Positions 1 through 64,000 of a stretch of DNA of 64,000 nucleotides are shown here, in pieces. The notes under the pieces were generated by a model. It worked only from the letters and a program-made list of their open reading frames with translations, searched no databases and was not told the DNA's origin. Position numbers and translations under genes: made by a program. Numbering within the stretch: position 1 is the stretch's first letter; the number at the start of each line of letters is the position of its first letter. Source of the DNA: Vibrio sp. FE10 (GTDB lineage: Bacteria; Pseudomonadota; Gammaproteobacteria; Enterobacterales; Vibrionaceae); contig NZ_AP028068.1 of the NCBI RefSeq assembly GCF_030297155.1, positions 1,798,001 to 1,862,000 on the forward strand, given 5' to 3'.

Positions 1-577
1 GGAACACGACAGAGAAGACTAAAATAATCAATAGTATCAAGGTATAAACGGTTGCTTCGCTGGTTAAGAATATGTTGTCCATCAAACGTTCGTGAACATG
101 TTCCGCTGCTTCATCCATCTCTTCTGAAAAAACTTGTCTCTCTAATTTACTTAATAAAGATTCTGATACAGTTTGTTGTTTTGCTTTAAGTATTTTCTCA
201 AGTAATACCAATTGTCTATCCGCAGTTTTTACGTACTCATCAACTACAGAAGGGAGTGAATTGCCTAACCAAAGCATTTGAGGAAATCTAACGTTAATGT
301 CATTACTGGCTTCCTTTAAAGTGTTTAACTCGTAGGTTAGTTCTTGCACTTCAGAAAGTAGTTTGTTTATCTTTTGGTCAGCGTCTTCTGGCTGAGTTAA
401 ATGAATATAGCTCCTCATATGGACAAGGCTTGCTGAATGGGCAACGTGTGAGCTTTCAATGGCCTCTAGAAGAGAATTTTGAGTTTTAAATGAAAAGAAA
501 AAACTGAGAGTTATGCCCAATGCTAGTGCAATTAAAGCTTCCACAAGATTGAACATTTGTGAGTGTTCATTATTCAC
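1..577 (-). CDS. Membrane protein with N- and C-terminal TM segments (partial, 3' end outside window)
   Basis: An open frame runs from a GTG at 577 to the window edge without a stop, giving at least 192 residues. The start is chosen because GGAGGA lies five bases upstream of the GTG. The product opens with a hydrophobic helix (roughly residues 9-28, rich in A, L, I and F). A polar, helix-forming middle of about 140 residues follows, and a second very hydrophobic stretch of L, I and V appears just before the window edge. This suggests an inner-membrane protein with a periplasmic or cytoplasmic helical domain between two membrane anchors. Its start overlaps the stop of the small membrane-protein gene upstream, so the two are probably translationally coupled. 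I do not recognise the family. Confidence 0.6.
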   Translation of the reverse strand, partial: MNNEHSQMFNLVEALIALALGITLSFFFSFKTQNSLLEAIESSHVAHSASLVHMRSYIHLTQPEDADQKINKLLSEVQELTYELNTLKEASNDINVRFPQMLWLGNSLPSVVDEYVKTADRQLVLLEKILKAKQQTVSESLLSKLERQVFSEEMDEAAEHVHERLMDNIFLTSEATVYTLILLIILVFSVVF

Positions 578-707
578 TTGAGTCCTCCAAATGGAATTCA
601 TGGATAACAGGTATAGAGCTTTCTCTTTCAATATAATCAAAAAAGCAAGCAACCATAAATAGCCAAACAATTAATGCTATCCATACAAATACGCTTGTTT
701 TATTCAC
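570..707 (-). CDS. Small single-pass membrane protein, 45 aa
   Basis: A short frame from GTG at 707 (or ATG at 731, 53 aa) to TAA at 570-572. The sequence has one clear hydrophobic helix (SVFVWIALIVWLFMVACFF) followed by an acidic tail. GAGAGG lies about nine bases before the GTG, which favours that start. The stop codon overlaps the GTG start of the next gene by eight bases, a typical arrangement for coupled translation, so both probably act together in the membrane. The family is not recognised and the function is unknown. Confidence 0.5.
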   Translation of the reverse strand: MNKTSVFVWIALIVWLFMVACFFDYIERESSIPVIHEFHLEDSSE

Positions 708-835
708 CTTCCGACACCTCTCTTTCTCCATATGCATGAAGTTTAGAAGAGCATAACCTCAATAGCCATTCAATTTATGTGACTAAACTCAACGGAAAGA
801 AAATGGTATGGTTGTGATACGCTTAAACTTGTTGG

Positions 836-857
836 AGTAAGGCGCTTCTGTCCCAAA
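836..857 (+). repeat. 22-bp direct repeat, left copy, before the 178-aa gene
   Basis: The stretch AGTAAGGCGC-TTC-TGTCCCAAA recurs at 1419-1440 with two differences in 22 bases, in the same orientation. The two copies lie 583 bp apart and frame one gene exactly: its start is 20 bases after this copy. Confidence 0.75.
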
Positions 858-877
858 TACTTAAGAAAAACAAACCA

Positions 878-1414
878 ATGGCATACTCAATAATTGAACA
901 TAAACATCGCTTTTCTGCATGGGCAGCTTCCAGAGCATCAAGCGTTAATGGCGTAAGGTTTACGGTTGAGCAAGGCAAACAACTTATCGAGTCTATAGGT
1001 CTAGATAGCTTTGTTGATTCTCCAGATAAACTACCAGCTAGAGAAGACATCAATAAACAGCACCGATTATGGCGTGAACAGCTTATTGCTGAAGCGAGTA
1101 AAATAGGGTTGGTCTTTACACATGGCATCGCAGCCAAATTAATCAACATGTACTTAAAATCGGCTTTGGTTTGCGGGGGATATGATTCGCACGCAAAAGT
1201 CGCCAAATTGCACCCTCCTATAGATGCAGTGTTGTTGAAAGCTTTACGCCAAAATAATATCGGAGGGCTGAAGTCTCGCTGGAAAGAAGCTGAACTTGCA
1301 AGATGGTCTAAATTTTCCTCAGATCAATATGAACAAGTAATTCAATCGGTCAAAGAAGTAATGGGCAGCCGCGCACTATGGGAAATTGAAGAGTTTTGGC
1401 AAGGCTACCAGTGA
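878..1414 (+). CDS. Hypothetical protein, 178 aa, framed by direct repeats
   Basis: The 178-aa product starts at ATG 878 and has no signal peptide or membrane segment. Conserved-looking motifs, in order, are FSAWAASRAS near the N-terminus, THGIAAKLINMYLK around residues 81-94, LHPPIDAVLL around 110-119, and a tryptophan-rich C-terminal third (ELARWSKF, ALWEIEEFWQGYQ). The pattern of short helices with invariant-looking W, H and P residues suggests a compact, mostly helical soluble protein, but I cannot name the family or assign a function. The gene fits precisely between two 22-bp direct repeats (836-857 and 1419-1440), like a mobile cassette. A 127-aa frame on the opposite strand overlaps it and is treated as a shadow. 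Confidence 0.7.
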   Translation: MAYSIIEHKHRFSAWAASRASSVNGVRFTVEQGKQLIESIGLDSFVDSPDKLPAREDINKQHRLWREQLIAEASKIGLVFTHGIAAKLINMYLKSALVCGGYDSHAKVAKLHPPIDAVLLKALRQNNIGGLKSRWKEAELARWSKFSSDQYEQVIQSVKEVMGSRALWEIEEFWQGYQ

Positions 1415-1418
1415 TCAA

Positions 1419-1440
1419 AGTAAGGCGCCTTTGTCCCAAA
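1419..1440 (+). repeat. 22-bp direct repeat, right copy, after the 178-aa gene
   Basis: AGTAAGGCGC-CTT-TGTCCCAAA, matching 836-857 at 20 of 22 positions. It begins five bases after the stop codon of the framed gene. Confidence 0.75.
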
Positions 1441-1558
1441 CCGATTTTGGTGACATAAGAGGCAGCCCTATACGACTAGGTCACGCTTCACCAGCAAAGG
1501 TGTTCGGTCGTGTATGAGTCAGTATATCTTTGTATCCACTGGTGTCCACGCGGGGACA

Positions 1559-1762
1559 TCAGTCTATTTTAATATCACCTTGCTTGACTCGAACACAAAA
1601 TGAATTCCAGTCATGAGCATAAACATAAATTGGGTGTGGCACTGACTGTCCTCGTATAAATTCATCAAAAACCCGCTCCCATTTGGGTGGCAACTCAGAC
1701 GGGTCTACCAGTGGGAATGCAACTCCAACCATTCGAAATTCTTCTAAATTAGGCAACTCCAT
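1559..1762 (-). CDS. Small hypothetical protein, 67 aa
   Basis: A 67-aa soluble protein starting at ATG 1762. The start is supported by AGGAG eight bases upstream. The sequence is rich in proline and aromatic residues (PSELPPKWERVFDEF, PHPIYVYAHDWNSF) and lacks a signal peptide or membrane segment. It lies just downstream, on the same strand, of a decayed reading frame (1786-1950). I do not recognise the family. The combination of a good ribosome-binding site and a protein-like composition makes it a probable gene. Confidence 0.55.
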   Translation of the reverse strand: MELPNLEEFRMVGVAFPLVDPSELPPKWERVFDEFIRGQSVPHPIYVYAHDWNSFCVRVKQGDIKID

Positions 1763-1785
1763 AACTCAACTCCTGATTCAATCGA

Positions 1786-1950
1786 TTACTGTTGAAACGT
1801 TATAGTCGAGTCGAGCCTTAATTGCACGTAGTACCCGTCATCCAGATATGTACCTGCAACATAGTTATTATGTATGTCGTGCCACGTTCCAAACTCTTCA
1901 CTATCGGCCAACCATGTTATGATACCAGCAAGATTTTGTCCCGAACTCGT
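1786..1950 (-). pseudogene. Fragment of a decayed coding sequence, about 54 codons
   Basis: A minus-strand frame is open from just after a stop at 1951-1953 to TAA at 1786-1788. The translation looks like real protein (for example FGTWHDIHNNYVAGTYLDDG, then YYVQLRLDS) but has no proper start; only an internal TTG at 1911 is available. Immediately upstream other minus-strand frames hold short protein-like stretches broken by stops, as if a gene had suffered frameshifts. The 67-aa plus-strand frame at 1822-2025 is antisense to this and is probably a shadow. Between 1951 and 2175 I see nothing else except a possible extended -10 (TGGTATAAAT) near 2134 for the next gene. Confidence 0.35.
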
Positions 1951-2175
1951 TTAAAAATTTATATCCGGTTGCAACTGTGGAGAACAAGTGCGAAACCAAG
2001 AAACGCAACAATAATTTCGACATAAGCGTAAGTAACCTTTCTAAATTACGGCATCCTGAACAACCAAAGGTATGGAAGGTTGATTAACTTTTAGCGTTAT
2101 TGGTAAAGATCAATAATTAGATCACAGCAAATATGGTATAAATCCCCCCTAGTTCCATTGAATCCATACTACTTA

Positions 2176-2502
2176 ATGAAGTGTACTTTTAATTTTTCCT
2201 TGATAGCTCTTATAACGAGCGCTTCCATATCTACAGTGACTTTTGCTAAAAAGCATGATGAGACAGTTGAGCTTTGTGCAGAGTTTGAATCTATTGCGCG
2301 ACAAGCAATGACGCTAAGGCAGAATGATTTACCGATGTCTGAAGCTATGCAAATTCTTGGGGGGAAAGAGCCCGGAGCCTTAATGGTAAAGGAGGCATAT
2401 AATTCGCCCTATTATAACTCTCAGTCACTAAAGGAAGGTCAAATCAGAGATTTTAGCAACGCTGTTTTCAGTTCTTGTTATGAGGCCGTTACGGATGCAT
2501 AG
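2176..2502 (+). CDS. Small secreted or periplasmic protein, 108 aa
   Basis: The frame could begin at TTG 2158, but ATG 2176 gives a standard signal peptide: MKCTFNF, a hydrophobic core, then an STVTFA-type cleavage site before KKHDET. The mature part of about 85 residues is acidic and has two cysteines (LCAEF and SSCYEA), which could form a disulphide in the periplasm. The pattern CxEFxxIAxxAM resembles small Cys-pair periplasmic proteins found near mobile elements in Vibrio; a protein of similar style is encoded at 45659-45961. The function is unknown. A 42-aa membrane protein gene follows within eight bases, so the two are probably one operon. Confidence 0.6.
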   Translation: MKCTFNFSLIALITSASISTVTFAKKHDETVELCAEFESIARQAMTLRQNDLPMSEAMQILGGKEPGALMVKEAYNSPYYNSQSLKEGQIRDFSNAVFSSCYEAVTDA

Positions 2503-2509
2503 GAAGTAA

Positions 2510-2638
2510 ATGTTAGAAATCTTATTGTTTGTAGGGCTTTGTCTGACTTTTGGTGTTTTTCGTGTATTAGGGTGTTTATTTTCTTTGGGTGCAGCGGTCG
2601 TCGTAGCGATTATTTTGCTCATAATAATGGGAAGTTGA
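2510..2638 (+). CDS. Very small hydrophobic membrane protein, 42 aa
   Basis: ATG at 2510 is preceded by AGGAAG three bases away, overlapping the end of the upstream gene, and the frame closes at TGA 2636-2638. The product is almost entirely hydrophobic, with two predicted membrane segments (LEILLFVGLCLTFGVFRVL and LGAAVVVAIILLIIMG). It is co-directional with the secreted-protein gene and probably translated from the same message. It is too short for family recognition. Its function is unknown. Confidence 0.5.
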   Translation: MLEILLFVGLCLTFGVFRVLGCLFSLGAAVVVAIILLIIMGS

Positions 2639-2698
2639 TATTAAAAATGAATTGTTACATCTATGTATTGATTATCACTATAAACTCTTGGTAAGTGT

Positions 2699-3046
2699 AT
2701 GAAATTAAATAATATCAGTCGGGAGTTATCCGATTTAGCAACACTTGAAATTGATGCTTACTTGAAGCGCGGAGAGCTAATAGAAGCAGCAAAAATCCAC
2801 TTTGACACGACTGCGTCTTGGTTAGCTTGGTCAAAGTCACACCTTGGGATTTCTAAAGCTACACATTACCAGCACATTCAGTTACACAAGGCGTTTACAA
2901 ACGGTACTTTCGGTAAAGAAATGAAAAAGGTCCCACTGATGGTTCTCAATCGATTAATGTCAAATGAAAACCTTCGAAATGAAGCTCGTCTCGATATGGC
3001 AAAAGGCATAAAAATCGATAGTAATTGGATAAAAACAAAGCGCTAG
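2699..3046 (+). CDS. Small DNA-binding-like protein resembling DUF3102, 115 aa
   Basis: A 115-aa soluble, basic protein beginning at ATG 2699. The first half has a pattern seen in DUF3102-type plasmid and phage proteins: a helix (DLATLEIDAYLKRGELIEAA), then a tryptophan pair in TASWLAWSKSHLGISKATHYQHI, where LGISKATHYQHI looks like the recognition part of a helix-turn-helix. The C-terminal third is rich in K and R. This suggests a sequence-specific DNA-binding role, perhaps in plasmid or phage control, but the family match is by eye only. The long stretch behind it carries several GTTCATGAAC palindromes that could be its targets; that link is speculation. Confidence 0.5.
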   Translation: MKLNNISRELSDLATLEIDAYLKRGELIEAAKIHFDTTASWLAWSKSHLGISKATHYQHIQLHKAFTNGTFGKEMKKVPLMVLNRLMSNENLRNEARLDMAKGIKIDSNWIKTKR

Positions 3047-3572
3047 TGAACTTGTATCTAATACTGAGCCTAATTAGACACTTAAACATGGTAAATCGCA
3101 CATAAAAGCACCGTGTTTTACATGATGTGTCACAAACAAGACTACACTGAACGTTAAACTAACCCCCATAAGCTAAGGATGGCTTAAATCGCGCAATGAA
3201 CCATGATAAAACTACCACCATTCTTACCCATCACCTCATTGAATACACCCCGGCAAAATTTGTTTAGTGTTATTGCACTAAGGCACTTTTGAGCTAATTA
3301 CCACAAAACGTTTTGGACCGATTCAGGTGATTAATTCCGTAACAAAGAAATGGTGGTGTATCTAGCAATCCAAAACGCATCAAAAAATGGACGATGCCTT
3401 TCAGGAACTAGCGACAAGCCTGAAACGCTATATTCATATATGGTTTTAGGCAACCGAGAAGGATTGATTCTTAATTACTACGTTTCTCGGATAACTATGG
3501 ATTTAGCAAAGTATTTAAACCCGAGTTCAACTACCAACAAACGACTTACCTGAATGCATACTAGCAAGAAGA

Positions 3573-3736
3573 AGGTTCATGAACCTAGAAAGTGAAGTAG
3601 ATGGAAATTTGAACGAAAAACTGTTGGTTCATGAAGTAAATAGAGGTTCATGAGTTAGAACAGTTTTGGGTGGGAAATGAAAACTATGAATAACAAAGGT
3701 TTAACGATGGTTCTGGTGTATATTTGTTCATGAACA
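3573..3736 (+). repeat. Cluster of four GTTCATGAAC-type palindromes
   Basis: A perfect 14-bp palindrome AGGTTCATGAACCT lies at 3573-3586, and a perfect 12-bp palindrome TGTTCATGAACA at 3725-3736. Partial copies lie at 3626-3635 (GGTTCATGAA) and 3645-3653 (GGTTCATGA). The centres are at about 3579, 3631, 3650 and 3730. Such spaced dyads usually bind a dimeric regulator or partition protein. Confidence 0.6.
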
Positions 3737-3777
3737 TCATTGAAACCCAGAATTGTTAAATTGGTTTTGGTGTTTAT

Positions 3778-3810
3778 AAGGCAGGTATCTTTGTGTGATG
3801 CCCTGCCTTT
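3778..3810 (+). terminator. Weak hairpin terminator candidate
   Basis: AAGGCAGG at 3778-3785 pairs with CCTGCCTTT at 3802-3810. The T-run after the stem is short, so a terminator role is uncertain. Confidence 0.3.
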
Positions 3811-3929
3811 ATTCGGTGTCGATATTCTCTGATTTATACTGTGTATTTAACCATATTGGCTATTTACCATAAAATACCTAATATCCAGTGATAATAATCT
3901 TCGATTTTAACCCTGGTATTAGTTAGAGA

Positions 3930-4241
3930 TTAACCGCCAGCGAATTTAACTTTGTAGCCTTTCTTTTCAAGGTGCGCTTTGATCTTGTCACGCGCGTCGC
4001 CTTGAATCTCGATGTTGCCATCTTTAACCGAGCCGCCACAGCCGCACACTTTTTTAAGTTCTGCCGCCATTAGTTTTAATGGAGCGTCATCTAGGTCTAA
4101 GCCAGTTACGACAGAAACGCCTTTGCCTTTACGGCCTTTGGTTTCTTTTTGGATTCGAACAATACCATCGCCCTTAGGACGTTGGACTTTCTCTTCTTCA
4201 GGTGTGATACGACCTGTTTCTGTTGAATATACTAGGCTCAT
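3930..4241 (-). CDS. yciH: YciH, SUI1/eIF1-like translation factor
   Basis: A 103-aa protein of the bacterial SUI1 (eIF1) family. The typical bacterial N-terminus (MSLVYSTETGRI) is followed by a glycine- and lysine-rich segment (RIQKETKGRKGKGVSVVTGL). The SUI1 core (LKKVCGCGGSVKDGNIEIQGD) and the final GYKVKFAGG complete it. In E. coli YciH affects the fidelity of translation initiation, probably by acting on the small ribosomal subunit. Length and motif order match the family. It lies three bases downstream of the DUF3319-like gene on the same strand, so the two are probably co-transcribed. Confidence 0.9.
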   Translation of the reverse strand: MSLVYSTETGRITPEEEKVQRPKGDGIVRIQKETKGRKGKGVSVVTGLDLDDAPLKLMAAELKKVCGCGGSVKDGNIEIQGDARDKIKAHLEKKGYKVKFAGG

Positions 4242-4244
4242 AAT

Positions 4245-4613
4245 TTACTTCTTTTGTTGCTCTGCTTTTTGTTTTGCGAGTAAGTAAGCTTCTATATGAC
4301 GCTGGATTGCAATTTTGCCGCCTTTAATTAGGCGACCGTTAAACATGCAATACCACGCATTAGGCTCACCGGTGTCATTCTTGATTTGGTAGCCGTTGAA
4401 GTTTTCAGTCGAGCCACCAGTTCCTCTCGACTTATTTAAGGCAGTGAATTCTTTAGGATCAATAATCGATGCGGTTTCAATCCACCAATCAATACTCTTC
4501 TTTACGGCAGCTAAATTGCCCTGAATAACATTATTTTTTAACTTCGCACGCCAAACCGTGTTAGTAGCATCCGTCGATTGCAGATGGACGCTTCGATAAA
4601 TTGAATTAGCCAT
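4245..4613 (-). CDS. DUF3319-like protein, 122 aa
   Basis: A 122-aa soluble protein that looks like the DUF3319 family of Vibrio. It has an N-terminal segment with RSVHLQSTDA and a central KSIDWWIETASI helix, then a middle with a conserved-looking GYQIKNDTGEPNAWYCMFNGRLIKGG. A lysine- and glutamine-rich tail (LLAKQKAEQQKK) ends it. No signal peptide or membrane segment is visible. The family has no known function, and the assignment is from recalled sequence style rather than a search. It is directly upstream of yciH and divergent from the recombinase-like gene, with about 50 bp between the two starts. Confidence 0.6.
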   Translation of the reverse strand: MANSIYRSVHLQSTDATNTVWRAKLKNNVIQGNLAAVKKSIDWWIETASIIDPKEFTALNKSRGTGGSTENFNGYQIKNDTGEPNAWYCMFNGRLIKGGKIAIQRHIEAYLLAKQKAEQQKK

Positions 4614-4665
4614 ATCTATTGATCATCTTTTTGTTTTCACTGCATTAATCATAAGTATACTTTTA

Positions 4666-5682
4666 ATGATATCAAGCATAATATGGCAAAAACACCTGTT
4701 AAGGTACGGTAATTTGAGAAAAAAAGTCCCTATTTTATCTGACTCTGTGATAATTAATTCATTTGTCGAAAAATTGAACAGCAATGCGTCAATTGAAATT
4801 ATAGATGAGTTAACAGGATACCAATATTCTCGCAATTCACTGTTGGGCATCTACAGTGATTGGAATCGCTACCACGCGTTCTGTACTAAAAAACGCATTA
4901 ACACTCTTCCTGCCTCTGTAACGGCAATTCGTCGTTTCTTAGAGACTGAATCCAACGACAGAAAATACGCATCGCTAAAACGTTACACTGCAACGCTTAG
5001 TTTATTGCACACTGTGTTCGGCTTCGCTAACCCTATCAAGCATCGACAAGTTCGCTTTACCCTACTCCACTTACAAGCTCAAATGGCCGGTGATGCTAAG
5101 CAAACCAATGCAATGACGTCTGCGCACCTGACCGAATTGAACACGCTGCTTTCACATGACAAAGCTAACTTAAGAGAGATTCGTGATATCGCTATTTATA
5201 ATGTGATGTTCGAGTGTGCTTTAAAGCGTTCGGAACTTAAGTCGTTATCGACCAGTGATGTTGAGAGTACCGACAGTAATTATCAAATAACGATTAAAGA
5301 TTCTGTGTATCAGCTTTCACAAGTCGCGAGTGTTGCACTCGAGCGTTGGCTTGCATTTACTGGAACACAAGATGATTTACCTGTGTTTCGCGCGATAGAT
5401 AAGCATGAAAACATCGGGCTTCAAACTTTGGATGATTCTTCTATCTATCGAATCTTGCGCAGAGCGAGTGACTTACTACAGCTAGCAGAAAATCATCACT
5501 TTTCCGGCAATTCCATTCGTGTTGGCGCTGCTCAAGAGTTGTCGAAACAAGGTCTTAAGGTGAGAGAGATTCAGGACTTTGGTCGTTGGCTCAGCCCGGC
5601 TATGCCAGCTCAATACGTTGGCAATGTTGATAATGCAGAGCGTGAAAAAATGAAGTTTAAGGCGATTCTTCCCTGGCAGTAA
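4666..5682 (+). CDS. Tyrosine-recombinase-like protein with altered catalytic residues
   Basis: A 338-aa protein with the two-domain layout of tyrosine recombinases: an N-terminal SAM-like core-binding region (about 40-130) and a C-terminal catalytic region (about 150-330). The family's first catalytic arginine normally sits in a G-L-R-x-SEL motif; here the motif reads ALKRSEL (185-191), with lysine at that position. The H-x-x-R box reads N282-S-I-R285, so the histidine is replaced by asparagine. The GRW box (306-308) and the nucleophile tyrosine in YVGN (Tyr317) remain. It sits among core genes with no visible attachment sites or cargo, so it may be a domesticated DNA-binding protein. The start lacks a clear ribosome-binding site and could lie slightly downstream. 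Confidence 0.7.
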   Translation: MISSIIWQKHLLRYGNLRKKVPILSDSVIINSFVEKLNSNASIEIIDELTGYQYSRNSLLGIYSDWNRYHAFCTKKRINTLPASVTAIRRFLETESNDRKYASLKRYTATLSLLHTVFGFANPIKHRQVRFTLLHLQAQMAGDAKQTNAMTSAHLTELNTLLSHDKANLREIRDIAIYNVMFECALKRSELKSLSTSDVESTDSNYQITIKDSVYQLSQVASVALERWLAFTGTQDDLPVFRAIDKHENIGLQTLDDSSIYRILRRASDLLQLAENHHFSGNSIRVGAAQELSKQGLKVREIQDFGRWLSPAMPAQYVGNVDNAEREKMKFKAILPWQ

Positions 5683-5746
5683 CTACAAGTTTTTTAAATA
5701 CCTGTTTTTAGAAAATAGGGCTTAAAAACAGCTAGGTAAAAAACAA

Positions 5747-5776
5747 TAATGCCTTGGCAGAAAGCGCAAGGCATTA
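5747..5776 (-). terminator. Terminator behind ddl
   Basis: TAATGCCTTG at 5747-5756 pairs with CAAGGCATTA at 5767-5776. Read on the minus strand, the stem is followed by a T-rich tract, so it should end the ddl transcript; it also lies behind the plus-strand recombinase-like gene. Confidence 0.65.
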
Positions 5777-5829
5777 GTTTGTCAGCGTCTCGTTGTTGGG
5801 TTCAGCTTTACAACGAGTGATTAGATGAG

Positions 5830-6825
5830 CTAAGCAAGGCTCGTTCTAACGCAGTTCTCTAAGAACTGACTAAATTTAGGCCCATCATGTTCGACCATTT
5901 TAGGGAACATAGAAATCGGCGTCATACCCGGGAACGTATTCACTTCGTTCAGGTAGATCTCATTATCTTGTGTTAAGAAGAAGTCGATACGCGATAAGTG
6001 ACGAAGCTTCATTTGAGAGAAAACTTTGCGCGCGCTGTCTGCAATCAATTCACGTTGTTCGTCAGTTAGGTTACTTGCTTCCACTTCAGTAATTGAGTGG
6101 CTGTCTGCACTGTATTTCTCTTCATAAGAATAGAATGCGCCATTCGGTGCAATCACCTCGCCCGGCTTGCTGATGTAAAGCTTACCATCAAGTTCATACG
6201 CAGCAACTTCCAGTTCTCTTGGAACGACTGACTTCTCGACAAGTACTTGGTCTGAGAAGGTAAACGCTTTATTGATCGCTTCGCTTAGATCTTCTACTTG
6301 GTTTACTTGATAACAGCCAACAGAAGAACCTTGACGAGCCGCTTTCACAAATACTTTACCCCAATTTTCAAAGGCTTGAGTTGCTTGTGAGTGAGTTTGA
6401 TCTGTGTTGTCTGATAGAAACAGGTATGGTGTGTTTGGAATGCCCAGTGCGTCATACCAAAGCTTCGACGTGATCTTGTTGAAGCTGTTGTTACTTGCTT
6501 CAGAACCACAACCTAGATACGGAATTTTCGCCAGTTCAAACAGTGACTGGATGTCACCCGTTTCACCTGGGAAGCCGTGAATGCAAGGCACAATGAAATC
6601 TACTTTTGAATCGAGTTCATCGCCACGTAAAGCTTGATTGTTGATATCGAGATAAACCAATTCACCTGAATCAAGACACCAGCCTTCGTTTTTAATCTCA
6701 ACTCTTACAACGTTAAAATCTGCAACGCTATTGAGTTGTTCAAAAAGGTAATTGGCTGAAACTAAAGACACTTCATGCTCTGAAGATCCACCGCCGCAAA
6801 GTAGAAGGATGTTTGTGGTGTTCAT
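5830..6825 (-). CDS. ddl: D-alanine--D-alanine ligase
   Basis: A 331-aa cytoplasmic ligase that joins two D-alanines with ATP for peptidoglycan precursor synthesis. The N-terminus carries the family's GGGSSEHEVS motif (residues 11-20), followed by an ATP-grasp fold. Its ends are seen in VEKSVVPRELEVA in the middle and in LNEVNTFPGMTP near the C-terminus, which holds metal- and substrate-binding residues. Length is normal for the family. It is a stand-alone gene here rather than part of the mur-fts division cluster, so it corresponds to the free-standing DdlA type. It has its own terminator at 5747-5776. Confidence 0.93.
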   Translation of the reverse strand: MNTTNILLLCGGGSSEHEVSLVSANYLFEQLNSVADFNVVRVEIKNEGWCLDSGELVYLDINNQALRGDELDSKVDFIVPCIHGFPGETGDIQSLFELAKIPYLGCGSEASNNSFNKITSKLWYDALGIPNTPYLFLSDNTDQTHSQATQAFENWGKVFVKAARQGSSVGCYQVNQVEDLSEAINKAFTFSDQVLVEKSVVPRELEVAAYELDGKLYISKPGEVIAPNGAFYSYEEKYSADSHSITEVEASNLTDEQRELIADSARKVFSQMKLRHLSRIDFFLTQDNEIYLNEVNTFPGMTPISMFPKMVEHDGPKFSQFLENCVRTSLA

Positions 6826-6966
6826 GGGTAAATTCGGTCCTTGAAACTAGGAATACTGACTTCAATGATAAACAAAAGTCGAAATAGGTACAGTGTTTTG
6901 AACGTTAAATTTGTGTCCGAAAGGACGAGCGATTAACTATTAAACAAAACCGTTCGTCTCAAAACA

Positions 6967-6992
6967 AAAGAAGGAGCATTTGCTCCCTCTTT
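6967..6992 (-). terminator. Terminator behind the SPOR lipoprotein gene
   Basis: AAAGAAGGAGCA and TGCTCCCTCTTT form a short stem. On the minus strand it is followed by a T-rich run, directly after the lipoprotein stop codon. Confidence 0.65.
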
Positions 6993-7004
6993 ATGAATTA
7001 AAAC

Positions 7005-7568
7005 TTAGTTCAACTTGTTAAGCGTTGGGTATTCAGAGTTTTTGATGTCATCAATGCTCTTAACGAACGGCTTCAAGTTTTGGAAAGTGGTCGGCAGAGT
7101 TGAAATCGCCTTTTTAGCTTCTAAGCGTGTCGCGTAATCACCGTAAAGGACAGTGAACCACTTAGTGCCGTTAACCATTTTGTAGTTTTCCCAAACTGGT
7201 TGAGAAGTCGTTGGTAGCATTTTCACGAAAGAATCGACTTTAGTTTGGCTGCCAACAGCAACAACTTGGACTGTGTAACCAAAACGCTGGTTCATGTCTT
7301 GCTGCTTCTTAGTTGGGCCTGTTACTACTGCAACGGGTTTAGCCCTAGTCGTTTGAGTCACTTTCTGTTCAACAGGTTGGGTCTTGATAACGTTGACGAC
7401 ATTCTCTTCAACAACGCCTGTTTGCTCAGATTGAGATACAACTGGAGCTTCAACTTTGGCAGTTTTGTACTCTTCTTGATAGCTATCTGAAGTTACATTA
7501 GTCACGTAGTCGTCAGATACACATGCAGCCAAGAGCAGTGGCAAAGTCGCAATTGCAAATTTTTTCAT
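7005..7568 (-). CDS. SPOR-domain lipoprotein
   Basis: A 187-aa lipoprotein. The signal peptide ends in the lipobox LLAAC, with Cys16 as the lipidated residue. After it come about 75 low-complexity, T- and V-rich residues, then a C-terminal SPOR-like domain (about 92-170) containing YTVQVVAVGSQTKVDSFVKM and WFTVLYGDYATRLEAKKAI. SPOR domains bind denuded glycan strands of peptidoglycan at division sites, so this protein is probably anchored in the outer membrane and touches the cell wall. It is transcribed divergently from pat. Confidence 0.8.
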   Translation of the reverse strand: MKKFAIATLPLLLAACVSDDYVTNVTSDSYQEEYKTAKVEAPVVSQSEQTGVVEENVVNVIKTQPVEQKVTQTTRAKPVAVVTGPTKKQQDMNQRFGYTVQVVAVGSQTKVDSFVKMLPTTSQPVWENYKMVNGTKWFTVLYGDYATRLEAKKAISTLPTTFQNLKPFVKSIDDIKNSEYPTLNKLN

Positions 7569-7661
7569 GGAAAGCTCTATATCCTTAATAATAATTACTA
7601 TAAATCATGCCGATACGTCGGTTTAGAATCAAGTTAACTTTGAGATTATACACCATTAGTG

Positions 7662-7677
7662 GGTGACCTATTTCACA
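7662..7677 (+). promoter_or_regulatory. CRP-like site upstream of pat
   Basis: GGTGA-CCTATT-TCACA differs from the CRP consensus TGTGA-N6-TCACA at one position. It lies about 100 bp before the pat start and between the two divergent genes. In E. coli the homologous gene patZ is activated by cAMP-CRP, which supports the reading. Confidence 0.5.
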
Positions 7678-7778
7678 AACTTTATGCAGTGTTTGCTTAT
7701 TCATCTGAATTCGGTGAATTTGCCATCAACCTGTGAATCAAAAGTAAGTTACGATGAACTTACGTGCATTGCTAGGAT

Positions 7779-10469
7779 ATGTCTATGAATCATCTTGATC
7801 CCCTCCTTAAACCCCGCTCAATCGCAGTTGTTGGTGCTTCTCAACGAGAAACCCGAGCGGGATATATCGTTATGAACAATTTGTTGCACGGGGATTTTAA
7901 AGGTGCGGTGATGCCGGTTACGCCGAAATACGATTCAGTGGCGGGTGTGCTTTCTTATAAGAACATTTTATCGTTACCTATCGTTCCAGATCTCGCGATT
8001 TTGTGTACCAACGCGACACGCAATGTCGGCATCTTTGAAGAGTTGGCCGAGAAAGGGATTGCGTCGGTGATTGTGCTTTCTTCTGACATGCACCAGCACA
8101 GTGACAACGGCGAAACGTTTGATTCAAGATGCCTCGCCATTGCCAAAAAACATAATATCCGAGTGCTTGGCCCGAATAGCTTGGGGATTATTGTCCCTTG
8201 GCTTAATTTGAACGCGTCTTTCTCTCCAGTAACAGCACTACCCGGCAAAATCGCGTTTGTTTCTCAGTCTGCGGCTGTTTGTACCACGATCCTTGATTGG
8301 GCTAACGACAAAGAGATTGGCTTCTCTGCATTTATCTCGATCGGTAATGGCAGTGACATTGAGTTTTCAGAGCTATTGGATTATTTGAGTACCGATTCGC
8401 ACACTGAAGCAATCTTGCTTTATGTCGATAGTATTAGTGATGCGAGGCGCTTTATATCTGCGGCGCGTGCGGCTTCGCGTAACAGGCGAATTTTGGTGTT
8501 GAAAGGCGGTCGAACGGCGAAAGGTAGAGCGGCCGCCATGGCACACACAGGTGGAGCCGACACATTAGACATCATTTATGACTCAGCAATTCGACGTAGC
8601 GGCATGCTGCGAGTTAAGAATTTGCATGAACTGTTTGCCGCGGTAGAAACGCTGACTCACTCGGTGCCATTGCGTGGTGAACGTCTTGCTATCGTTACCA
8701 ATGGTGGTGGCCCTGCAATTATGGCCGTGGATACCCTGTTTGACCGTGGTGGTAAGCTTGCTGAACTATCCGAGCAGACTCTAGATAAGCTGAGTAATGT
8801 ATTACCTTCAAGTTGGTCGCACAGCAACCCTATCGACATTGTCGGTGATGCTGGTGATCAGCGTTATATAGATACGATTAACACGCTGCTTGATGGAGAT
8901 GAAGCCGATGCCATTCTTATCATGCACAGTCCTTCTGCTATCGCACATTCAGCCCAAACGGCAGAGCGAATTATTGAAGCGATTAAGAAGCACCCTCGCC
9001 ATAAGCGATTCAATATATTAACCAATTGGTCTGGTGAACTGACAGCAAGGCCTGCAAGAAAACTGTTCACAGAAGCGGGTATTCCAACCTATCGAACGCC
9101 GGAAAGTTCTGTGGTCGCCTTCATGCACTTAGTCGAGTACAGACGCAACCAACGCCAGCTAATGGAAACACCAACGACCGCTGAAAAAGTTCACATTGAA
9201 GACTTGGCTGATGCGAAAAATTGGATAGAACGCCAACTACTGGATAAAGATACAGTTAGCCTTGATACTCACCAAAACAGTCAGTTTTTCAAGCACTTTA
9301 ACTTAGATGTTCTGCCAACTTGGATCGCTTCAGACCCAAGTGAAGCGGTACATATCGCGGAAACGATTGGTTATCCCGTTGCGGTAAAACTGCGTTCGCC
9401 AGACATCGCGCATAAATCAGATGTACAAGGTGTAATGCTCAATCTACGAAACAGCAGTGAAGTGGCCAATGCGGCTCAAGCGATTCTCGATCGATCTCAA
9501 TTGTCATTCCCTACCGCGCATATTCATGGGTTGCTGATTCAAGGAATGGCTAAACTTGCGGGCGGGCAAGAGTTACGCGTGAAAGTAACAACCGATGAAA
9601 CCTTTGGTCCTATCATTTTACTTGGTCAAGGGGGGTCTGAGTGGGACGAATCGATTGATGCCGCAGCTGCCTTTCCACCGCTGAACATGACACTGGCTCG
9701 TTACTTGATTATTAGAGCGATAAAAAGCGGCAAGATTCGCCTGCAGAAATTACCTAATCCGATTGATATTGAAGGGCTCTCTGAGTTGCTGGTTCGTATA
9801 TCTCAAATGGTGGTCGATTGCCCTGAAATACATGATTTGGATATCCATCCAGTATTGGCCAATGGTGACAAATTCACGATATTGGACGCGGATATCATTT
9901 TGAAAGCTTATGAGGGAGACCCGCAAGAAAGACTCGCGATTCGCCCATACCCAGTCGAACTGGAAGAAACCATACAGTTAAAGGATGGGACTGAGGTGCT
10001 GTTGCGCCCTATTCTTCCTGAAGATGAGCCGCTTCACGCCGACTTTATTAACCGAGTCTCTAAAGAGGATCTGTATAAGCGTTTCTTTAGTGATGTCGGT
10101 GAATTCAATCATGAGGCATTGGCGAACTTTACTCAGATTGATTTCGATAGAGAGATCGCTTTTGTGGTCGTTCGCAAGGAACAAGGTGTGCCAGCGATCA
10201 TCGGCGTTTCAAGAGCACTGATTAACCCTGAGAACACGGATGCAGAGTTTGCGATACTGATACGGTCTGATCTGAAAGGTGTTGGCTTAGGTCGTATACT
10301 GATGACTAAGGTTATCGATTACTGCCGCGCTAAACAGACCAAGCAGATGTCGGGAATGACGATGCCAACGAATAGAGGGATGCTGACTCTAGCTCAAAAG
10401 CTTGGTTTTAAGCTAGACATCAGTTTTGAAGATGGTACTGCTGATATGGTTCTGCCACTATTTGAGTGA
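7779..10469 (+). CDS. pat: Pat/PatZ-type protein lysine acetyltransferase fused to acyl-CoA synthetase-like domains
   Basis: An 896-aa multidomain protein. The first ~460 residues match the alpha subunit of ADP-forming acyl-CoA synthetases: CoA-binding Rossmann fold starting PRSIAVVGAS, and the phosphorylatable-histidine motif AMAHTGGAD with His256. An ATP-grasp region (about 490-710) follows. The C-terminal ~160 residues are a GNAT domain with the acetyl-CoA loop LKGVGLGRILM. Such proteins acetylate lysines of metabolic enzymes, classically acetyl-CoA synthetase, switching it off; the synthetase part usually acts as an acetyl-CoA sensor. Length and domain order match Salmonella Pat and E. 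coli PatZ. The final 12 bases overlap the convergent LysR gene. A CRP-like site lies upstream. Confidence 0.92.
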   Translation: MSMNHLDPLLKPRSIAVVGASQRETRAGYIVMNNLLHGDFKGAVMPVTPKYDSVAGVLSYKNILSLPIVPDLAILCTNATRNVGIFEELAEKGIASVIVLSSDMHQHSDNGETFDSRCLAIAKKHNIRVLGPNSLGIIVPWLNLNASFSPVTALPGKIAFVSQSAAVCTTILDWANDKEIGFSAFISIGNGSDIEFSELLDYLSTDSHTEAILLYVDSISDARRFISAARAASRNRRILVLKGGRTAKGRAAAMAHTGGADTLDIIYDSAIRRSGMLRVKNLHELFAAVETLTHSVPLRGERLAIVTNGGGPAIMAVDTLFDRGGKLAELSEQTLDKLSNVLPSSWSHSNPIDIVGDAGDQRYIDTINTLLDGDEADAILIMHSPSAIAHSAQTAERIIEAIKKHPRHKRFNILTNWSGELTARPARKLFTEAGIPTYRTPESSVVAFMHLVEYRRNQRQLMETPTTAEKVHIEDLADAKNWIERQLLDKDTVSLDTHQNSQFFKHFNLDVLPTWIASDPSEAVHIAETIGYPVAVKLRSPDIAHKSDVQGVMLNLRNSSEVANAAQAILDRSQLSFPTAHIHGLLIQGMAKLAGGQELRVKVTTDETFGPIILLGQGGSEWDESIDAAAAFPPLNMTLARYLIIRAIKSGKIRLQKLPNPIDIEGLSELLVRISQMVVDCPEIHDLDIHPVLANGDKFTILDADIILKAYEGDPQERLAIRPYPVELEETIQLKDGTEVLLRPILPEDEPLHADFINRVSKEDLYKRFFSDVGEFNHEALANFTQIDFDREIAFVVVRKEQGVPAIIGVSRALINPENTDAEFAILIRSDLKGVGLGRILMTKVIDYCRAKQTKQMSGMTMPTNRGMLTLAQKLGFKLDISFEDGTADMVLPLFE

Positions 10470-11345
10470 CCATGTCTTTTTTAGATGTTGAATACACCAA
10501 GATTTGGCGTCGCCCATTTTGTTGCGTCGCCAAGCCATCACAATATCGATAGGTTGCGGCTCTGTTCCCGAAATCTGCTGTAGAACGCCAGATTCGATCA
10601 GTGGTTTCGCTATAACACTCGGTAAGGTACCAATCCCTAATCCCGTCGTTAACGCTTCTACTTTCGCAGGGAAGCTCGTGACCGTTAATCGCGGTTGTTT
10701 CTCTAGGATATTACGACTTAAAGCGGGTTGATCGCGGGCTGTATCTGCAATTGCGATCACCCTGTAACTTTCCCTCGCCTTTTGGTCGAATTCGCCAGAA
10801 CGTTTGTGAACATAGTGGTTTGATGCCGCGACCCATACCATTTCCATTTTCCCGATTACGTCACTTTTCATGTCGTTTGGAATCGTGTCAAGCTTAGGGC
10901 ATACCAATAGATCGGCACGGCCATCTGTGAGAGATTCCCAACAACCCGCTAAGATTTCTTCTTGTAAGCGAACACGTGTCTTACTGATTTTGCCGAGCTC
11001 ATCGACTAGCGAGAAGAAATTAGCAATCGGAATGATGCCATCAAAGGCAATGGTCAAATCCAACTCCCAGCCATTTGCTAGAATACTCGCGTCATTAACG
11101 AGTTGTTCTGTGGCGCCAAGAATAATCCTACCTTGCTCTAATATTAACTGCCCCGCTTCCGTGAAATTTGCACGGTGGCCTGAGCGGTCAAAAATCATGA
11201 TATCCAAGTCTTGTTCTAACTTCTGGATTTGATAACTCAATGAAGAAGGTGCTCGGTCCATTTCATTCGCTGCAGCGGCAAAACTCCCACGACGATCTAT
11301 GGCATCCAGTATATGTAGTGCTTCAAGTGTTATTGGGCTATGCAT
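10458..11345 (-). CDS. hupR: LysR-family regulator, probably HupR-like
   Basis: A 295-aa LysR-type regulator. The N-terminal winged helix-turn-helix (about 4-62) includes ALHILDAIDRRGSFAAAANE and APSSLSYQIQKLEQDL. The rest is the usual substrate-sensing domain. It is transcribed divergently from a TonB-dependent haem-type receptor with 225 bp between the starts. The same arrangement is known for hupR and hupA in Vibrio vulnificus, where HupR activates the haem receptor in the presence of haem. The name rests on this context and is less certain than the family. Its 3' end overlaps that of pat. Confidence 0.75.
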   Translation of the reverse strand: MHSPITLEALHILDAIDRRGSFAAAANEMDRAPSSLSYQIQKLEQDLDIMIFDRSGHRANFTEAGQLILEQGRIILGATEQLVNDASILANGWELDLTIAFDGIIPIANFFSLVDELGKISKTRVRLQEEILAGCWESLTDGRADLLVCPKLDTIPNDMKSDVIGKMEMVWVAASNHYVHKRSGEFDQKARESYRVIAIADTARDQPALSRNILEKQPRLTVTSFPAKVEALTTGLGIGTLPSVIAKPLIESGVLQQISGTEPQPIDIVMAWRRNKMGDAKSWCIQHLKKTWSLK

Positions 11346-11491
11346 CAGTATCCAACTTTATAAATGAGAGGTTAATCACAAAAATTGAAGTATTCACCAG
11401 CTAAATGGAACGTTTAAAGCTTTTAAAATACAACGAGTTATACGGTTAAAATAGGTTTAGGCTGACGAAATCGAAAATAAATTCAAATGCA

Positions 11492-11510
11492 AATAATAGT
11501 AATTATCATT
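11492..11510 (+). promoter_or_regulatory. Fur-like box upstream of the haem receptor
   Basis: AATAATAGTAATTATCATT matches the 19-bp Fur consensus GATAATGATAATCATTATC at 13 of 19 positions by hand count. It is about 60 bp before the receptor start, as expected for iron repression. Confidence 0.6.
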
Positions 11511-11570
11511 TAGATCCAATATTATCTTTCGCAAATCAAGATAATACTATGGAATTAAGGTAACTATCAG

Positions 11571-13718
11571 ATGTATAAGCAATCCCTACTCTCTGCTTCA
11601 ATCGTTTTAGCGCTTTCATCAACCTCAGCCTTTGCTGAAGATTATGCCCTATTTGACGAGGTTGTTGTATCTTCGACTCGTACGAATCAAACACTTATCA
11701 ATACTGCGGCTTCTGTGACTGTCATCTCTGACGAGCAAATCGAAGAGAACATGGCAAAAGATGTTAACGAAATCTTCGAATACACTCCGGGTGTGACGAT
11801 GAATTCGAGCTCTCGTCAAGGCGCACAGACTATCAACATTCGTGGAATGGAAGGCAAACGCGTTAAGATTTTGGTTGATGGTTCATCGCAACCAGGTTCA
11901 TTTGATGGTGGCCCTTATGCATTTATTAACTCTAGCGGTATTTCAATCGATCCCGATATGTTGAAAAGCGTCGAAATCATCAAAGGCGCTGCTTCAAGTT
12001 TACACGGAAGTGACGCTATTGGCGGCGTTGTTGCTTTCGAAACTAAAGACCCTTCTGATTTCTTAAAAGATGGCGAAGATTTTGGTGGCCAAGCTAAACT
12101 GTCTTACTCTTCAGAAGACAATTCTTTTAGCGAACATGTTGCGTTAGCGAATCGATTCGGCGACCTAGAAACATTGGTAGCCTACACGCGTCGAGATGGT
12201 GAAGAGTTGCAAAACTTCCGTAACCCTAACGACTTAGAGAACTACGCTGTTGAAGGTCAAGATACCTCAGCAGATAATCTTTTGGTTAAGTTGCAATACC
12301 AGTTAAACGAAAGTCATCGTATCGAGTTCTTAGCTGAGCTAATCAAAGATACTTCAGACTCTGACATCTACCACTCAAGCTACGATAGCTATACAGGTGC
12401 TGATGACACAACGCAAAATCGATTCGCTATTAAGCACATTTGGTTCGCTGATGGCACAATTGCCGATACCGTGACGAGCAAAGTATCGTACATTTCTAAA
12501 GAAGAAAATGGTGTAACGAAGCGCTTTAAACCTGCTGGCCCAGGTATGCCACCTTGGGTACCAGCTAACAACGACAACTTACAAACTAAAGACTACGAGT
12601 ACACCGAAGATAAGCTTGAAATCGAGACGCAGTTAGATAAAGAAATTAACAACCATTACCTAGTGTATGGTGCGACTTATACACATAGTGACATTAGTAA
12701 CACCAACATGGAGTACAACTCTGATCCAGCTACTGATGATCAGCTTTATGTATACACTCCTGATGCTAAAGAGCAAAAATTCGGCTTGTTTGTTCAAGAT
12801 GAAATTAGCCTAATGAATGACAAGCTGGTTGTGACTCCAGGTGTTCGTTTTGATTACTTCTCAACGGATCCAGGCAGCAGCACTACCGAATCGTTGACTG
12901 ATTTCTCTGATTCTGCAGTAACAGGTCGTTTAGGTTCAACCTACAAACTGACAGATACAGGCACTATTTTTGGCCAAATAAGCCAAGGCTTTAGAGCTCC
13001 TTCTTTTGATGAGCTTTATTACACCTATGACAACCCTGGACACGGCTACGTAAATGATCCAAACCCAGATCTGAAGTCAGAAACAAGTATCTCTTACGAG
13101 TTAGGCTACCGTCATAATACTCAAGCTTCATCATCTGAAATTGCGGCTTACTATAGTGACTACGATGATTTCATCGAGACAGTAGTTACGAAAAAGGTTG
13201 GCGGAATGACGCACTATTCCAACGTTAACTTAGATTCGGCAACGATTAAGGGAATTGAGTTCTCGAACACGTTACTTTGGGATGTTTTGGTAGGCGCGCC
13301 TGAAGGTATTTCGACACACTTCGTTGCGTCATACACTGAAGGTGAAGACGGAAACGGAAATGCACTAAATAGTGTGAACCCTTGGAATGCTGTATTCGGT
13401 CTTAACTACGATGCTCCAAACCAAAACTGGGGTACTAGCCTTAAGTTAAACTACACGGCTGACAAGTCTGGTTCAGACATCAACTTCGATGACGAAAGTG
13501 GCGGCAACGCTGGTCAAGCTGAGCTTCCAAGTGCTACGGTTGTTGACTTGACGGCTTACTACAAACCAATCAAAGATCTGACTATTCGTGGTGGCGTGTT
13601 TAACTTAACGAATGAAGAGTACTACCGTTGGAACGACATTCGCGGCGACGATGAGCTTTACAAAGAAAACTCTCAAGCGGAAAGAAACTACGGCATCTCA
13701 GCTAAATACGAATTCTAA
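11571..13718 (+). CDS. hupA: TonB-dependent haem/haemoglobin receptor, HupA/HutA type
   Basis: A 715-aa outer-membrane receptor. It has a signal peptide ending near SAFA-ED (residue 22) and a TonB box region (DEVVVSSTRT). The plug domain follows (about 35-155, with EYTPGVTMN, INIRGMEGKRV and IEIIKGAASSLHG-like segments). A 22-strand barrel is predicted, ending in aromatic F (AKYEF). FRAPSFDELYY and NPDLKSETS in the barrel are typical of the haemoglobin/transferrin/lactoferrin receptor family. It should import haem across the outer membrane using TonB energy. The Fur-like box and the divergent LysR gene support iron- and haem-responsive control. Confidence 0.82.
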   Translation: MYKQSLLSASIVLALSSTSAFAEDYALFDEVVVSSTRTNQTLINTAASVTVISDEQIEENMAKDVNEIFEYTPGVTMNSSSRQGAQTINIRGMEGKRVKILVDGSSQPGSFDGGPYAFINSSGISIDPDMLKSVEIIKGAASSLHGSDAIGGVVAFETKDPSDFLKDGEDFGGQAKLSYSSEDNSFSEHVALANRFGDLETLVAYTRRDGEELQNFRNPNDLENYAVEGQDTSADNLLVKLQYQLNESHRIEFLAELIKDTSDSDIYHSSYDSYTGADDTTQNRFAIKHIWFADGTIADTVTSKVSYISKEENGVTKRFKPAGPGMPPWVPANNDNLQTKDYEYTEDKLEIETQLDKEINNHYLVYGATYTHSDISNTNMEYNSDPATDDQLYVYTPDAKEQKFGLFVQDEISLMNDKLVVTPGVRFDYFSTDPGSSTTESLTDFSDSAVTGRLGSTYKLTDTGTIFGQISQGFRAPSFDELYYTYDNPGHGYVNDPNPDLKSETSISYELGYRHNTQASSSEIAAYYSDYDDFIETVVTKKVGGMTHYSNVNLDSATIKGIEFSNTLLWDVLVGAPEGISTHFVASYTEGEDGNGNALNSVNPWNAVFGLNYDAPNQNWGTSLKLNYTADKSGSDINFDDESGGNAGQAELPSATVVDLTAYYKPIKDLTIRGGVFNLTNEEYYRWNDIRGDDELYKENSQAERNYGISAKYEF

Positions 13719-13762
13719 TTCGTTAAATAGCTGATACAGAAAAGCTTATGTAGCAGAAACTA

Positions 13763-13787
13763 AAAAGCCAGCTTAATGCTGGCTTTT
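13763..13787 (+). terminator. Terminator behind the haem receptor
   Basis: AAAAGCCAGC and GCTGGCTTTT form a 10-bp perfect stem around TTAAT, followed by ATC. It lies 45 bp behind the stop codon. Confidence 0.85.
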
Positions 13788-13836
13788 ATCTATTTCACTA
13801 AAAATTGTATCAAAAAGGAATAAGTGAAATTACGTC

Positions 13837-13911
13837 TTACTTCTCTGCCATTTCTTTCTTAACCATTACTGCAGCAGCAATGATGAAAGTGATGATTAGG
13901 CCTAGTTCCAT
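13837..13911 (-). CDS. Tiny membrane protein, 24 aa
   Basis: A 24-codon frame with ATG at 13911 preceded by TTGGAG six bases upstream. The peptide MELGLIITFIIAAAVMVKKE has one hydrophobic helix followed by a charged tail (MAEK), like known bacterial small membrane proteins. It lies between the receptor terminator and the galE terminator, so it would be its own transcription unit. The good ribosome-binding site and membrane-helix composition support a real gene, though its length gives no family information. Confidence 0.5.
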   Translation of the reverse strand: MELGLIITFIIAAAVMVKKEMAEK

Positions 13912-14024
13912 GATTAACTCCAAAGAAAATTAACATTAAACATATAATTCGCGAGCATAGTAACACAACGAATACAGAATGATACTTTTTAACCACTAAT
14001 TTACTTTTTATTCGATTTAGATCA

Positions 14025-14050
14025 AAAAAGATGCCCTAAAGCATCTTTTT
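14025..14050 (-). terminator. Terminator behind galE
   Basis: AAAAAGATGC and GCATCTTTTT form a 10-bp perfect stem with a six-base loop. It is symmetrical and lies 30 bp behind the galE stop on the minus strand. Confidence 0.75.
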
Positions 14051-14079
14051 GTACGTTAACTATTCATGAAACGACTAGA

Positions 14080-15093
14080 TCAACCAGGGAAACCATCAGG
14101 GTTCGTTGACTGCCAGCGCCACGTATCTTCGGTCATATCAGTCAGTGTGCGCGTCGCATTCCAGCCCAACTCTTTCTGAGCTTTAGCCGGATCAGCCCAA
14201 CATTCTGCGATGTCACCTGGGCGACGATCGACCAGTTGATAAGGGACTTGTTTACCGCTCGCTTTCTCGAACGCCTTAACCATATCTAATACACTTGAAC
14301 CGTTGCCTGTACCAAGGTTGTAAATATGAAGACCGTCTTTACGCCCTACTTTCTCAAGTGCAGCAATATGACCGTCAGATAGATCCATGACGTGGATGTA
14401 ATCACGTACGCCAGTGCCGTCTTTTGTTGGGTAATCGCTACCAAATACTGATAAGAATTCACGACGGCCTACAGCCACTTGAGATACGAATGGCATTAGG
14501 TTATTTGGGATACCTTGCGGATCTTCACCTAACTCACCACTTGGATGAGAACCGACTGGGTTGAAGTAACGCAGCAGGGTAATACTCCAATCTGGATTCG
14601 CTTGTTGAAAATCGGTTAAACACTCTTCAACCATTAGCTTGCTACGGCCATAAGGGTTAGTTGCACTTGTCGGGAAATCTTCAGTAATTGGAACACTCGC
14701 TGGATCGCCGTATACCGTTGCTGATGAACTAAATACCAGTGTTTTTACACCCGCTTCACGCATAGCATCGACAAGAACTAGAGAGCCATTAACATTGTTG
14801 TCGTAGTATTCAAGAGGCTTAGCAACGGATTCACCAACCGCTTTCAAACCAGCAAAGTGGATAACAGCTTCGATGTTATGTTGCTTCATGGTTTCAATCA
14901 GCAGTGCTTTATCGCGAATGTCGCCCTCAATAAAATCAGGACGAACGCCGGACACTTTCTCGATACGTTCTAATACGCTCGGTTTGCTATTGTACAAGTT
15001 ATCAAAAAGAACAGGTGTCATGCCTGCATTGATCATTTGGATACTTGTGTGACTGCCGATGTAGCCCATGCCACCTGTAACTAAAACATTCAT
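14080..15093 (-). CDS. galE: UDP-glucose 4-epimerase
   Basis: A 337-aa epimerase of the short-chain dehydrogenase superfamily that interconverts UDP-glucose and UDP-galactose using bound NAD. The Rossmann motif is TGGMGYIGSH at residues 6-15. The catalytic set is SSSATVYG and the YGRSK box (Y-x-x-x-K). LLRYFNPVG and RDYIHVMDL are further family signatures. Length is standard. No other gal genes are adjacent, so here it probably supplies UDP-galactose for surface polysaccharide as well as sugar use. Confidence 0.95.
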   Translation of the reverse strand: MNVLVTGGMGYIGSHTSIQMINAGMTPVLFDNLYNSKPSVLERIEKVSGVRPDFIEGDIRDKALLIETMKQHNIEAVIHFAGLKAVGESVAKPLEYYDNNVNGSLVLVDAMREAGVKTLVFSSSATVYGDPASVPITEDFPTSATNPYGRSKLMVEECLTDFQQANPDWSITLLRYFNPVGSHPSGELGEDPQGIPNNLMPFVSQVAVGRREFLSVFGSDYPTKDGTGVRDYIHVMDLSDGHIAALEKVGRKDGLHIYNLGTGNGSSVLDMVKAFEKASGKQVPYQLVDRRPGDIAECWADPAKAQKELGWNATRTLTDMTEDTWRWQSTNPDGFPG

Positions 15094-15165
15094 GCTTAGT
15101 AAACCTTTATAAAAATACTCAACCTATGGCTTATGATACAACAACTTAACGCGAGCTAACAGACA

Positions 15166-17148
15166 TCAGTACTGTTGATTGTCTGCAGAGAAGGTATATT
15201 GACCTTTTCCTTTGTGCTTCGCTTGATACATCGCTTCATCGGCCATTTTTAAAATCGTGTCGAGATCTTTGTCTGATCCATCGACTAAATGGATTCCTAT
15301 ACTTGCACCGACTTTCAGTGTTCGCTGTTTGTAGTTCACTTCTTGTTCGATAAGATCCAACAAACGCTCCGCTAACTTGGCGATTAAGTTTTTGTCGGTC
15401 TGTTTAATAATAAGTACAAATTCGTCACCCGACAAACGTGCGACTAAATCCCCTGCTCTTACTTGCGAAAGCAAGCGGTCAGAAACCGTCTTAAGTATTT
15501 CGTCTCCAGCATCGTGTCCGTAGGTATCGTTTATACGTTTAAAGCCATCAAGATCTAAGTAAAGTACCGCAAACTGTTGATTTGAATAATGACTCGCGGA
15601 TACGACACCATCTAAGAACTTATAAAGTTGCGCTCGATTCGCTAAACCGGTCAATGCGTCATGATGCGCTAAGTGTTCTAACCTCTCCATCTCTTTAACA
15701 TTAGAGAGATCAGATAAAGTTAACACCATATCAAAATCGCCTTCTTTACGATCCGAGACAATTCGATTTACTTTGACGAACATTGGAACCAAAGTGCCTG
15801 AAACATTTTGCTCCCATACTTCTCCTTGCCATTGACCATAGTTTTCAAGAGAGCTGCGAATTGTCGGCATTAAGGACGAAAACTGCTGCCAAGAAAAGAC
15901 TTCAAACGGCGTTTTGTCCACCAGCAAGTCAGCATGATAACCAAGTAACTGTGTGACCGCTGGGTTAACCATGGTAATAACGTTCGACGAATTGAGCACG
16001 ATCAGCCCATCTTTACTGTTCTCAAATACGCCTGCCGCAAGTCGTTGACGGCTCATTGCCGTTTCAATCTCGGTCACGTCTTGTATCGCAAACAGAGTAT
16101 GGCCATGTTTCGATAACGATCGGCTACTAATTTGTAACCATTGCTTAGATTGGAACAGATCAATGCTTTCGATCATTTCGTCGTTGAGCTCGATATTAGA
16201 ATTTATAGCGGCTTGTAAAAAACCTGGTGGCTTAGTCGCGATGAGCTCTTGAATCGACATGTTTTCAAGAAAAGCTTCGGTACACTTAAAGATGTCTCGT
16301 GTAGCAGCATTAGCGTGAACAATGACCCCTTTTCGATCGACAACCAATAGTGAATGCTGAACCGTTTCAATGACTTCGTTCGCAAAAGATTTTTCTTCTT
16401 GCAGTTTATCTAATGTGAAATTGATCTGACTGTCACGATGCTTCAGCCTTTCTAACATGGTATTGAATGCACGAACTAAGTCGCCAATCTCATCGTTACT
16501 TGCGGCTGTTAATTTGGGTTGCTCTGAACGACGCTCAACAAATGCCTGCATTGCTTCATTTAACTCAAACATCGGTTGAATAATGAAACGTTGAACCATG
16601 GTTACGAGCACGATCCCCAGAAGTACGAGCAGAAATAAATAGATCACCGCGACTTTTAAAATGTTGGTCAGGATCTTAGCAAACGTCTGTTTGGATATTG
16701 TGACGCGTAGCTTTGCTATCATTTCATCATCTAGCCAAATGGGTACAGAGAGATAAATATAGTCTTCTGAGATCGCAAACTGCTGAGCGGCAATATCTTT
16801 GAGCTCATCAGCATTAGGCCTAGGTATGACGGTATTATCCACCTGATAGCTAGCAAATAACTGGTTGTCGTGATCAAATAACTTTACTCGCACTATGTCC
16901 TTATCGGCTGCAAAGGCAGACAAAATTTCGTTTGCGGAGGTTTTGTCTTCAAACAAAATCGCGGCTTGTAGATTGTATGCCACGCCTTGAGCCAACACTT
17001 TAACTCGTTGTATCAGGTTATCTTTCTCGCGTTCAAAAGTGACAGTGTAATTAATAGATTGAATTGTGATAAAGGCAACAGACACAAACAAGATGATCGG
17101 CAGGATAAGCTTGTTTTTGATGGATAGCTTATTGATGACAGACAACAT
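15166..17148 (-). CDS. Membrane diguanylate cyclase with HAMP, PAS and GGDEF domains
   Basis: A 660-aa inner-membrane signalling enzyme that makes cyclic di-GMP. It has an N-terminal TM helix, then a periplasmic CHASE8-like sensor (about 35-160) and a second TM helix near 170-190. Next come HAMP, two PAS-like regions, and a C-terminal GGDEF domain. The active-site motif reads SGDEF, which is compatible with activity, and RAGD five residues before it is a product-inhibition I-site. The start codon overlaps the stop of the yfiR-like gene by one base (TAATG), with GGAGGG as ribosome-binding site. This pairing mirrors the YfiR-YfiN system, in which periplasmic YfiR restrains the cyclase. Confidence 0.88.
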   Translation of the reverse strand: MLSVINKLSIKNKLILPIILFVSVAFITIQSINYTVTFEREKDNLIQRVKVLAQGVAYNLQAAILFEDKTSANEILSAFAADKDIVRVKLFDHDNQLFASYQVDNTVIPRPNADELKDIAAQQFAISEDYIYLSVPIWLDDEMIAKLRVTISKQTFAKILTNILKVAVIYLFLLVLLGIVLVTMVQRFIIQPMFELNEAMQAFVERRSEQPKLTAASNDEIGDLVRAFNTMLERLKHRDSQINFTLDKLQEEKSFANEVIETVQHSLLVVDRKGVIVHANAATRDIFKCTEAFLENMSIQELIATKPPGFLQAAINSNIELNDEMIESIDLFQSKQWLQISSRSLSKHGHTLFAIQDVTEIETAMSRQRLAAGVFENSKDGLIVLNSSNVITMVNPAVTQLLGYHADLLVDKTPFEVFSWQQFSSLMPTIRSSLENYGQWQGEVWEQNVSGTLVPMFVKVNRIVSDRKEGDFDMVLTLSDLSNVKEMERLEHLAHHDALTGLANRAQLYKFLDGVVSASHYSNQQFAVLYLDLDGFKRINDTYGHDAGDEILKTVSDRLLSQVRAGDLVARLSGDEFVLIIKQTDKNLIAKLAERLLDLIEQEVNYKQRTLKVGASIGIHLVDGSDKDLDTILKMADEAMYQAKHKGKGQYTFSADNQQY

Positions 17149-17684
17149 TAATTACCCTCCACGACAGCGATACGTAACAAATTTGAGCCTATGATGTAGT
17201 TGCCTCTTTTGGCGTTGTCCAAATTGATCTTGGGTTTAATTTTTTTATCAACAGTAACAAGCTCAACGACACCTCCTATGCGAGTAAAGTTAGGAGTCGG
17301 ACTGACAGTAATCATATTGGGCGAATATAAGCTGTTATCAAATCCCTCATCAGCAGCAGTAAAGTAAGTGATATCGCACTGTGTTGTGACAGTTTGGTGT
17401 ACATGAATGGGCAGCAAGCGCATTGTTTCGCCATTGGTAAATGAGGTAAGCACATCACTGACTTCTTTATCCCCAATCACACAAAAATCGACGCTATTCA
17501 TCTGACTCTCATTATCCCAACGAATAAAATTAGCGATTCTTAACAGATACATAGCCTTCATTTCATTGGAGCTGAAACTCGTCGCGTTCGAACCAAAAGA
17601 AGTGAGAAGTAAAATCAGCGCAAGTGTACCAATTGCAAATGATTGACAGAATTCGGCACGTTGCTCGAGCCTTTTGACACTCAT
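17148..17684 (-). CDS. YfiR-family periplasmic repressor of the adjacent cyclase
   Basis: A 178-aa exported protein of the YfiR (DUF4154) family. A signal peptide with a hydrophobic core (GTLALILLLTSFGSNA) is followed by the family pattern: MKAMYLLRIANFIRWDNE, then FCVIGD, CDITYF, and a C-terminal INLDNAKRGNYIIGSNLLRIA. Two mature cysteines (in FCVIG and QCDI) could form the redox-sensitive disulphide known in YfiR. In Pseudomonas, YfiR inhibits the diguanylate cyclase YfiN from the periplasm. Here the next gene is such a cyclase and is translationally coupled, so the same role is likely. Confidence 0.82.
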   Translation of the reverse strand: MSVKRLEQRAEFCQSFAIGTLALILLLTSFGSNATSFSSNEMKAMYLLRIANFIRWDNESQMNSVDFCVIGDKEVSDVLTSFTNGETMRLLPIHVHQTVTTQCDITYFTAADEGFDNSLYSPNMITVSPTPNFTRIGGVVELVTVDKKIKPKINLDNAKRGNYIIGSNLLRIAVVEGN

Positions 17685-17981
17685 GAGATACCCTTACGTA
17701 AATCTATTCGTAGTTAAATGTGATTGGGGTAAAGACTTTTTAATGACGGCACGTAGTCGTTGCTTTCATTCATGCTAAATTTGAGTGAGTTCGCGGGATA
17801 TCTCCCGAGTTCACTTACTTTATAGGCAGAGTCGAATCTTTTGTTTATTCGCTCACTATATATGAAATGGAATACTGATAAGTTTCTGGTACCAAAACTT
17901 TGAAACAGGTCACTGTTTAATTCCATCATTTATACCAACGTCAGTAAGAACCTAAACGTAAAGGATTGAAAGCAAGTGACA

Positions 17982-18719
17982 ATGAAGATTTTGCTTAATT
18001 GCGACATGGGAGAAAGTTTCGGCAATTGGAAGATGGGCGATGATGAATCGGTCATGGAATGGGTCGACATGGCGAATATTGCCTGCGGTTTTCATGCGTC
18101 CGATCCCCACGTGATGTCTAAGACTATTAAACTTGCTGAACATTACCATACTCAGATAGGAGCTCATCCCGGCTATCAAGATCTTGTTGGCTTTGGGCGA
18201 CGTTCAATCCCTCATACTATTGACGAGATCAGCGAATTAGTTTGCTATCAAGTGGGCGCACTGCAAGCCTTGTGTCGTTATCACCATACAACGGTTGGGT
18301 ATGTGAAGCCTCATGGTGCCCTTTATAACGATATGATGGCAAATACCGATGTGTTTAACGCAGTCGCTCAAGCGGTTGCTGAGTTCAACATCCCTTTAAT
18401 GATCCTCTCTTCTTCTGATAATCAACAGTATTTAGACATCGCTGATGATCATGATTTGCCTCTACTCTTCGAAGCCTTCGCAGACAGAGCTTATTTAAAC
18501 AGTGGACAGTTAGCCCCGAGAACTTTAAAAGGTTCGGTCTATGTCAATCAAGATGATATCTATAACCAAGTCATGCAGATCGTCAATTACGGATCAGTCA
18601 CAACGCTCGAAGGTGAACGACTCCCTATTGAAGCCGACACGATTTGTGTCCATGGCGATAATCCACAATCGATCGCATTGATTAAAAAAATCAGACAAGA
18701 CCTCAACGCTTTTAATTAA
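17982..18719 (+). CDS. pxpA: 5-oxoprolinase subunit A
   Basis: A 245-aa protein of the LamB/YcsF family and subunit A of the ATP-dependent 5-oxoprolinase, which opens pyroglutamate to glutamate. It opens with the typical LNCDMGESFGNW and has FHASDPHVM, AHPGYQDL, and GYVKPHGALYNDMM. A frame starting at GTG 17976 is possible, but ATG 17982 matches the usual MK-start of the family. It leads a three-gene run with pxpB and pxpC. Confidence 0.92.
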   Translation: MKILLNCDMGESFGNWKMGDDESVMEWVDMANIACGFHASDPHVMSKTIKLAEHYHTQIGAHPGYQDLVGFGRRSIPHTIDEISELVCYQVGALQALCRYHHTTVGYVKPHGALYNDMMANTDVFNAVAQAVAEFNIPLMILSSSDNQQYLDIADDHDLPLLFEAFADRAYLNSGQLAPRTLKGSVYVNQDDIYNQVMQIVNYGSVTTLEGERLPIEADTICVHGDNPQSIALIKKIRQDLNAFN

Positions 18720-18895
18720 TATTGCGAAAGCTAGAAAGCTACAAGCCTGTAAGTGTCAAAGCGGTTAGTTACAAATAAAGCGATAAGATAAGACCACATA
18801 ACAAGAAACCATGGCCAATCACCAAAACTGCTTATGCTGTGATTGGCACGAATGGTACTTTAAAGCGTATTTCTTCGTATCAGTATGGAAGCGAA

Positions 18896-19666
18896 ATGAA
18901 GATGAACAAGATTGAATTCAATATCGACCCTGTCGCAGAGTGCAGTGTTCTAGTTACATTAAAGCCGACTTACTCCTCAAACGTGACGCAAAGTGTAGAG
19001 CAAAGTTCAAGCGCAGATGATTCTCGATACATGGCCCACTTTTCTGAGGCCATTCGACAACATTTCGCGTCAGTATTAATGAACGTGACACCGGCTTATC
19101 ACACAATATTGGTGGATTACCTGCCTTACCGAATATCTGAACAACAATTGGTCGAACAACTTAATACCCTACTCACTCAATCCTTGTCGACACTGGCAAA
19201 CAACCATTCCCAATCAAACGTTGTTGAACTGCCCGCCTATTATTCTAAAGAAACCGCACTCGATTTAGAACGATACCAAGACAAAGGGTTATCGTTAGAT
19301 TCTGTCATTGCTCATCACACTTCTCAGACATATCACGTCAGTGCAATTGGCTTTATTCCTGGCTTTGCCTTTATGTCTGATGTGGTTGATGAGCTGGTAT
19401 TGCCGCGCCATGCGACTCCGCGTTTAAGCGTGCCCAAAGGCAGTATTGCTATTGCGGGGTCAAAAACGGCTGTTTATCCATCTGACTCACCGGGTGGATG
19501 GAATATTATAGGTAACTGCCCTTTATCATTGTTCGACTATGACCAATTAACCAGTGCAGACATAACCTCGCAAGGTCTCTCATTGTTGAATGTTGGCGAT
19601 AGCGTGCAGTTTAAAACCATCACTAAGAAAGAATTCATTGAACTAGGAGGTGTACTTAATGGTTAA
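18896..19666 (+). CDS. pxpB: 5-oxoprolinase subunit B
   Basis: A KipI-like protein of about 256 aa and subunit B of 5-oxoprolinase. Diagnostic segments are GFIPGFAFM, LPRHATPRLSVPKGSIAIAG and YPSDSPGGWNIIG. The open frame extends upstream to GTG 18839, but ATG 18896 or ATG 18902 is preferred because GGAAG lies just upstream and the added residues are not family-like. The N-terminal part has an insertion-like low-complexity stretch (QSVEQSSSADDSRYM). Its end overlaps the start of pxpC by eight bases, indicating coupled translation and a PxpB-PxpC complex. Confidence 0.88.
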   Translation: MKMNKIEFNIDPVAECSVLVTLKPTYSSNVTQSVEQSSSADDSRYMAHFSEAIRQHFASVLMNVTPAYHTILVDYLPYRISEQQLVEQLNTLLTQSLSTLANNHSQSNVVELPAYYSKETALDLERYQDKGLSLDSVIAHHTSQTYHVSAIGFIPGFAFMSDVVDELVLPRHATPRLSVPKGSIAIAGSKTAVYPSDSPGGWNIIGNCPLSLFDYDQLTSADITSQGLSLLNVGDSVQFKTITKKEFIELGGVLNG

Positions 19667-20597
19667 ACCAACACTGACAGTACTTAAGCCGGGGCCAATG
19701 AGTTTGATTCAAGACTTCGGGCGGTTTGGTGTCGCACACCTCGGTTTAACACAAGGTGGCCCAGTGGATGATTACTCTTACAGTTGGGCTAATCACCTAT
19801 TACAAAATCCAGTAAACCTAGCCGCGTTAGAAATTACACTAGGACAATGTGCTTTCAAGATCGATCATGATTGCGAAATGTCGATATGTGGTGGCGATTT
19901 ACAGGCGGCTTTGGATGGTCAAAAGCTTGATAACTGGAGTACTTTCCAAGTTCGAGCTGGGCAGGTTTTATCTTTTGGATTGCCGAAGAATGGCCTTCGA
20001 GCCTATTTAGCGATTAAGGGAGGGTTTGATGTTCCCGTGACTTTGAATAGTCGATCTACGGTTACACGGGAAAAGATTGGCGGTCTTACCCAAAATGGCG
20101 AACCTTGCCAACAAGGTCAGAAGATAGCTTTCTCGACGCATCCTCTCACCCAACCTTTCAAGCCATTGAGCGTCACGTTCAGATACAAACCCAACTATAA
20201 CCTGCCTTTGAATTTACGCATTATCGAAGGTTATCAATGCAATCTGTTTTCTGAATCTGCGAAGGAAACGCTCTATAGCTCCAGTTATCGTGTTGACCAG
20301 AATTCGAACCGTATGGGTTATCGACTCAGTGGCGAGCCGGTCACTTCTCCTGATGTATCCTTGTTATCAGAGGGAATAGCTCTTGGGGCGATTCAAATCC
20401 CACAAGACGGGCAACCTATCGTGTTATTGAACGACCGACAAACCATTGGTGGCTATCCGAAAATTGGTTGTATCGCTCGAATTGACTTACCGAGGTTAGC
20501 TCAAGCAAAACCGGGCCATGAAATATCGTTTAGTAAAGGCGATCGTTTGGGCTTACAAGATGTGTGGTGTCAGTGGGCACAGTTTTTCGGTTATTGA
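19659..20597 (+). CDS. pxpC: 5-oxoprolinase subunit C
   Basis: A 312-aa KipA-like protein related to biotin-dependent carboxyltransferases and subunit C of 5-oxoprolinase. Its hallmark segments are LIQDFGRFGVAHLGLTQGG at the N-terminus, RMGYRLSGEP in the middle and IVLLNDRQTIGGYPKIG near the C-terminus. ATG 19659 is chosen because AGGAGGTG lies seven bases upstream; the frame also opens at GTG 19650. With PxpA and PxpB it forms the complete prokaryotic enzyme, letting the cell recycle pyroglutamate to glutamate. Confidence 0.92.
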   Translation: MVKPTLTVLKPGPMSLIQDFGRFGVAHLGLTQGGPVDDYSYSWANHLLQNPVNLAALEITLGQCAFKIDHDCEMSICGGDLQAALDGQKLDNWSTFQVRAGQVLSFGLPKNGLRAYLAIKGGFDVPVTLNSRSTVTREKIGGLTQNGEPCQQGQKIAFSTHPLTQPFKPLSVTFRYKPNYNLPLNLRIIEGYQCNLFSESAKETLYSSSYRVDQNSNRMGYRLSGEPVTSPDVSLLSEGIALGAIQIPQDGQPIVLLNDRQTIGGYPKIGCIARIDLPRLAQAKPGHEISFSKGDRLGLQDVWCQWAQFFGY

Positions 20598-20655
20598 TGT
20601 ATTTGTTCTTGATGAACAACCCTATTAAGAAAACAAAACCAGACATCTAAATCGA

Positions 20656-20691
20656 AAAATCCAGCTTACTGTTTGCAGCAAGCTGGATTTT
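20656..20691 (+). terminator. Terminator behind pxpABC
   Basis: AAAATCCAGCTT pairs with AAGCTGGATTTT over 12 bp around a 12-base loop. It closes the pxp run, 60 bp behind the pxpC stop. Confidence 0.8.
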
Positions 20692-20750
20692 GAATTTGGG
20701 TATCGTGGTTCTAGGTTAAGGTATAAGCTTCTAGGAGAATTAGACTGCCT

Positions 20751-22205
20751 TTAGCCGTGATCTTGACCTGATACCTTCGCAAGCGCATCTGGGTAACCGC
20801 GCTCTTTGGTTAATCCTATCGCTCTGTTTTCAATATCATTCATGCTAAGTGACATTGTCACTGAGTGCGTATCTTCAATCGATACCGATTCAGCTATATC
20901 AAACCATTGCTCAGCAACCTTTTGCGCTGCTTCTAACGTGGAAGACGCTTTTACGACTTCAAGTCGAGCATAGCGCTCACCGCAGAAAGACACGTCTGAA
21001 GCTCTCAAGCTTGGGTCCGTCCCCGGAATTTGCTGCGCACCGAAAAGCGGCTTGCCGCCAACTTCTGCAGAAGCAAAGCTTGGAATGAACTGAGACATAT
21101 GAGTAATCGCCGCTCGCGTTCTTAACTCAAGTTGCTCTTCGCTCCAACCGGATACGATTTTCTTAAGTAGCTTAGAGGGTAACTGAGGTTGTGATGAATC
21201 CGTTGAAGATGAAACCAACCCACCCTCAAACAGAGTAATTCCTTCTGTCATGCCATGAAGCTGGAACACACCATCAGCATACGGCGTTAATTGCGCCATA
21301 CCTTGTGGAGTGCCTCTTGGGCCATGAAAGATAACCTCTGGCCATTCTTCCTTACATTCTTGAGAATATGGCCACTCAGTGACGTAGGCGGCTTTAAATT
21401 CAACCAGTCTTTGTTGCTTAGATCCAACAAAGTCGTCAACGATGCCGGTCTCGAAACCACTCGCATTAATCAAGTAATCTGCCGTCAGGTTACAACTTTG
21501 ATTTTCACGATCTGTGTAAGTTAAAGACCAGCCTTCTCCCGTCGATTCAACAGATTGTAAACGGCTGTTGGTCAACACAGTACAATTCGATTGTTTATCA
21601 AGGGACAACTGAGCTGTCGCGGACAGTCGGAATACACTCCACCCATACTCTTGAACCATCGCGACTGGGTACTTAAGCGTGTCTAAATCAGTGTGTTTAG
21701 CAAAAGGAATACACCATTCATCGAGCGATGTAGGTTTCAGAGGCTGCGTCTTTGTAGAAAGCGCTAACAAATCCTCTTTACTGTAGAGTTTGTAATACTC
21801 TTCCGGATCGCCAAGCACTTGATTGCTTTTATCTTGTTTAACAAGATCCGCATAAGCTTGTTTGATGAGTTTAAGGCGAGGAAGTAAATCCATCGGTTCA
21901 CCGCCATCACTATGTGGTACAGCGATGATTGTCGGTCGAATATTGATCGTGTGAGGGAATAGCCGGACAGTATCAATCGACTGCGTGAGCAACTGGAGAC
22001 ACTGCTCTACAGAAATATCTCGATACAAATTGCCGCCAGCGTGCAAGTGGCAAATAGGTGGTCCATTAACCAAACTTGGCCCTTTTTCCATGATAATGAC
22101 CTTAAAACCCAGCTCACTAAAATGAATAGCGCTCGTGGTTCCGGCAATACCGCCGCCAACAATGGCAATAGAAGGTTGATTTGTATCCGTTTTGTTGTGG
22201 TTCAT
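20751..22205 (-). CDS. FAD-dependent oxidoreductase
   Basis: A 484-aa flavoprotein with an N-terminal Rossmann fold for FAD (IAIVGGGIAGTTSAIHFSEL) and, further on, DYLINASGFETG, the second FAD-contact strand typical of DAO-like and glutathione-reductase-like oxidases. The substrate is unknown. The sequence HLHAGGNLYRD near residue 65 looks like a substrate or cofactor-binding loop. Start choice is between ATG 22238 and ATG 22205; the latter begins a few residues before the FAD motif and is preferred. The gene is convergent with pxpABC and stands alone, so context does not give its pathway. Confidence 0.75.
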   Translation of the reverse strand: MNHNKTDTNQPSIAIVGGGIAGTTSAIHFSELGFKVIIMEKGPSLVNGPPICHLHAGGNLYRDISVEQCLQLLTQSIDTVRLFPHTINIRPTIIAVPHSDGGEPMDLLPRLKLIKQAYADLVKQDKSNQVLGDPEEYYKLYSKEDLLALSTKTQPLKPTSLDEWCIPFAKHTDLDTLKYPVAMVQEYGWSVFRLSATAQLSLDKQSNCTVLTNSRLQSVESTGEGWSLTYTDRENQSCNLTADYLINASGFETGIVDDFVGSKQQRLVEFKAAYVTEWPYSQECKEEWPEVIFHGPRGTPQGMAQLTPYADGVFQLHGMTEGITLFEGGLVSSSTDSSQPQLPSKLLKKIVSGWSEEQLELRTRAAITHMSQFIPSFASAEVGGKPLFGAQQIPGTDPSLRASDVSFCGERYARLEVVKASSTLEAAQKVAEQWFDIAESVSIEDTHSVTMSLSMNDIENRAIGLTKERGYPDALAKVSGQDHG

Positions 22206-22441
22206 CGTGTTCTGTAGAATTAGATTAACTGCCCCCATTCTACTTTTGTTCGGCGATGAATTAAATCACATTTTTATCAAGGTCTTAGCATTCTGCTTAT
22301 TAATATCAATGTAAAAAACAAAAATAATCTCTTGACTTAATAACTCTAGATTGAGGTTTGAAGGTTATTCTAACAGTCAGATTTGTCCTAAGTGACGCCA
22401 CATAAAGGCTGTCTCAATACTCGTAAAACACCGACGTTAAC

Positions 22442-22477
22442 TTATCCCTAAAGTTATCCACCGTTTTTGTGGATAAC
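22442..22477 (+). repeat. DnaA-box-like inverted pair
   Basis: GTTATCCAC at 22453-22461 and GTGGATAAC at 22469-22477 form a perfect 9-bp inverted repeat around a seven-base spacer. The second copy contains a perfect DnaA box (TTATCCACA on the minus strand), the first one with one mismatch. TTATCCCTA at 22442-22450 is a weaker third copy. Confidence 0.5.
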
Positions 22478-22637
22478 TGTTGATAACGTTCTTGCTAAGT
22501 TGCGCAAACCCTTTGTTTACAGGGACTAACCGATGTTCATAAAATCGTCGATATTGAACAATGAGTTTTAATTAATGCTGAGAAATGTCTATTTTAAGGT
22601 GAGATATATCTTGTTAGTCACACGAGTTGGTTAAATA

Positions 22638-22700
22638 AAAAGCGGCCTATCGCGAGTGACCTAAAAGATGTAAATAGGTATTCGCTGCTAGACCGCTTTA
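22638..22700 (-). terminator. Long imperfect terminator behind the ABC-permease gene
   Basis: AAAGCGG and CCGCTTT close a stem extended inward by CTA/TAG, GCGA/TCGC and CCTA/TAGG, with small bulges. On the minus strand it is followed by TTTTTATTTAA. It should end the exporter transcript. Confidence 0.7.
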
Positions 22701-22761
22701 AAAAGTGTGGGTGACGTATGTTAGTTACCCGCTTTTACTTAACCAATGTCGTTTTTAATGC

Positions 22762-25200
22762 TTATCCAAAGTCCTTGTTTACTGGCGCCAACAAACGTTT
22801 AATCAAACTGTTGACCACCGCCGCTAAGGTCATGAAAGTCAGCACAGGCAAAACAATCCATAACATTGGGTGAAGTGATGGTTCTAATTCGAAGCCAAAG
22901 TTCATCACGCCAGCGACACTGAGTTCAGAACCTAAAGCTGCAATCGATCCCGCCACCAATGCCATCAATCCATATTCACACCAAATGGTATTGAGAATGC
23001 GCTTCTTACTCGCCCCTAAGGTTCGATATAAACGAATCTCTTGCTGTCTTTGAGATAAGCTCAGTCTTAGCAGTGTGAAAATTAACAACAGCCCCGCTAC
23101 CACGCCAAGTGCTGCGAGCACGGTGATTGACCAGACGATTTGTTTAAGCAGCTCTTGTATCTTGCTGCCCATCTTACGAATGTCCATCAAACTTACAGTC
23201 GGGTGATTTCGAGATAGATCGTTGAGCATTTGGTTGTGTTGCTCTTCTAATCTGAAACTCACCAACCAAGTAGAAGGAATGGCACTCAATACATCCGGAG
23301 TAAAGATGAAGTAGAAGTTTGGCTTCATTTCACGCCACTCTACCTTCCTAATGCTATTGACGTTAGCCACAACGCTCTGGCTGTTTATCGTGAAAGTGAG
23401 CTCATCACCTATCTCCAAGCCAAGTTGTTCAGCCACTTCAGATTCGACGGATACGCCTTTCTCTTGAGTCCAAGTACCTTCAAGCACTTCGTTATAGACT
23501 GGTAGAGCGTCTCCCCACGTAAAGTTAATCTCTCGGCTTAGTGCATCTGTCCCTTCAGATGTATCACTGTACTCGTTCGCTTCGACTCCGTTTATTGTGG
23601 TTAAGCGACCACGAATAATTGGGAATGCCTGAGTACGTTCTACATCGTTGGCATCAATGGTCGCGAGATAATCGTCTTTCTCATAGCTCGCGATGTTCAG
23701 TGCAAACGCATTAGGCGCGTTTTCAGGTAAGGTTTGTTGCCAATCCGACAACAAATCACTTCTCACTAGCCAGATAATCGATAGCAGCATCAAAGACAAC
23801 GCTAAAGACCCGAACTGAATACCAGTAGCAAAGGGTGTGCGATTGATTCGACTTAACGCCAAACGCATCGAAGTTGATGTCGGTAATTTGCCAAACAAGC
23901 GCAATACCACATTACTCACGACCGCTAATACTAAGAACAGACAAGCGATCCCAGCTAAGACAATCCACACCAACAAATTATCGCCGTACATCAACATCAT
24001 TGGAATAACAGGCACAAGCAACAACAAGTATTTTTTATAGCTTTCACGTAACTGGTGATTTGATTGAATAACGCTGATAGCTGATGTGTTTACCAAACCT
24101 ATTAGTGGGATACCTAACGCAGGCACGCCAATCAAGATACTCGATACGATAGCCAGTATTGCAGGCTCAGCACCATAACTCGGAAGCGGTGTTGGCAGTA
24201 AGTCACTAAGTGGAATTCGCAATAAAAACTCTAAGCCAATACCAATGGCGATACCGAGTACAGCGCCAATAACGACTAACAGAGATACCTGTACAGATAG
24301 CCATTTAATGATCCACGGTTTACTCGCACCTAAGCTTTTAAGCATCGCGATGGTTTTTCGACGACTCGCCACATAATGTTGGCAAGTCAGCACTAAAGTA
24401 GTCGCAGCCATGATCACAACAATAGCCACCGTTAGTGATAAGTATTGAGTGGTGCTTTCGAACATGTCGTTGGTACGACTGGATGAGTCTTGTGTACGCC
24501 AGCGATCACTTGGTGTCAGTTCGATACTGTCTTGTGCGGCTTTGAGTTTCGATTCATCACCATTTAAAAACAATCTAAAGCTAACGCGACTGCCTGGTTG
24601 GATTGCGCCTGTCGCTTCAACATCGTTATTGTGAATCAGAACAGCAGGCATTTGTTGGAAAGGGTTAAAACTCAAGCCCGGTTCTTGCGCGATACGCCCT
24701 GTGATTGTTAAATCGGCATCGCCTATCGTGACATTGTCACCTATCTCAACTTCTAGTTGAGCAAATATGCGCTCATCAAGCCACAATTCACCCGGTTCAA
24801 CATGATTACTTGCCGCGTTATCTGCGCCTTCCAGTATCATTTCACCGCGTAAAGGGTAATTGCTCTCTAAGGCTTTAACGGTAACCAACTGCATCGAGTT
24901 ATCACTGAATGCCATGGTTGAGAAACGGGTCAGCTGAGAGCTTTCTAACTGTTCAACCTGAGTCAGGTCTAATAAAGGTTGTGGGATTGGGTTTGCCGAG
25001 ACAAATACACTGTCTGCGGTTAACGCATCTTTGCCCTGCTTTACGATCACTTGTTCCATACGCTCAGCCAACGCTGAAAGCGCGAACACACAAGCAATGA
25101 TGAGCGTTAAAGCGATGGATACTGGCCATAGCTGACCATGTCGAATCTCTTCGATGCTCCATGAAAACAGTCGTTTGTTCAGTCCGTGTGATGAATTCAA
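22762..25200 (-). CDS. ybbP: ABC exporter permease, YbbP/FtsX-like
   Basis: An 812-aa inner-membrane protein with the MacB/FtsX-type permease design repeated twice. TM1 is near residues 30-45, followed by a large periplasmic domain (about 50-255). Three TM helices follow near 260-370 (SLTVAIVVIMAATTLVLTC, VSLLVVIGAVLGIAIGIGL). A central TM block comes near 390-480, then a second periplasmic domain and three C-terminal TM helices. RLYRTLGASKKRIL near the C-terminus is the coupling segment to the ATPase. Together with the adjacent ATPase, one base apart, it matches the E. coli YbbA-YbbP pair beside tesA. The substrate is not known; a lipid or envelope-related role is likely from context. Confidence 0.85.
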   Translation of the reverse strand: MNSSHGLNKRLFSWSIEEIRHGQLWPVSIALTLIIACVFALSALAERMEQVIVKQGKDALTADSVFVSANPIPQPLLDLTQVEQLESSQLTRFSTMAFSDNSMQLVTVKALESNYPLRGEMILEGADNAASNHVEPGELWLDERIFAQLEVEIGDNVTIGDADLTITGRIAQEPGLSFNPFQQMPAVLIHNNDVEATGAIQPGSRVSFRLFLNGDESKLKAAQDSIELTPSDRWRTQDSSSRTNDMFESTTQYLSLTVAIVVIMAATTLVLTCQHYVASRRKTIAMLKSLGASKPWIIKWLSVQVSLLVVIGAVLGIAIGIGLEFLLRIPLSDLLPTPLPSYGAEPAILAIVSSILIGVPALGIPLIGLVNTSAISVIQSNHQLRESYKKYLLLLVPVIPMMLMYGDNLLVWIVLAGIACLFLVLAVVSNVVLRLFGKLPTSTSMRLALSRINRTPFATGIQFGSLALSLMLLSIIWLVRSDLLSDWQQTLPENAPNAFALNIASYEKDDYLATIDANDVERTQAFPIIRGRLTTINGVEANEYSDTSEGTDALSREINFTWGDALPVYNEVLEGTWTQEKGVSVESEVAEQLGLEIGDELTFTINSQSVVANVNSIRKVEWREMKPNFYFIFTPDVLSAIPSTWLVSFRLEEQHNQMLNDLSRNHPTVSLMDIRKMGSKIQELLKQIVWSITVLAALGVVAGLLLIFTLLRLSLSQRQQEIRLYRTLGASKKRILNTIWCEYGLMALVAGSIAALGSELSVAGVMNFGFELEPSLHPMLWIVLPVLTFMTLAAVVNSLIKRLLAPVNKDFG

Positions 25201-25201
25201 T

Positions 25202-25876
25202 TTACACTTCCTCTATGTGACCGACATGCATTTTCAAGGTTCTTTGGCAACGCTGTGCGAGTTTAGGGTCGTGCGTGACGAGAACAAGCGTGGTGCCGTG
25301 CGATGAATTGAGTTCAAACAACAACTCGACGATTTTCGCTGCGGTTTGTTGGTCTAGGTTGCCCGTTGGTTCATCGGCAAACAAAATTTTAGGCTTAATC
25401 ATAAACGCACGAGCCAATGCGACCCTTTGTTGTTCGCCACCTGACAGTTGAGATGGCAAGTGATCAAGCCTATCTTTCAAACCCACTGATTCAAGCAAAG
25501 CTGTCGCGCGTTCGATGTCTTCGTCTTCACCTTTCAATAGACAAGGTAGCGTGACGTTTTGCAGAGCAGAAAGGCTTGGAATCAATAAGAAGCTTTGGAA
25601 AACAAATCCAACGGATTCACTGCGGATCTTGGCTCTCGCTTCATCGTCCAGCTGTGATAGAGGTTGGCCTAACAAACTGATTTCGCCAGTAGTTGGCACA
25701 TCGAGCCCTGCAAGCAGTGTCATTAACGTGGATTTACCCGCACCTGAAGTACCGACAATTGCAACCGTTTCACCCTCACGAATATCGATATCAACTTGCT
25801 CTAAGATTGTTAAATGTTCTTGATTAGTAGACACTGTCTTGGAAACAGCTTCTGCTTTTATGATGGATGTATGCAT
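25202..25876 (-). CDS. ybbA: ABC transporter ATPase, YbbA-like
   Basis: A 224-aa ATP-binding subunit of the LolD/MacB subfamily. Walker A is GTSGAGKS, the Q-loop FVFQSFLLIP, the signature LSGGEQQRVALARA, Walker B ILFADEPTGNLD and the H-loop VLVTHD. It energises the YbbP-like permease encoded one base downstream. Its start codon at 25876 overlaps the start codon of the divergent tesA gene (shared CATG), so each promoter must lie inside the other gene. The same divergent tesA-ybbAP arrangement is found in E. coli. Confidence 0.9.
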   Translation of the reverse strand: MHTSIIKAEAVSKTVSTNQEHLTILEQVDIDIREGETVAIVGTSGAGKSTLMTLLAGLDVPTTGEISLLGQPLSQLDDEARAKIRSESVGFVFQSFLLIPSLSALQNVTLPCLLKGEDEDIERATALLESVGLKDRLDHLPSQLSGGEQQRVALARAFMIKPKILFADEPTGNLDQQTAAKIVELLFELNSSHGTTLVLVTHDPKLAQRCQRTLKMHVGHIEEV

Positions 25877-26498
25877 GACTCGACTAATTTCCTTTTTATT
25901 TTTTATTTTATTTTCAACCGCTTCGTTAGCTCAAAGCTCTACGTCAGCTCAAGTTTCCAAGTTATTGGTACTTGGCGATAGCTTGAGTGCGGGTTACAAC
26001 ATGGATATCAAGCAAAGCTGGCCAAGTTTGTTGCCAGACGCATTGGAAAAACATGATAAAACCGTGAACGTGGTCAACGGCAGTATTTCTGGTGACACAA
26101 CGGGCAATGGCTTAGCGCGTTTACCGCAACTGCTTGAAGAACATGCCCCAGACACCGTTCTTATTGAACTTGGCGCAAATGATGGACTGCGTGGCTTCCC
26201 ACCTAAGCTTATGTCTGCGAATCTGGATCAGATCATCGAGCAAGTAAAAGCTGCGGGCGCGAAACCAATTATGATGCAGATTAAAATCCCACCTAACTAC
26301 GGCAAACGTTACAACGAACAATTCGAGTACGTTTTTACATCGCTGTCTGATCAACAAGACGTGCCACTTTTGCCCTTTTTCCTTGAGCACATCATCCTCA
26401 AACCTGAGTGGATGATGAACGATGGACTGCATCCAAAACCAGAAGCTCAACCTTGGATCGCTGAATTCGTCGCCGAAGAATTATATCAGTATCTTTAG
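25875..26498 (+). CDS. tesA: Acyl-CoA thioesterase I / lysophospholipase L1
   Basis: A 207-aa SGNH hydrolase exported to the periplasm, which cleaves acyl thioesters and lysophospholipids. The signal peptide is MTRLISFLFFILFSTASLAQ. The catalytic blocks are GDSLSAGY (nucleophile serine), SISGDTTGNG (glycine), GANDGLRG (asparagine) and DGLHPKPEAQ (aspartate and histidine). An upstream extension to 25839 exists but would precede the signal peptide, so ATG 25875 is used. The gene is divergent from ybbA with overlapping start codons. Confidence 0.92.
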   Translation: MTRLISFLFFILFSTASLAQSSTSAQVSKLLVLGDSLSAGYNMDIKQSWPSLLPDALEKHDKTVNVVNGSISGDTTGNGLARLPQLLEEHAPDTVLIELGANDGLRGFPPKLMSANLDQIIEQVKAAGAKPIMMQIKIPPNYGKRYNEQFEYVFTSLSDQQDVPLLPFFLEHIILKPEWMMNDGLHPKPEAQPWIAEFVAEELYQYL

Positions 26499-26579
26499 GT
26501 TTTAATGGTCTAGCTCAATAAATTTTACACAGCTTTACGTTAGCCTGAGTGCATATCACCGTTAACTGTAAGGTTATTT

Positions 26580-27779
26580 ATGCTGATCGAACCTATTATC
26601 AAGGGTGTGGTAGCCAAAAGCGCTCACCCTATTGGCTGTCAAGAAGCCGTAAAGCAACAGATCAAATTTGTTAAGAGTGCGCCGCAAATCAAAGATGGCC
26701 CTAAACGAGTCCTGATCATCGGCGCATCCTCTGGCTTCGGCCTTGCCGCTCGTATCGCCCTTACCTTTGGCGGTGCAAAAGCTGACACCATCGGCGTCTC
26801 ATTCGAGCGCGGTCCTAATGAAAAATCCTTAGGCAGTGCTGGTTGGTACAACAACATTTACTTCAGAAAAGAAGCCGAACGAGAGCAGCGTACTGCGATC
26901 AACATCGTTGGCGATGCCTTTTCACAAGAAACACGCTCACAAGTTGTCGAAGCCATCGAAACTTACTTCGAAGGTGAAGTGGATCTGATTATCTACAGCT
27001 TAGCCGCTGGTGTTAGACCAAAACCTGATTCTGAAGAGTTCTGGCGTTCTGCGATCAAGCCAATCGGTGAAAGCGTCACTGGTGCGACTATATCTCTTGA
27101 GCACGATCATTGGGTAACCAACACGCTTGAAGCAGCAACCGAAGAAGAAGCTGAAAGCACACTCAAAGTCATGGGTGGCGAAGACTGGGAAAACTGGATA
27201 GATGAGCTGATCAACGCTGAATCTATTGCTCCAGGCTGTAAAACCATCGCATTTTCTTACGTTGGTCCAGAAGTGACGCACCCTATCTACTTAGACGGTA
27301 CTTTAGGACGCGCTAAGATCGACCTTCATCAAACCAGCCATGCGCTGAATCTTGAGCTAGCCAACTTCGGCGGTAATGCTTACGCGACCGTGTGTAAGGC
27401 ATTGGTAACCAAAGCGAGTGTATTCATTCCGGGTTTAAGCCCCTACTTACTTGCTTTATATAAAGTGATGAAAGAGAAAGAAACCCACGAAGGTTGTATC
27501 GAACAGATGCAGCGCTTGTTTAGCTGCAAACTGTATGGTCAGGAAAAAGTGCCACTTGATGGTGAACGACTAGTACGAATGGACGAATGGGAACTCGACC
27601 CCGAAACCCAAGCTCACGTGACTGAGTTGCTTGAAGCGATGGACGAAAACAACTTCCAATCCATCGGCGACTATCAAGGTTTTAAAGAAGAGTTTTTACA
27701 GTTGAACGGGTTTGCTCAACCATCGGTAGACTATAACCAGAAACTTAACACTCAAGATTTTATAAAGTTAAAGCCTTAA
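26580..27779 (+). CDS. fabV: Enoyl-ACP reductase FabV
   Basis: A 399-aa NADH-dependent reductase for the last step of fatty acid elongation. The NAD-binding segment is IIGASSGFGLAARIAL, located in the N-terminal third. The catalytic Tyr-x8-Lys motif that defines FabV reads IYLDGTLGRAK. The length is typical and longer than FabI enzymes. FabV was first described in Vibrio cholerae and confers intrinsic triclosan tolerance. It stands as a single gene with a strong terminator. Confidence 0.95.
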   Translation: MLIEPIIKGVVAKSAHPIGCQEAVKQQIKFVKSAPQIKDGPKRVLIIGASSGFGLAARIALTFGGAKADTIGVSFERGPNEKSLGSAGWYNNIYFRKEAEREQRTAINIVGDAFSQETRSQVVEAIETYFEGEVDLIIYSLAAGVRPKPDSEEFWRSAIKPIGESVTGATISLEHDHWVTNTLEAATEEEAESTLKVMGGEDWENWIDELINAESIAPGCKTIAFSYVGPEVTHPIYLDGTLGRAKIDLHQTSHALNLELANFGGNAYATVCKALVTKASVFIPGLSPYLLALYKVMKEKETHEGCIEQMQRLFSCKLYGQEKVPLDGERLVRMDEWELDPETQAHVTELLEAMDENNFQSIGDYQGFKEEFLQLNGFAQPSVDYNQKLNTQDFIKLKP

Positions 27780-27819
27780 TCGAAACTTATCTCATTACTG
27801 AGACCCGGATTCACATTTG

Positions 27820-27850
27820 AAAACCTCTGCAAAATTGCAGAGGTTTTTTT
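27820..27850 (+). terminator. Terminator behind fabV
   Basis: AACCTCTGCA pairs with TGCAGAGGTT and is followed by a run of seven T, about 45 bp behind the stop codon. Confidence 0.9.
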
Positions 27851-27958
27851 CTGCAACTTTTCTTATACTTAATTAACGTAATATTCACAGGCTATTTGGT
27901 TTCATCATAATTAACACAGGATGTGTTGATGCATTAAGCATAATTGACTCGGAGTCAT

Positions 27959-29866
27959 ATGAAGAAAATTAAAACTCTAGATTTAGACATCCCAGACGAC
28001 ATGAAATCCGGTTGGCAAAATATTGTCGACTTGCTGGCTCAGATCACTCAAGTTCCAGCCGCTCTCATCATGCGTGTCCATAGTAACTCCATCGAAGTTT
28101 TTTCAACCAGCCGTAGCGAAAATAATCCCTATGCCCAAGGCGACTCAGAAACATTAGGCAATGGGTTGTACTGCGAGAGCGTCATGGAATCTCAGCAACA
28201 TCTCGTTGTTCCTAACGCCTTGGCTGATCCCGAGTGGGAAGATAACCCTGATATCAAACTGGGTTTGGTCTCGTATTGTGGTATTCCGTTACTTTGGCCG
28301 AATGGCGAGTTGTTCGGTACGATCTGCATCTTAGACTCTAAAGAAAACCACTACACGCCTACCTATATCAAGTTACTCGAAAGCTTTCGTACTTCAATCG
28401 AGTCTCAACTCAAGACTTTGTTTCAGCACGCGAAATTGACTCAGATGAATGAAGAGTTAAAAAACCGCGTTTACACTCGAACGAAAGATCTTGCGAGCCT
28501 GAACTACTCACTCAACCAAGAGATTGATAAACGCAAAGCGGCTGAACAGAAAATCAATTTTCAGAAGAACCACGATCTTGGTACTGGCTTTTTGAATCGC
28601 AACGCATTTGAGTCTCGCTTAAACCAAAGGTTGTCTACACAGAATAGACTGACCGATTGTTCATACGCTGTCATTCATATCGGTTTTACCAATGGTCGAC
28701 GTATCCAAGCACGTTACGGTTATAACGCATTAGACCAAGTGCTGGTTGAATACCGTCAGCGAATCGAAAGCATCTCCGATGTTGAAGTGTTCACGGCGCG
28801 CCCTACTTCTGTCGATCTCGTATTGGCGTTCAGCGTTAAGGATTTACAACATCGCCTCGAGGAATTGTGCAAGAGCTTGGTTAATGTTGGTCATTCAGAG
28901 TTCGCCATAGATAATGACAAGGTTCATTTGCATGCATTTATTGGCATTGCGATAACTGACAACGAAGACGATGCTGAAAGTGCGCTCCAGAAATCGTCAG
29001 AAGCGATGCTTGCCTGTAAAGACTCGGGGCAAAAATTTGCTTATTACTCTCAGTCACATACCGAAGAGCAAAGTCACCTGAACAAGATCGAAGGTTATTT
29101 GTTACACGCCGTTCGTAATGATGACTTGATGCTCTATTTCCAGCCGAAAGTCTGCCCGCTCACTCATCGATGGGTTGGCGCAGAAGCACTGTTACGCTGG
29201 AGGCACCCAGTTCTTGGTGATATCTCTAATGAAACCTTGATTCACATGGCAGAACAGAATGGTTTGATCTTCGAGGTTGGTAGCTTTGTATTGCGTAACG
29301 CGATTGAAAAAGCCAAAGAGTGGTCGCAATACGTTGATGATTTCAAAATGGCTGTCAATGTGTCTGCCGTTCAACTCAAGAACGTACATTTTGCCGAGCA
29401 GGTTATCCACCTCCTAGAAACCTATCACCTTGAACCGCACTTTTTAGAACTTGAGGTCACTGAAAGCGGTCTTATTGCTGACGAAGTGGTTGCTAAGAAC
29501 ACCTTGGAATCTCTGCATGATATCGGTGTTACATTGTCACTTGATGACTTCGGTACGGGCTATGCCTCATTTAGCTACCTTAAGAAATTCCCATTTGACG
29601 CGATCAAAATCGATAAGAGCTTTGTCGACCAAATGTTGAACTCAAGTGAAGACAAAGAGATTGTTCGTTCTATTGTTCAAATTGCTAAAAAGCTCGACTT
29701 AAAAGTCACCATCGAAGGCATTGAATCAGAAGTTCAGGAGCAATTCATCGTTGAGGAAGGTTGCGATGTTGGACAAGGTTACCTCTACGGTAAGCCGATG
29801 CCCGGGCAAGAATTCGAACACAGCTTAGTCAATCAAAACTATTTGGGGTCAACCCGTTACGCTTAA
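27959..29866 (+). CDS. GAF - degenerate GGDEF - EAL signalling protein
   Basis: A 635-aa cytoplasmic protein with an N-terminal GAF domain (about 15-150), a coiled segment, a GGDEF-like domain and a C-terminal EAL domain (about 375-625). In the GGDEF position the motif reads ARPTSVDLVLAF, so the cyclase half lacks the catalytic signature. The EAL half keeps its key motifs: AEALLRW, LEVTES, SLDDFGTGYASF and IKIDKSFV. It therefore probably degrades cyclic di-GMP in response to a small ligand or redox signal bound by GAF. ATG 27959 is chosen because CGGAG lies just upstream; the open frame extends to TTG 27944. Confidence 0.85.
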   Translation: MKKIKTLDLDIPDDMKSGWQNIVDLLAQITQVPAALIMRVHSNSIEVFSTSRSENNPYAQGDSETLGNGLYCESVMESQQHLVVPNALADPEWEDNPDIKLGLVSYCGIPLLWPNGELFGTICILDSKENHYTPTYIKLLESFRTSIESQLKTLFQHAKLTQMNEELKNRVYTRTKDLASLNYSLNQEIDKRKAAEQKINFQKNHDLGTGFLNRNAFESRLNQRLSTQNRLTDCSYAVIHIGFTNGRRIQARYGYNALDQVLVEYRQRIESISDVEVFTARPTSVDLVLAFSVKDLQHRLEELCKSLVNVGHSEFAIDNDKVHLHAFIGIAITDNEDDAESALQKSSEAMLACKDSGQKFAYYSQSHTEEQSHLNKIEGYLLHAVRNDDLMLYFQPKVCPLTHRWVGAEALLRWRHPVLGDISNETLIHMAEQNGLIFEVGSFVLRNAIEKAKEWSQYVDDFKMAVNVSAVQLKNVHFAEQVIHLLETYHLEPHFLELEVTESGLIADEVVAKNTLESLHDIGVTLSLDDFGTGYASFSYLKKFPFDAIKIDKSFVDQMLNSSEDKEIVRSIVQIAKKLDLKVTIEGIESEVQEQFIVEEGCDVGQGYLYGKPMPGQEFEHSLVNQNYLGSTRYA

Positions 29867-29985
29867 AGCGAAAAAGAGCAGTTTGTTTTGGATTTAGGTC
29901 TACTTTCTCTTTACTCTAAAGGTGGTGATTTTTATAATCGCCGCCTTTCTGTTTTTATCTTCCCTTTATATAGGCATTCCTCGTT

Positions 29986-31665
29986 ATGGATCAGTTGACT
30001 GCAAAGCTTAAAAAGCTCGAAAAACAAAACTTCCGCGCATATCAACAAATTAAAGGTCAATACGACTTTGCTGATTTCGAATTACACATCGACCACGTTC
30101 AAGGTGACCCGTACGCATCTTCTTCACGTTTTCGCGCAACACGCGCTTGGTCGTTAACAGGGTTAGGTTGGCTGAAAGAAAAGTCTTACGAATACCAAGT
30201 AGCAGCTCGTGATTTTATTGCACGTAGCTTCTCTGAATTTGCTAAGCAAGAAGCGACCGTGTCTATCGCATTAACGGGTCAAACTGTTTTGGATAACACC
30301 GCTGTGGTTTTCACCGAGCACGGTATCGAAATCCGCTTTCGTATCAACCTACCTGCCGATGGTCGTAGTATTCTTGCAAAGAAAGCAATCAACATCATTA
30401 CGTTCTATTTACCTAAGTTTATTCGTCGTGCAACGCTTGAACGCGAACTTAACATTGAAGCGATGATTAAGCATTGTGAAGCTGTTGAAGACCAAGACGC
30501 TTTACGCGCTCAATTGGAAGAAAACAACCTAGCGGCATTCGTAGCAAATGGCAGCATATTACCTCGTATCGCAGGTAACTGTGATTTACCAATGAAAGGC
30601 GCGGTTCCTTTCCTAGCACCAGAGTCTTTGAGTGTTACCTTAAACACCCCAAACCAAGGTGATGTAACTGGTTTAGGCATTCCTAAAGGTATTACACTGA
30701 TCGTTGGTGGTGGTTTCCATGGTAAATCTACACTATTGAACGCTGTTGAACGTTCTATCTACAACCATATTCCTGGCGATGGTCGTGAAGGCATCGTGAC
30801 GGCTACTGATACGATGAAGATCCGCGCGGAAGATGGCCGATGTGTACATAACCTGAATCTTTCAAACTACATCAACCATTTACCGATGCAGAAAGACACG
30901 TCTGATTTCAGCACACAAGATGCATCAGGTTCTACATCGCAAGCGGCTTGGCTACAAGAATCTATTGAAGCAGGTGTACAAACGCTCCTTATCGATGAAG
31001 ACACGTCAGCGACTAACTTCATGATTCGTGACGAGCGTATGCAAGCGCTAGTATCGAAAGGGGCTGAGCCTATCACTCCACTTGTTGACCGTATTGGCCA
31101 ACTTCGCGAAGAGATGGACATCTCGACTATCGTGGTAATGGGTGGTTCTGGCGATTACTTAGATGTGGCTGACACTGTGATTCAAATGCACGACTACCAA
31201 GCGGTAGACGTAACTGAAAAAGCACAAGAAGTCATTGCTCAACACCCTACTCAGCGAACTAACGAATGTGAGACGGCATTAGAGACGTTTGTTCCTCGCT
31301 CGTTAAACCGCGCAGCACTGATGAACATTCTTACTGACGGTAAATTCCGAGTTAACGCGAAAGGCAAAGAGTCACTGCGTTTTGGTAAGGAATTCGCAGA
31401 CCTTTCTGCATTAGAGCAGTTAGAGTCAACTTCAGAAGTGAACGCGATTGGTTGGGCTTGGTTCCAGTTTGCACAAACTCCAGGCTGGTCAAACAACCCC
31501 GCTAAAGAGTTTAGCGCTATCTTAAGCGATGAGTGGCACGTGAACATGCCAAACTACGGTGACTTGGCGAAGCCAAGAGTATTAGATGTAATGGCTGCAC
31601 TAAACCGTATGCGTAAATCTCAGTTCAAACCTTCGAACTCGAACTCGAACTCGAACTCGAACTAA
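29986..31665 (+). CDS. ABC-class ATPase of the COG3044 type
   Basis: A 559-aa soluble protein of the conserved 'ABC-ATPase domain-containing' family. The N-terminal ~190 residues are a family-specific domain (YQQIKGQYDF, DPYASSSRFR). The ATPase follows: Walker A is GGGFHGKSTLLNAVE, and the signature-like SGSTSQAAWLQESIEAG is followed by a Walker B TLLIDEDTSATNFM. No membrane segment or partner permease is present. The family may act in RNA or stress biology, but its function is not established. The protein ends in an unusual Asn-Ser repeat encoded by a hexanucleotide tandem repeat. Confidence 0.82.
   Translation: MDQLTAKLKKLEKQNFRAYQQIKGQYDFADFELHIDHVQGDPYASSSRFRATRAWSLTGLGWLKEKSYEYQVAARDFIARSFSEFAKQEATVSIALTGQTVLDNTAVVFTEHGIEIRFRINLPADGRSILAKKAINIITFYLPKFIRRATLERELNIEAMIKHCEAVEDQDALRAQLEENNLAAFVANGSILPRIAGNCDLPMKGAVPFLAPESLSVTLNTPNQGDVTGLGIPKGITLIVGGGFHGKSTLLNAVERSIYNHIPGDGREGIVTATDTMKIRAEDGRCVHNLNLSNYINHLPMQKDTSDFSTQDASGSTSQAAWLQESIEAGVQTLLIDEDTSATNFMIRDERMQALVSKGAEPITPLVDRIGQLREEMDISTIVVMGGSGDYLDVADTVIQMHDYQAVDVTEKAQEVIAQHPTQRTNECETALETFVPRSLNRAALMNILTDGKFRVNAKGKESLRFGKEFADLSALEQLESTSEVNAIGWAWFQFAQTPGWSNNPAKEFSAILSDEWHVNMPNYGDLAKPRVLDVMAALNRMRKSQFKPSNSNSNSNSN
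31633..31662 (+). repeat. Hexanucleotide tandem repeat at the 3' end of the ATPase gene
   Basis: Five perfect copies of TCGAAC run directly into the stop codon, coding for the alternating Asn-Ser tail. Changes in copy number keep the frame, so the tail length can vary. Confidence 0.85.
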
Positions 31666-31697
31666 TATCTTGCGTTAAGTTAACCTTATCTCGTACT

Positions 31698-31728
31698 ACG
31701 GCTCTCATTTATGAGGGCCGTTTTTTTT
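31698..31728 (+). terminator. Terminator behind the ABC-type ATPase gene
   Basis: ACGGCTCTCAT and ATGAGGGCCGT form a stem (one G-T pair) followed by eight T. The rest of the 308-bp stretch up to the PBP2 gene is AT-rich and shows no gene. Confidence 0.85.
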
Positions 31729-31973
31729 GAGCTTGAATCTACCTCGAACTTGTATTCTCAATACACGTATTCCGAATACAAATAATTCAATTACTTGATT
31801 CTTAATTAATAGATTATCAACACGTTGAATGCTGAGCAGTCTTACATTCGCCATACGTTGATTTATCTCTGAAATACCAAGAATCATGACACAGCTTTTA
31901 CAAAGCCCTAGTGATATTCGGATAAAGTCCCGACACCACGAAGTGTAACTAAATGTAAAAGCCTGAGGTTTTG

Positions 31974-33872
31974 ATGAACCACAAACGCGTAAAAATGCGT
32001 GATCATAAAAGTGAAGTAAACCTGTTTCGAAATCGAGTCATCGTTGCGTTTGTAGGGATCATGGTCTTCACCCTCGTTTTAATCGGAAACCTATACAGGC
32101 TCCAAGTTCAAGACTTCAAAAGTTATCAAACTCGAGCTGACGGCAACCGAATCAAGGTACTCCCTATCGCTCCAACGCGTGGGCTGATCTACGATCGCAA
32201 TGGCGTATTACTCGCTGAAAACCAACTCATCTTTGATTTAATCATGATTCCTGAGAAAACGGATGACGTTGATACCATGCTCAGCAAGCTCAACAAATTC
32301 ATCCCTCTTGATGATGAACAAATCGAGCGTTTCAAAAAGCGTTATCACAATACACGTCGTTTTAAGCCAGTGACCATTTTGGAAGATCTGAGCGAAGAAG
32401 AGATCGCCAAGTTTTCAGTTCAACAATACCAATTTCCAGGTTTATCCATCGATACCAACCTCAAGCGTTTTTACCCAAGTGGCGAGATACTTACCCACGT
32501 CTTAGGGTATGTCGCGCATATCAACGACAGTGACTTGAGAAAGCTTGATGAACAAGACAAAGAATCGAATTATCAAGCAACAACGGTTATCGGTAAGCTT
32601 GGTGTCGAACGATATTACGAAGACATACTTCATGGCACAAAAGGCTATCAAGAAGTTGAGGTAAACAGTCGCGGCCGTATTGTCAGAACCATTAAATATG
32701 TACCGCCAGTCGCAGGCAAAGACATTGTCCTGAACATCGACATTGAGCTGCAAAAATACGTGTTCGACCAACTCGATAACCGAACTGGCAGCGCTGTGAT
32801 TCTTGATCCTAAAGATAACAGTGTATTAGCAATGGCATCGAGCCCTAGCTATGACCCAAATCTGTTCGTGGACGGCATTTCGAGTAAAAACTATCAGACG
32901 TTATTGAATGATCCTGCTCACCCATTGGTAAATAGAACAACTTTAGGCGTTTACCCGCCCGCTTCGACCGTCAAACCATTTATGGCCGTTGCTGGTCTGC
33001 AAGAACATGTTATCTCTGAGCATACCATTCGTGATGATCATGGCTCATGGCAGATTCCCGGTTCTAAACCTAACTCCAAAGCGTGGCGAGATTGGAAACG
33101 TTGGGGTCACGGACCAGTTGATGTTACACAAGCAATTGAAGAATCAGTGGATTCATTCTTCTATCAAACGGCCTTTGATTTAGGTATCGACCGCATTTCA
33201 ACGTGGATGAACCGTTTTGGTTTTGGTAAGCCGACAGGCATCGATATCTACGAAGAAAGCAACGCCAACATGCCAACTCGTGATTGGAAAATGATGCGCT
33301 ACCGTACGCCATGGTATCAAGGTGACACCGTGCCGATTGGTATCGGACAAGGCTATTGGACATCGACTCCATTGCAACTTGCCAAAGCAACATCTGTATT
33401 GGTGAATCACGGTAAAGTAATGCCTCCACACATTCTAAGGGCAACGTTAGATCATGGAGAAGATTTCGATACGCAAACGCTCGTTGAGCCTAAGCAGATG
33501 ACATCGATTGAAGAAGTGCCCGATGAGATTTGGGATGTACCAATCAATGCGATGAGACTGGTAAATAACGGTAGTAGAGGCAGTGGTCGAAGAGCCTTTA
33601 AAGGTGCTGATTATGTGAGCGGTGGTAAATCAGGTACAGCGCAAGTATTCGACTTAGCGAAAGATCAGGTTTACAACTCGAAGAAGTTAGCACGTCACCT
33701 ACTCGACCACGCGCTTTATACCGCGTTTGCACCTTATGATAATCCTGAATACGTTGCGACAGTGGTTATTGAGCACGGTAACGGTGGTTCAAAAGTTGGT
33801 GCGCCATACATTCGTAAGGTACTCGATTACGCATTTGAGCATAAAAGTGGAGTGAGTAAAGACAACTCATAG
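31974..33872 (+). CDS. mrdA: Penicillin-binding protein 2, stand-alone copy
   Basis: A class B transpeptidase of 632 aa that cross-links peptidoglycan for cell elongation. It has one N-terminal TM helix (RVIVAFVGIMVFTLVLIGNL) and a non-catalytic dimerisation region (IAPTRGLIYDRNG). The transpeptidase domain carries the active-site PASTVK (Ser331, Lys334), SVD as the SxN-type motif, and GGKSGTAQ as the KSG motif. ATG 31974 follows GAGG by a good distance. In most gammaproteobacteria mrdA sits beside rodA and dacA; here it stands alone between an ATPase and a DnaJ-related gene, so this may be a second, accessory PBP2. Confidence 0.88.
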   Translation: MNHKRVKMRDHKSEVNLFRNRVIVAFVGIMVFTLVLIGNLYRLQVQDFKSYQTRADGNRIKVLPIAPTRGLIYDRNGVLLAENQLIFDLIMIPEKTDDVDTMLSKLNKFIPLDDEQIERFKKRYHNTRRFKPVTILEDLSEEEIAKFSVQQYQFPGLSIDTNLKRFYPSGEILTHVLGYVAHINDSDLRKLDEQDKESNYQATTVIGKLGVERYYEDILHGTKGYQEVEVNSRGRIVRTIKYVPPVAGKDIVLNIDIELQKYVFDQLDNRTGSAVILDPKDNSVLAMASSPSYDPNLFVDGISSKNYQTLLNDPAHPLVNRTTLGVYPPASTVKPFMAVAGLQEHVISEHTIRDDHGSWQIPGSKPNSKAWRDWKRWGHGPVDVTQAIEESVDSFFYQTAFDLGIDRISTWMNRFGFGKPTGIDIYEESNANMPTRDWKMMRYRTPWYQGDTVPIGIGQGYWTSTPLQLAKATSVLVNHGKVMPPHILRATLDHGEDFDTQTLVEPKQMTSIEEVPDEIWDVPINAMRLVNNGSRGSGRRAFKGADYVSGGKSGTAQVFDLAKDQVYNSKKLARHLLDHALYTAFAPYDNPEYVATVVIEHGNGGSKVGAPYIRKVLDYAFEHKSGVSKDNS

Positions 33873-33907
33873 CTCATTACTTATGGCTTATTAGTAGCAA
33901 TAAACAC

Positions 33908-33937
33908 AAAGCCCCACTAATCACATATGGGGCTTTC
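33908..33937 (+). terminator. Terminator behind PBP2
   Basis: AAAGCCCCA and TGGGGCTTT form a nine-base stem followed by CTTATTTC. It lies between convergent genes and could serve both. Confidence 0.75.
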
Positions 33938-33987
33938 TTATTTCTTCTGAGATCTTAGTAAATCAAGTGAGCTAAGTTTGAGAATTG

Positions 33988-34623
33988 TTATCTGCGCAAC
34001 ACATGCCATGCCTCGCACAATGTCTGAAACTTAGCTGTGTTGCCTTCATCCCTATCGGGGTGCCAACGTAGCGCAAGTCGTCGCCATCGTTTGCGAATCT
34101 CTTGTTGAGTCGAATCAAATGGCAACTCAAATAAACTGAGTGCATGGCTTCTGTCCATGTCCGTTTCACTGCCACCGACAAACTTCTTGTATCGAGTCCA
34201 AAACTCATTCAACAGCCTTTTGACTTCGCCCTCATCCGCTTCATAGTTGAGCCAGTTGATGTAGTAGTCACGTAATGGATCTTGAAGGTCGATGGTATGA
34301 GTGCTGCCATGATAACGACCGCTCATCAGTTCAATGTCCATGGCTTGAACCTGCAACCAACTGTCTGGATACAAGGTCTCTTGCAATTGATAGAGCGCAT
34401 TCATGATTAAGAAGTTTTTCTTAAACAGCTCTTTTTCAGGTACGGGATCTAACACAGGCACCAAACCGAGATCATTAAGGTGTGCTGCCAAGGTATGCAC
34501 TTTCCATCCACTTGGCTTTTGCTTAAGCACTTCCATAATTGGCCAAAGTAACGGATTTTCCATATGTGTTTGGAAATTAGGGCTAATATCCTGATGACTT
34601 GGTGATTCTGGGTTGTCTAACAT
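33988..34623 (-). CDS. DnaJ-related protein with a C-terminal J domain
   Basis: A 211-aa protein of the DNAJ-related family. The N-terminal ~130 residues (MENPLLWPIMEVLKQKP, VHTLAAHLNDLG) form the family-specific region. The J domain is at the extreme C-terminus: LFELPFDSTQQEIRKRWRRL and the essential HPD motif in LRWHPDRDEG. It probably recruits DnaK through the HPD motif to a particular client, since it lacks the glycine-rich and zinc-finger parts of classical DnaJ. Confidence 0.85.
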   Translation of the reverse strand: MLDNPESPSHQDISPNFQTHMENPLLWPIMEVLKQKPSGWKVHTLAAHLNDLGLVPVLDPVPEKELFKKNFLIMNALYQLQETLYPDSWLQVQAMDIELMSGRYHGSTHTIDLQDPLRDYYINWLNYEADEGEVKRLLNEFWTRYKKFVGGSETDMDRSHALSLFELPFDSTQQEIRKRWRRLALRWHPDRDEGNTAKFQTLCEAWHVLRR

Positions 34624-34738
34624 AATAAAGTAGGCCCGTTGCCATATGCATTTGAGTGTCTTATTAATTGAAAGCGATTTACGCCAGTTTGTCGAGTTTC
34701 AAATCAAATAAACATCAATCCGTTGCACCAGATACACA

Positions 34739-34762
34739 AAAGGCCAGCATTACGCTAGCCTT
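34739..34762 (-). terminator. Terminator behind the 2-oxoglutarate oxygenase gene
   Basis: AAGGCCAGC and GCTAGCCTT form a stem with one mismatch around ATTAC. On the minus strand it is followed by TTTTGTG, about 40 bp behind the stop codon. Confidence 0.65.
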
Positions 34763-34800
34763 CAAGAATATACAGTTTAACTGATATAAGCTTTAACTGA

Positions 34801-35640
34801 TTAGATAACGCCAAGCTCTCTTAGACGTTCCATTAGGTATTCATTTGCCGTGTACTTTTCAGACAGAACCACTTCTGGTTTCGGGTGAAGGAAAAGAGGC
34901 AAAGAAATTCGAGACTTTTCTTGGCGAGCACCTGATGGGTTGATTACACGGTGAGTCGTTGATGGGAAGTAACCACCAGACGCTTCTTGCAGCATGTCAC
35001 CGATGTTGATGATCATGTTGCCGAAGTCACATGGCACATCAATCCACTCATCATTCTGAGATTTAACTTGAAGGCCAGGCTCGTTAGCTGCAGGCAGAAC
35101 CGTTAGAAGGTTAATGTCTTCATGAGCTGCAGCGCGGATCGCACCTGGTTCTTCATCACCTTGCATTGGTGGGTAGTGAAGAACGCGAAGCAGTGTTTGT
35201 TCGCTGCCATTAATCATTTCAGAAAGCGCGATTGAGAACTTCTCTTGTACTTCTTTTGGCGCATGCGCTTCAACCCAACCTAGCAGCTCTTGAGCAAAAG
35301 CATTAGCACGTTGGTAGTAATCTAGAATCTGTTCTTTTAGCTGTTCAGGAATCTGACCCCAAGGGTATACGTGAAAGTACTCTTTGATGTCTTTTACAGT
35401 GTGGCCCTTTGCAACTTCAGACACTGAAGGTGGAAAATATCCATCTTGTGTTTCAACATTGAAGTGGAAGTTCTCTTTCTCTTCAGAAATGAAGAACTGG
35501 TACCAGTTCTCGTAAATTGACTCAACAAGCTCTTTTGGGATCGGGTGATTCTTAAGAACACCAAAACCCGTTTCACGTAGAGAGCGAACAAATTGTTCTG
35601 CTGCGTCGTCAGCAAGGTAATCGACAGTTTCCAGTTTCAT
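34801..35640 (-). CDS. 2-oxoglutarate/Fe(II)-dependent dioxygenase, isopenicillin N synthase family
   Basis: A 279-aa soluble oxygenase with the double-stranded beta-helix fold. The iron-binding facial triad is visible as His173-x-Asp175 (AAHEDINLLTVLP) and His230 (STTHRVINP). The 2-oxoglutarate or substrate-binding R-x-S motif is Arg244-Ile-Ser246. The N-terminal region (TGFGVLKNHPIP) is typical of this family. The natural substrate is not known for the Vibrio proteins. The gene stands alone between two terminators, so context gives no pathway. Confidence 0.85.
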   Translation of the reverse strand: MKLETVDYLADDAAEQFVRSLRETGFGVLKNHPIPKELVESIYENWYQFFISEEKENFHFNVETQDGYFPPSVSEVAKGHTVKDIKEYFHVYPWGQIPEQLKEQILDYYQRANAFAQELLGWVEAHAPKEVQEKFSIALSEMINGSEQTLLRVLHYPPMQGDEEPGAIRAAAHEDINLLTVLPAANEPGLQVKSQNDEWIDVPCDFGNMIINIGDMLQEASGGYFPSTTHRVINPSGARQEKSRISLPLFLHPKPEVVLSEKYTANEYLMERLRELGVI

Positions 35641-35816
35641 GACTTTTCTTTCTTGTTATGTAGTGATGCAACGATTTTAAGGATCGCTTTGTTGTAAATC
35701 AAACTTTTGTGAAACTCTCGCAACCGTTTGTCTAGATACTGGGCGATAACGCTAGTTTTCAACAAATATGGTGATTAGAGCACAATTGAACACTGTTCAT
35801 TATTGTGTAACTATAC

Positions 35817-36359
35817 ATGAAACTAATACAGGATCTGATGATGACAATTACGCCACTTGCTCAAAATAGACCTCTACTCTCACTAACTGCTGTCTATCTT
35901 GTTATCTTTCTCTTTTCAGCCTTTGCTCCGTCTTCAAGAGCCGTTTGGATCGCTGAGATTATCCCTGCTCTCGGTATTCTTGTCGGGATATGGTGGCTAT
36001 CCACCAAACTGACCTTTTCAAAGACGGCTTACGTTTTAATGTTCATCTGGTTGGTTCTGCATACGATTGGCGCTAAGTACACCTTCGCTGAAGTCCCCTT
36101 TGATTGGTTTAATAACCTGATTGGATCTGAGCGCAATAACTTTGACCGTGTCGCGCATTTCTCTATTGGTCTTTATGCCTATCCACTCGCTGAATATTTA
36201 ATTCGTAAGAAACTGGCTCAACCAGTGTTGGCTTGTTTCTTTGCTCTATTTGCCATCATGAGTGTTGCAGCAGGTTATGAGATTATTGAGTGGTGGTACG
36301 CGGAGGTTGCAGGTGGTGATGAAGGTATCGCATTCCTTGGTTCACAAGGTGAGCCTTAG
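35817..36359 (+). CDS. DUF2238 integral membrane protein, YjdF-like
   Basis: A 180-aa inner-membrane protein with about five or six TM helices. Family features include the acidic region FAEVPFDWFNN, the conserved-looking FDRVAHFSIGLYAYPLAEYLIRK helix pair, and GYEIIEWWYAEVAGGDEG near the C-terminus. The start could be ATG 35817 or ATG 35838, the latter with AGGA nearby. The function is unknown. It is the last core gene before the mobile island and may be intact on both sides of the insertion. Confidence 0.8.
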   Translation: MKLIQDLMMTITPLAQNRPLLSLTAVYLVIFLFSAFAPSSRAVWIAEIIPALGILVGIWWLSTKLTFSKTAYVLMFIWLVLHTIGAKYTFAEVPFDWFNNLIGSERNNFDRVAHFSIGLYAYPLAEYLIRKKLAQPVLACFFALFAIMSVAAGYEIIEWWYAEVAGGDEGIAFLGSQGEP

Positions 36360-36496
36360 TTATCACTACAGAAAAAACAACCAAGTCTGCATAACCATTC
36401 ACCCTTTACCGCACCTTTAATTCTCGCCTAACCGACTGAAATAACTGAACAATCAGCACTCATTGCCAAAAATTAATCATGAATTTGCTCGTATTA

Positions 36497-36661
36497 CCCT
36501 TTACGGGAGAAACATAAAAAGGAAATGATACCGAGGCTGACAAGCGCATCGCGCTTGGCAGGCGAATATCTTTCTGGAGGGGGCGGCGCGGGACACGCAA
36601 AATTGCGAAGCAATTTTGTGGGTAGCCGTTCCCTCCACCTTTTTTGTTTCCCCGTAAAGGG
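36497..36661. repeat. 165-bp structured element with near-perfect terminal inverted repeats
   Basis: CCCTTTACGGG at the left end matches the reverse complement of CCCGTAAAGGG at the right end, and the match extends through ACATAAAAAGG / CCTTTTTTGT with two one-base gaps. Inside are CAAGCG/CGCTTG, TGGAGGG/CCCTCCA and CAAAATTGC-GAA-GCAATTTTG hairpins. This layout resembles a miniature inverted-repeat element or a highly folded RNA. Confidence 0.6.
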
Positions 36662-36923
36662 CAAAGCGCGTTATTAATTTTTGGTGTTCACCAAACTCAT
36701 AGCACACATCAAGTAACCTAGACACTTGAACCTATGTCCTGTGATCTTGGCTAACCAATACAGGCTAACTGTTCATCTATCCTCGCCCTGCTCGGTCTAC
36801 TCACTATTGCCGAACAATTCACTGGCTCACGCCGAGGATGGTAAAGGAAGAACTAAGCGGGGGCATACGAAAAACAGTTCTTTTTTAAAGCAACACGGAG
36901 CCGAACGCCTCGCATACTTCTCT

Positions 36924-37020
36924 CCCTTATCAGCTTGCTGATTTAGGGAGAGTAAGCGAGGAAAGCATTCGCGTGATTGCGTTACACCTCGTCAGCCCTT
37001 GTCAGCTTGCTGACTTAGGG
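36924..37020 (+). repeat. Two 25-bp near-palindromic direct repeats
   Basis: CCCT-TATCAGCTTGCTGATTT-AGGG at 36924-36948 and CCCT-TGTCAGCTTGCTGACTT-AGGG at 36996-37020, 72 bp apart. Each can fold into a hairpin (CAGC/GCTG with CCCT/AGGG outside). The paired changes A to G and T to C keep the stem, a hint of selection on structure. Confidence 0.65.
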
Positions 37021-37147
37021 ATGCGTGGAAGTAAAGTAATTGCGTGAAGCGTCAGGAGGGCGGAGAGGAAGCGCAGAAAAAAGAAGGGTGTATTTCCGTA
37101 TGACTTTAGCTTCGTTCGTAGATGCCAATCCGTGAGGCATCAAAGAA

Positions 37148-37265
37148 TCCATAATCTTCCCTAGAAGATTATGGAATTAAGAGTGGGAGCGGGAGGCTTG
37201 CCCTCCCCGAGCACTCTTAACCTCTCACAGAGCACACGTCATTCACTGCACTCACAGCGTGTGCT
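37148..37265. repeat. Three consecutive stem-loops
   Basis: TCCATAATCTTC / GAAGATTATGGA (37148-37175, perfect 12 bp, four-base loop), TTAAGAGTG / CACTCTTAA with an inner GGGAGGC / GCCCTCCC stem (37177-37220), and AGCACACG / CGTGTGCT (37231-37265). The last is flanked by direct CCTCTCAC repeats. Confidence 0.6.
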
Positions 37266-37473
37266 CACCTCTCACGTCAGGGCTGCCGCGAACAGACTTC
37301 CCCGCCGATTTACCGTTTGTTAGTTAGACACACCCTAACCGTAGGTCACATACTTATGGTCGGCTCGCGCCGTGGCACGGTGTTGAGGGTTCATACGCTT
37401 TGCCGCATGTTCGGCGTCATTTAAGACTGTGGGTTACTTGGTGAGTGTCGGTGTTTATCCTGCCGACTACAGC

Positions 37474-38181
37474 TTAATGCACTGTAGCGTATAGGCTACT
37501 CGCGTCTGCTTGCAGTGCTACGTACTTGTGCTTCTCGTTTGATGTGCTCAAGCGCCCTTTAGCTCTCATGTCTTGGTAGTTGTGGTATCGACGCCAATCT
37601 GCTGTCGACATCTGTCCTGTACCTAAACATCGAACACATATTGCTTTGGCAACCGTTCCTTTCCACACACCAGAACCTTCGCAAGATGGACAAGCTGAGT
37701 AAGGTTCGATCACCTCACGGGCTTCATAGTTCTTATCCGCTAGTATCTTCGACCACTTAACCATGTCACGGCGTATCTCAGGTGTTGGAGGAACTCGTGT
37801 TAACTCTCTGTATGAGCGGTAACGTTTCTTTGTTCTTGTCGCTTGTTTGACGACATTAGCTCCCAACTCAGGCGTTAAACCTTTGTACTTGCCGCGACGG
37901 TGCTGTTGATAGCGATCCTCGGCTTCGTAATAGGTACTCTGTGCCACTTCCACTTCTTCTGGTGTCATCGGCTCGTCGTAATCTTCTGGCGTTGGGTTAT
38001 CGACCAACTTGTTAAGCATTTGGCGATTGAACTCGCCTGTTTCGGTGTTAACAACTTCGATGTCTCGTAAATCGTTAACGATAGACGAGTACAGCGTTGG
38101 GGCTGTTTTTCTCTTTGTCGGCTTCGTATTAAGCCCCTTGTACGTGAGTTTCGTTGTTAACTCTATGGTTAAGAGTTTCAT
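37474..38181 (-). CDS. Protein with a DnaJ-type CxxCxGxG zinc finger but no J domain, 235 aa
   Basis: A 235-aa soluble protein. Its C-terminal part holds two DnaJ-type zinc-binding motifs, CPSCEGSG (Cys164, Cys167) and CVRCLGTG (Cys182, Cys185), enough for one zinc site. The N-terminal two-thirds are charged and helical (PMTPEEVEVAQSTYYEAEDRYQQHRRG) with no J domain or HPD motif. Single DnaJ-like fingers occur in phage late-transcription antiterminators and in chaperone cofactors, so a role in antitermination or protein folding for the island is possible but unproven. ATG 38181 follows AGGAGGA at a good distance. The downstream region has no gene, so it is the last gene of its unit. Confidence 0.65.
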   Translation of the reverse strand: MKLLTIELTTKLTYKGLNTKPTKRKTAPTLYSSIVNDLRDIEVVNTETGEFNRQMLNKLVDNPTPEDYDEPMTPEEVEVAQSTYYEAEDRYQQHRRGKYKGLTPELGANVVKQATRTKKRYRSYRELTRVPPTPEIRRDMVKWSKILADKNYEAREVIEPYSACPSCEGSGVWKGTVAKAICVRCLGTGQMSTADWRRYHNYQDMRAKGRLSTSNEKHKYVALQADASSLYATVH

Positions 38182-38229
38182 GGTGTCCTCCTGTCGATGG
38201 TTCGTTATTCACTTAATGACAGCTACAAA

Positions 38230-38257
38230 AAAGCCCCGTCATTTCTGGCGAGGCTTT
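38230..38257 (-). terminator. Terminator behind the 65-aa gene
   Basis: AAAGCCCCG at 38230-38238 and CGAGGCTTT at 38249-38257 form a nine-base stem with a G-T pair. On the minus strand it is followed by TTTTTTG. The stem abuts the stop codon of the upstream gene. Confidence 0.75.
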
Positions 38258-38454
38258 CACTGAATTATCCACTGGTTACATATCGTGAGCCCTTTTCGAA
38301 GAACGGTTTTTAAGCCGCTTTTTGACCACGTTTGCACTTCTTTGGCTTTGTAATTAAAGACAACAACTTGGCTTTGGTCTGTATGTCTACGATATAGAAT
38401 ATCCAGTACGGGTTCGCTTGTGATGAGTTGCAGTCTTGGGCTAAATCTCTTCAT
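38257..38454 (-). CDS. Small basic hypothetical protein, 65 aa
   Basis: A 65-aa basic protein starting at ATG 38454, with AGGAG nine bases upstream. The sequence has no signal peptide or membrane helix; it is rich in arginine, lysine and leucine (LQLITSEPVLDILYRRHTD, TWSKSGLKTVLRKG). This could bind nucleic acid, but no family is recognised. It is followed directly by a terminator, and the next gene on this strand has its own ribosome-binding site. Confidence 0.5.
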   Translation of the reverse strand: MKRFSPRLQLITSEPVLDILYRRHTDQSQVVVFNYKAKEVQTWSKSGLKTVLRKGLTICNQWIIQ

Positions 38455-38644
38455 TGTTTTTTACTCCTATGCAGTTAGCTAAGTGTTTCTTCTAGGTTCA
38501 CGGGAGTAGGTTCATCAGATTCAAATCCTAATTACTCACTTCGAAACCAAAAAGAAACAGGCACACGTCTGTCAGAACGACGCATACATAACCTCACAGG
38601 CTCTCTGCCCTCTAATCACTAGAACCACTTCGCTTGCGATTAAC

Positions 38645-38696
38645 GTCCCACAAAAGAAAAAGGGACTTTTCCTGTGGGCTACAGAAAAAGTCCCTT
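38645..38696. promoter_or_regulatory. Alternative hairpins upstream of the nuclease-STAND gene
   Basis: AAGGGACTTTT at 38660-38670 and AAAAGTCCCTT at 38686-38696 form a long stem, extended by CTGT/ACAG. An overlapping alternative pairs CCCACA (38647-38652) with TGTGGG (38674-38679), and GTCCC at 38645 can also compete for GGGAC. The two folds exclude each other. The rest of the 444-bp stretch up to 38898 has no gene. Confidence 0.5.
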
Positions 38697-38898
38697 CAAA
38701 TAAAAAGCAAACAGGCCGGGGGTTGCTTTAAAAGAAAAGTTGCTCAGAAAATTTTTTAAAAAAACCTAGCCCCTCTTATAGTTCAGTGATCAATTTCACA
38801 TAAAACATATGCAGTTCGTATCATCCATGATCTATATCTAGGTATCACCCCATCTCTAACTGTATGATCGGCTGCAAATTTTTCCCCATTGGTTGTGT

Positions 38899-41655
38899 AT
38901 GAAAATAGAAGTTGTATGTAAGAAAGGTGAAGCCCAAAAGGTAAAAGGCGACCTATTCGAGAACTTGGCATCGGATTTACTAAACGCGCAGAACTATGAA
39001 GTTACCGAAGAAGTTCGAGTTACAGGTTCGGAGCTTGATTTACTTTGCAAGCATCGTGTTAGCAACAAAGAAATCTACGTCGAATGTAAAGCGCAGAAAG
39101 ACAAGATTGGCTCACCTATAATCACCAAGTTAATCGGTACGGTTGTCGCACATGATTATCAAGAGGGGTGGTTAGTATCTACAGCGGAGTTTGGCAAAGA
39201 TGCACTCGGACTTGCAGACAAAATAAAGAGCAAGCCAATCGCTGAATCATCTAAGTACAGCTTCTATACTCCAGATAGAGTCGTAGACTCTCTGATCTCT
39301 GCCGGAGTTATTGTTAGGTTCCCGACAGAAAAAGCGGAAGCATTCGCAGGGGTTGATAACCTAGGTAGTACAACTCTACTAATCTCGGAACTTGGTCGCT
39401 TTTGGTGCGTTTACACTTTGAAAGGAGGCTCTCCAAGCGGTGTTTTAGTATATAGCGCAAAAACGGGATTACACATCACGGACACAGATACACTAACAAA
39501 TATTTCGAAGTTAGATTCTACACTAGCAAAGTATGACCTATTCGTAGGCGAGGTTAAGGCTCTAAATAAAATAAGCTTAACTAAACCACAGAAATTACCG
39601 TCAGTCGTAGAAGTTCAGATTGGTGACTCATGGGATGACTATCGCCCTGCTCGTCCTAAAGACTTCGTAGGTCGCGATGAACTCCAAAAGAACATTCTTT
39701 CATTTCTTGGTTCGATAAGAGATAAGGAGTCGTCGACTCGAATATTTGCGATAACAGGTAACTCGGGACTCGGTAAAAGTTCATTGATTGCGAAATTACG
39801 AGATCGCGCAAAGAATAAACACTACAAGAACAAATACTATGTGTTCGCCGTAGATATTCGTGGCGCAAAATCTCCGAACTACATCAACGCTGCCCTACTT
39901 AAAGCTCTAAAAGAAGCACAGAACTTTGGTGTGGGTGACAAAATAGAATTAAAACTGAGTGACCCAGACGCACCGCTCTCATCAGATAGCATCCAAACTT
40001 ATTTGGAGTCAGTCGAGAAGCAAGACAAAGTGATTTGTTTGGTGTTTGATCAGTTCGAAGAACTCTATTCAAAACCAGAATTATTTAGTGTGTTTGAATC
40101 AGCGAAAAGCTTAATGCTTGAGGTAGCAGCACTGAAAGGTAACCTAGCTCTGGGTTTTGCATGGAAAACCGATAGTACGACTCAGCAAGACCACCCGGCA
40201 TACCATATGTGGCATGAGTTGAAAGACTTGCGCCGTGAATATAGGTTAGAGATCTTCGATAGTGGTGAGGTGTCTAAATCTATCACTACATTCGAAAAAG
40301 AGTTCGACCAAAAAATCACACCAGATATTCGACACCAGATCACTTATGCATGTCAGGGTTTCCCTTGGTTGCTTAAAAAGCTATGCATTAACTTACGAGA
40401 AAGCTACAAGCGCGGTTCTAGTGCTGACGTATCTTTAGCTGACTTAGATGTTGCTAGATTGTTCGCTAATGACTTAGAACAATTGTCTCAATCAGAACGC
40501 ACTTGTTTGGATATTATTGCTGACAGAGCACCTGCGGATTGGAGTGAGATCATTGAGCTGTCTAGTGTCGCCGATGTAAATCAACTCGTTCACAAAAGAA
40601 TGATTATTCGAAGCGGCGACCGTCTAAACATCTACTGGGATATTTTTAAAGATTACCTAATTACAGGTAAAGTACCATTTATCCCTTACAACTATACTCC
40701 TACCTCAGATTTTTTCGCGCTAATGAGTCTTGCGCGCGAGCTAAAGTTTGATTGCTTCACTAGTTCAAACGATCTGGTTGAGAAGTTACAAAAAACTGAG
40801 AAGACAATACTAAACGTCGGCTCTGACTTGGTTATGTTCGGTATTGCAGAAAGAAATGGTTCTAATTTCAAGTTACACTCTCAAGTTACAGAGCTTACTG
40901 ACTTTAACTGTTTAACTATCATCCGACGTAAACTTGCACGTCATAGTTTTAAACTATCTCTATACAAGCAGTTTGCGGGTCAGGTGGTTAATCACAAGCA
41001 ACTGCTTGACACCTTTAAAGCCTCAATGCCGAAAACAGGTCATAGTGACAATACATGGTCTGTATATAGTCGTAGGCTAACCAAATATCTCCAGTTAACA
41101 GGTTTCTTAGTTCAAACTGGACAAGACTACACCATTCAAGATTCCGCTGTCGCAGCTGTTTCTACCGAACAATTCAAAGTTAGGCACAAAGGCAAACAAC
41201 GAAGCAAAGTGTTTTCTTCTACAGTATCCCCGCATAGAGCGATGCAAACATTTAAAGCTTTCCAAGCCAGCGGCAACTTCATAGAGCTAGAAAACCAAGG
41301 TCACCGAAATCAGTTGTCAGTTCTCAAACGATTCGAGTTAATTGTGCTCAATGACGCAGGTTCTTATGCCATCAACCATGCTCTTATTGATAAGCATGGC
41401 GGTGATGTGGAGGCACTTTGGATCGCAGCTAAAAATGAACCTGCTGTCCAGAAGTGTATTGAATACTTGTCTAACGACCTCTCTCTAAATGGCGCTAAAG
41501 TTGGTGAATTGATTGCAAACGATTTTGGGCTTACTTGGAAAGAAGGAAGTAGGAAGCGCGGCGGTAACAGTATTCGTCAATGGTCTCTGTGGGTAAAACA
41601 AGGTATTGAAGACAGTAGTATCCCGTCACTACCCGGCAGAAACAGCAAATCTTAG
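38899..41655 (+). CDS. Restriction-type nuclease fused to a STAND-like NTPase
   Basis: A 918-aa protein, probably an antiphage defence gene. The first ~90 residues look like a PD-(D/E)xK nuclease of the Mrr type: Glu21 in GDLFENLASDLL, Asp47 in GSELDLLC and Glu62-x-Lys64 in IYVECKAQ. A linker of unknown type follows (about 100-260). A NTPase begins at FVGRDELQ, with Walker A GNSGLGKSS (Gly287-Lys293-Ser294) and Walker B LVFDQFEELYS (Asp384). DQFEEL is a hallmark of nSTAND-type NTPases. The remaining ~500 residues are helical with winged-helix-like segments and may form the sensor. By analogy with STAND defence proteins, ligand binding would oligomerise the NTPase and switch on the nuclease. 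ATG 38899 lacks a clear ribosome-binding site. Confidence 0.75.
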   Translation: MKIEVVCKKGEAQKVKGDLFENLASDLLNAQNYEVTEEVRVTGSELDLLCKHRVSNKEIYVECKAQKDKIGSPIITKLIGTVVAHDYQEGWLVSTAEFGKDALGLADKIKSKPIAESSKYSFYTPDRVVDSLISAGVIVRFPTEKAEAFAGVDNLGSTTLLISELGRFWCVYTLKGGSPSGVLVYSAKTGLHITDTDTLTNISKLDSTLAKYDLFVGEVKALNKISLTKPQKLPSVVEVQIGDSWDDYRPARPKDFVGRDELQKNILSFLGSIRDKESSTRIFAITGNSGLGKSSLIAKLRDRAKNKHYKNKYYVFAVDIRGAKSPNYINAALLKALKEAQNFGVGDKIELKLSDPDAPLSSDSIQTYLESVEKQDKVICLVFDQFEELYSKPELFSVFESAKSLMLEVAALKGNLALGFAWKTDSTTQQDHPAYHMWHELKDLRREYRLEIFDSGEVSKSITTFEKEFDQKITPDIRHQITYACQGFPWLLKKLCINLRESYKRGSSADVSLADLDVARLFANDLEQLSQSERTCLDIIADRAPADWSEIIELSSVADVNQLVHKRMIIRSGDRLNIYWDIFKDYLITGKVPFIPYNYTPTSDFFALMSLARELKFDCFTSSNDLVEKLQKTEKTILNVGSDLVMFGIAERNGSNFKLHSQVTELTDFNCLTIIRRKLARHSFKLSLYKQFAGQVVNHKQLLDTFKASMPKTGHSDNTWSVYSRRLTKYLQLTGFLVQTGQDYTIQDSAVAAVSTEQFKVRHKGKQRSKVFSSTVSPHRAMQTFKAFQASGNFIELENQGHRNQLSVLKRFELIVLNDAGSYAINHALIDKHGGDVEALWIAAKNEPAVQKCIEYLSNDLSLNGAKVGELIANDFGLTWKEGSRKRGGNSIRQWSLWVKQGIEDSSIPSLPGRNSKS

Positions 41656-41726
41656 CATTTTAAGTGACAGCGTTATAATCTACCGCATGAACTACGGTGT
41701 CGTTTCGATGATAACGTGGTTGTAGA

Positions 41727-41765
41727 AAAGCCTCGGCAACAGATTTGGTGCCGAGGCTTTTTGTT
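41727..41765. terminator. Bidirectional terminator between nuclease-STAND and the terminase-like operon
   Basis: AAAAGCCTCGGCA and TGCCGAGGCTTTTT form a perfect 12-bp stem around a ten-base loop. It is flanked by A-rich and T-rich tracts, so it works for both convergent units. Confidence 0.9.
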
Positions 41766-41798
41766 TATGTGACCTATAGCACTAAGCATAAAATCCAT

Positions 41799-42299
41799 TT
41801 AACTTGTTCGTTTGTAATCTTCGGGGTTCAGGATAATCTCGCGACCACCGATTGAGTTTCCGAGTGCTGCCAGTAATTCTTCTTCGGTTTGAGCGAGTAC
41901 ATCCCGTTTAGATGTGATAGTAACCTCTTGTTTCTCAGGTGCAGCTAAACCGTGTAACTTAACCATACTATCCACCGCTTTGATCATCTCGGTAGCATTC
42001 ACAGCCATAGCATACGCGTTGTTATAGAGTGCTTGGGCGTCACCTCTAGTGAATTTATCCGGTTTAGCCTGAACTATCGCGGTGTTTGCGGTTTTTGCTT
42101 CTGCTACGGAGTCGAGCATAGCCACTATATCCGGTCTGCGTTCTAGCAGTAAGACGGCAGACTCAGACTCAACCCCTGCTGCATCCCCTGCCTGCCGTGG
42201 CGACTGACCTGCCGAACGCTGCACCACGTACATAAGTTCTTGTTGGGACATCGTAGGATTAATGCCACTACTCATCGCTTTGATTTGTTCGTAGTTCAT
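41799..42299 (-). CDS. Terminase-small-subunit-like protein (second copy), 166 aa
   Basis: A 166-aa soluble protein that resembles phage small terminase subunits in general design. The N-terminal part has a helix-turn-helix-like stretch (ELMYVVQRSAGQSPRQAGDAAGVESESAVLLLERRPDI in outline). A helical middle follows, then a C-terminal segment typical of small terminases, MVKLHGLAAPEKQEVTI. Small terminases recognise the packaging site and hand DNA to the large subunit; satellites use their own version to redirect a helper phage's packaging. The family call is by eye. The start overlaps the stop of the 62-aa gene (TAATG), so translation is coupled. Confidence 0.5.
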   Translation of the reverse strand: MNYEQIKAMSSGINPTMSQQELMYVVQRSAGQSPRQAGDAAGVESESAVLLLERRPDIVAMLDSVAEAKTANTAIVQAKPDKFTRGDAQALYNNAYAMAVNATEMIKAVDSMVKLHGLAAPEKQEVTITSKRDVLAQTEEELLAALGNSIGGREIILNPEDYKRTS

Positions 42300-42487
42300 T
42301 AGTGAGTTCCTCGTTTGAATAGCTCGTATGCTCTGGCGTCTAACGCATTGGCTAATGGTTCAGCATCGGGTAGTGTCGTCAGCCCTAGCACTATTGCGCG
42401 GAATGTTTCGTTGTCCCACACACAGTCGCCGTGTTCGGCAACTAAATCGTTTAACGCCCTACCAATGGACTCGTAGAAATCAGTCAT
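42299..42487 (-). CDS. Small acidic hypothetical protein, 62 aa
   Basis: The open frame reaches 42583, but ATG 42487 is chosen because AAGGTGG lies six bases upstream and the gene then starts just 18 bases after its neighbour. The product is acidic and helical (ESIGRALNDLVAEHGD, LPDAEPLANALDARAYELF). It is the third gene of a four-gene minus-strand operon with two terminase-small-subunit-like proteins. No family is recognised. Confidence 0.55.
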   Translation of the reverse strand: MTDFYESIGRALNDLVAEHGDCVWDNETFRAIVLGLTTLPDAEPLANALDARAYELFKRGTH

Positions 42488-42504
42488 TAGTTGCCACCTT
42501 ATGG

Positions 42505-43281
42505 TTACTGGTTTATCCATGCTTCCACTAGAGCTTCGGGTAATAGTGCTAGGGTTTGCTCGGCACACCCGCGAGTCATCCACTCATCGTATGTTGGACG
42601 GTACAAACCTTTAACGTTGAAACCAACCGAATTAGACACACTTCCTGCGTTACCGAATCCGTCAGGGTTAGCCGTTCGCTCTGCGCGTGCGGTGTACTCC
42701 AATTCGCGGGTAGCTTTACGTACTGCATCGACAATTCGTTCGGTTCGGTCGTGTTCACTGGTAGCTTTACCACCCATCAACCACGCCAGTTCGATAAGTG
42801 ACACTAACTCAGGGTTAGTTAGTGCATCTGTTGCTGTCTGTACGTTACGTTCGTGCAGGGCTGCTGCTTGTTGTCGTTGCTGTTTTTCGGCTTCTGCTGC
42901 TCGCTCGGCTTCACGTTCACGTACTTGTTGCTGCTCGGCTAACCACTCAGCTTCGATGTGTTCGAATAACGCTTTACCTGCTGTAGTCATAACTGGCGAG
43001 AATGTCGCTGCAAGCAGTGTGTCGCTAATGGACTTAGCCACTGTGACTTCGTTACCTAGCTCGTTTAGCAGTGACTCGGCGTTTACTTGTCCGAGAACAA
43101 ACGAACCAAGGGTCGTTAGTTCGAAACCATCTGCGCCCTGTCGTGCGCTGATTGGTAGCAAGGTGTCCAACAGTACAGACGGTGCTACGGTTAAACCCAT
43201 CTGTAACGTTAGGTCATAGGCTGTAGCTAGTGATTTAGAGCCACCGTTGAATAGCTTCGGTAATAATTTATTTACTGTCAT
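42505..43281 (-). CDS. Coiled-coil hypothetical protein, 258 aa
   Basis: A 258-aa soluble protein with three parts. An N-terminal helical domain (about 1-110) comes first, then a long charged coiled coil (about 110-145: EWLAEQQQVREREAERAAE, then KQQRQQAAALHERN), then a C-terminal domain ending LALLPEALVEAWINQ. It lies between two terminase-small-subunit-like genes and its start overlaps the upstream stop by 14 bases. Coiled coils of this type occur in phage morphogenesis proteins, but I cannot name the family. The 242-aa plus-strand frame covering the same DNA is low-complexity and is a shadow. Confidence 0.6.
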   Translation of the reverse strand: MTVNKLLPKLFNGGSKSLATAYDLTLQMGLTVAPSVLLDTLLPISARQGADGFELTTLGSFVLGQVNAESLLNELGNEVTVAKSISDTLLAATFSPVMTTAGKALFEHIEAEWLAEQQQVREREAERAAEAEKQQRQQAAALHERNVQTATDALTNPELVSLIELAWLMGGKATSEHDRTERIVDAVRKATRELEYTARAERTANPDGFGNAGSVSNSVGFNVKGLYRPTYDEWMTRGCAEQTLALLPEALVEAWINQ

Positions 43282-43795
43282 CGCTTAGTGCCTCTGCGTT
43301 TTTGATGAGTTTGTTTAGTTGTCGTTCGCTTAACTTTTTTACGTCTTGAGGTGCTTCTACTTCTGGCAGAATTGCGACTTTTTGGAATTGCAGACCAAGT
43401 AGCCTAACTATCCCCTCTGTCGCTTTGATCATCACCCCTGACTTACCATCTAGCAGTGCAAGTCGGTAACACTCTTGGTAATACTCGAAGGCTGCACGTT
43501 CATCGAAACTCAGCTCTCTTCGTAACTTGCCTTGAAGGTCTTCTTTTAGCTTTTTGTATAGTTCTGTTCCGCGCGCTCTAGATGCTGCGGATTCTGCATT
43601 ACGTATCCCGTTAGGGGCAGTTGTTGAGTAACCTGCGCCGATGGCGTTGTCACGTAATGAGACGTCCCCTTGTAAGGTGTCCAGTATTACAAGTCTTGCA
43701 ACACGCCCGCGTCTACTTGGTGCTTCGGGTAGTTCTGGAATCATTTCTTCTGTACCGTCTGCGTAGACGATTTTTGTTGCTGCGTTTACCGTCAT
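43268..43795 (-). CDS. Terminase-small-subunit-like protein (first copy), 175 aa
   Basis: A 175-aa soluble protein that heads the four-gene operon. After an acidic N-terminus comes RRGRVARLVILDTLQGD, then SLRDNAIGAGYSTTAPNGIRNAES, a helix-turn-helix-like stretch with the AGYS motif often seen in small terminase subunits. A helical oligomerisation-like region (YYQECYRLALLDGKSG) and a GIVRLLGLQF segment complete it. The likely role is recognition of the island's own DNA for packaging into phage heads. GAGGG lies five bases before ATG 43795. Assignment is from motif style, not a search. Confidence 0.5.
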   Translation of the reverse strand: MTVNAATKIVYADGTEEMIPELPEAPSRRGRVARLVILDTLQGDVSLRDNAIGAGYSTTAPNGIRNAESAASRARGTELYKKLKEDLQGKLRRELSFDERAAFEYYQECYRLALLDGKSGVMIKATEGIVRLLGLQFQKVAILPEVEAPQDVKKLSERQLNKLIKNAEALSDDSK

Positions 43796-43820
43796 ATCGC
43801 CCTCTAGCGCTTTGCTTTTA

Positions 43821-43912
43821 TCGTGTCATTTTGACTCATTTTACACCTAAAAAGAGCGTCAACAAAGTGTCAACGAGCTCTATCTCTTATATAATGAGTC
43901 ATAATGACACGA
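43821..43912. promoter_or_regulatory. Divergent promoter with two copies of a 20-bp operator-like element
   Basis: AATGAGTCATAATGACACGA at 43893-43912 recurs as its reverse complement at 43821-43840 with one mismatch. Relative to each gene the element has the same orientation, overlapping a -10 (TATAAT for the plus unit, TAAAAT for the minus unit). Each copy holds a GTCA-TGAC dyad. This is what a shared repressor site would look like. Two GTCAAC direct repeats lie between. Confidence 0.6.
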
Positions 43913-43931
43913 CGAAAGAGTGGATGGATTT

Positions 43932-44597
43932 ATGAGTGATACAAAACCTGCGTTCAAGATGGACGGTAGTGCCGAAGATCGAGCGGCTTACCAGAGACAT
44001 GTTGAAGACCAAGCATTCCTAGCAGCGGATAACAGTAACGTGGCATATGACGCAGATATGCGTGACCACCAACGCGAATTGGAGGCAGCACAACGCCGTA
44101 AAGAGGAAGAAGAACGCGCGAACTTCGATAAAGAAGTACAAACTCGCGTGGATTCTGAGTTAGCTGTTCGTGAGATGAGCCCAGTAGCGGAAAGGCTTGC
44201 GAAGGATTACCCGGTACTTAATCATGAACACAAGGACTTCGACCAAGGACTTACGGACGAGGTTATCGCGATGCGTAACATAGAAGTTAGAGTGCATGGG
44301 AAGTCCTATGCTGATGCTCTAGAATCTGCGGCGAAAGTTGTCCTTACTAAACACGGGATGAGAAGTGATGGGTTCAAAACTCGTGCCGTGGCTCATAAAC
44401 CAGTAACAAGTGTTGAGTCAGTAATGGCGCTAGATTTGGACGATGGTGATGCGATGGCGCGTGCTAGAGGCGACATATTGACTAATAGTGAGCCTGTGAA
44501 AATGGCTGAAAAGCCTAGGGGGCATGACTGGCAGTCGGCGGGTTTCGATAATAAAGAATCGTATCAAACGGCAATCGATCGTGGCGACTTCGTTTGA
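43932..44597 (+). CDS. Phage-scaffold-like protein, 221 aa
   Basis: A 221-aa acidic, highly helical protein. It has a long charged coiled coil (about 45-80, RELEAAQRRKEEEERANFDK) and a segment ERLAKDYPVLNHEHKDFDQG followed by TDEVIAMRNIEVRVHGKSYADALESAAK. This combination resembles scaffold or head-assembly proteins of podovirus-like phages, which end with such 'D-Y-P-x-L ... A-L-x-x-A-A' helices. Scaffolds direct capsid size and shape, and satellites often carry their own to make small heads. ATG 43932 is preferred over ATG 43920 because of the upstream purine-rich tract. It is divergent from the terminase-like operon and shares its operator-like element. Confidence 0.5.
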   Translation: MSDTKPAFKMDGSAEDRAAYQRHVEDQAFLAADNSNVAYDADMRDHQRELEAAQRRKEEEERANFDKEVQTRVDSELAVREMSPVAERLAKDYPVLNHEHKDFDQGLTDEVIAMRNIEVRVHGKSYADALESAAKVVLTKHGMRSDGFKTRAVAHKPVTSVESVMALDLDDGDAMARARGDILTNSEPVKMAEKPRGHDWQSAGFDNKESYQTAIDRGDFV

Positions 44598-44702
44598 TAT
44601 GTAACTGAGTATTAACTACTTACTGGTTTTGAGCTTGTTTTAGCGTTTTTTAGGTTAGCGTATTGAATAATAGGTTTTTTAAAACAAGCAGCAAAAATAA
44701 TT

Positions 44703-45077
44703 ATGAACTATTTGAAAGTTAACACAGTGGCTCAGTACAGTGTACCAGCGCTAATTGCGGCTGTTCTGAGTGGTTGTTCAGCGGGGGGTATTGAGCGAAG
44801 TAACGACCATAATTCTAAATTCGCGCCAGTCAACGCTGTTGACTCAGGTATTATGTCGATATCTTACCTTAATCAAGGTGCATCAATAGTAACTAATGCT
44901 CGCCGAGAAGATGCGTTCGAAAAAATGTATAACGAATGTTCGGGTAAGTACGAGTTGATCGATGAGGGAGGCTCTACAACTACTGGTGCAACATATATCA
45001 CCGAGACTAACACTGGAGCAGTAGCCTCAACGAGTAGCTACAATTATACTACGTTCTATTTTAGGTGTGTTAATTAG
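44703..45077 (+). CDS. Small lipoprotein, 124 aa
   Basis: A 124-aa exported lipoprotein. The signal sequence ends with the lipobox LSGC (Cys around residue 25). The mature part has DAFEKMYNECSGKYELIDEGG followed by a Gly/Thr-rich stretch and ends YTTFYFRCVN, so two later cysteines could form a disulphide. Proteins with this AxxxMxxxCxGxYxIxxEG pattern are widespread small envelope lipoproteins of unknown function. On a satellite-like island it could alter phage adsorption or entry; that is a guess. No strong ribosome-binding site is visible. Confidence 0.6.
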   Translation: MNYLKVNTVAQYSVPALIAAVLSGCSAGGIERSNDHNSKFAPVNAVDSGIMSISYLNQGASIVTNARREDAFEKMYNECSGKYELIDEGGSTTTGATYITETNTGAVASTSSYNYTTFYFRCVN

Positions 45078-45091
45078 CTGATATCATCGAG

Positions 45092-45134
45092 TAATAAAAA
45101 GCCACCAACATTATGATTATGTCAGTGGCTTTTA
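45092..45134. terminator. Bidirectional terminator between the lipoprotein gene and a minus-strand gene
   Basis: AAAAAGCCAC and GTGGCTTTT close a stem around a 19-base loop with internal weak pairing. It lies 15 bp behind the lipoprotein stop and reaches the stop codon of the minus-strand gene. Confidence 0.75.
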
Positions 45135-45329
45135 TTACTGTGTAAGTTCATATAAAGCCTGATTCAACTCGTCAATCACCGGATGAGGCATTTCCTGATT
45201 GTCAGGTGCAAATTGCCGTTCGGTTTGTTCGAGGTGAACGATTTTAGCTTCAATTGCCAAAATCAATTGCTTACCTTTGAGGTAATCTAAGCCCAACGAG
45301 GCTAACACAGCGCGCATTTTAGTGGTCAT
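45135..45329 (-). CDS. Small helical hypothetical protein, 64 aa
   Basis: ATG 45329 is preferred over GTG 45338 because AAGGTG lies seven bases upstream of it. The 64-aa product is fully helical in character (RAVLASLGLDYLKGKQLI, AIEAKIVHLEQTE, PVIDELNQALYEL), soluble and near-neutral. It has a strong terminator at its end. No family is recognised. Confidence 0.5.
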   Translation of the reverse strand: MTTKMRAVLASLGLDYLKGKQLILAIEAKIVHLEQTERQFAPDNQEMPHPVIDELNQALYELTQ

Positions 45330-45470
45330 AACTGTCACCTTTTAGTTTGTTTTCCCCAACAAGAACAAAAGGATAAATGACGTTTGCACCGAGCAATTAT
45401 ACCACGCGTACCCCACTAAGTAAGTAACAAACCAATCTATAGGTAAGACAGAAGAACTAAAGTACGATTA

Positions 45471-45656
45471 CTAATTCGCTCTGAGAATAGCTGATTCAAT
45501 ACCATCTAACTTTCCACTAAGAATGTCGACGATAGTTTCACTCGATAGGTCATTGCCTATATAGGCGTGAATATCACTAATTAAGACAGTTCCATAGATC
45601 ATAGTTGCAGCAATAATCGCGAGCAACATCACTTTGATGAGTTCTAAATATTTCAT
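45471..45656 (-). CDS. Small single-pass membrane protein, 61 aa
   Basis: A 61-aa protein with one TM helix near the N-terminus (VMLLAIIAATMIYGTVLIS) followed by an acidic periplasmic or cytoplasmic tail. It has no own ribosome-binding site, but its ATG lies two bases behind the stop codon of the upstream exported protein, so translation is probably coupled. The pair may act together at the envelope. Function unknown. Confidence 0.5.
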   Translation of the reverse strand: MKYLELIKVMLLAIIAATMIYGTVLISDIHAYIGNDLSSETIVDILSGKLDGIESAILRAN

Positions 45657-45658
45657 GG

Positions 45659-45961
45659 TTATCGGCACTGCTTATTATAAAGAAACTGTGCTGCCTCCTC
45701 TGGAGTCGATTTGGTTGCGATTGACATCGCTTTCGAATAACCCTCTGCAAATCCAAGGTTGTATGTAAATCTTTCTATTTGTGCGTCTTCAGGCGGAGCA
45801 ATGCGTAACTCATGCTCAGGAAGTCCAGCTTGTTTAGCGAAAGTCATACAGTGGGTTTCGCTTACCCAGTCTGGTGCTTGTCCTGTTGTAAGCGCGGTTT
45901 CTGCGAAAGCTGAGATACTAAAAAGAGCACTCGTTGCAATTAATACATTAAGTTTGTTCAC
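45659..45961 (-). CDS. Small exported protein, 100 aa
   Basis: The frame extends to TTG 46009, but GTG 45961 gives a clean signal peptide (VNKLNVLIATSALFSISAFA before ETALT) and is preferred. The mature part of about 80 residues is acidic with two cysteines (THCMTFA and NKQCR), probably a disulphide. FTYNLGFAEGYSKAMS and TPEEAAQFLYN resemble small periplasmic proteins of phage and island origin. It lies at the end of the primase-helicase side of the island and is coupled to the small membrane-protein gene. Confidence 0.55.
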   Translation of the reverse strand: MNKLNVLIATSALFSISAFAETALTTGQAPDWVSETHCMTFAKQAGLPEHELRIAPPEDAQIERFTYNLGFAEGYSKAMSIATKSTPEEAAQFLYNKQCR

Positions 45962-46031
45962 GTTATTATCAAAAGTATGGGAAGTCAGGCTCTTATTGTC
46001 TCCCACCAAACTCTAAAAATCGCTAAAACAA

Positions 46032-46074
46032 CCTCAATGATGCGTCATATTAATCATTCGTTACATCATTGAGG
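46032..46074. repeat. 11-bp perfect inverted repeat downstream of the primase-helicase gene
   Basis: CCTCAATGATG at 46032-46042 and CATCATTGAGG at 46064-46074 flank a 21-base AT-rich loop. No T-run follows, so it looks more like an operator or replication site than a simple terminator. Confidence 0.6.
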
Positions 46075-46104
46075 TAAAGAGCTTTATTGAACTCCCTTGT
46101 CTGT

Positions 46105-49100
46105 TCAGACAGATAAAAGCATGTTTGGTGTCACCTTGTGCGCTTCGATGTCGGTGTAGGCTACGTTCTCTGAGCCTTTATCTACGTCCCCTGCTCGCTT
46201 GCTCAGGTCAACGTCAGCAGGTTTAACTAGGGTCGGTAGTAGGTAGACTACTGGCTGCCCTAGTGCTTCACGATTGGCGCGTTGTGCTTCGTGCTCCGCC
46301 TGTTCCGCTTGGATAGCTTTAAGTTCGTCTAGTGTGCTGTACTCTCTCAACTGCACATCGGTGATTGCCAGATTCAGACCATCATAATCTCGGTTATCTT
46401 TGATACGCGCGCGCTGTCTAGCGGTCGCTACAGTCATAAGTTGGCGTTGGTTGTTCATGGTTTTGATGCGGTTCACCATCACACGCTCGGCTTCCGGCGG
46501 TAAGTTAGGCTTAGAAATAATGCACTTTCTGTTAAATTTACTAATAATATTCGCAGAAAGTGCATTATTTGGGCGGTCGATTTCGCCCGAATTGTCCGAG
46601 TACGCCTCATCCAACCAAGCATTGAACTCGTCTGCGTCCATATTGCCACGGCTCATTACGTGACCGATGGACTTCATAACGTCTGCAACTACTCGCGTCA
46701 CGCCCTCATCAGACGGTTTAGGCGTGCTTGGGCGAATCCAACTAGCAGGTGCAATACCAAGTGTTACAAGTTGCAGGCGGCTATCCCACATGAAAGCCAC
46801 CAGCTCTTGAACCCAAGGTTGTGCGTGGTGCAGGAAGTAGCGGTCTTTCTTCTTAGTAGCCTTAGACACTTTTTTAAGGCGTTTGGCTTCCGTTTCTAGT
46901 CCGGTGTTCACCATAGTGTCTAGCTGCCTTAGCATAAGCCCACGCTCTAGCTCATAGCGTTTCATTTCTGGTGCTCGAACATCGTCAGCCGTAGGTAGTT
47001 CTACCTTACGTGTCCCGCTTAGAAGCTCTACGTTGTAGAGTGCTTTTCGGTACTTAGGGTTGAAGAAGTTCAGCACATGTTCTGTTTGTACTTCGTCTTC
47101 GATTGTCATGCCGTTGTAGTCACGGACAAACGCTTTACGGGCGGCCAGAACGTCCTCATACGAACAGTCGTCAGTGTTTACGTACTGGCGCGCTGTTATG
47201 TATTCAATGTCTTCTGCTTGGCAGATAGCGTTCACTAGAGCGTCAGTGATTTGTTTCGGGTCAGCTAGTACCAATTGCACATCTGAGTCTTCGCCGTGTT
47301 GCTTGTCTGTTGAAATCATCTGAGTAAGAACCTCTGTCGGTTGTTGTACTGCTTCTAGAGTGAAGCCCATCGTTTCTGCCACCGTACAAATGGACGATGC
47401 CTGTAGTGCTGTTAATCGGTTCAGACGGTCGATGCGGTCTGAGATAATTGCGCGGAATACTGGACTGCTATCGCGTGTTAGTTGTTGGTCGACATCTAGT
47501 GGTTTAGCTTCTGCACCTGCCGTGATGTACACCAAAATCTCATCTACGGTGCGAAGTCGTCTCATCATTTGTAAGGTACTAGGTGCAGGGATAACACCCG
47601 TAAACCATCCGTACATCGCTTTGAAGTGACCTCCGACTAGTGAGATTCCGCTATCAATCGCAGGTGAATATATAATGATGTCGTACAACTCAGCGTATTT
47701 ATCCGGTTGCGCTGTGAAGTTTTTCATGTCAGTTTCCCACTGTTTAACTGACATACCGCACAGCTCAGTAGCAACGTCTACCTTTTCAGGCTTAGGACTC
47801 GTAATACACAACACACGCTCCGCAGGCACACCCATCTCGATAAACGAGCGTCTGAGATTCCAAACATGACTAACGCTGTCACAGGCAAGCATGAAGCGTC
47901 CATCCGCCTCACCGTCGACTACCATTTGCACTTGGGTATCGAGCATTTGGATCATCTTTGAGTCAGTACCGATAACACGCATCTTAGGTGGACTAAAGCG
48001 CACAGCTTCGTTAGGCATTTCGTACACTGAAACCGTTTCTTTCGGGATTATGGCTAGAGACTCAGCACTGCTGCTATGTAGGTTAACCAGTTGTCGCACA
48101 TCCCTTTCACATAAACCTGCGTCCAGTAGTACGACTTTAGGAGCGCGAGTAAGCACCGCCAGTAGGTTGTTCATAATGGCTCTAGATTGGTTGCCCATTG
48201 TTTTGCGGTTGGTAAACGAGTCTAGTACCTGCGATGCTTCGTCGATGATTATCACATCCGCACCCATTACAAACTCATTGAACATGTTGTTGAATGCTGA
48301 GTTAATGCATACAGCTAGTCCTTTGAACATGTGGTGTGTATCGCTCTCTTGGATTGCTTGTCGCACCCACTTATCTTTATAGGACACAACAATGTTTGCC
48401 GACTCATCAACGGTGTTGTGGCTGCGCCAGTCGTCCATCGCCTCGTAATCAGCATCACTAATCTCAACACCCATTGAATCCGCGTGGTGTAGGTTACGCA
48501 TCATCATGTCGGTTAGGTCGGTTGCTTCCTGTCCTTTAGAGAAACTCAGCGCGTTGTTGCGTGATAGTCGTTCACGATGCGTGATGATGACCACTCGTAG
48601 CCCTGCATCCATAAGTTCCTGCGCATGGGTCACCATTGCCTGTGTTTTACCTGATGCCATAGGTGCTTTAACAAACGTTACCTCGTTCTGCCCTAGGTCT
48701 TCTAGGTTGAACAATACCGGGTAGAAGCCCAAAATCCCCGTCACTGACCAGTCGTTATTGATAGGCGCGAGGTTAACCAACGAATGCACAGATTGCGCTT
48801 GCTGCTTAACAAAGTGTCTTAGTGTGGCGACTAGAAACGCTCGGTCTACTTGAGGCAGTTGTAGAGATAGGTGCAGTGCTAAGGTTTCGATACTTAGACC
48901 ACCAGTGAACACGGTTTTACGTAGCGCATGACACACAGCATTCGCCACCGCATACGCTGCGTCTTCTTCCACTAGGACACCTTTGCGTGAGAGCTTGTTT
49001 AACTCGTTAGTCGCATCCGCCACATTTCGAGGCATCTTAGCTAGTTTAAAGTCAGCGTATCGTTCTGTATCCAACGCTAGTTTGTGCGTACCTGTAGGGA

Positions 49101-50724
49101 TGTCTAGGTTGTCAGTGAAGTCTAACGCTACGTTCTTTAGTGTTGTGTACCCGTTCGACTTGTCTACCAAGGGGTATGCGGCATACTCATCCTTGTTACA
49201 ACCGTGTAGCCATGCGTGCATGACAACGTGCGCTTGTTCCGGCTCTAGTAGGTTATAAATAGCAGACTGTATAGAACCGAGTACCGCGTCAGTTACCATA
49301 GCGGGGATAATATGGAATAGAGCGTTGAACACCTGTGGCTTGTTGAGCGCGACAAAGCGGATCGTAGCTTCTTCGGCTATTGCTGCTGACTCTATGTTAC
49401 TCGCATCCTTAATCGCTGTGTCTTGCTTGGTATGTGTCTGACTGCGAGAAGTCACTGAACCTGATAGCTTGTTCTTTAGGGACTCTCGCATGGCATGACG
49501 TTCTTGGCTAAGGATATTCCAACTCTTACCACCAGAATACTTATACGTGCGTAAGGTCTTTGTTCTCGGATGTATTTCTAGGTTATCCGACACTTCATGA
49601 ATAGAGTCGTAACACACAATCTTACCGTGGTAGTCACCGACCAAATCCAGCAAGTCACCTAGGCGAAACGTTGCGTCACGCTTGATACCTTTACGTTGTA
49701 GAGCTGCGTCTGACATAGTTTTAATTGTCACCAACAGGTCTTCCGTGACGACACCGTTCTCTAGGTTATTCATAAGCTTGTTAACGGTTGCCGTAGCTTG
49801 CTCTATTGTCATACCACTTGCGACATACTTAGATACTTTGTTCTCCATGTACGTAGCTCTCACCGCTGTTGCCGTCTCCGATAGTGCATCTTTAGCCTCA
49901 CCAACCAACGCCATGTATTCTTCGTGTCTTACATCAGATTCAAATGCTACAGGTAGGACAACGCCGTCCCGAACATAACTCTGTGGAGCGTTTCGGGTGA
50001 TACCGTCATACAACTTAGGGACAGCTTCAAAGGAGAAGCGCGAACAGTCACAAGCACTAGCATCGAACACCTGATTACGCTCAAGACGAGAACCGATAGA
50101 TGACACCTTAATCTCACCGTAACCATGCCCCCACGCCGCGCGCTTTAGGTTCGTAACAAGGTCGGGGATACCTGCCAGTGAGTCGACAACATAGTATAAG
50201 TGCCAACCGTCAGCTTTGTGTTTCTCGCCCGTTGGGTAATAGATACCTGCCGATGAGGATGGTTTAGCTACGTAACCTGCACCGATGAAGTTAGGGCAGA
50301 TGCCGCATAGCAACGCATGAATCTCATCGGCATTTAACGGTGTGTCGCCGTCATAGTCGACAAGTAGGAAGCCTTGTACATCAGGATACCCGATTAAACC
50401 CTCGCGCTTGGTACGTGCCAATTGGTTGCGTTTCAGGTTAGAATCACCTGTACGTATTTGCATTGGCTTGTTGTCATCCCACACAGAAACGACATCCGCA
50501 GAAAGTACACCGGAACATAACGTGTTGTTCTCTACTACAGCACGCAGTTCCTCCCACGATTTCACAGGGTTACGCTGCCACACACCGTTATTCACCGTAA
50601 CTTTAGCAGTTGATTCGATACGACCATCCACCAAACGAAACTCTTTAGAGGCTGTCTGACGCGCCGCAGGGTTAATCGTTAGAACTTCGAAATTCAAAAC
50701 GTTTTGGTTATTTAGCACTGGCAT
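46105..50724 (-). CDS. Primase-helicase replication protein, 1539 aa
   Basis: A very large replication protein. The N-terminal ~240 residues look like an archaeo-eukaryotic-type primase: DYD at 123-125, the PSSSAG loop near 155-160, GWH at 173-175 and VFDAS with Asp221. A long linker follows. The helicase has Walker A APMASGKT (about residue 685-692) and Walker B VIIIDEAS (about 823-830). The later motifs YSPAIDSGISL and TLQMMRRLRT match origin-binding, superfamily-2-like replication helicases, similar in style to CyRepA1 plasmid replication proteins. It should recognise and unwind the island's origin and prime replication. A 17-bp inverted repeat lies inside its 3' region. Its start overlaps the stop of the small upstream gene. 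Confidence 0.75.
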   Translation of the reverse strand: MPVLNNQNVLNFEVLTINPAARQTASKEFRLVDGRIESTAKVTVNNGVWQRNPVKSWEELRAVVENNTLCSGVLSADVVSVWDDNKPMQIRTGDSNLKRNQLARTKREGLIGYPDVQGFLLVDYDGDTPLNADEIHALLCGICPNFIGAGYVAKPSSSAGIYYPTGEKHKADGWHLYYVVDSLAGIPDLVTNLKRAAWGHGYGEIKVSSIGSRLERNQVFDASACDCSRFSFEAVPKLYDGITRNAPQSYVRDGVVLPVAFESDVRHEEYMALVGEAKDALSETATAVRATYMENKVSKYVASGMTIEQATATVNKLMNNLENGVVTEDLLVTIKTMSDAALQRKGIKRDATFRLGDLLDLVGDYHGKIVCYDSIHEVSDNLEIHPRTKTLRTYKYSGGKSWNILSQERHAMRESLKNKLSGSVTSRSQTHTKQDTAIKDASNIESAAIAEEATIRFVALNKPQVFNALFHIIPAMVTDAVLGSIQSAIYNLLEPEQAHVVMHAWLHGCNKDEYAAYPLVDKSNGYTTLKNVALDFTDNLDIPTGTHKLALDTERYADFKLAKMPRNVADATNELNKLSRKGVLVEEDAAYAVANAVCHALRKTVFTGGLSIETLALHLSLQLPQVDRAFLVATLRHFVKQQAQSVHSLVNLAPINNDWSVTGILGFYPVLFNLEDLGQNEVTFVKAPMASGKTQAMVTHAQELMDAGLRVVIITHRERLSRNNALSFSKGQEATDLTDMMMRNLHHADSMGVEISDADYEAMDDWRSHNTVDESANIVVSYKDKWVRQAIQESDTHHMFKGLAVCINSAFNNMFNEFVMGADVIIIDEASQVLDSFTNRKTMGNQSRAIMNNLLAVLTRAPKVVLLDAGLCERDVRQLVNLHSSSAESLAIIPKETVSVYEMPNEAVRFSPPKMRVIGTDSKMIQMLDTQVQMVVDGEADGRFMLACDSVSHVWNLRRSFIEMGVPAERVLCITSPKPEKVDVATELCGMSVKQWETDMKNFTAQPDKYAELYDIIIYSPAIDSGISLVGGHFKAMYGWFTGVIPAPSTLQMMRRLRTVDEILVYITAGAEAKPLDVDQQLTRDSSPVFRAIISDRIDRLNRLTALQASSICTVAETMGFTLEAVQQPTEVLTQMISTDKQHGEDSDVQLVLADPKQITDALVNAICQAEDIEYITARQYVNTDDCSYEDVLAARKAFVRDYNGMTIEDEVQTEHVLNFFNPKYRKALYNVELLSGTRKVELPTADDVRAPEMKRYELERGLMLRQLDTMVNTGLETEAKRLKKVSKATKKKDRYFLHHAQPWVQELVAFMWDSRLQLVTLGIAPASWIRPSTPKPSDEGVTRVVADVMKSIGHVMSRGNMDADEFNAWLDEAYSDNSGEIDRPNNALSANIISKFNRKCIISKPNLPPEAERVMVNRIKTMNNQRQLMTVATARQRARIKDNRDYDGLNLAITDVQLREYSTLDELKAIQAEQAEHEAQRANREALGQPVVYLLPTLVKPADVDLSKRAGDVDKGSENVAYTDIEAHKVTPNMLLSV
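46515..46570. repeat. 17-bp perfect inverted repeat within the primase-helicase gene
   Basis: AAATAATGCACTTTCTG at 46515-46531 and CAGAAAGTGCATTATTT at 46554-46570 are exact reverse complements around a 22-base AT-rich spacer. It lies in the 3' part of an open coding frame, where such symmetry is not expected from codon use alone. Confidence 0.8.
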
Positions 50725-50954
50725 TACTTCACCTCTTGCACAGGCATAAACGCCAAGCGACCTTTGCCTAAGACGCGCGTTATGAAGTGAGTGTTGCGGC
50801 GGTTTTTGTTCATTGAGTACACACGTTTGCGTACGGTTGCAATATCGTGGTCTGTTGCAAGGTTTTCTAGAACCACGGCTTCACCTTGGGCTACACGCCA
50901 GATGATACCTGCAATTTCTAGTGTGTCGATGTCACGCGCTGTAATGAGTTTCAT
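50724..50954 (-). CDS. Small DNA-binding-like protein coupled to the replication gene, 76 aa
   Basis: ATG 50954 is chosen because AAGGAAG lies five bases upstream; the open frame extends to 50990. The 76-aa basic protein starts MKLITARDIDTLEIAGIIW and has a helix-turn-helix-like LATDHDIATVRKRVYSMNKN followed by a basic strand region. Its stop overlaps the start of the 1539-aa gene by one base. Small DNA-binding proteins in this position often regulate replication or excision in satellites and plasmids, as AlpA-like proteins do. The family is not recognised. Confidence 0.55.
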   Translation of the reverse strand: MKLITARDIDTLEIAGIIWRVAQGEAVVLENLATDHDIATVRKRVYSMNKNRRNTHFITRVLGKGRLAFMPVQEVK

Positions 50955-51285
50955 AGAGACTTCCTTTAAGATTGAGCACAGATACAACATGTATCTGTGT
51001 AATCTCCAACCAAGTCTCTATGTTGGCTTTTGGGGAACAGGAACGCGTGAATGACGGCTAATATCCTTCCCTTGGGAGAATTGTATTATACCTTTTTACG
51101 GTGGGTTTTCCCGTAGTTAAGGTTTAAATGGATCTGGGGAAAAGACCAATATCACATAGATTAAATCGATCAACAGCCCGATATCGATCGATTTTATCTA
51201 TCGAGAACAATGTTCCATGCTTGGTACAGCAAGGTTACACCGTAACGTCAGCCATAAACAAGGTTAGTACAGCCATGACTTAACC
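50955..51285. other. Non-coding stretch with inverted and direct repeats, 331 bp
   Basis: No gene. It holds AGATTAAATCGATC / GATCGATTTTATCT (51158-51171 and 51186-51199, 13 of 14 matching) and overlapping GATCG motifs. AAGGTTA copies lie near 51229 and 51258, with TAACCTT near 51281. It is the upstream region of the replication operon and so the likely place of its promoter and control sites. Confidence 0.5.
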
Positions 51286-52863
51286 TTACGCTTTATCGAG
51301 TGTTATCAGTCCTTGTTTGCCGCCAATCTCAAACGGGATAGCCTTAAATCGAGATACTATCCCTTCGAATGCAGCACTTTGCGCCCTTATTTCTAGGCTA
51401 CGACCTGCTCCGTCTAGGTAAATCACACCGTGACGCTTGGTAAGTAACTCACTACTCCCATCTGCGTTGAATACCCATGACTCAAAACTGTTGCGGAATA
51501 TCTGCGCCGCTTCACGCCTACTCGTCTCATCGGACAAATGTAGTTTGCGAACAGCACTCAACTGAATCAATGGTGCGGCTTGTACACCCTTAGCACTTGC
51601 TAGAGCTATCTCAGCCTGTTCTAAGTGTTGCGTGTTCTCTGTGACCTCTAACTCAAGTCGACTTAGTGCAGAAAATGCGGCTTCGGATGGGAACTTTACA
51701 GCCATATCGGATGCGGTAGCTAAACGCCCTCTAACATCTTTTAGACTTAATGCGGCATCTTGTACTGCTGCGGTTAACCGTTGCGTCTCGTCTTGTTCTA
51801 CAGGTAGGTCACACAACACAGCGGCTAGGCTTTTAGCTACTGCGAACAAGTGACTTAGTTTGAACATCACATTCCCGCATTTATGCAAACGGCGATGTGA
51901 AGCACATTGCAAGTATTCGTAACGAACTCCCGCAGAACTCCGTGATGACGCATAGTGCATCGTCTCCGAACACTCGCCGCAGTGACAAAACCCTGTAAGT
52001 GGATTCGCAACCTTACCTACAGTTATTGATGCGCCTAGACTCTTAGATGACAATTGGTTTTTTGCCTTTAACCAATCCTCTCTAGTAACCACTACCGGGT
52101 AAACCTCGACCGCGTTCCCGTCGATGGTTTTGATACCTGTTACATTCTCATTTAATAGAACCTTGCGTACGGATGCGGATGACCACTTAGGAGAGCGACC
52201 GCTAAGTGTTGTTATCCCTTCATCGTTTAACTGCTTCGCTGTACTAGCCTGACCTAGACCGGAGAGATAAAGTTCGAATAGACGACGAACAGCATCGGCT
52301 TTATGGTTCAACTCGTAACCGCTAGGTGTAAAAGTAACCCATGATGCAGGGCGCGTAACTCTCGCGACTTCTCCATTCAGTAACCGGGTGTTCGCTGCTT
52401 TGATCGCATTTGTAGTTCGAACCGATTTAGCGTGACTCTCGCTCCATGCCCTTTCCTGCGTGACAAGGTAAGTAAGCATCGAGCCTAGGTCATTACGAGA
52501 CTCTTTAGTGAAGACCTTACCGTCCATCAGCGTGACGATATTAATATCAGCACCTAGAATATTCATCCAAGTAGTTAGTGCGTCACCAATCGCCTGTCGG
52601 CTTAAACGGTCGATGTTCTCTACTAACAAGTAACTACCTGCGGGTATTACACCGGAACTAATAGCAGACAGCACTCCGGCGAATGCACCCTGTGATATGT
52701 GATCGCCTTTAAAAGCTGAATAGCCCTCATCGGTTATGACATCTAGCAATCGCCCGTCATTGGCAGCACACCACCTGTCAGCTAATAACTGCTGCCTCTC
52801 AAGGGATGAACCTTTGGATTGCTTTGATGTGGAGTACCTTCGGTATAGGTAGCAGTTTTTCAT
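51286..52863 (-). CDS. Large serine recombinase (integrase)
   Basis: A 525-aa site-specific recombinase. The N-terminal resolvase domain starts YRRYSTSKQSKGSS, with the catalytic serine in R-x-S-T-S (around residue 11), and continues with LLVENIDRLSR and the GSMLTYLVTQERAWSE helix. The recombinase domain follows (about 180-280), then a zinc ribbon (FCHCGECSETM and LHKCGN) and a long coiled coil (about 355-420). The gene lies at the right end of the island and reads inwards, as usual for integrases of this type, so the attachment site should be just beyond its start. It should integrate and, with a helper factor, excise the island. Confidence 0.88.
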   Translation of the reverse strand: MKNCYLYRRYSTSKQSKGSSLERQQLLADRWCAANDGRLLDVITDEGYSAFKGDHISQGAFAGVLSAISSGVIPAGSYLLVENIDRLSRQAIGDALTTWMNILGADINIVTLMDGKVFTKESRNDLGSMLTYLVTQERAWSESHAKSVRTTNAIKAANTRLLNGEVARVTRPASWVTFTPSGYELNHKADAVRRLFELYLSGLGQASTAKQLNDEGITTLSGRSPKWSSASVRKVLLNENVTGIKTIDGNAVEVYPVVVTREDWLKAKNQLSSKSLGASITVGKVANPLTGFCHCGECSETMHYASSRSSAGVRYEYLQCASHRRLHKCGNVMFKLSHLFAVAKSLAAVLCDLPVEQDETQRLTAAVQDAALSLKDVRGRLATASDMAVKFPSEAAFSALSRLELEVTENTQHLEQAEIALASAKGVQAAPLIQLSAVRKLHLSDETSRREAAQIFRNSFESWVFNADGSSELLTKRHGVIYLDGAGRSLEIRAQSAAFEGIVSRFKAIPFEIGGKQGLITLDKA

Positions 52864-53065
52864 TATTTGTTCCTGTAAATTGGGGAGATGATTACGCCCT
52901 ACATTTTACATCACATGATAATTAATGCGATATTTGGGACGCGCAGAAAGACATGCTTTGCGATACAACTGGAGCGATAGTCTCGCTATTACTTCTCAAG
53001 CTTCAAGGGCGAGTCAGAGTTCATTGATACTAGCCTTTTATTCAGAACTTCAATACCAGATCTGA

Positions 53066-53104
53066 AATGCCACAGCACATCATGTATGTGCTGTGGCATT
53101 TTTG
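53066..53104. terminator. Strong hairpin at the island's right edge
   Basis: AATGCCACAGCACAT and ATGTGCTGTGGCATT form a perfect 15-bp stem with a five-base loop, followed on the plus strand by TTTGTTTTATC. It lies between the recombinase gene and the core zinc-ribbon gene. Confidence 0.8.
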
Positions 53105-53155
53105 TTTTATCGTGCGCTTTCATTTTATGGCTATCGTTTATTTCATAGCTATCGT

Positions 53156-53407
53156 TTACTTCATCGTCACTTTTCCACCGATGAACTTGTACGCTGGCGT
53201 GCCCCGAACCAAGGTATCTCGTGCGAATTCGATACCACACTCAGGGCATACGCATGGTTCTGTCGTGAAATCTTCGACGATACGTTCCTTAAAGCACTTT
53301 ACGAGCGCACCTTTGCCGCCTTTTCGATACTTGAAAAGTTGCGTCTTACATTTAGCGCAGAATATCTGAACCGTTTTGGTCGGTTGTTTCTTGTTAGGTT
53401 TAGCCAT
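53156..53407 (-). CDS. Small zinc-ribbon protein, 83 aa
   Basis: An 83-aa protein with two zinc-binding pairs: FCAKCKTQLF (Cys-x-x-Cys) and CVCPECGIEF (Cys-x-x-Cys). The N-terminus is lysine-rich. This spacing is typical of small zinc ribbons that bind nucleic acid or partner proteins. It is co-directional with the EamA-type transporter gene upstream, with only 12 bases between them. It is the first core gene to the right of the island. The overlapping plus-strand frames are shadows. Confidence 0.75.
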   Translation of the reverse strand: MAKPNKKQPTKTVQIFCAKCKTQLFKYRKGGKGALVKCFKERIVEDFTTEPCVCPECGIEFARDTLVRGTPAYKFIGGKVTMK

Positions 53408-53419
53408 AGTAGTTAGTGA

Positions 53420-54337
53420 TTAAGCTCTTTGTTTCTTAAGTTTAGGGGCGACAAGAACCAAGCTTATCCCAAGTAAAATGACAGTCGATGAGATAACAAA
53501 TTGAATGGTGACAGGTTCAGATAGCAACAAAACACCGCCAAGTGTCGCGATAACTGGAACAGAAAGCTGTGCAATCGATGCGACGACGGTATTCAGCTTT
53601 TTCACGACGTAATACCATAAGCTATAACCCACGCCAGAAGCCACTGAACCCGACAATGCCGCGTAAATCAAACCTTGCTCAGTGATGGATATTTGCGATG
53701 TCACGCTTGGAATAACCGTTAACAGGCTTAATAACATAAGGATCGCTAACGAGCTAAATCCAAAGTTGGCAGTCGTAGATTGCAACGCGTTTGTGGATTT
53801 CTTACCCGCCAATGTATAAATGCCCCACCCAATTCCAGCCAGAGCCATCAATATGATAGAGGTGATATCCGGCGAACTTGTCGATTCCGTCGGCATGAGT
53901 AAGTAAACGAGCCCAGAAACAGACAACAAACAACCACCCCATTCAAGCGATGACATTCTGTTGCCTGCGAATAGGTGTGCAGCAATCATGGTGAACTGAA
54001 CCGCAACAAACAGTACCAGAGCTCCAAGTCCTGCACCTAATGTTAGATAAGCAAACGAGAAGCCGAACATGTAAACGAGTAACGCCACTATGGCGGTTAA
54101 ATTAAACTGAGAACGAACCTTGGTGTACGTCGATGCTTTGTTGACCGCTTTATCTTGTTTGCGTTTGGCGCTTGAAGATAAGGTTAATAAAATCAACAGG
54201 GTGAGCGCACCCGATAAGATACGCACGATCGAGAAACTCAAAGGATCAATCGTTTGATCCATCAATGCCCAACGACACAATACAGAATTGGCAGCAAATG
54301 CCACCAGCGTAATGAATGTGATAATCACGGTTTGCAT
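53420..54337 (-). CDS. EamA-family DMT transporter
   Basis: A 305-aa inner-membrane protein with ten predicted TM helices in two EamA repeats (about 5-140 and 155-295). The second repeat has GIGWGIYTLAGKKS, and the C-terminus VTIQFVISSTVILLGISLVLV is typical. DMT-superfamily members export metabolites, amino acids or drugs; the substrate cannot be read from the sequence. It sits between a zinc-ribbon gene and an SgrR-type regulator on the same strand, which might control it. Confidence 0.85.
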   Translation of the reverse strand: MQTVIITFITLVAFAANSVLCRWALMDQTIDPLSFSIVRILSGALTLLILLTLSSSAKRKQDKAVNKASTYTKVRSQFNLTAIVALLVYMFGFSFAYLTLGAGLGALVLFVAVQFTMIAAHLFAGNRMSSLEWGGCLLSVSGLVYLLMPTESTSSPDITSIILMALAGIGWGIYTLAGKKSTNALQSTTANFGFSSLAILMLLSLLTVIPSVTSQISITEQGLIYAALSGSVASGVGYSLWYYVVKKLNTVVASIAQLSVPVIATLGGVLLLSEPVTIQFVISSTVILLGISLVLVAPKLKKQRA

Positions 54338-54367
54338 TGCGATATCCTAATTGAGTTATCTCTGGTT

Positions 54368-56062
54368 TCAGTCAACGTCAGGTTTAACCCAAACTTGGCT
54401 AAAGTCGAACCATCCGAGTGCATTACACTTAGCGTTTTGCAGCGTGCCGCATTGGTCTTTGTTTACGCCTAACCAGCAGTGAAACATCGGGATCAACTGA
54501 TTGCTTTGCACAAGTTGTTTACCGAGTTGTCTTGCTGGGAATTGCTCAAACTCGCCCGAGCGCCAACGATCAATCATGTGACACCATTGGTCGAAGTCTT
54601 CTGCTGGGCTAGATTCATCGAGAAAGCTGTAATCCATTAACCAACCGGCTAGCGCATCGTCTCTATTGTTGGCAATCCCCATTGGGTTTATCCAAATATC
54701 AACATTGTCTGCGTGTGGAGGATCGGTTTCGTAACCGAAAAGTTCAACATCAACGTTGTATTGCTTCAACACAGTGACGATGGCTTTAGCGAGTGTTGGA
54801 AACATTGGATGCTGACATTGATACACCAATCTCACGCTTGGTTTAGCGCTTGCTGGTGGACAAACGGGTGTTTTTAACTTGATGTCATACCAACCGGGTT
54901 TGATTCCGTAAGCATGCAGCACACCCAAATCGATAACCGTTTCTTTTGGAATATGCACAAACAGGTCTGAAGCGTTCAAAGCATTCGATAGAAACTCAGC
55001 CCAAGCAGAATCTTGTGCGATGCCCTTCTTTCTATTCAATAGTAAATATGTGCAGCCCGGATCAAGCTCTACCTCATCATCGCTATCACCACGGTCTGCC
55101 ATTATTGGCTTAGAAAGACTTGGGTAAACCATTGATGAATAAGCCTCATCGACCACCCAAACTTCAACGCGATCGATCAGCGGTCTAAAACCAAAGTATC
55201 CGTTGAAAGCCGTTAACACCAGTTGCTTCTCATCGTTCTTTTCAATGCGATAAGGGCCAGTACCAATTGGGCGAATATCGTAGTCTTCACCACGTAAAAT
55301 CATCGGCAAGGTCACCTTAGCAACCGATTCAGTGAGTGCGAGTGGGAAGTACTTATCTGGGCGCGTTAGAAAGACATCAACCACGCAATTGGCCGGTGAT
55401 GATACATCTTTAATATGAGAGAACATATTGAGCGGCTCGAGCAAAAGAAGCGTATCCACAACGTGACTTGTCAAGAGCGGCTCTCCGTTATGAAAACGAA
55501 CCCCCGGTCTTAAGAAGAATCGCCATTGATGGTCATTAATCTTTTGCCATGAATGCGCGAGATCAGGCTGTAGCTGATCGTTCTCATCGAGGCGCGTTAA
55601 CCCACTGAACACCTGACATGTGATGTGTTGTTCAGAGCGTCGCATCGATTTAGTTGGGTTAAGCATGGAAAGTGGACGGTAGTAAGGCAAACGAATAACT
55701 TGCTCGCCTTCTTGATACTGTACGCCCAAATAATTTTGAATAACTTGAGTAAGCTTGGCTGCATTGTGGTCAAGTACCGACAGTGCTTGCCCAATTTTAC
55801 CTTCTTCTAAGTAGCGGCGTGCTAGGTTTTCGCTTACATCACAACGGTTCTGCTTAAAGATAAGTTGAGACAACTTGCCTCGACCCGCTGCAGGTAACCA
55901 CTCTACCCAACCCTCTTCTTCGAGTTTGTTAAGCACCATTCTGGCATTACGACGGGTACAACAGAGCACATCTGTTATGTCATCGAGCTGAACATCAGAA
56001 TCTTTACCATCGAAGAATTCAAACAGGGTTTCAAATTGAACGCGAAGTCTTGGGCTACTCAT
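54368..56062 (-). CDS. sgrR: SgrR-family transcriptional regulator
   Basis: A 564-aa regulator with an N-terminal winged helix (about 5-60, LDDITDVLCCTRRNARMVLNKLEEEGWVEW) and a long C-terminal domain like periplasmic solute-binding proteins of the peptide/nickel family (about 110-550: RPLSMLNPTKSMRRSEQH, PDLAHSWQ, GTGPYRIEKND). In E. coli SgrR senses sugar-phosphate stress and activates the small RNA SgrS. Here the downstream gene is an EamA transporter, so export regulation is likely. Family assignment is firm; the exact ligand and target are not. Confidence 0.85.
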   Translation of the reverse strand: MSSPRLRVQFETLFEFFDGKDSDVQLDDITDVLCCTRRNARMVLNKLEEEGWVEWLPAAGRGKLSQLIFKQNRCDVSENLARRYLEEGKIGQALSVLDHNAAKLTQVIQNYLGVQYQEGEQVIRLPYYRPLSMLNPTKSMRRSEQHITCQVFSGLTRLDENDQLQPDLAHSWQKINDHQWRFFLRPGVRFHNGEPLLTSHVVDTLLLLEPLNMFSHIKDVSSPANCVVDVFLTRPDKYFPLALTESVAKVTLPMILRGEDYDIRPIGTGPYRIEKNDEKQLVLTAFNGYFGFRPLIDRVEVWVVDEAYSSMVYPSLSKPIMADRGDSDDEVELDPGCTYLLLNRKKGIAQDSAWAEFLSNALNASDLFVHIPKETVIDLGVLHAYGIKPGWYDIKLKTPVCPPASAKPSVRLVYQCQHPMFPTLAKAIVTVLKQYNVDVELFGYETDPPHADNVDIWINPMGIANNRDDALAGWLMDYSFLDESSPAEDFDQWCHMIDRWRSGEFEQFPARQLGKQLVQSNQLIPMFHCWLGVNKDQCGTLQNAKCNALGWFDFSQVWVKPDVD

Positions 56063-56225
56063 AAAGAGGAAAACTTATTCAAAGGATATTGAATTCAGTT
56101 TCCCTATTTTACGAGTCAAAATCAATCGAACTTATGAATTTTTAAGAAGAGATTATGGATATGAGTCGGTTTAGCAGCCATAATAGGAAGCGAAAGGCTT
56201 GAATAAACGCTGTTATAGTCAGTAA

Positions 56226-56459
56226 TTACATCACATCGCAGCCGATTTCATTGGCGATGTCGCGGAGCTGTTGTTCATCGTCTAATTTAATCGACCATTT
56301 GCACTCAGAACCGTTGGCCGAAATAACGTTTGCCCCTTTTCCAATCAGTTGAATCGCATCAACTTGTGCTTGCAGTGTGACTCTATGCTCACCATCCAAA
56401 CGAACGACCAACTCATGCGCCGTTGCAATGACTTTTCCACTTTTAAACGTTATGACCAT
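56226..56459 (-). CDS. DUF3389-like protein, 77 aa
   Basis: A 77-aa soluble protein starting at ATG 56459 that resembles the DUF3389 family of Vibrio: VITFKSGKVIATAHELVVRL, then VDAIQLIGKGANVISANGSE and CKWSIKLDDEQQLRDIANEIG. It is a compact beta-rich fold of unknown function. It stands alone between the SgrR-type and MenI-type genes. Confidence 0.6.
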   Translation of the reverse strand: MVITFKSGKVIATAHELVVRLDGEHRVTLQAQVDAIQLIGKGANVISANGSECKWSIKLDDEQQLRDIANEIGCDVM

Positions 56460-56546
56460 GGATTTCTCTAACTAAATAAACAGTTTGTATATGAGGTTAA
56501 TAAACTGAGGGTGGATTGGTTCCAGCCCCCAGCCTTTGTTATCGAC

Positions 56547-56972
56547 TTAGCGTTTGTGCTTCTTCACTGCAATGGTTAAACGGCTTGTACATACCAAGCG
56601 TTGACGCTCATCAGTGATGTTTATCTGCCATACTTGGGTAGACACACCAAGGTGAATAGGCTCGGCAGTGCCGATAACGAGCCCTTCACGCATCGAACGA
56701 ACGTGGTTAGCATTAATGTCTAACCCAACGCAATAGTAACCATCAGGAACGCAGAAGTTTGCCGCGAGTGAACCCAGCGTTTCGGCTAAAACTACCGATG
56801 CGCCGCCGTGAAGCATGCCCAGTGGTTGGTGCGTGAAATGACAAACCGGCATGGTTGCCACCAAGGAGTTATCGTTAACCTCGGTGTAAACAATGTTGAG
56901 GTGCTCAATTAAGGTATTTTTTGAGGTCGCGTTGAAGGTATCTAGGTCAACGGGCTTTTTCCAAATACTCAT
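56547..56972 (-). CDS. menI: Hotdog thioesterase of the MenI/YdiI type
   Basis: A 141-aa thioesterase of the PaaI/YdiI family, which hydrolyses 1,4-dihydroxy-2-naphthoyl-CoA in vitamin K2 synthesis and other acyl-CoAs. Key segments are THQPLGMLHGGASVVLAETLGS (with His, Gln and the catalytic Glu of the hotdog active site) and VGLDINANHVRSMREGLV. The N-terminus IWKKPVDLDTFNATS and the length match E. coli YdiI closely. It is divergent from the M48 peptidase gene. Confidence 0.82.
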   Translation of the reverse strand: MSIWKKPVDLDTFNATSKNTLIEHLNIVYTEVNDNSLVATMPVCHFTHQPLGMLHGGASVVLAETLGSLAANFCVPDGYYCVGLDINANHVRSMREGLVIGTAEPIHLGVSTQVWQINITDERQRLVCTSRLTIAVKKHKR

Positions 56973-57038
56973 GTGGGTTCCTTAATTATTGACTTTGTTA
57001 GTGCGTGAGCTGCTTTAGTAAAGCTAATGGTATCCTTG

Positions 57039-57091
57039 AAGATAACTATGTTCTTAAAGAAAGCTATGTTCTTAAAGACAATAGTTATCTT
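57039..57091. repeat. Inverted repeat enclosing a tandem 15-bp repeat
   Basis: AAGATAACTAT at 57039-57049 and ATAGTTATCTT at 57081-57091 are perfect reverse complements. Between and partly overlapping them CTATGTTCTTAAAGA occurs twice (57046-57060 and 57064-57078). It lies between the divergent menI and M48 genes. Confidence 0.7.
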
Positions 57092-57158
57092 ACAGCTATT
57101 AGTTATTACGCAAGTTGATGTTAACATGCATAAAAACCGAATACACAGAGGATATTGT

Positions 57159-57947
57159 ATGACGTCATGGACGAAGTTTGCCTCGCTTCTCACTCTTGCA
57201 GGCCTAACCGCGTGTAGCGCTTCCCCGACAGGAAGAAACCAATTGCTGCTTTTTTCAGATCAAGATATGTCTCAGCTTGGAGCACAGTCTTTTGAACAAA
57301 TGAAGAAAGAGCAGCCAATCAGTAAAGATGCAAAAACCAACGCTTATGTTCAGTGTGTAGCGAACAGTATTACTCAACACATTCCTAAGCAAGGCTTTAG
57401 TGAATGGGAAGTCGTTGTTTTTGATAGCGACCAAGTCAACGCGTTCGCCCTGCCTGGCGGAAAAATTGGCGTTTACACGGGTTTGCTTAATGTCGCGGTT
57501 AACCAAGACCAATTGGCGACGGTTATCGGACACGAAGTGGCGCACGTTCTCGCTGACCACAGTAATGAGCGTCTATCTCAGTCTCAAATCGCTAATACTG
57601 GTCTATCTATTACTAGCGTCGCGTTAGGCGCATCAGAATACAAACAGTATCAGGGTATGACGATGGCTGCGTTAGGCTTAGGTGTTCAATACGGTGTTGT
57701 TCTACCTTATGGCCGAACTCAAGAGTCTGAAGCTGATATTGTAGGCTTAGAGTACATGGCTCAAGCTGGGTTCGATCCAAAACAAAGTGTCGATTTATGG
57801 CAAAACATGGCGAAAGCATCAGGTGGGAACCAACCTCCCGAATTACTTTCTACGCACCCTTCCCACAATACGCGTATTAAAGATCTGCAAGCGAAAATAA
57901 AAACGTTACCTCAATCCGCAACATCAAGGCCAGATTGCAAAGCGTAA
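57159..57947 (+). CDS. M48-family metallopeptidase lipoprotein
   Basis: A 262-aa zinc metallopeptidase anchored as a lipoprotein: the lipobox is LTAC in LTLAGLTACSAS. The zinc site is HEVAH (residues 125-129) in VIGHEVAHVLADH, and the third ligand is the glutamate in ESEADIVGLEYMAQAG. Related outer-membrane M48 proteases such as YcaL and LoiP of E. coli degrade misassembled outer-membrane proteins. The frame extends far upstream to 57027, but ATG 57159 starts the signal sequence and has AGAGGAT upstream. Confidence 0.85.
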   Translation: MTSWTKFASLLTLAGLTACSASPTGRNQLLLFSDQDMSQLGAQSFEQMKKEQPISKDAKTNAYVQCVANSITQHIPKQGFSEWEVVVFDSDQVNAFALPGGKIGVYTGLLNVAVNQDQLATVIGHEVAHVLADHSNERLSQSQIANTGLSITSVALGASEYKQYQGMTMAALGLGVQYGVVLPYGRTQESEADIVGLEYMAQAGFDPKQSVDLWQNMAKASGGNQPPELLSTHPSHNTRIKDLQAKIKTLPQSATSRPDCKA

Positions 57948-57981
57948 CCTGATGTTCGATTAAATTTAGAGCCTCAAATAC

Positions 57982-58016
57982 AAAAACGCCCTATCCATAT
58001 TGGTTAGGGCGTTTTT
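57982..58016. terminator. Bidirectional terminator between M48 and M50 genes
   Basis: AAAAACGCCCTA and TAGGGCGTTTTT form a perfect 12-bp stem. It serves the two convergent peptidase genes. Confidence 0.85.
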
Positions 58017-58061
58017 AGTGAATCAAGCTAACGAGTTATTCGAATCACGTTGACTGACCGA

Positions 58062-59144
58062 TTAAGTGCCTAGAATTTGTAGCGGTAGGCTTAAAAGCTG
58101 ATCTCCAGTAGAGGCAAAGTACCAGATAACGCCGATTAAACTGCTCACTAAACCCACGTACCAAAGGAATGATACGACTTGCCCGTATTTGTCTAATGGC
58201 AATAGATGACTATGGTGTCGTCCTTTCCATTCGAACAGAATTTCCACACTGCCCATGATCAATAAGAAACCAAACAAGGTTAAGTTCAACTGGTAACTCA
58301 ATACTACGCCAGCAACCGCTGCTGCCACACAAAGCACAATGCCAAGCACGCTGTTCATCGAAAAGCTGATGCTTTTCAGCACATGGCCGCCATCCAGAGG
58401 CAAAATCGGCAGTAGATTGAACAGGTTTAACAAGGCGTTAAATACCGCAAGCCCAGCAAAGAACATCTCGCCAGTCGCCCAGTACAACACCATAAATATC
58501 AACGACAATATCAAGCCAAACAGTGGTCCCATGATCGAGATAACCACATCTTGCCATCGTGTATTAATCTTTTCGTCTGAAAGCGCTAATCCGCCAAGGA
58601 ACGGGATTAAATAGATGCCTTTGGTCTTCATGCCAAAGTACTTCATTGCTCTGATATGACCGTATTCATGGAACATAAGGCAAGCGATCAAGGCCAAAGC
58701 GAACTGAATTGAAAAGAGCCATGAATAAGCCGCTAGACTCGCAGAAGCAAGTACCACTTTAATCAACTTAGCACTCTTCAGCGCTTTCATTCCCAGCGAC
58801 ACTAAACCAATCAAACTAAAACGTTTCTCAGGCTTAGGTGCTACAACGGGAGTTTGTTGCTCGATATCTTTAGTATTGCGATTACCTTCGGTGATGGTTT
58901 GGCCATTAACGGACGCTTTGTACGTCATCTCAAATGGTTGCCATTGAACCAACGCCTCAACGTGACACTGCAACGTTTCTTCGCCAGATCGGAGCGTAAA
59001 AGTATGCGTTCTCGCATCATCTTGATCTGTAGTTGCATCCAACTGAGACACCAACGTGTTATCCCAAAATAACTGTTGCCACCCTGCCATTGACCCCTCT
59101 AAACGAAGCGGTTTACCAAGAAACTCTATCGCGAGTAATTCCAA
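58062..59144 (-). CDS. M50-type site-2 intramembrane metalloprotease
   Basis: A 360-aa integral membrane protease. After a ~110-residue soluble N-terminal domain, TM helices follow. The zinc motif is HEYGH (His159, Glu160, His163) in CLMFHEYGHIRAMKYFG, and the third ligand is in LPLDGGHVLKS. The C-terminal part has further TM helices. Site-2 proteases cleave membrane-bound anti-sigma factors or signal peptides; the target here is unknown. It is convergent with the M48 gene and shares its terminator. Confidence 0.82.
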   Translation of the reverse strand: MELLAIEFLGKPLRLEGSMAGWQQLFWDNTLVSQLDATTDQDDARTHTFTLRSGEETLQCHVEALVQWQPFEMTYKASVNGQTITEGNRNTKDIEQQTPVVAPKPEKRFSLIGLVSLGMKALKSAKLIKVVLASASLAAYSWLFSIQFALALIACLMFHEYGHIRAMKYFGMKTKGIYLIPFLGGLALSDEKINTRWQDVVISIMGPLFGLILSLIFMVLYWATGEMFFAGLAVFNALLNLFNLLPILPLDGGHVLKSISFSMNSVLGIVLCVAAAVAGVVLSYQLNLTLFGFLLIMGSVEILFEWKGRHHSHLLPLDKYGQVVSFLWYVGLVSSLIGVIWYFASTGDQLLSLPLQILGT

Positions 59145-59500
59145 ACTAAATTTCCAATTTAATGACTTTCTAAATGAACCAACATTATGCCGATTTAGCG
59201 ATTAGCGGTAAACATAAACAAAGTTGTTACATATTGAGCAATTGAACACTATTTGTACCAATAGCCAATATAAACATTCTGGTCACACCTCCAACCACAT
59301 ATAAATCATTGATTGTAATTATATTATTAGTGTTAGAGTGCCGCTCCTTAAAAACATTACTTCACAAAATGATAACTCATTCTTTGACTTTATATGAAAT
59401 TTGAATTTAACATACCGTTTACATTAGAGCTTAAACACCAACAATGCTCAGTGTGTTTTCAACAATAAGAATGAGATTTGATGCCCTAGGAGGGTCAAGG
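59145..59500 (+). other. Regulatory region upstream of fadL-volA, 356 bp
   Basis: No gene is seen. It is AT-rich and contains a FadR-like half-conserved site at 59279-59290. A 43-bp open frame before ATG 59501 is only the upstream part of the fadL frame. Confidence 0.5.
59279..59290 (+). promoter_or_regulatory. FadR-like operator upstream of fadL
   Basis: CTGGTCACACCT matches the FadR core CTGGTCCGACCT at 10 of 12 positions. FadR represses fadL in enterobacteria and senses acyl-CoA. The site is about 210 bp upstream of the start, so its exact relation to the promoter is open. Confidence 0.4.
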
Positions 59501-60754
59501 ATGAAAACAATACAACGCTCTCTCGTTTCGCTTTCTGTGCTATTTGCATGTAATTCACTTGCGGCTGGTTTCCAAGTTGCTGAGCATTCTGCCTCAGGTC
59601 TTGGTCGCGCATTTTCAGGTGAAGGTGCCGTAGCCGATAACGCGAGTGTACTAGCGAGAAACCCCGCCGCAATGACCCTATTTGATACAGCACAGTTTTC
59701 AGGCGCGGTTTCTATCGTTGATCCAGAGGTTGATGTTACTCAAACCAAAATCAATGACAACGATTTCAACCAAAAATCATCAGATGTAGCTCCTTTACAA
59801 ATCGTCCCTGCTGCTTATTACATTAGTCCTATCAACGACAAATGGGCTTGGGGAATTGGCATGTTTACGACGTACGGAGTGGCCACTGATTACCCCGATG
59901 ATATTTATGCGGGTGATTTGGCAGGTGACACATCACTAATTTCAGTCAACTTAAACCCAAATATCGCGTACAGAGTTAACGATAGTTTTAGTGTTGGAGC
60001 TGGCGTTAACTTTGTTTATGCAGAAGCCGAACTCAACAGACATAAAGGCAGCCTTCCTGTTGGTGGCTCACCAAGCGACAAATTGATCTCGATGACTGGT
60101 GAGACTTTTGCTTTTGGTTGGAATGTGGGCGCGTTGTATGAACTTAACGAGTACAACCGTTTTGGATTTGGTTACCGATCGTCCGTTGAACTCGATTTTG
60201 ATGACGGTGAGTTCACTGACTACACAGGTTTAAAAATGGAAAATGGCGCTCCTGGCAAAACCACAGGCCGTCTTGAAATTGAACTGCCTGATATCTTCGA
60301 ATTATCAGCTTTTCATCAACTCAACGATGCTTGGGCAATACACTATGGTTGGCAGTTAACTAAGTGGAGTAAGTTCAAAGAGTTAAAAGCCACAAGTTCA
60401 GATTGTAAAAATAACGAATGTTTCTTAAAAACCGAACATTACGAAGACAATCAAAGATGGTCTGTAGGTGCAACTTACATGATTAATCAAAATTGGACGG
60501 TACGAGCGGGTCTAGCGTATGACGAGCAAGCTGGTGAGGCGACATTAAGTATCCCGGACAGCGATCGTATGTGGTATTCAGCAGGTCTAACTTACGCAAT
60601 ATCAGAAAACATGACCGTCGATGCTGCATTTGCCCTAGTACAAAGTGAAAGTGGTTCGTTTACCGAAACTGATGCGGCAGGACAAAAGCTTACATTTGAT
60701 GCTGAGGGCGTTGCTTACCTTTCAGCGATACAACTTAACTACACCTTCAACTAA
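59501..60754 (+). CDS. fadL: FadL-type outer-membrane fatty acid transporter
   Basis: A 417-aa outer-membrane protein that lets long-chain fatty acids cross the outer membrane. The signal peptide ends near LAAGFQ; the mature N-terminus GFQVAEHSASGLGRAFSGEGAVADNAS and LARNPAAM is the FadL hatch region. The barrel follows, ending YLSAIQLNYTFN. ATG 59501 has AGGAGG seven bases upstream; the frame itself opens at 59444. It is directly followed by the lipase gene volA, as in V. cholerae, where the lipase frees fatty acids that FadL then imports. Confidence 0.9.
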   Translation: MKTIQRSLVSLSVLFACNSLAAGFQVAEHSASGLGRAFSGEGAVADNASVLARNPAAMTLFDTAQFSGAVSIVDPEVDVTQTKINDNDFNQKSSDVAPLQIVPAAYYISPINDKWAWGIGMFTTYGVATDYPDDIYAGDLAGDTSLISVNLNPNIAYRVNDSFSVGAGVNFVYAEAELNRHKGSLPVGGSPSDKLISMTGETFAFGWNVGALYELNEYNRFGFGYRSSVELDFDDGEFTDYTGLKMENGAPGKTTGRLEIELPDIFELSAFHQLNDAWAIHYGWQLTKWSKFKELKATSSDCKNNECFLKTEHYEDNQRWSVGATYMINQNWTVRAGLAYDEQAGEATLSIPDSDRMWYSAGLTYAISENMTVDAAFALVQSESGSFTETDAAGQKLTFDAEGVAYLSAIQLNYTFN

Positions 60755-60772
60755 CCGTACGGGAATAATTAC

Positions 60773-63277
60773 ATGAACAACAAATTTTCTTTATCTCTCG
60801 TATGCTCGGCATTACTACTTGCTGGCTGTGGAGACAACAGTGAAAGCTCTGGCGATTCAACAGCAGCACCTTATTCCGATGCAATCAACCAATCATTAGC
60901 TAGAAGTTCAAAAATTAGCTTCACTCTGTTAGGTAATGAAGCGGATGTACCTCTTCCCTCTTTCTTTCTATTCGATACCAATGACCACACATTGAACATT
61001 CCGCTAGATGCAAATTCAACGGGGTTACTGAATGATCCAAAAGTAGCGATGGGAGAAGCTGATGGTTGGAGTACTATCATGCCATTTACTATTAATGTGA
61101 ATCTTCCTAGTGACAGAACGTTGAAGAATGATGTCGTGATGATGGGTACGACACCGTTTAGCGCGCACCTAAATGCCGGTGTAAAAGTTGCTAAAGTGGA
61201 TGTTGATCTGGGCACCGGTGTCATGTCTAACTTTACTGCGCTAACTGCTGGCGTTGACTACTTAGTGGCATCTAGCGATTTTAAGACCATACAAGTTTTA
61301 CCTCTTAAAGGTTTAGACCCTAGCTCTGACTACATCTATGCATTAACTGACTCAATTATTGATAGCGCAGATGAACCACTTGGAACATCAAGCTCCTACG
61401 CGTCTTTAAAAACGACAGATATAGACCAAGCAGGCTCGCTCGATTTACCACAAAAAATCATCCATCAAGTTGAAGCGTTATTCGCTGGCTATGGTGAAGT
61501 GTCAAGTTCAGATGAGATCATCTATTCATCTTGGTTTACGACTGCTTCAGCTGGTAACGTTATGAACGGGACCAAAGCTGCAATTGCACAAACGATTAGT
61601 CCCGCAGTTACCCCTTCTGATATATGGAAGAACCTAGCGAATCCAAATAATATTTCGGTAGCTGATCTCGACAAGCTGTATACATTTACAGTTGATGGAG
61701 CGAAACAGGATTTTGCTACAGCTGTACAAGCTGACGCGATGTTTAAGAGTGCATTTGGTGACGATGCTGCTACACAATTAGCGGCTGGTTACAATGCTAA
61801 CTTCTCAGCACCAGCTGCTGCTTCTATTCAAGTGTATAGAGGAACAGTTGAGCTACCATACTTCTTGTCCGATTCATTAACAGACGATGAGTGGAAAACA
61901 ACGCCTTGGCGTAGTGCTATGCCTAGTGTTTTAACCATCTTGAATGTACTCAGCTCAGGAAGTGACGCGGACAAAGCAGCCGTTGCTACACAGCTAGCAG
62001 GTTTAGGGATCACTGAGCCCGCTACTCAACTCTATCAAGCAGAGTACCAACAATTACTCATTGGAGAAAAGTTAACCCTCGCAGATGGAGAACAGTTAGA
62101 CAGCGCGCGTATCATGACCAAATACAGCGCTGTACCGCAAATTCGAGCAGTAAAGTCAGTGCCGTTCGTTATGTTTGTGCCTGAAGGAGTAGCTATCGAC
62201 AGCAGTTTACCAATTTTGCAGTACCAACACGGTATCACTAGTATCAAAGAGAGTGCTTACGCTTTCGCGATTCAGCATATTGGCGGCGCACTTACTGGAA
62301 CTGCACCATACAAACCCTATGCAATTATCGCTATCGACCAACCACTTCACGGTCAACGCGCACTAAGTACGGATGTCGTTACGACACCAACAACACCTAC
62401 CGTTTATATGAATCTTGAGTATTTACCAGTTGCACGAGATAACATACGTCAGAGCGCCATTGACGGGCTTGGAGTTCGCTTTGCTTTAAATTCTGCTACT
62501 GATGCAGCATTCAGTAACCTAGATAAAACCAATGTATCTCTATTTGGGCATTCTATTGGGGCTATTACAGGAATCAGCTCTTACACGGTAGGTAACACTG
62601 TGTTGAACCCTGCTATCGATTCTATGTTTAGTTATACAAGTGCTACCCTTGCTAACCCTGGTGGAGGCATTGCACCGTTCTTGCTAAATTCAGGTTCTTT
62701 CTCGCCAGAGATCAAGCATACGGTCAGCCTATCAAGTGTAACCGAGTACCAAGCACACTATACAAGTAACTGTGCGCCAGTAAGTAAGTCTGGTGGTGTT
62801 TGCTTTGCCGAATATTACACTGCTTTAAGTAGTGATAGTGCTTCTGCTTCAGACAAAGCTATCAAAGCGACAATCGACTCTACCCAGACTTCATTCATGT
62901 ATGCTGCTCAAACAGTTCTAGATAATGTTGACCCTTACAACATTGCCTCTACCACTTCGGGACCAGTATTTGGTATTCAAGCCGACGGTGACGAAACAAT
63001 ACCAAACTCTGTTGCTGAGATCCCAACAGCTGGAACCGAACCACTGTTTAAAAAGTTATCATTGGTTAATACTGCACTGGACTCTTCGGGAGACAAGCTG
63101 GCTTCGTATTTTGACAAATCATCATCAGAGGCTGAACACTCTACTGTAATTTCTCAGAAAAATGCTGGTGATGCAGCAGCCAACGCAGAAATGACCTCGC
63201 AAATTGTACAATTTACCTTATCGCAGGGGACTGGCATTGCAAGCGTAACCGCTGGCTTGTTAGATGCGAGCAAGTAA
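60773..63277 (+). CDS. volA: Surface lipoprotein lysophospholipase VolA
   Basis: An 834-aa lipoprotein lipase of the VolA/Pla-1/cef family. The signal peptide ends in the lipobox LLAGC. The catalytic domain lies in the second half: the nucleophile is Ser594 in FGHSIGA (GxSxG). The family segments QYQHGITS and IAIDQPLHGQRAL precede it, and GDETIPNS and EAEHST near the C-terminus probably hold the acidic residue and histidine. In V. cholerae VolA sits on the outer surface, cleaves lysophosphatidylcholine and works with FadL, whose gene here is 18 bp upstream. Confidence 0.92.
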   Translation: MNNKFSLSLVCSALLLAGCGDNSESSGDSTAAPYSDAINQSLARSSKISFTLLGNEADVPLPSFFLFDTNDHTLNIPLDANSTGLLNDPKVAMGEADGWSTIMPFTINVNLPSDRTLKNDVVMMGTTPFSAHLNAGVKVAKVDVDLGTGVMSNFTALTAGVDYLVASSDFKTIQVLPLKGLDPSSDYIYALTDSIIDSADEPLGTSSSYASLKTTDIDQAGSLDLPQKIIHQVEALFAGYGEVSSSDEIIYSSWFTTASAGNVMNGTKAAIAQTISPAVTPSDIWKNLANPNNISVADLDKLYTFTVDGAKQDFATAVQADAMFKSAFGDDAATQLAAGYNANFSAPAAASIQVYRGTVELPYFLSDSLTDDEWKTTPWRSAMPSVLTILNVLSSGSDADKAAVATQLAGLGITEPATQLYQAEYQQLLIGEKLTLADGEQLDSARIMTKYSAVPQIRAVKSVPFVMFVPEGVAIDSSLPILQYQHGITSIKESAYAFAIQHIGGALTGTAPYKPYAIIAIDQPLHGQRALSTDVVTTPTTPTVYMNLEYLPVARDNIRQSAIDGLGVRFALNSATDAAFSNLDKTNVSLFGHSIGAITGISSYTVGNTVLNPAIDSMFSYTSATLANPGGGIAPFLLNSGSFSPEIKHTVSLSSVTEYQAHYTSNCAPVSKSGGVCFAEYYTALSSDSASASDKAIKATIDSTQTSFMYAAQTVLDNVDPYNIASTTSGPVFGIQADGDETIPNSVAEIPTAGTEPLFKKLSLVNTALDSSGDKLASYFDKSSSEAEHSTVISQKNAGDAAANAEMTSQIVQFTLSQGTGIASVTAGLLDASK

Positions 63278-63306
63278 TAATCGTATGATCAAAAATTAAT
63301 GAAACC

Positions 63307-63334
63307 AAATGCCAGCCTAGCCGCTGGCATTTTT
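63307..63334 (+). terminator. Terminator behind volA
   Basis: AAATGCCAGC and GCTGGCATTT form a ten-base stem followed by TTGTC. It closes the fadL-volA unit. Confidence 0.85.
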
Positions 63335-63508
63335 GTCTCTGTCGTTCGAACAATTCCCCTAGTTAACCGTTTGCATAAACCTTTAAAACACAAATGGTTG
63401 ATCTCAGCTAAAATTAATCAAGACAGAATACCGTACGACCTCTTTCTTTATTGTAAATAAAGTGGATAATAGCCCCGTAATTTAATACCTAATAAATGTG
63501 AGTCCATT

Positions 63509-64000
63509 ATGTCTTCTGAAGCTACGATGCTAGAACGCTGCCAATCTAAATGTGAACTATGTGGTTCTGATTCTTCTCTTACTGCATACGCAGTGCCGCC
63601 ACACAGCCACGTAACAGTGGATCACGGCATCATGGTATGTGACAAATGTCTTGGTGAAATTGACGATCCTAAAGATATCAACCACTGGCGCTGCCTAAGC
63701 GACAGTATGTGGAGTCAAGAAGCGCCAGTTCAAGTAACTGCATGGCGTCAACTTACTCGTCTGAACTCTGAAAGCTGGGCTCAAGACGCGCTAGACATGA
63801 TGTACCTTGAAGAAGAAACGTCAGTTTGGGCACAAATCGGTATGTCTGCTGATGATAAGCCTCTTGACGTGAACGGCGTTGAACTTAAAAAAGGTGACGA
63901 CGTAACAGTAATCAAAGACCTGCCAATCAAAGGTACTAACCAAGTGATTAAGCAAGGTACTGTTATTCGCGGCATCAGCGTTGGTGACGATCCTAAGCTT
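63509..64000 (+). CDS. PhnA/YjdM-like zinc-ribbon protein (partial, 3' end outside window)
   Basis: The first 164 codons of a PhnA-family protein; the window ends inside it. The N-terminus has zinc-ribbon pairs CELCGSD and CDKCLG. The C-terminal region DVNGVELKKGDDVTVIKDLPIKG is the family hallmark, an SH3-like domain. The family was named after the alkylphosphonate operon, but most members, like E. coli YjdM, are not proven to take part in phosphonate use. The missing part is probably short, since family members are about 190 residues or less. Confidence 0.88.
   Translation, partial: MSSEATMLERCQSKCELCGSDSSLTAYAVPPHSHVTVDHGIMVCDKCLGEIDDPKDINHWRCLSDSMWSQEAPVQVTAWRQLTRLNSESWAQDALDMMYLEEETSVWAQIGMSADDKPLDVNGVELKKGDDVTVIKDLPIKGTNQVIKQGTVIRGISVGDDPKL

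Follow-up and report, generated by a model that had tools for sequence, protein, structure and literature searches.

The PLE of V. cholerae are phage satellites of 18 to 19 kb which use a large serine recombinase (LSR) as integrase and encode their own replication initiator, and the sections of the reports cited mention no portal gene; they contain a noncoding region of approximately 3 kb and produce an abundant noncoding transcript (PMC6002521, PMC7567579, PMC7145576, PMC10945586, PMC6092414). Abundant noncoding transcripts have been described for the helper ICP1 as well (PMC7567579). We analyzed a window of 64,000 nucleotides of Vibrio sp. FE10 DNA, the whole stretch to which all positions below refer, and found in it an island that shares with PLE the class of its integrase, a replication protein of its own, and the lack of a recognized portal. 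At 16.6 kb, the island is similar to PLE in size, and it contains a noncoding segment of approximately 1 kb that is predicted to be highly structured. The RepA of PLE is a RepA_N protein, with no primase or helicase activity predicted for it in the account cited (PMC7145576), whereas the island encodes a putative 1,539-aa N15-type primase-helicase, and a Pfam scan of 14 of its 15 genes returned no RepA_N match. PLE also possess the external scaffold TcaP; no TcaP-like protein was recognized in the island when the profile of its scaffold-like protein was compared to PDB sequences. We conclude that the island is probably an integrative phage satellite that is new in its combination of features, and it may represent a type of parasite of bacterial viruses not yet described. 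Integration by an LSR is not itself new among Vibrio satellites, since PLE likewise use one (PMC6002521).

The initial annotation had placed a discrete island at 36400..53060 and proposed that it be compared to a related genome lacking it. That comparison, made with a genome of the same species (G186:C46) in which the target gene is uninterrupted, yielded ends exact to the base: bases 1551-1552 of the empty site align with both junctions. The island was thereby borne out as a clean insertion into a chromosomal gene, but its coordinates were not, as the element is 16,578 bp long and occupies 36353..52930 or, equivalently, 36351..52928. The junctions share a 2-bp overlap, GA, with its left copy (attL) at 36351..36352 and its right copy (attR) at 52929..52930. 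The 5' part of the host gene lies at 35817..36352 and its 3' remainder, up to the stop codon, at 52931..53027, both on the plus strand; the junction splits codon 179, and the reading frame ends just within the island. The intact product in G186 has 210 aa, and matches to the gene were found in 164 of 226 genus genomes. We take the gene to be an inner-membrane-protein gene, presumably YjdF/DUF2238. Within the island, 15 predicted genes were chosen among the 80 open reading frames (ORFs) of at least 50 aa listed for positions 33000-57000.

Next to the right end, at 51286..52863 on the minus strand, lies a gene for a 525-aa LSR, as had been proposed; its protein exceeded the cutoffs of PF07508 (E = 1.5e-14) and PF00239 (E = 1.2e-13) and matched phrog_95, integrase (E = 9.3e-55). 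Elements integrated by LSRs combine an LSR adjoining the attachment site with a 2-bp overlap of the junctions, and both were found here, with the GA dinucleotide and an empty site. The LSR would be the agent of the insertion at GA. A search of 61 genomes for relatives of the LSR gave 20 matches, distributed over 12 genomes with its own included, and none other than itself exceeded 39% identity. Around these relatives, no further island protein was matched at E ≤ 0.01, either in four longer stretches (L032-L035) or in 19 short loci (L004-L022). In viral contigs, the LSR had a single partial match of 24%.

The largest gene, rep (46105..50724, minus strand), encodes a 1,539-aa protein (Rep) with a primase-like N-terminal part and an N15/CyRepA1-type helicase. 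It matched phrog_4913 (E = 1.3e-40) and phrog_16593 (E = 2.2e-21), the RepA proteins of N15, PY54, VP882, and phiHAP-1, and also primases of Bcep43 and Xanthomonas phages; compared to the four RepA proteins, its helicase part showed 26.8 to 28.2% identity across 17 to 25% of the protein. The motifs VDYDGD, APMASGKT, IIIDEAS, and QMMRRLR were located, and DYD, GKT, DE, and RRLR were invariant across three Vibrio homologues, so that these families and motifs together point to primase-helicase activity. The nearest NCBI family was "plasmid replication protein, CyRepA1 family" (NF042913; 132.9 bits, E = 1.7e-38), and because this score is below the family cutoff of 200, Rep is classed by sequence as a distant relative of CyRepA1 and not as a member. 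Immediately before rep, with a one-base overlap, lies an ORF of 88 aa (50724..50990, minus strand), which agrees with the small gene coupled to a primase-helicase described in the initial annotation. Pfam, PHROGs, and other family scans gave no convincing family for the 88-aa product; as a guess, it could be a regulator or an excision factor.

None of the 15 genes scanned with PHROGs, and none of the 14 scanned with Pfam, matched a family of capsid, portal, large terminase, or tail proteins at E ≤ 0.001; the gene scanned with PHROGs alone, a 65-aa ORF at 38257..38454 (minus strand), had no PHROG match. This agrees with the structural genes having been reported missing. Weaker head-and-packaging matches were limited to two proteins: a helical protein of 166 aa (41799..42299, minus strand) matched phrog_11494, terminase small subunit (E = 0.0054), and a 258-aa protein (42505..43281, minus strand) matched phrog_3112, virion structural protein (E = 0.72). 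A small ORF at 42299..42583 on the minus strand had no structural family in PHROGs or Pfam at E ≤ 0.001. A second helical protein, of 175 aa (43268..43795, minus strand), resembled terminase small subunits (TerS) in Foldseek, where its best three of 284 matches were TerS (E = 0.044 to 0.065) and terminase small subunit names accounted for 11 of the 50 listed; for the 166-aa protein, three of the 50 matches listed were named TerS, the best of these at E = 1.1. The structure models behind these matches had mean pLDDT values of 57 (175-aa protein) and 51, no TerS was among the 50 matches listed when Foldseek was run against PDB, and neither protein had a TerS match in Pfam. The two proteins that had been called TerS-like thus keep this label at sub-threshold strength, with no family over its threshold. 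For the charged 225-aa protein at 43920..44597 (plus strand), the name scaffold-like was not upheld, as no family, structure, or phage match supported it and no scaffold was found among PDB sequences with its profile. In 50,697 phage records, this protein and the TerS-like pair had no homologue at E ≤ 1, save one partial match of the 166-aa protein (E = 0.1). A capsid, portal, or large terminase gene in the island, or packaging-like genes belonging to non-phage families, had been named beforehand as findings that would speak against a satellite; no such gene was recognized, and no non-phage family scored above its cutoff for the packaging-like genes.

The divergent intergenic region at 43815..43918 contains two inverted copies of GTGTCATNNTGACTCATTNTA and is operator- or packaging-site-like. 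The two copies compare to 0.05 expected in the window, and they were the only occurrences in the genome at up to two mismatches, with 0 for the reversed-pattern control. Two exact matches to GTGTCATNNTGACTCATTNTA in viral contigs, both within ORFs that by eye are large-terminase-like, were judged to be due to chance. Another repeat, TTGAGSTTGTTTTAGCGNTTTTTAG, lies at 44629..44653 (plus strand), 49 nt upstream of a gene for a 124-aa lipoprotein-like protein (44703..45077, plus strand; VLSGC lipobox, by eye), with a second copy at 46013..46037 (minus strand), 51 nt upstream of the likely GTG start at 45961 of a protein that by eye is signal-peptide-like (45659..46009, minus strand). These two products fit the small exported proteins noted earlier, being exported-looking by eye. 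The motif TTGTTTTAGCG, defined from the island's own repeat, was found twice in the window compared to 0.16 expected; when up to two mismatches were allowed, the whole genome also had two occurrences, both exact and within the island; its rarity at this setting shows nothing by itself, because the backwards-pattern control also gave two matches. Nearby on the minus strand are a 67-aa ORF (45135..45338), with no structural PHROG family at E ≤ 0.001, and a 65-aa ORF with, by eye, one likely membrane helix (45471..45668; phrog_1953, function unknown, E = 0.0079).

Toward the left end, a 920-aa protein (38893..41655, plus strand) combines an Mrr-type nuclease with an nSTAND1 NTPase, both over cutoff in Pfam (PF04471, Mrr_cat, E = 1.4e-14; PF20703, E = 2.7e-9), which confirms the nuclease-STAND gene of the initial annotation. 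PADLOC returned weak partial matches only (best E = 3.1e-6), and we regard the gene, from its domains, as defense-like cargo. A 235-aa zinc-finger protein with the pattern CxxCxGxG (37474..38181, minus strand) matched PF00684 below cutoff and phrog_4046, of unknown function (E = 4.1e-6), and weakly resembled phage antiterminator Q (phrog_127, E = 0.037), making it a possible regulator.

Between this gene and attL lies a highly structured noncoding segment of approximately 1 kb (36480..37450). The segment was absent from the initial annotation. On the plus strand, its minimum free energy was -382.7 compared to -299.5 ± 8.0 in shuffles (z = -10.4, with 0 of 20 shuffles as low), and its -0.394 kcal/nt was below the -0.267 ± 0.023 (lowest, -0.318) of 63 other 971-nt windows folded as plus strands; the minus strand gave z = -6.6. 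A 5' domain at 36497..36661 on the plus strand is predicted to form a long hairpin closed by a perfect 11-bp helix (pair probability, 1.0), and 36480-36700 scored z = -7.3 on the plus and -7.7 on the minus strand (0 of 200 shuffles on each). The main domain (36707..37443, plus strand) would be closed by a 14-bp long-range helix spanning 737 nt (pair probability, 0.99), with z = -6.9 on the plus and -6.6 on the minus strand for 36700-37450 (0 of 20 shuffles on each). It includes two tandem hairpins, CCCTT(A/G)TCAG-CTTG-CTGA(T/C)TTAGGGA (36924-36949 and 36996-37021, plus strand), both predicted to be paired, which differ in a base pair that is A-U in one and G-C in the other; this difference is the sole compensatory change and lies between repeats of one element. 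Their pattern had no exact match in viral contigs. In 200-nt windows of 35001-54000, pieces of the segment were not leading (best, -3.3, with another place in the island at -6.5). The z values from 8 shuffles were noisy, because that of 50493-51463 fell from -12.8 to -3.5 with 20 shuffles, and we relied on energies and on the runs with 20 or 200 shuffles. No Rfam family was matched, GOLLD and ROOL not being listed at E up to 1 or up to 10, and antisense pairing with the rest of the island was limited to 12-nt matches (E = 0.84). From its computed fold, we consider the segment a candidate giant structured RNA that would be transcribed; the plus strand has the lower energy over the whole segment, but the two strands score alike by domain.

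A database of approximately 5.8 billion entries, searched through shared 5-residue words and similar length with Rep scored on its best 7,993 candidates, gave few relatives of island proteins at E ≤ 0.001: two for Rep (96% in V. cyclitrophicus and 51% in V. lentus), two for the scaffold-like protein (94% in V. crassostreae), and one for the 175-aa TerS-like protein (95% in V. lentus). The two V. lentus relatives are probably on the same contig. These identities of 51 to 96% indicate that island genes are present in several species at differing divergence. Across genus genomes, Rep was found in 2 of 196, its own and a contig with a protelomerase-like gene (G032), and two of 226 genomes contained the 166-aa protein, its own and G149, where a 41% partial copy with a stop adjoins an IS110-like gene. 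The scaffold-like protein (1 of 227 genomes), the 175-aa protein (1 of 226), and the noncoding end (226 searched) were confined to their own genome. Viral contigs yielded no relative of Rep, the 175-aa protein, the 166-aa protein, or the Rep and scaffold-like profiles, scans of genome contigs with Rep or its profile yielded none either, and the island DNA had no megablast match in phage or plasmid records. In the open-access literature searched, which did not extend to preprints, no earlier description of such an element was found.

Taken together, these results support an element that is discrete, mobile, and probably able to replicate, with none of its genes recognized as structural. The initial proposal of a helper-dependent satellite stands in these respects; its packaging part is weak for TerS and unsupported for the scaffold. 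It is rather unlikely that the island is instead an integrative plasmid-like or mobilizable element, built of an LSR, an N15-type plasmid replicase, and a defense gene and spreading through natural transformation or the conjugation of some other element. The name of the NCBI family nearest to Rep and the presence of distant Rep relatives on 254 plasmid records, of which 231 were typed as nonmobilizable, argue for this, as does the weakness of the packaging genes, but no relaxase family was found in the scanned island proteins, and the two TerS-like proteins would be left unexplained. Nor is a Rep of this type a sign of a plain plasmid, because N15, PY54, and VP882 are phages and one of the plasmid records (L023) is a phage-plasmid with annotated protelomerase and tail genes.

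The phage relatives of Rep and the LSR would also suit a prophage or phage-plasmid that had decayed and lost its structural genes. This is improbable given the exact ends, the large genes that are open with their motifs present, the single-gene homologues at 94 to 96% in other species, and the listed ORFs, among which no phage-gene fragments were recognized. Very improbable, finally, is a defense island that relies on its own LSR for movement and lacks a dedicated route of transfer; its left end would then be a cluster of DNA hairpins or an origin of replication or transfer, and not an RNA. The segment does score on both strands, whole and by domain, as DNA inverted repeats do, and the sequence preceding it showed no sigma-70-like promoter; against this, the plus strand of the whole segment is 25 kcal/mol better than the minus strand, the 14-bp helix reaches over 737 nt, and 310 of 322 predicted pairs were kept upon folding in a larger context.

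For an integrative satellite, we envision that the LSR joined attP to the site inside the conserved membrane-protein gene at GA and that, as LSR biology suggests, phage infection would lead a small phage or element protein to turn it toward excision. The excised circle would be copied by the putative primase-helicase, and the TerS-like pair might perhaps steer the large terminase of a helper onto element DNA. Since the island has no recognized head or tail gene, it would depend on this helper phage and be carried in the particle of that phage. The structured left end may be transcribed as a giant RNA in the phage phase, and the Mrr-nSTAND protein may guard the host against competing phages. 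More tentatively, the element could be the first member of a new coastal-vibrio satellite family with an LSR, an N15-type primase-helicase, and a giant RNA of its own, approximately 970 nt long and not related to GOLLD or ROOL; it is similarly speculative that this RNA, made in the phage phase, has a part in hijacking, such as a role in packaging or one as an RNA assembly.

The P4 gene set comprises alpha, sid, psu, and others, none of which appeared in the family scans of the island. N15, PY54, VP882, and phiHAP-1 are whole phages, and the island shares only the helicase part of their replicase; two Vibrio carriers of Rep relatives have a protelomerase (annotated in L023, by eye in L031), whereas none was recognized in the island, which has an LSR instead. 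By the tests for PLE, PICMI, and cf-PICI, the element belongs to none of these. Like the island, Gram-negative PICI are integrated, have a replication module and no structural genes, and sometimes carry terS, according to the portions of the source cited (PMC6092414). Unlike PICI, which are typically 12 to 15 kb, the island is 16.6 kb, has a different gene order by eye, and gave no recognized AlpA or Stl, the satellite master regulators, in family scans of its genes, although small genes with no assigned family are present. PICMI also have Vibrio hosts, and the PICMI search model accepts PF00239 and PF07508, both present in the LSR, but as outlined in the same source PICMI adjoin fis and require AlpA and a DUF3987/DUF5906 primase (PMC10803314); the island is inserted in another gene, and neither AlpA nor either primase domain was matched in the Pfam scan of 14 of its 15 genes. 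The cf-PISP and PISP of V. crassostreae are satellites of 11 to 16 kb in a related Vibrio and have repA; in the part of the report cited, they are episomal, encode their own capsid proteins and parA, and had no integrase detected (PMC13230959). No capsid family, as would be expected of cf-PICI, cf-PISP, or PISP, was found among the island genes. GOLLD and ROOL, many of the former being longer than 800 nt, resemble the structured segment in size class and elaborate fold, occur in phages and prophages, and often lie near tRNAs (PMC12286853), whereas the window has no tRNA. Satellite finders work from gene sets that are already known, and family scans of this island did not recognize the hallmarks of PICI, PICMI, and cf-PICI. 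With the structured segment, a subviral element provides a concrete candidate for a new giant RNA, and the exact ends simplify tests of excision, transfer, and the RNA. If the element is a satellite, a phage-plasmid-type replicase is able to drive one, and LSR-based satellites in Vibrio extend beyond PLE.

The genome that carries the window comprises 6.0 Mb in three contigs. As the initial annotation had proposed, comparison with a relative that lacks the island gave its exact ends. The same neighborhood is present without the island in G186, a genome labeled as the same species; bases 1-1552 of this locus (L027) aligned with window positions 34801-36352 at 96.8% identity and bases 1551-6500 with positions 52929-57915 at 94.5%. 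Because the two alignments share the bases GA, the island was assigned to 36353..52930 (16,578 bp), and an overlap of 2 bp is what integration by a serine recombinase would be expected to leave. The right-end gene (51286-52863, - strand) is indeed a large serine recombinase, with the Recombinase (E 1.5e-14) and Resolvase (E 1.2e-13) families both over cutoff in a family scan. The interrupted gene encodes 210 aa in G186 and is broken within codon 179 in the window, its final codons lying past the island, up to 53027. It was matched in 164 of 226 genus genomes and, among the matches listed, only that of the island's own genome ended at residue 179, so no further island was seen at the target site; those in G059 and G227 ended at 190. 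The island's own genome also has a second large serine recombinase gene (contig C1, 1515595-1516362), with a TIR/SEFIR-like protein and a small resolvase encoded nearby (names assigned by eye); this may be another mobile element.

The 1539-aa protein (46105..50724, - strand) was recognized as a primase-helicase, in agreement with its earlier assignment. Its N-terminal part was primase-like (phrog_16593, E 2.2e-21), and a match to phrog_4913 (E 1.3e-40) assigned its helicase to the RepA type found in phage-plasmids, while a match to CyRepA1 (E 1.7e-38) was below the curated cutoff. In a translated search of phage records, the helicase part matched RepA of N15, PY54, VP882, and phiHAP-1 and the N part matched primases of Bcep43 and Xanthomonas phages; 44 records were matched in total, none spanning 80% of the protein. 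The protein contains stretches that we take to be a DxD motif, Walker A and B motifs, and an arginine-rich motif VI, and the core motif residues are kept in the homologues from V. cyclitrophicus (96%) and V. lentus (51-53%). The V. cyclitrophicus identity is uneven along the length (89-90% in residues 121-470, 96-99% elsewhere), which suggests recombination. Within the replicase coding sequence, positions 46515-46570 hold an inverted repeat of 26 nt whose arms are 85% complementary around a loop of 4 nt. Since the N15 origin lies inside repA, this repeat may, by analogy, belong to a replication origin. Another genus genome, G032, has an 8.2-kb contig (C111, locus L031) with a protelomerase-like gene (by eye) and a RepA-like gene, apparently a linear phage-plasmid.

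None of the 15 predicted genes matched a family of capsid, portal, large terminase, or tail proteins at E <= 0.001, in line with the reported absence of such genes; the match of 42505-43281 to a virion-protein family had an E of 0.72. The two proteins described as small-terminase (TerS)-like keep that label on weak matches, and the evidence for packaging is thin. The 166-aa protein (41799-42299, - strand) matched a TerS family in PHROGs at E 0.0054. For the 175-aa protein (43268-43795, - strand), TerS were the best three of 284 Foldseek matches and 11 of the best 50, none significant and from a low-confidence model (pLDDT 57), and none was among the best 50 rows from the solved-structure library. 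The scaffold-like assignment of the 225-aa protein (43920..44597, + strand) gained nothing useful from a family scan, a translated phage search, or a profile comparison with solved structures, and was not kept. In another Vibrio genome (L036, contig C45 of G149, 620-841 and 984-2081), a partial relative of the 166-aa protein, with a stop, adjoins an IS110-like transposase (by eye).

Two repeats are further signs, at the sequence level, of a regulated element. TTGTTTTAGCGNTTTTTAG had 2 genome matches at <=2 mismatches, both exact and both in the island, in near-identical motif copies at 44629-44653 (+ strand) and 46013-46037 (- strand), about 50 nt (49 and 51 nt) upstream of the probable start codons of two genes whose products look exported. 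Because the pattern read backwards also had 2 matches, the case for this motif, possibly a shared promoter or operator, lies in exact identity and placement. GTGTCATNNTGACTCATTNTA also had 2 genome matches (control, 0), inverted copies in the intergenic region from which the TerS-like and scaffold-like genes diverge. Inverted arms of 29 nt lie in this region, at 43815-43843 and 43890-43918, and are a candidate operator or pac/cos site.

The island's left end holds a giant structured noncoding segment, 36480-37450, that the initial annotation did not include. The 1.1 kb from the left junction to the first gene (37474) has no credible gene, only short open reading frames, three of which gave a best E of 0.17 against PHROGs. 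Folded as RNA, the segment reached -382.7 kcal/mol, compared to -299.5 +/- 8.0 in 20 shuffles (z -10.4). Its per-nucleotide energy, -0.394, was beyond all 63 other same-size + strand windows (mean -0.267, SD 0.023, lowest -0.318), partly because its G+C content is 50%, for which the shuffles account. Two domains, one at the 5' side (36497-36661) and a main one (36707-37443), had closing helices with pair probabilities of at least 0.99, and 310 of 322 pairs were kept with wider context. Between two tandem hairpins with CUUG loops there is one compensatory change, from A-U to G-C. Against an RNA, however, the opposite strand also scored (-357.2, z -6.6), no promoter-like sequence was found upstream, and a search of 226 genus genomes for relatives that could show covariation returned only the island's own. 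Scored by domain, the two strands are alike, so either may be the transcribed one. No credible Rfam match was obtained.

The island is a large serine recombinase integrative element with an anatomy that, as far as checked, is satellite-like, making it a candidate satellite. Protein relatives of its genes occur in three named Vibrio species. Insertion at GA is demonstrated by the empty-site comparison. The island would be excised upon phage infection, copied by the large replicase, and packaged by the machinery of a helper phage under the direction of the TerS-like proteins; the Mrr-nSTAND gene (38893..41655, + strand) would provide protection, and the structured segment would have a role. The island is not a PICMI, a cf-PICI, or a PISP, and no PICI regulator pair was recognized in it. 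None of the P4 gene set (alpha, sid, psu, and others) appeared in the family scans. By the RepA_N test, it is not a PLE either. By analogy, PLE are probably the model for its workings: their large serine recombinase is described as turned by the phage protein PexA (PMC6002521), and one report describes their most abundant transcript as noncoding and, in the helper phage ICP1, a noncoding transcript of ~800 nt likened to GOLLD and ROOL (PMC7567579).
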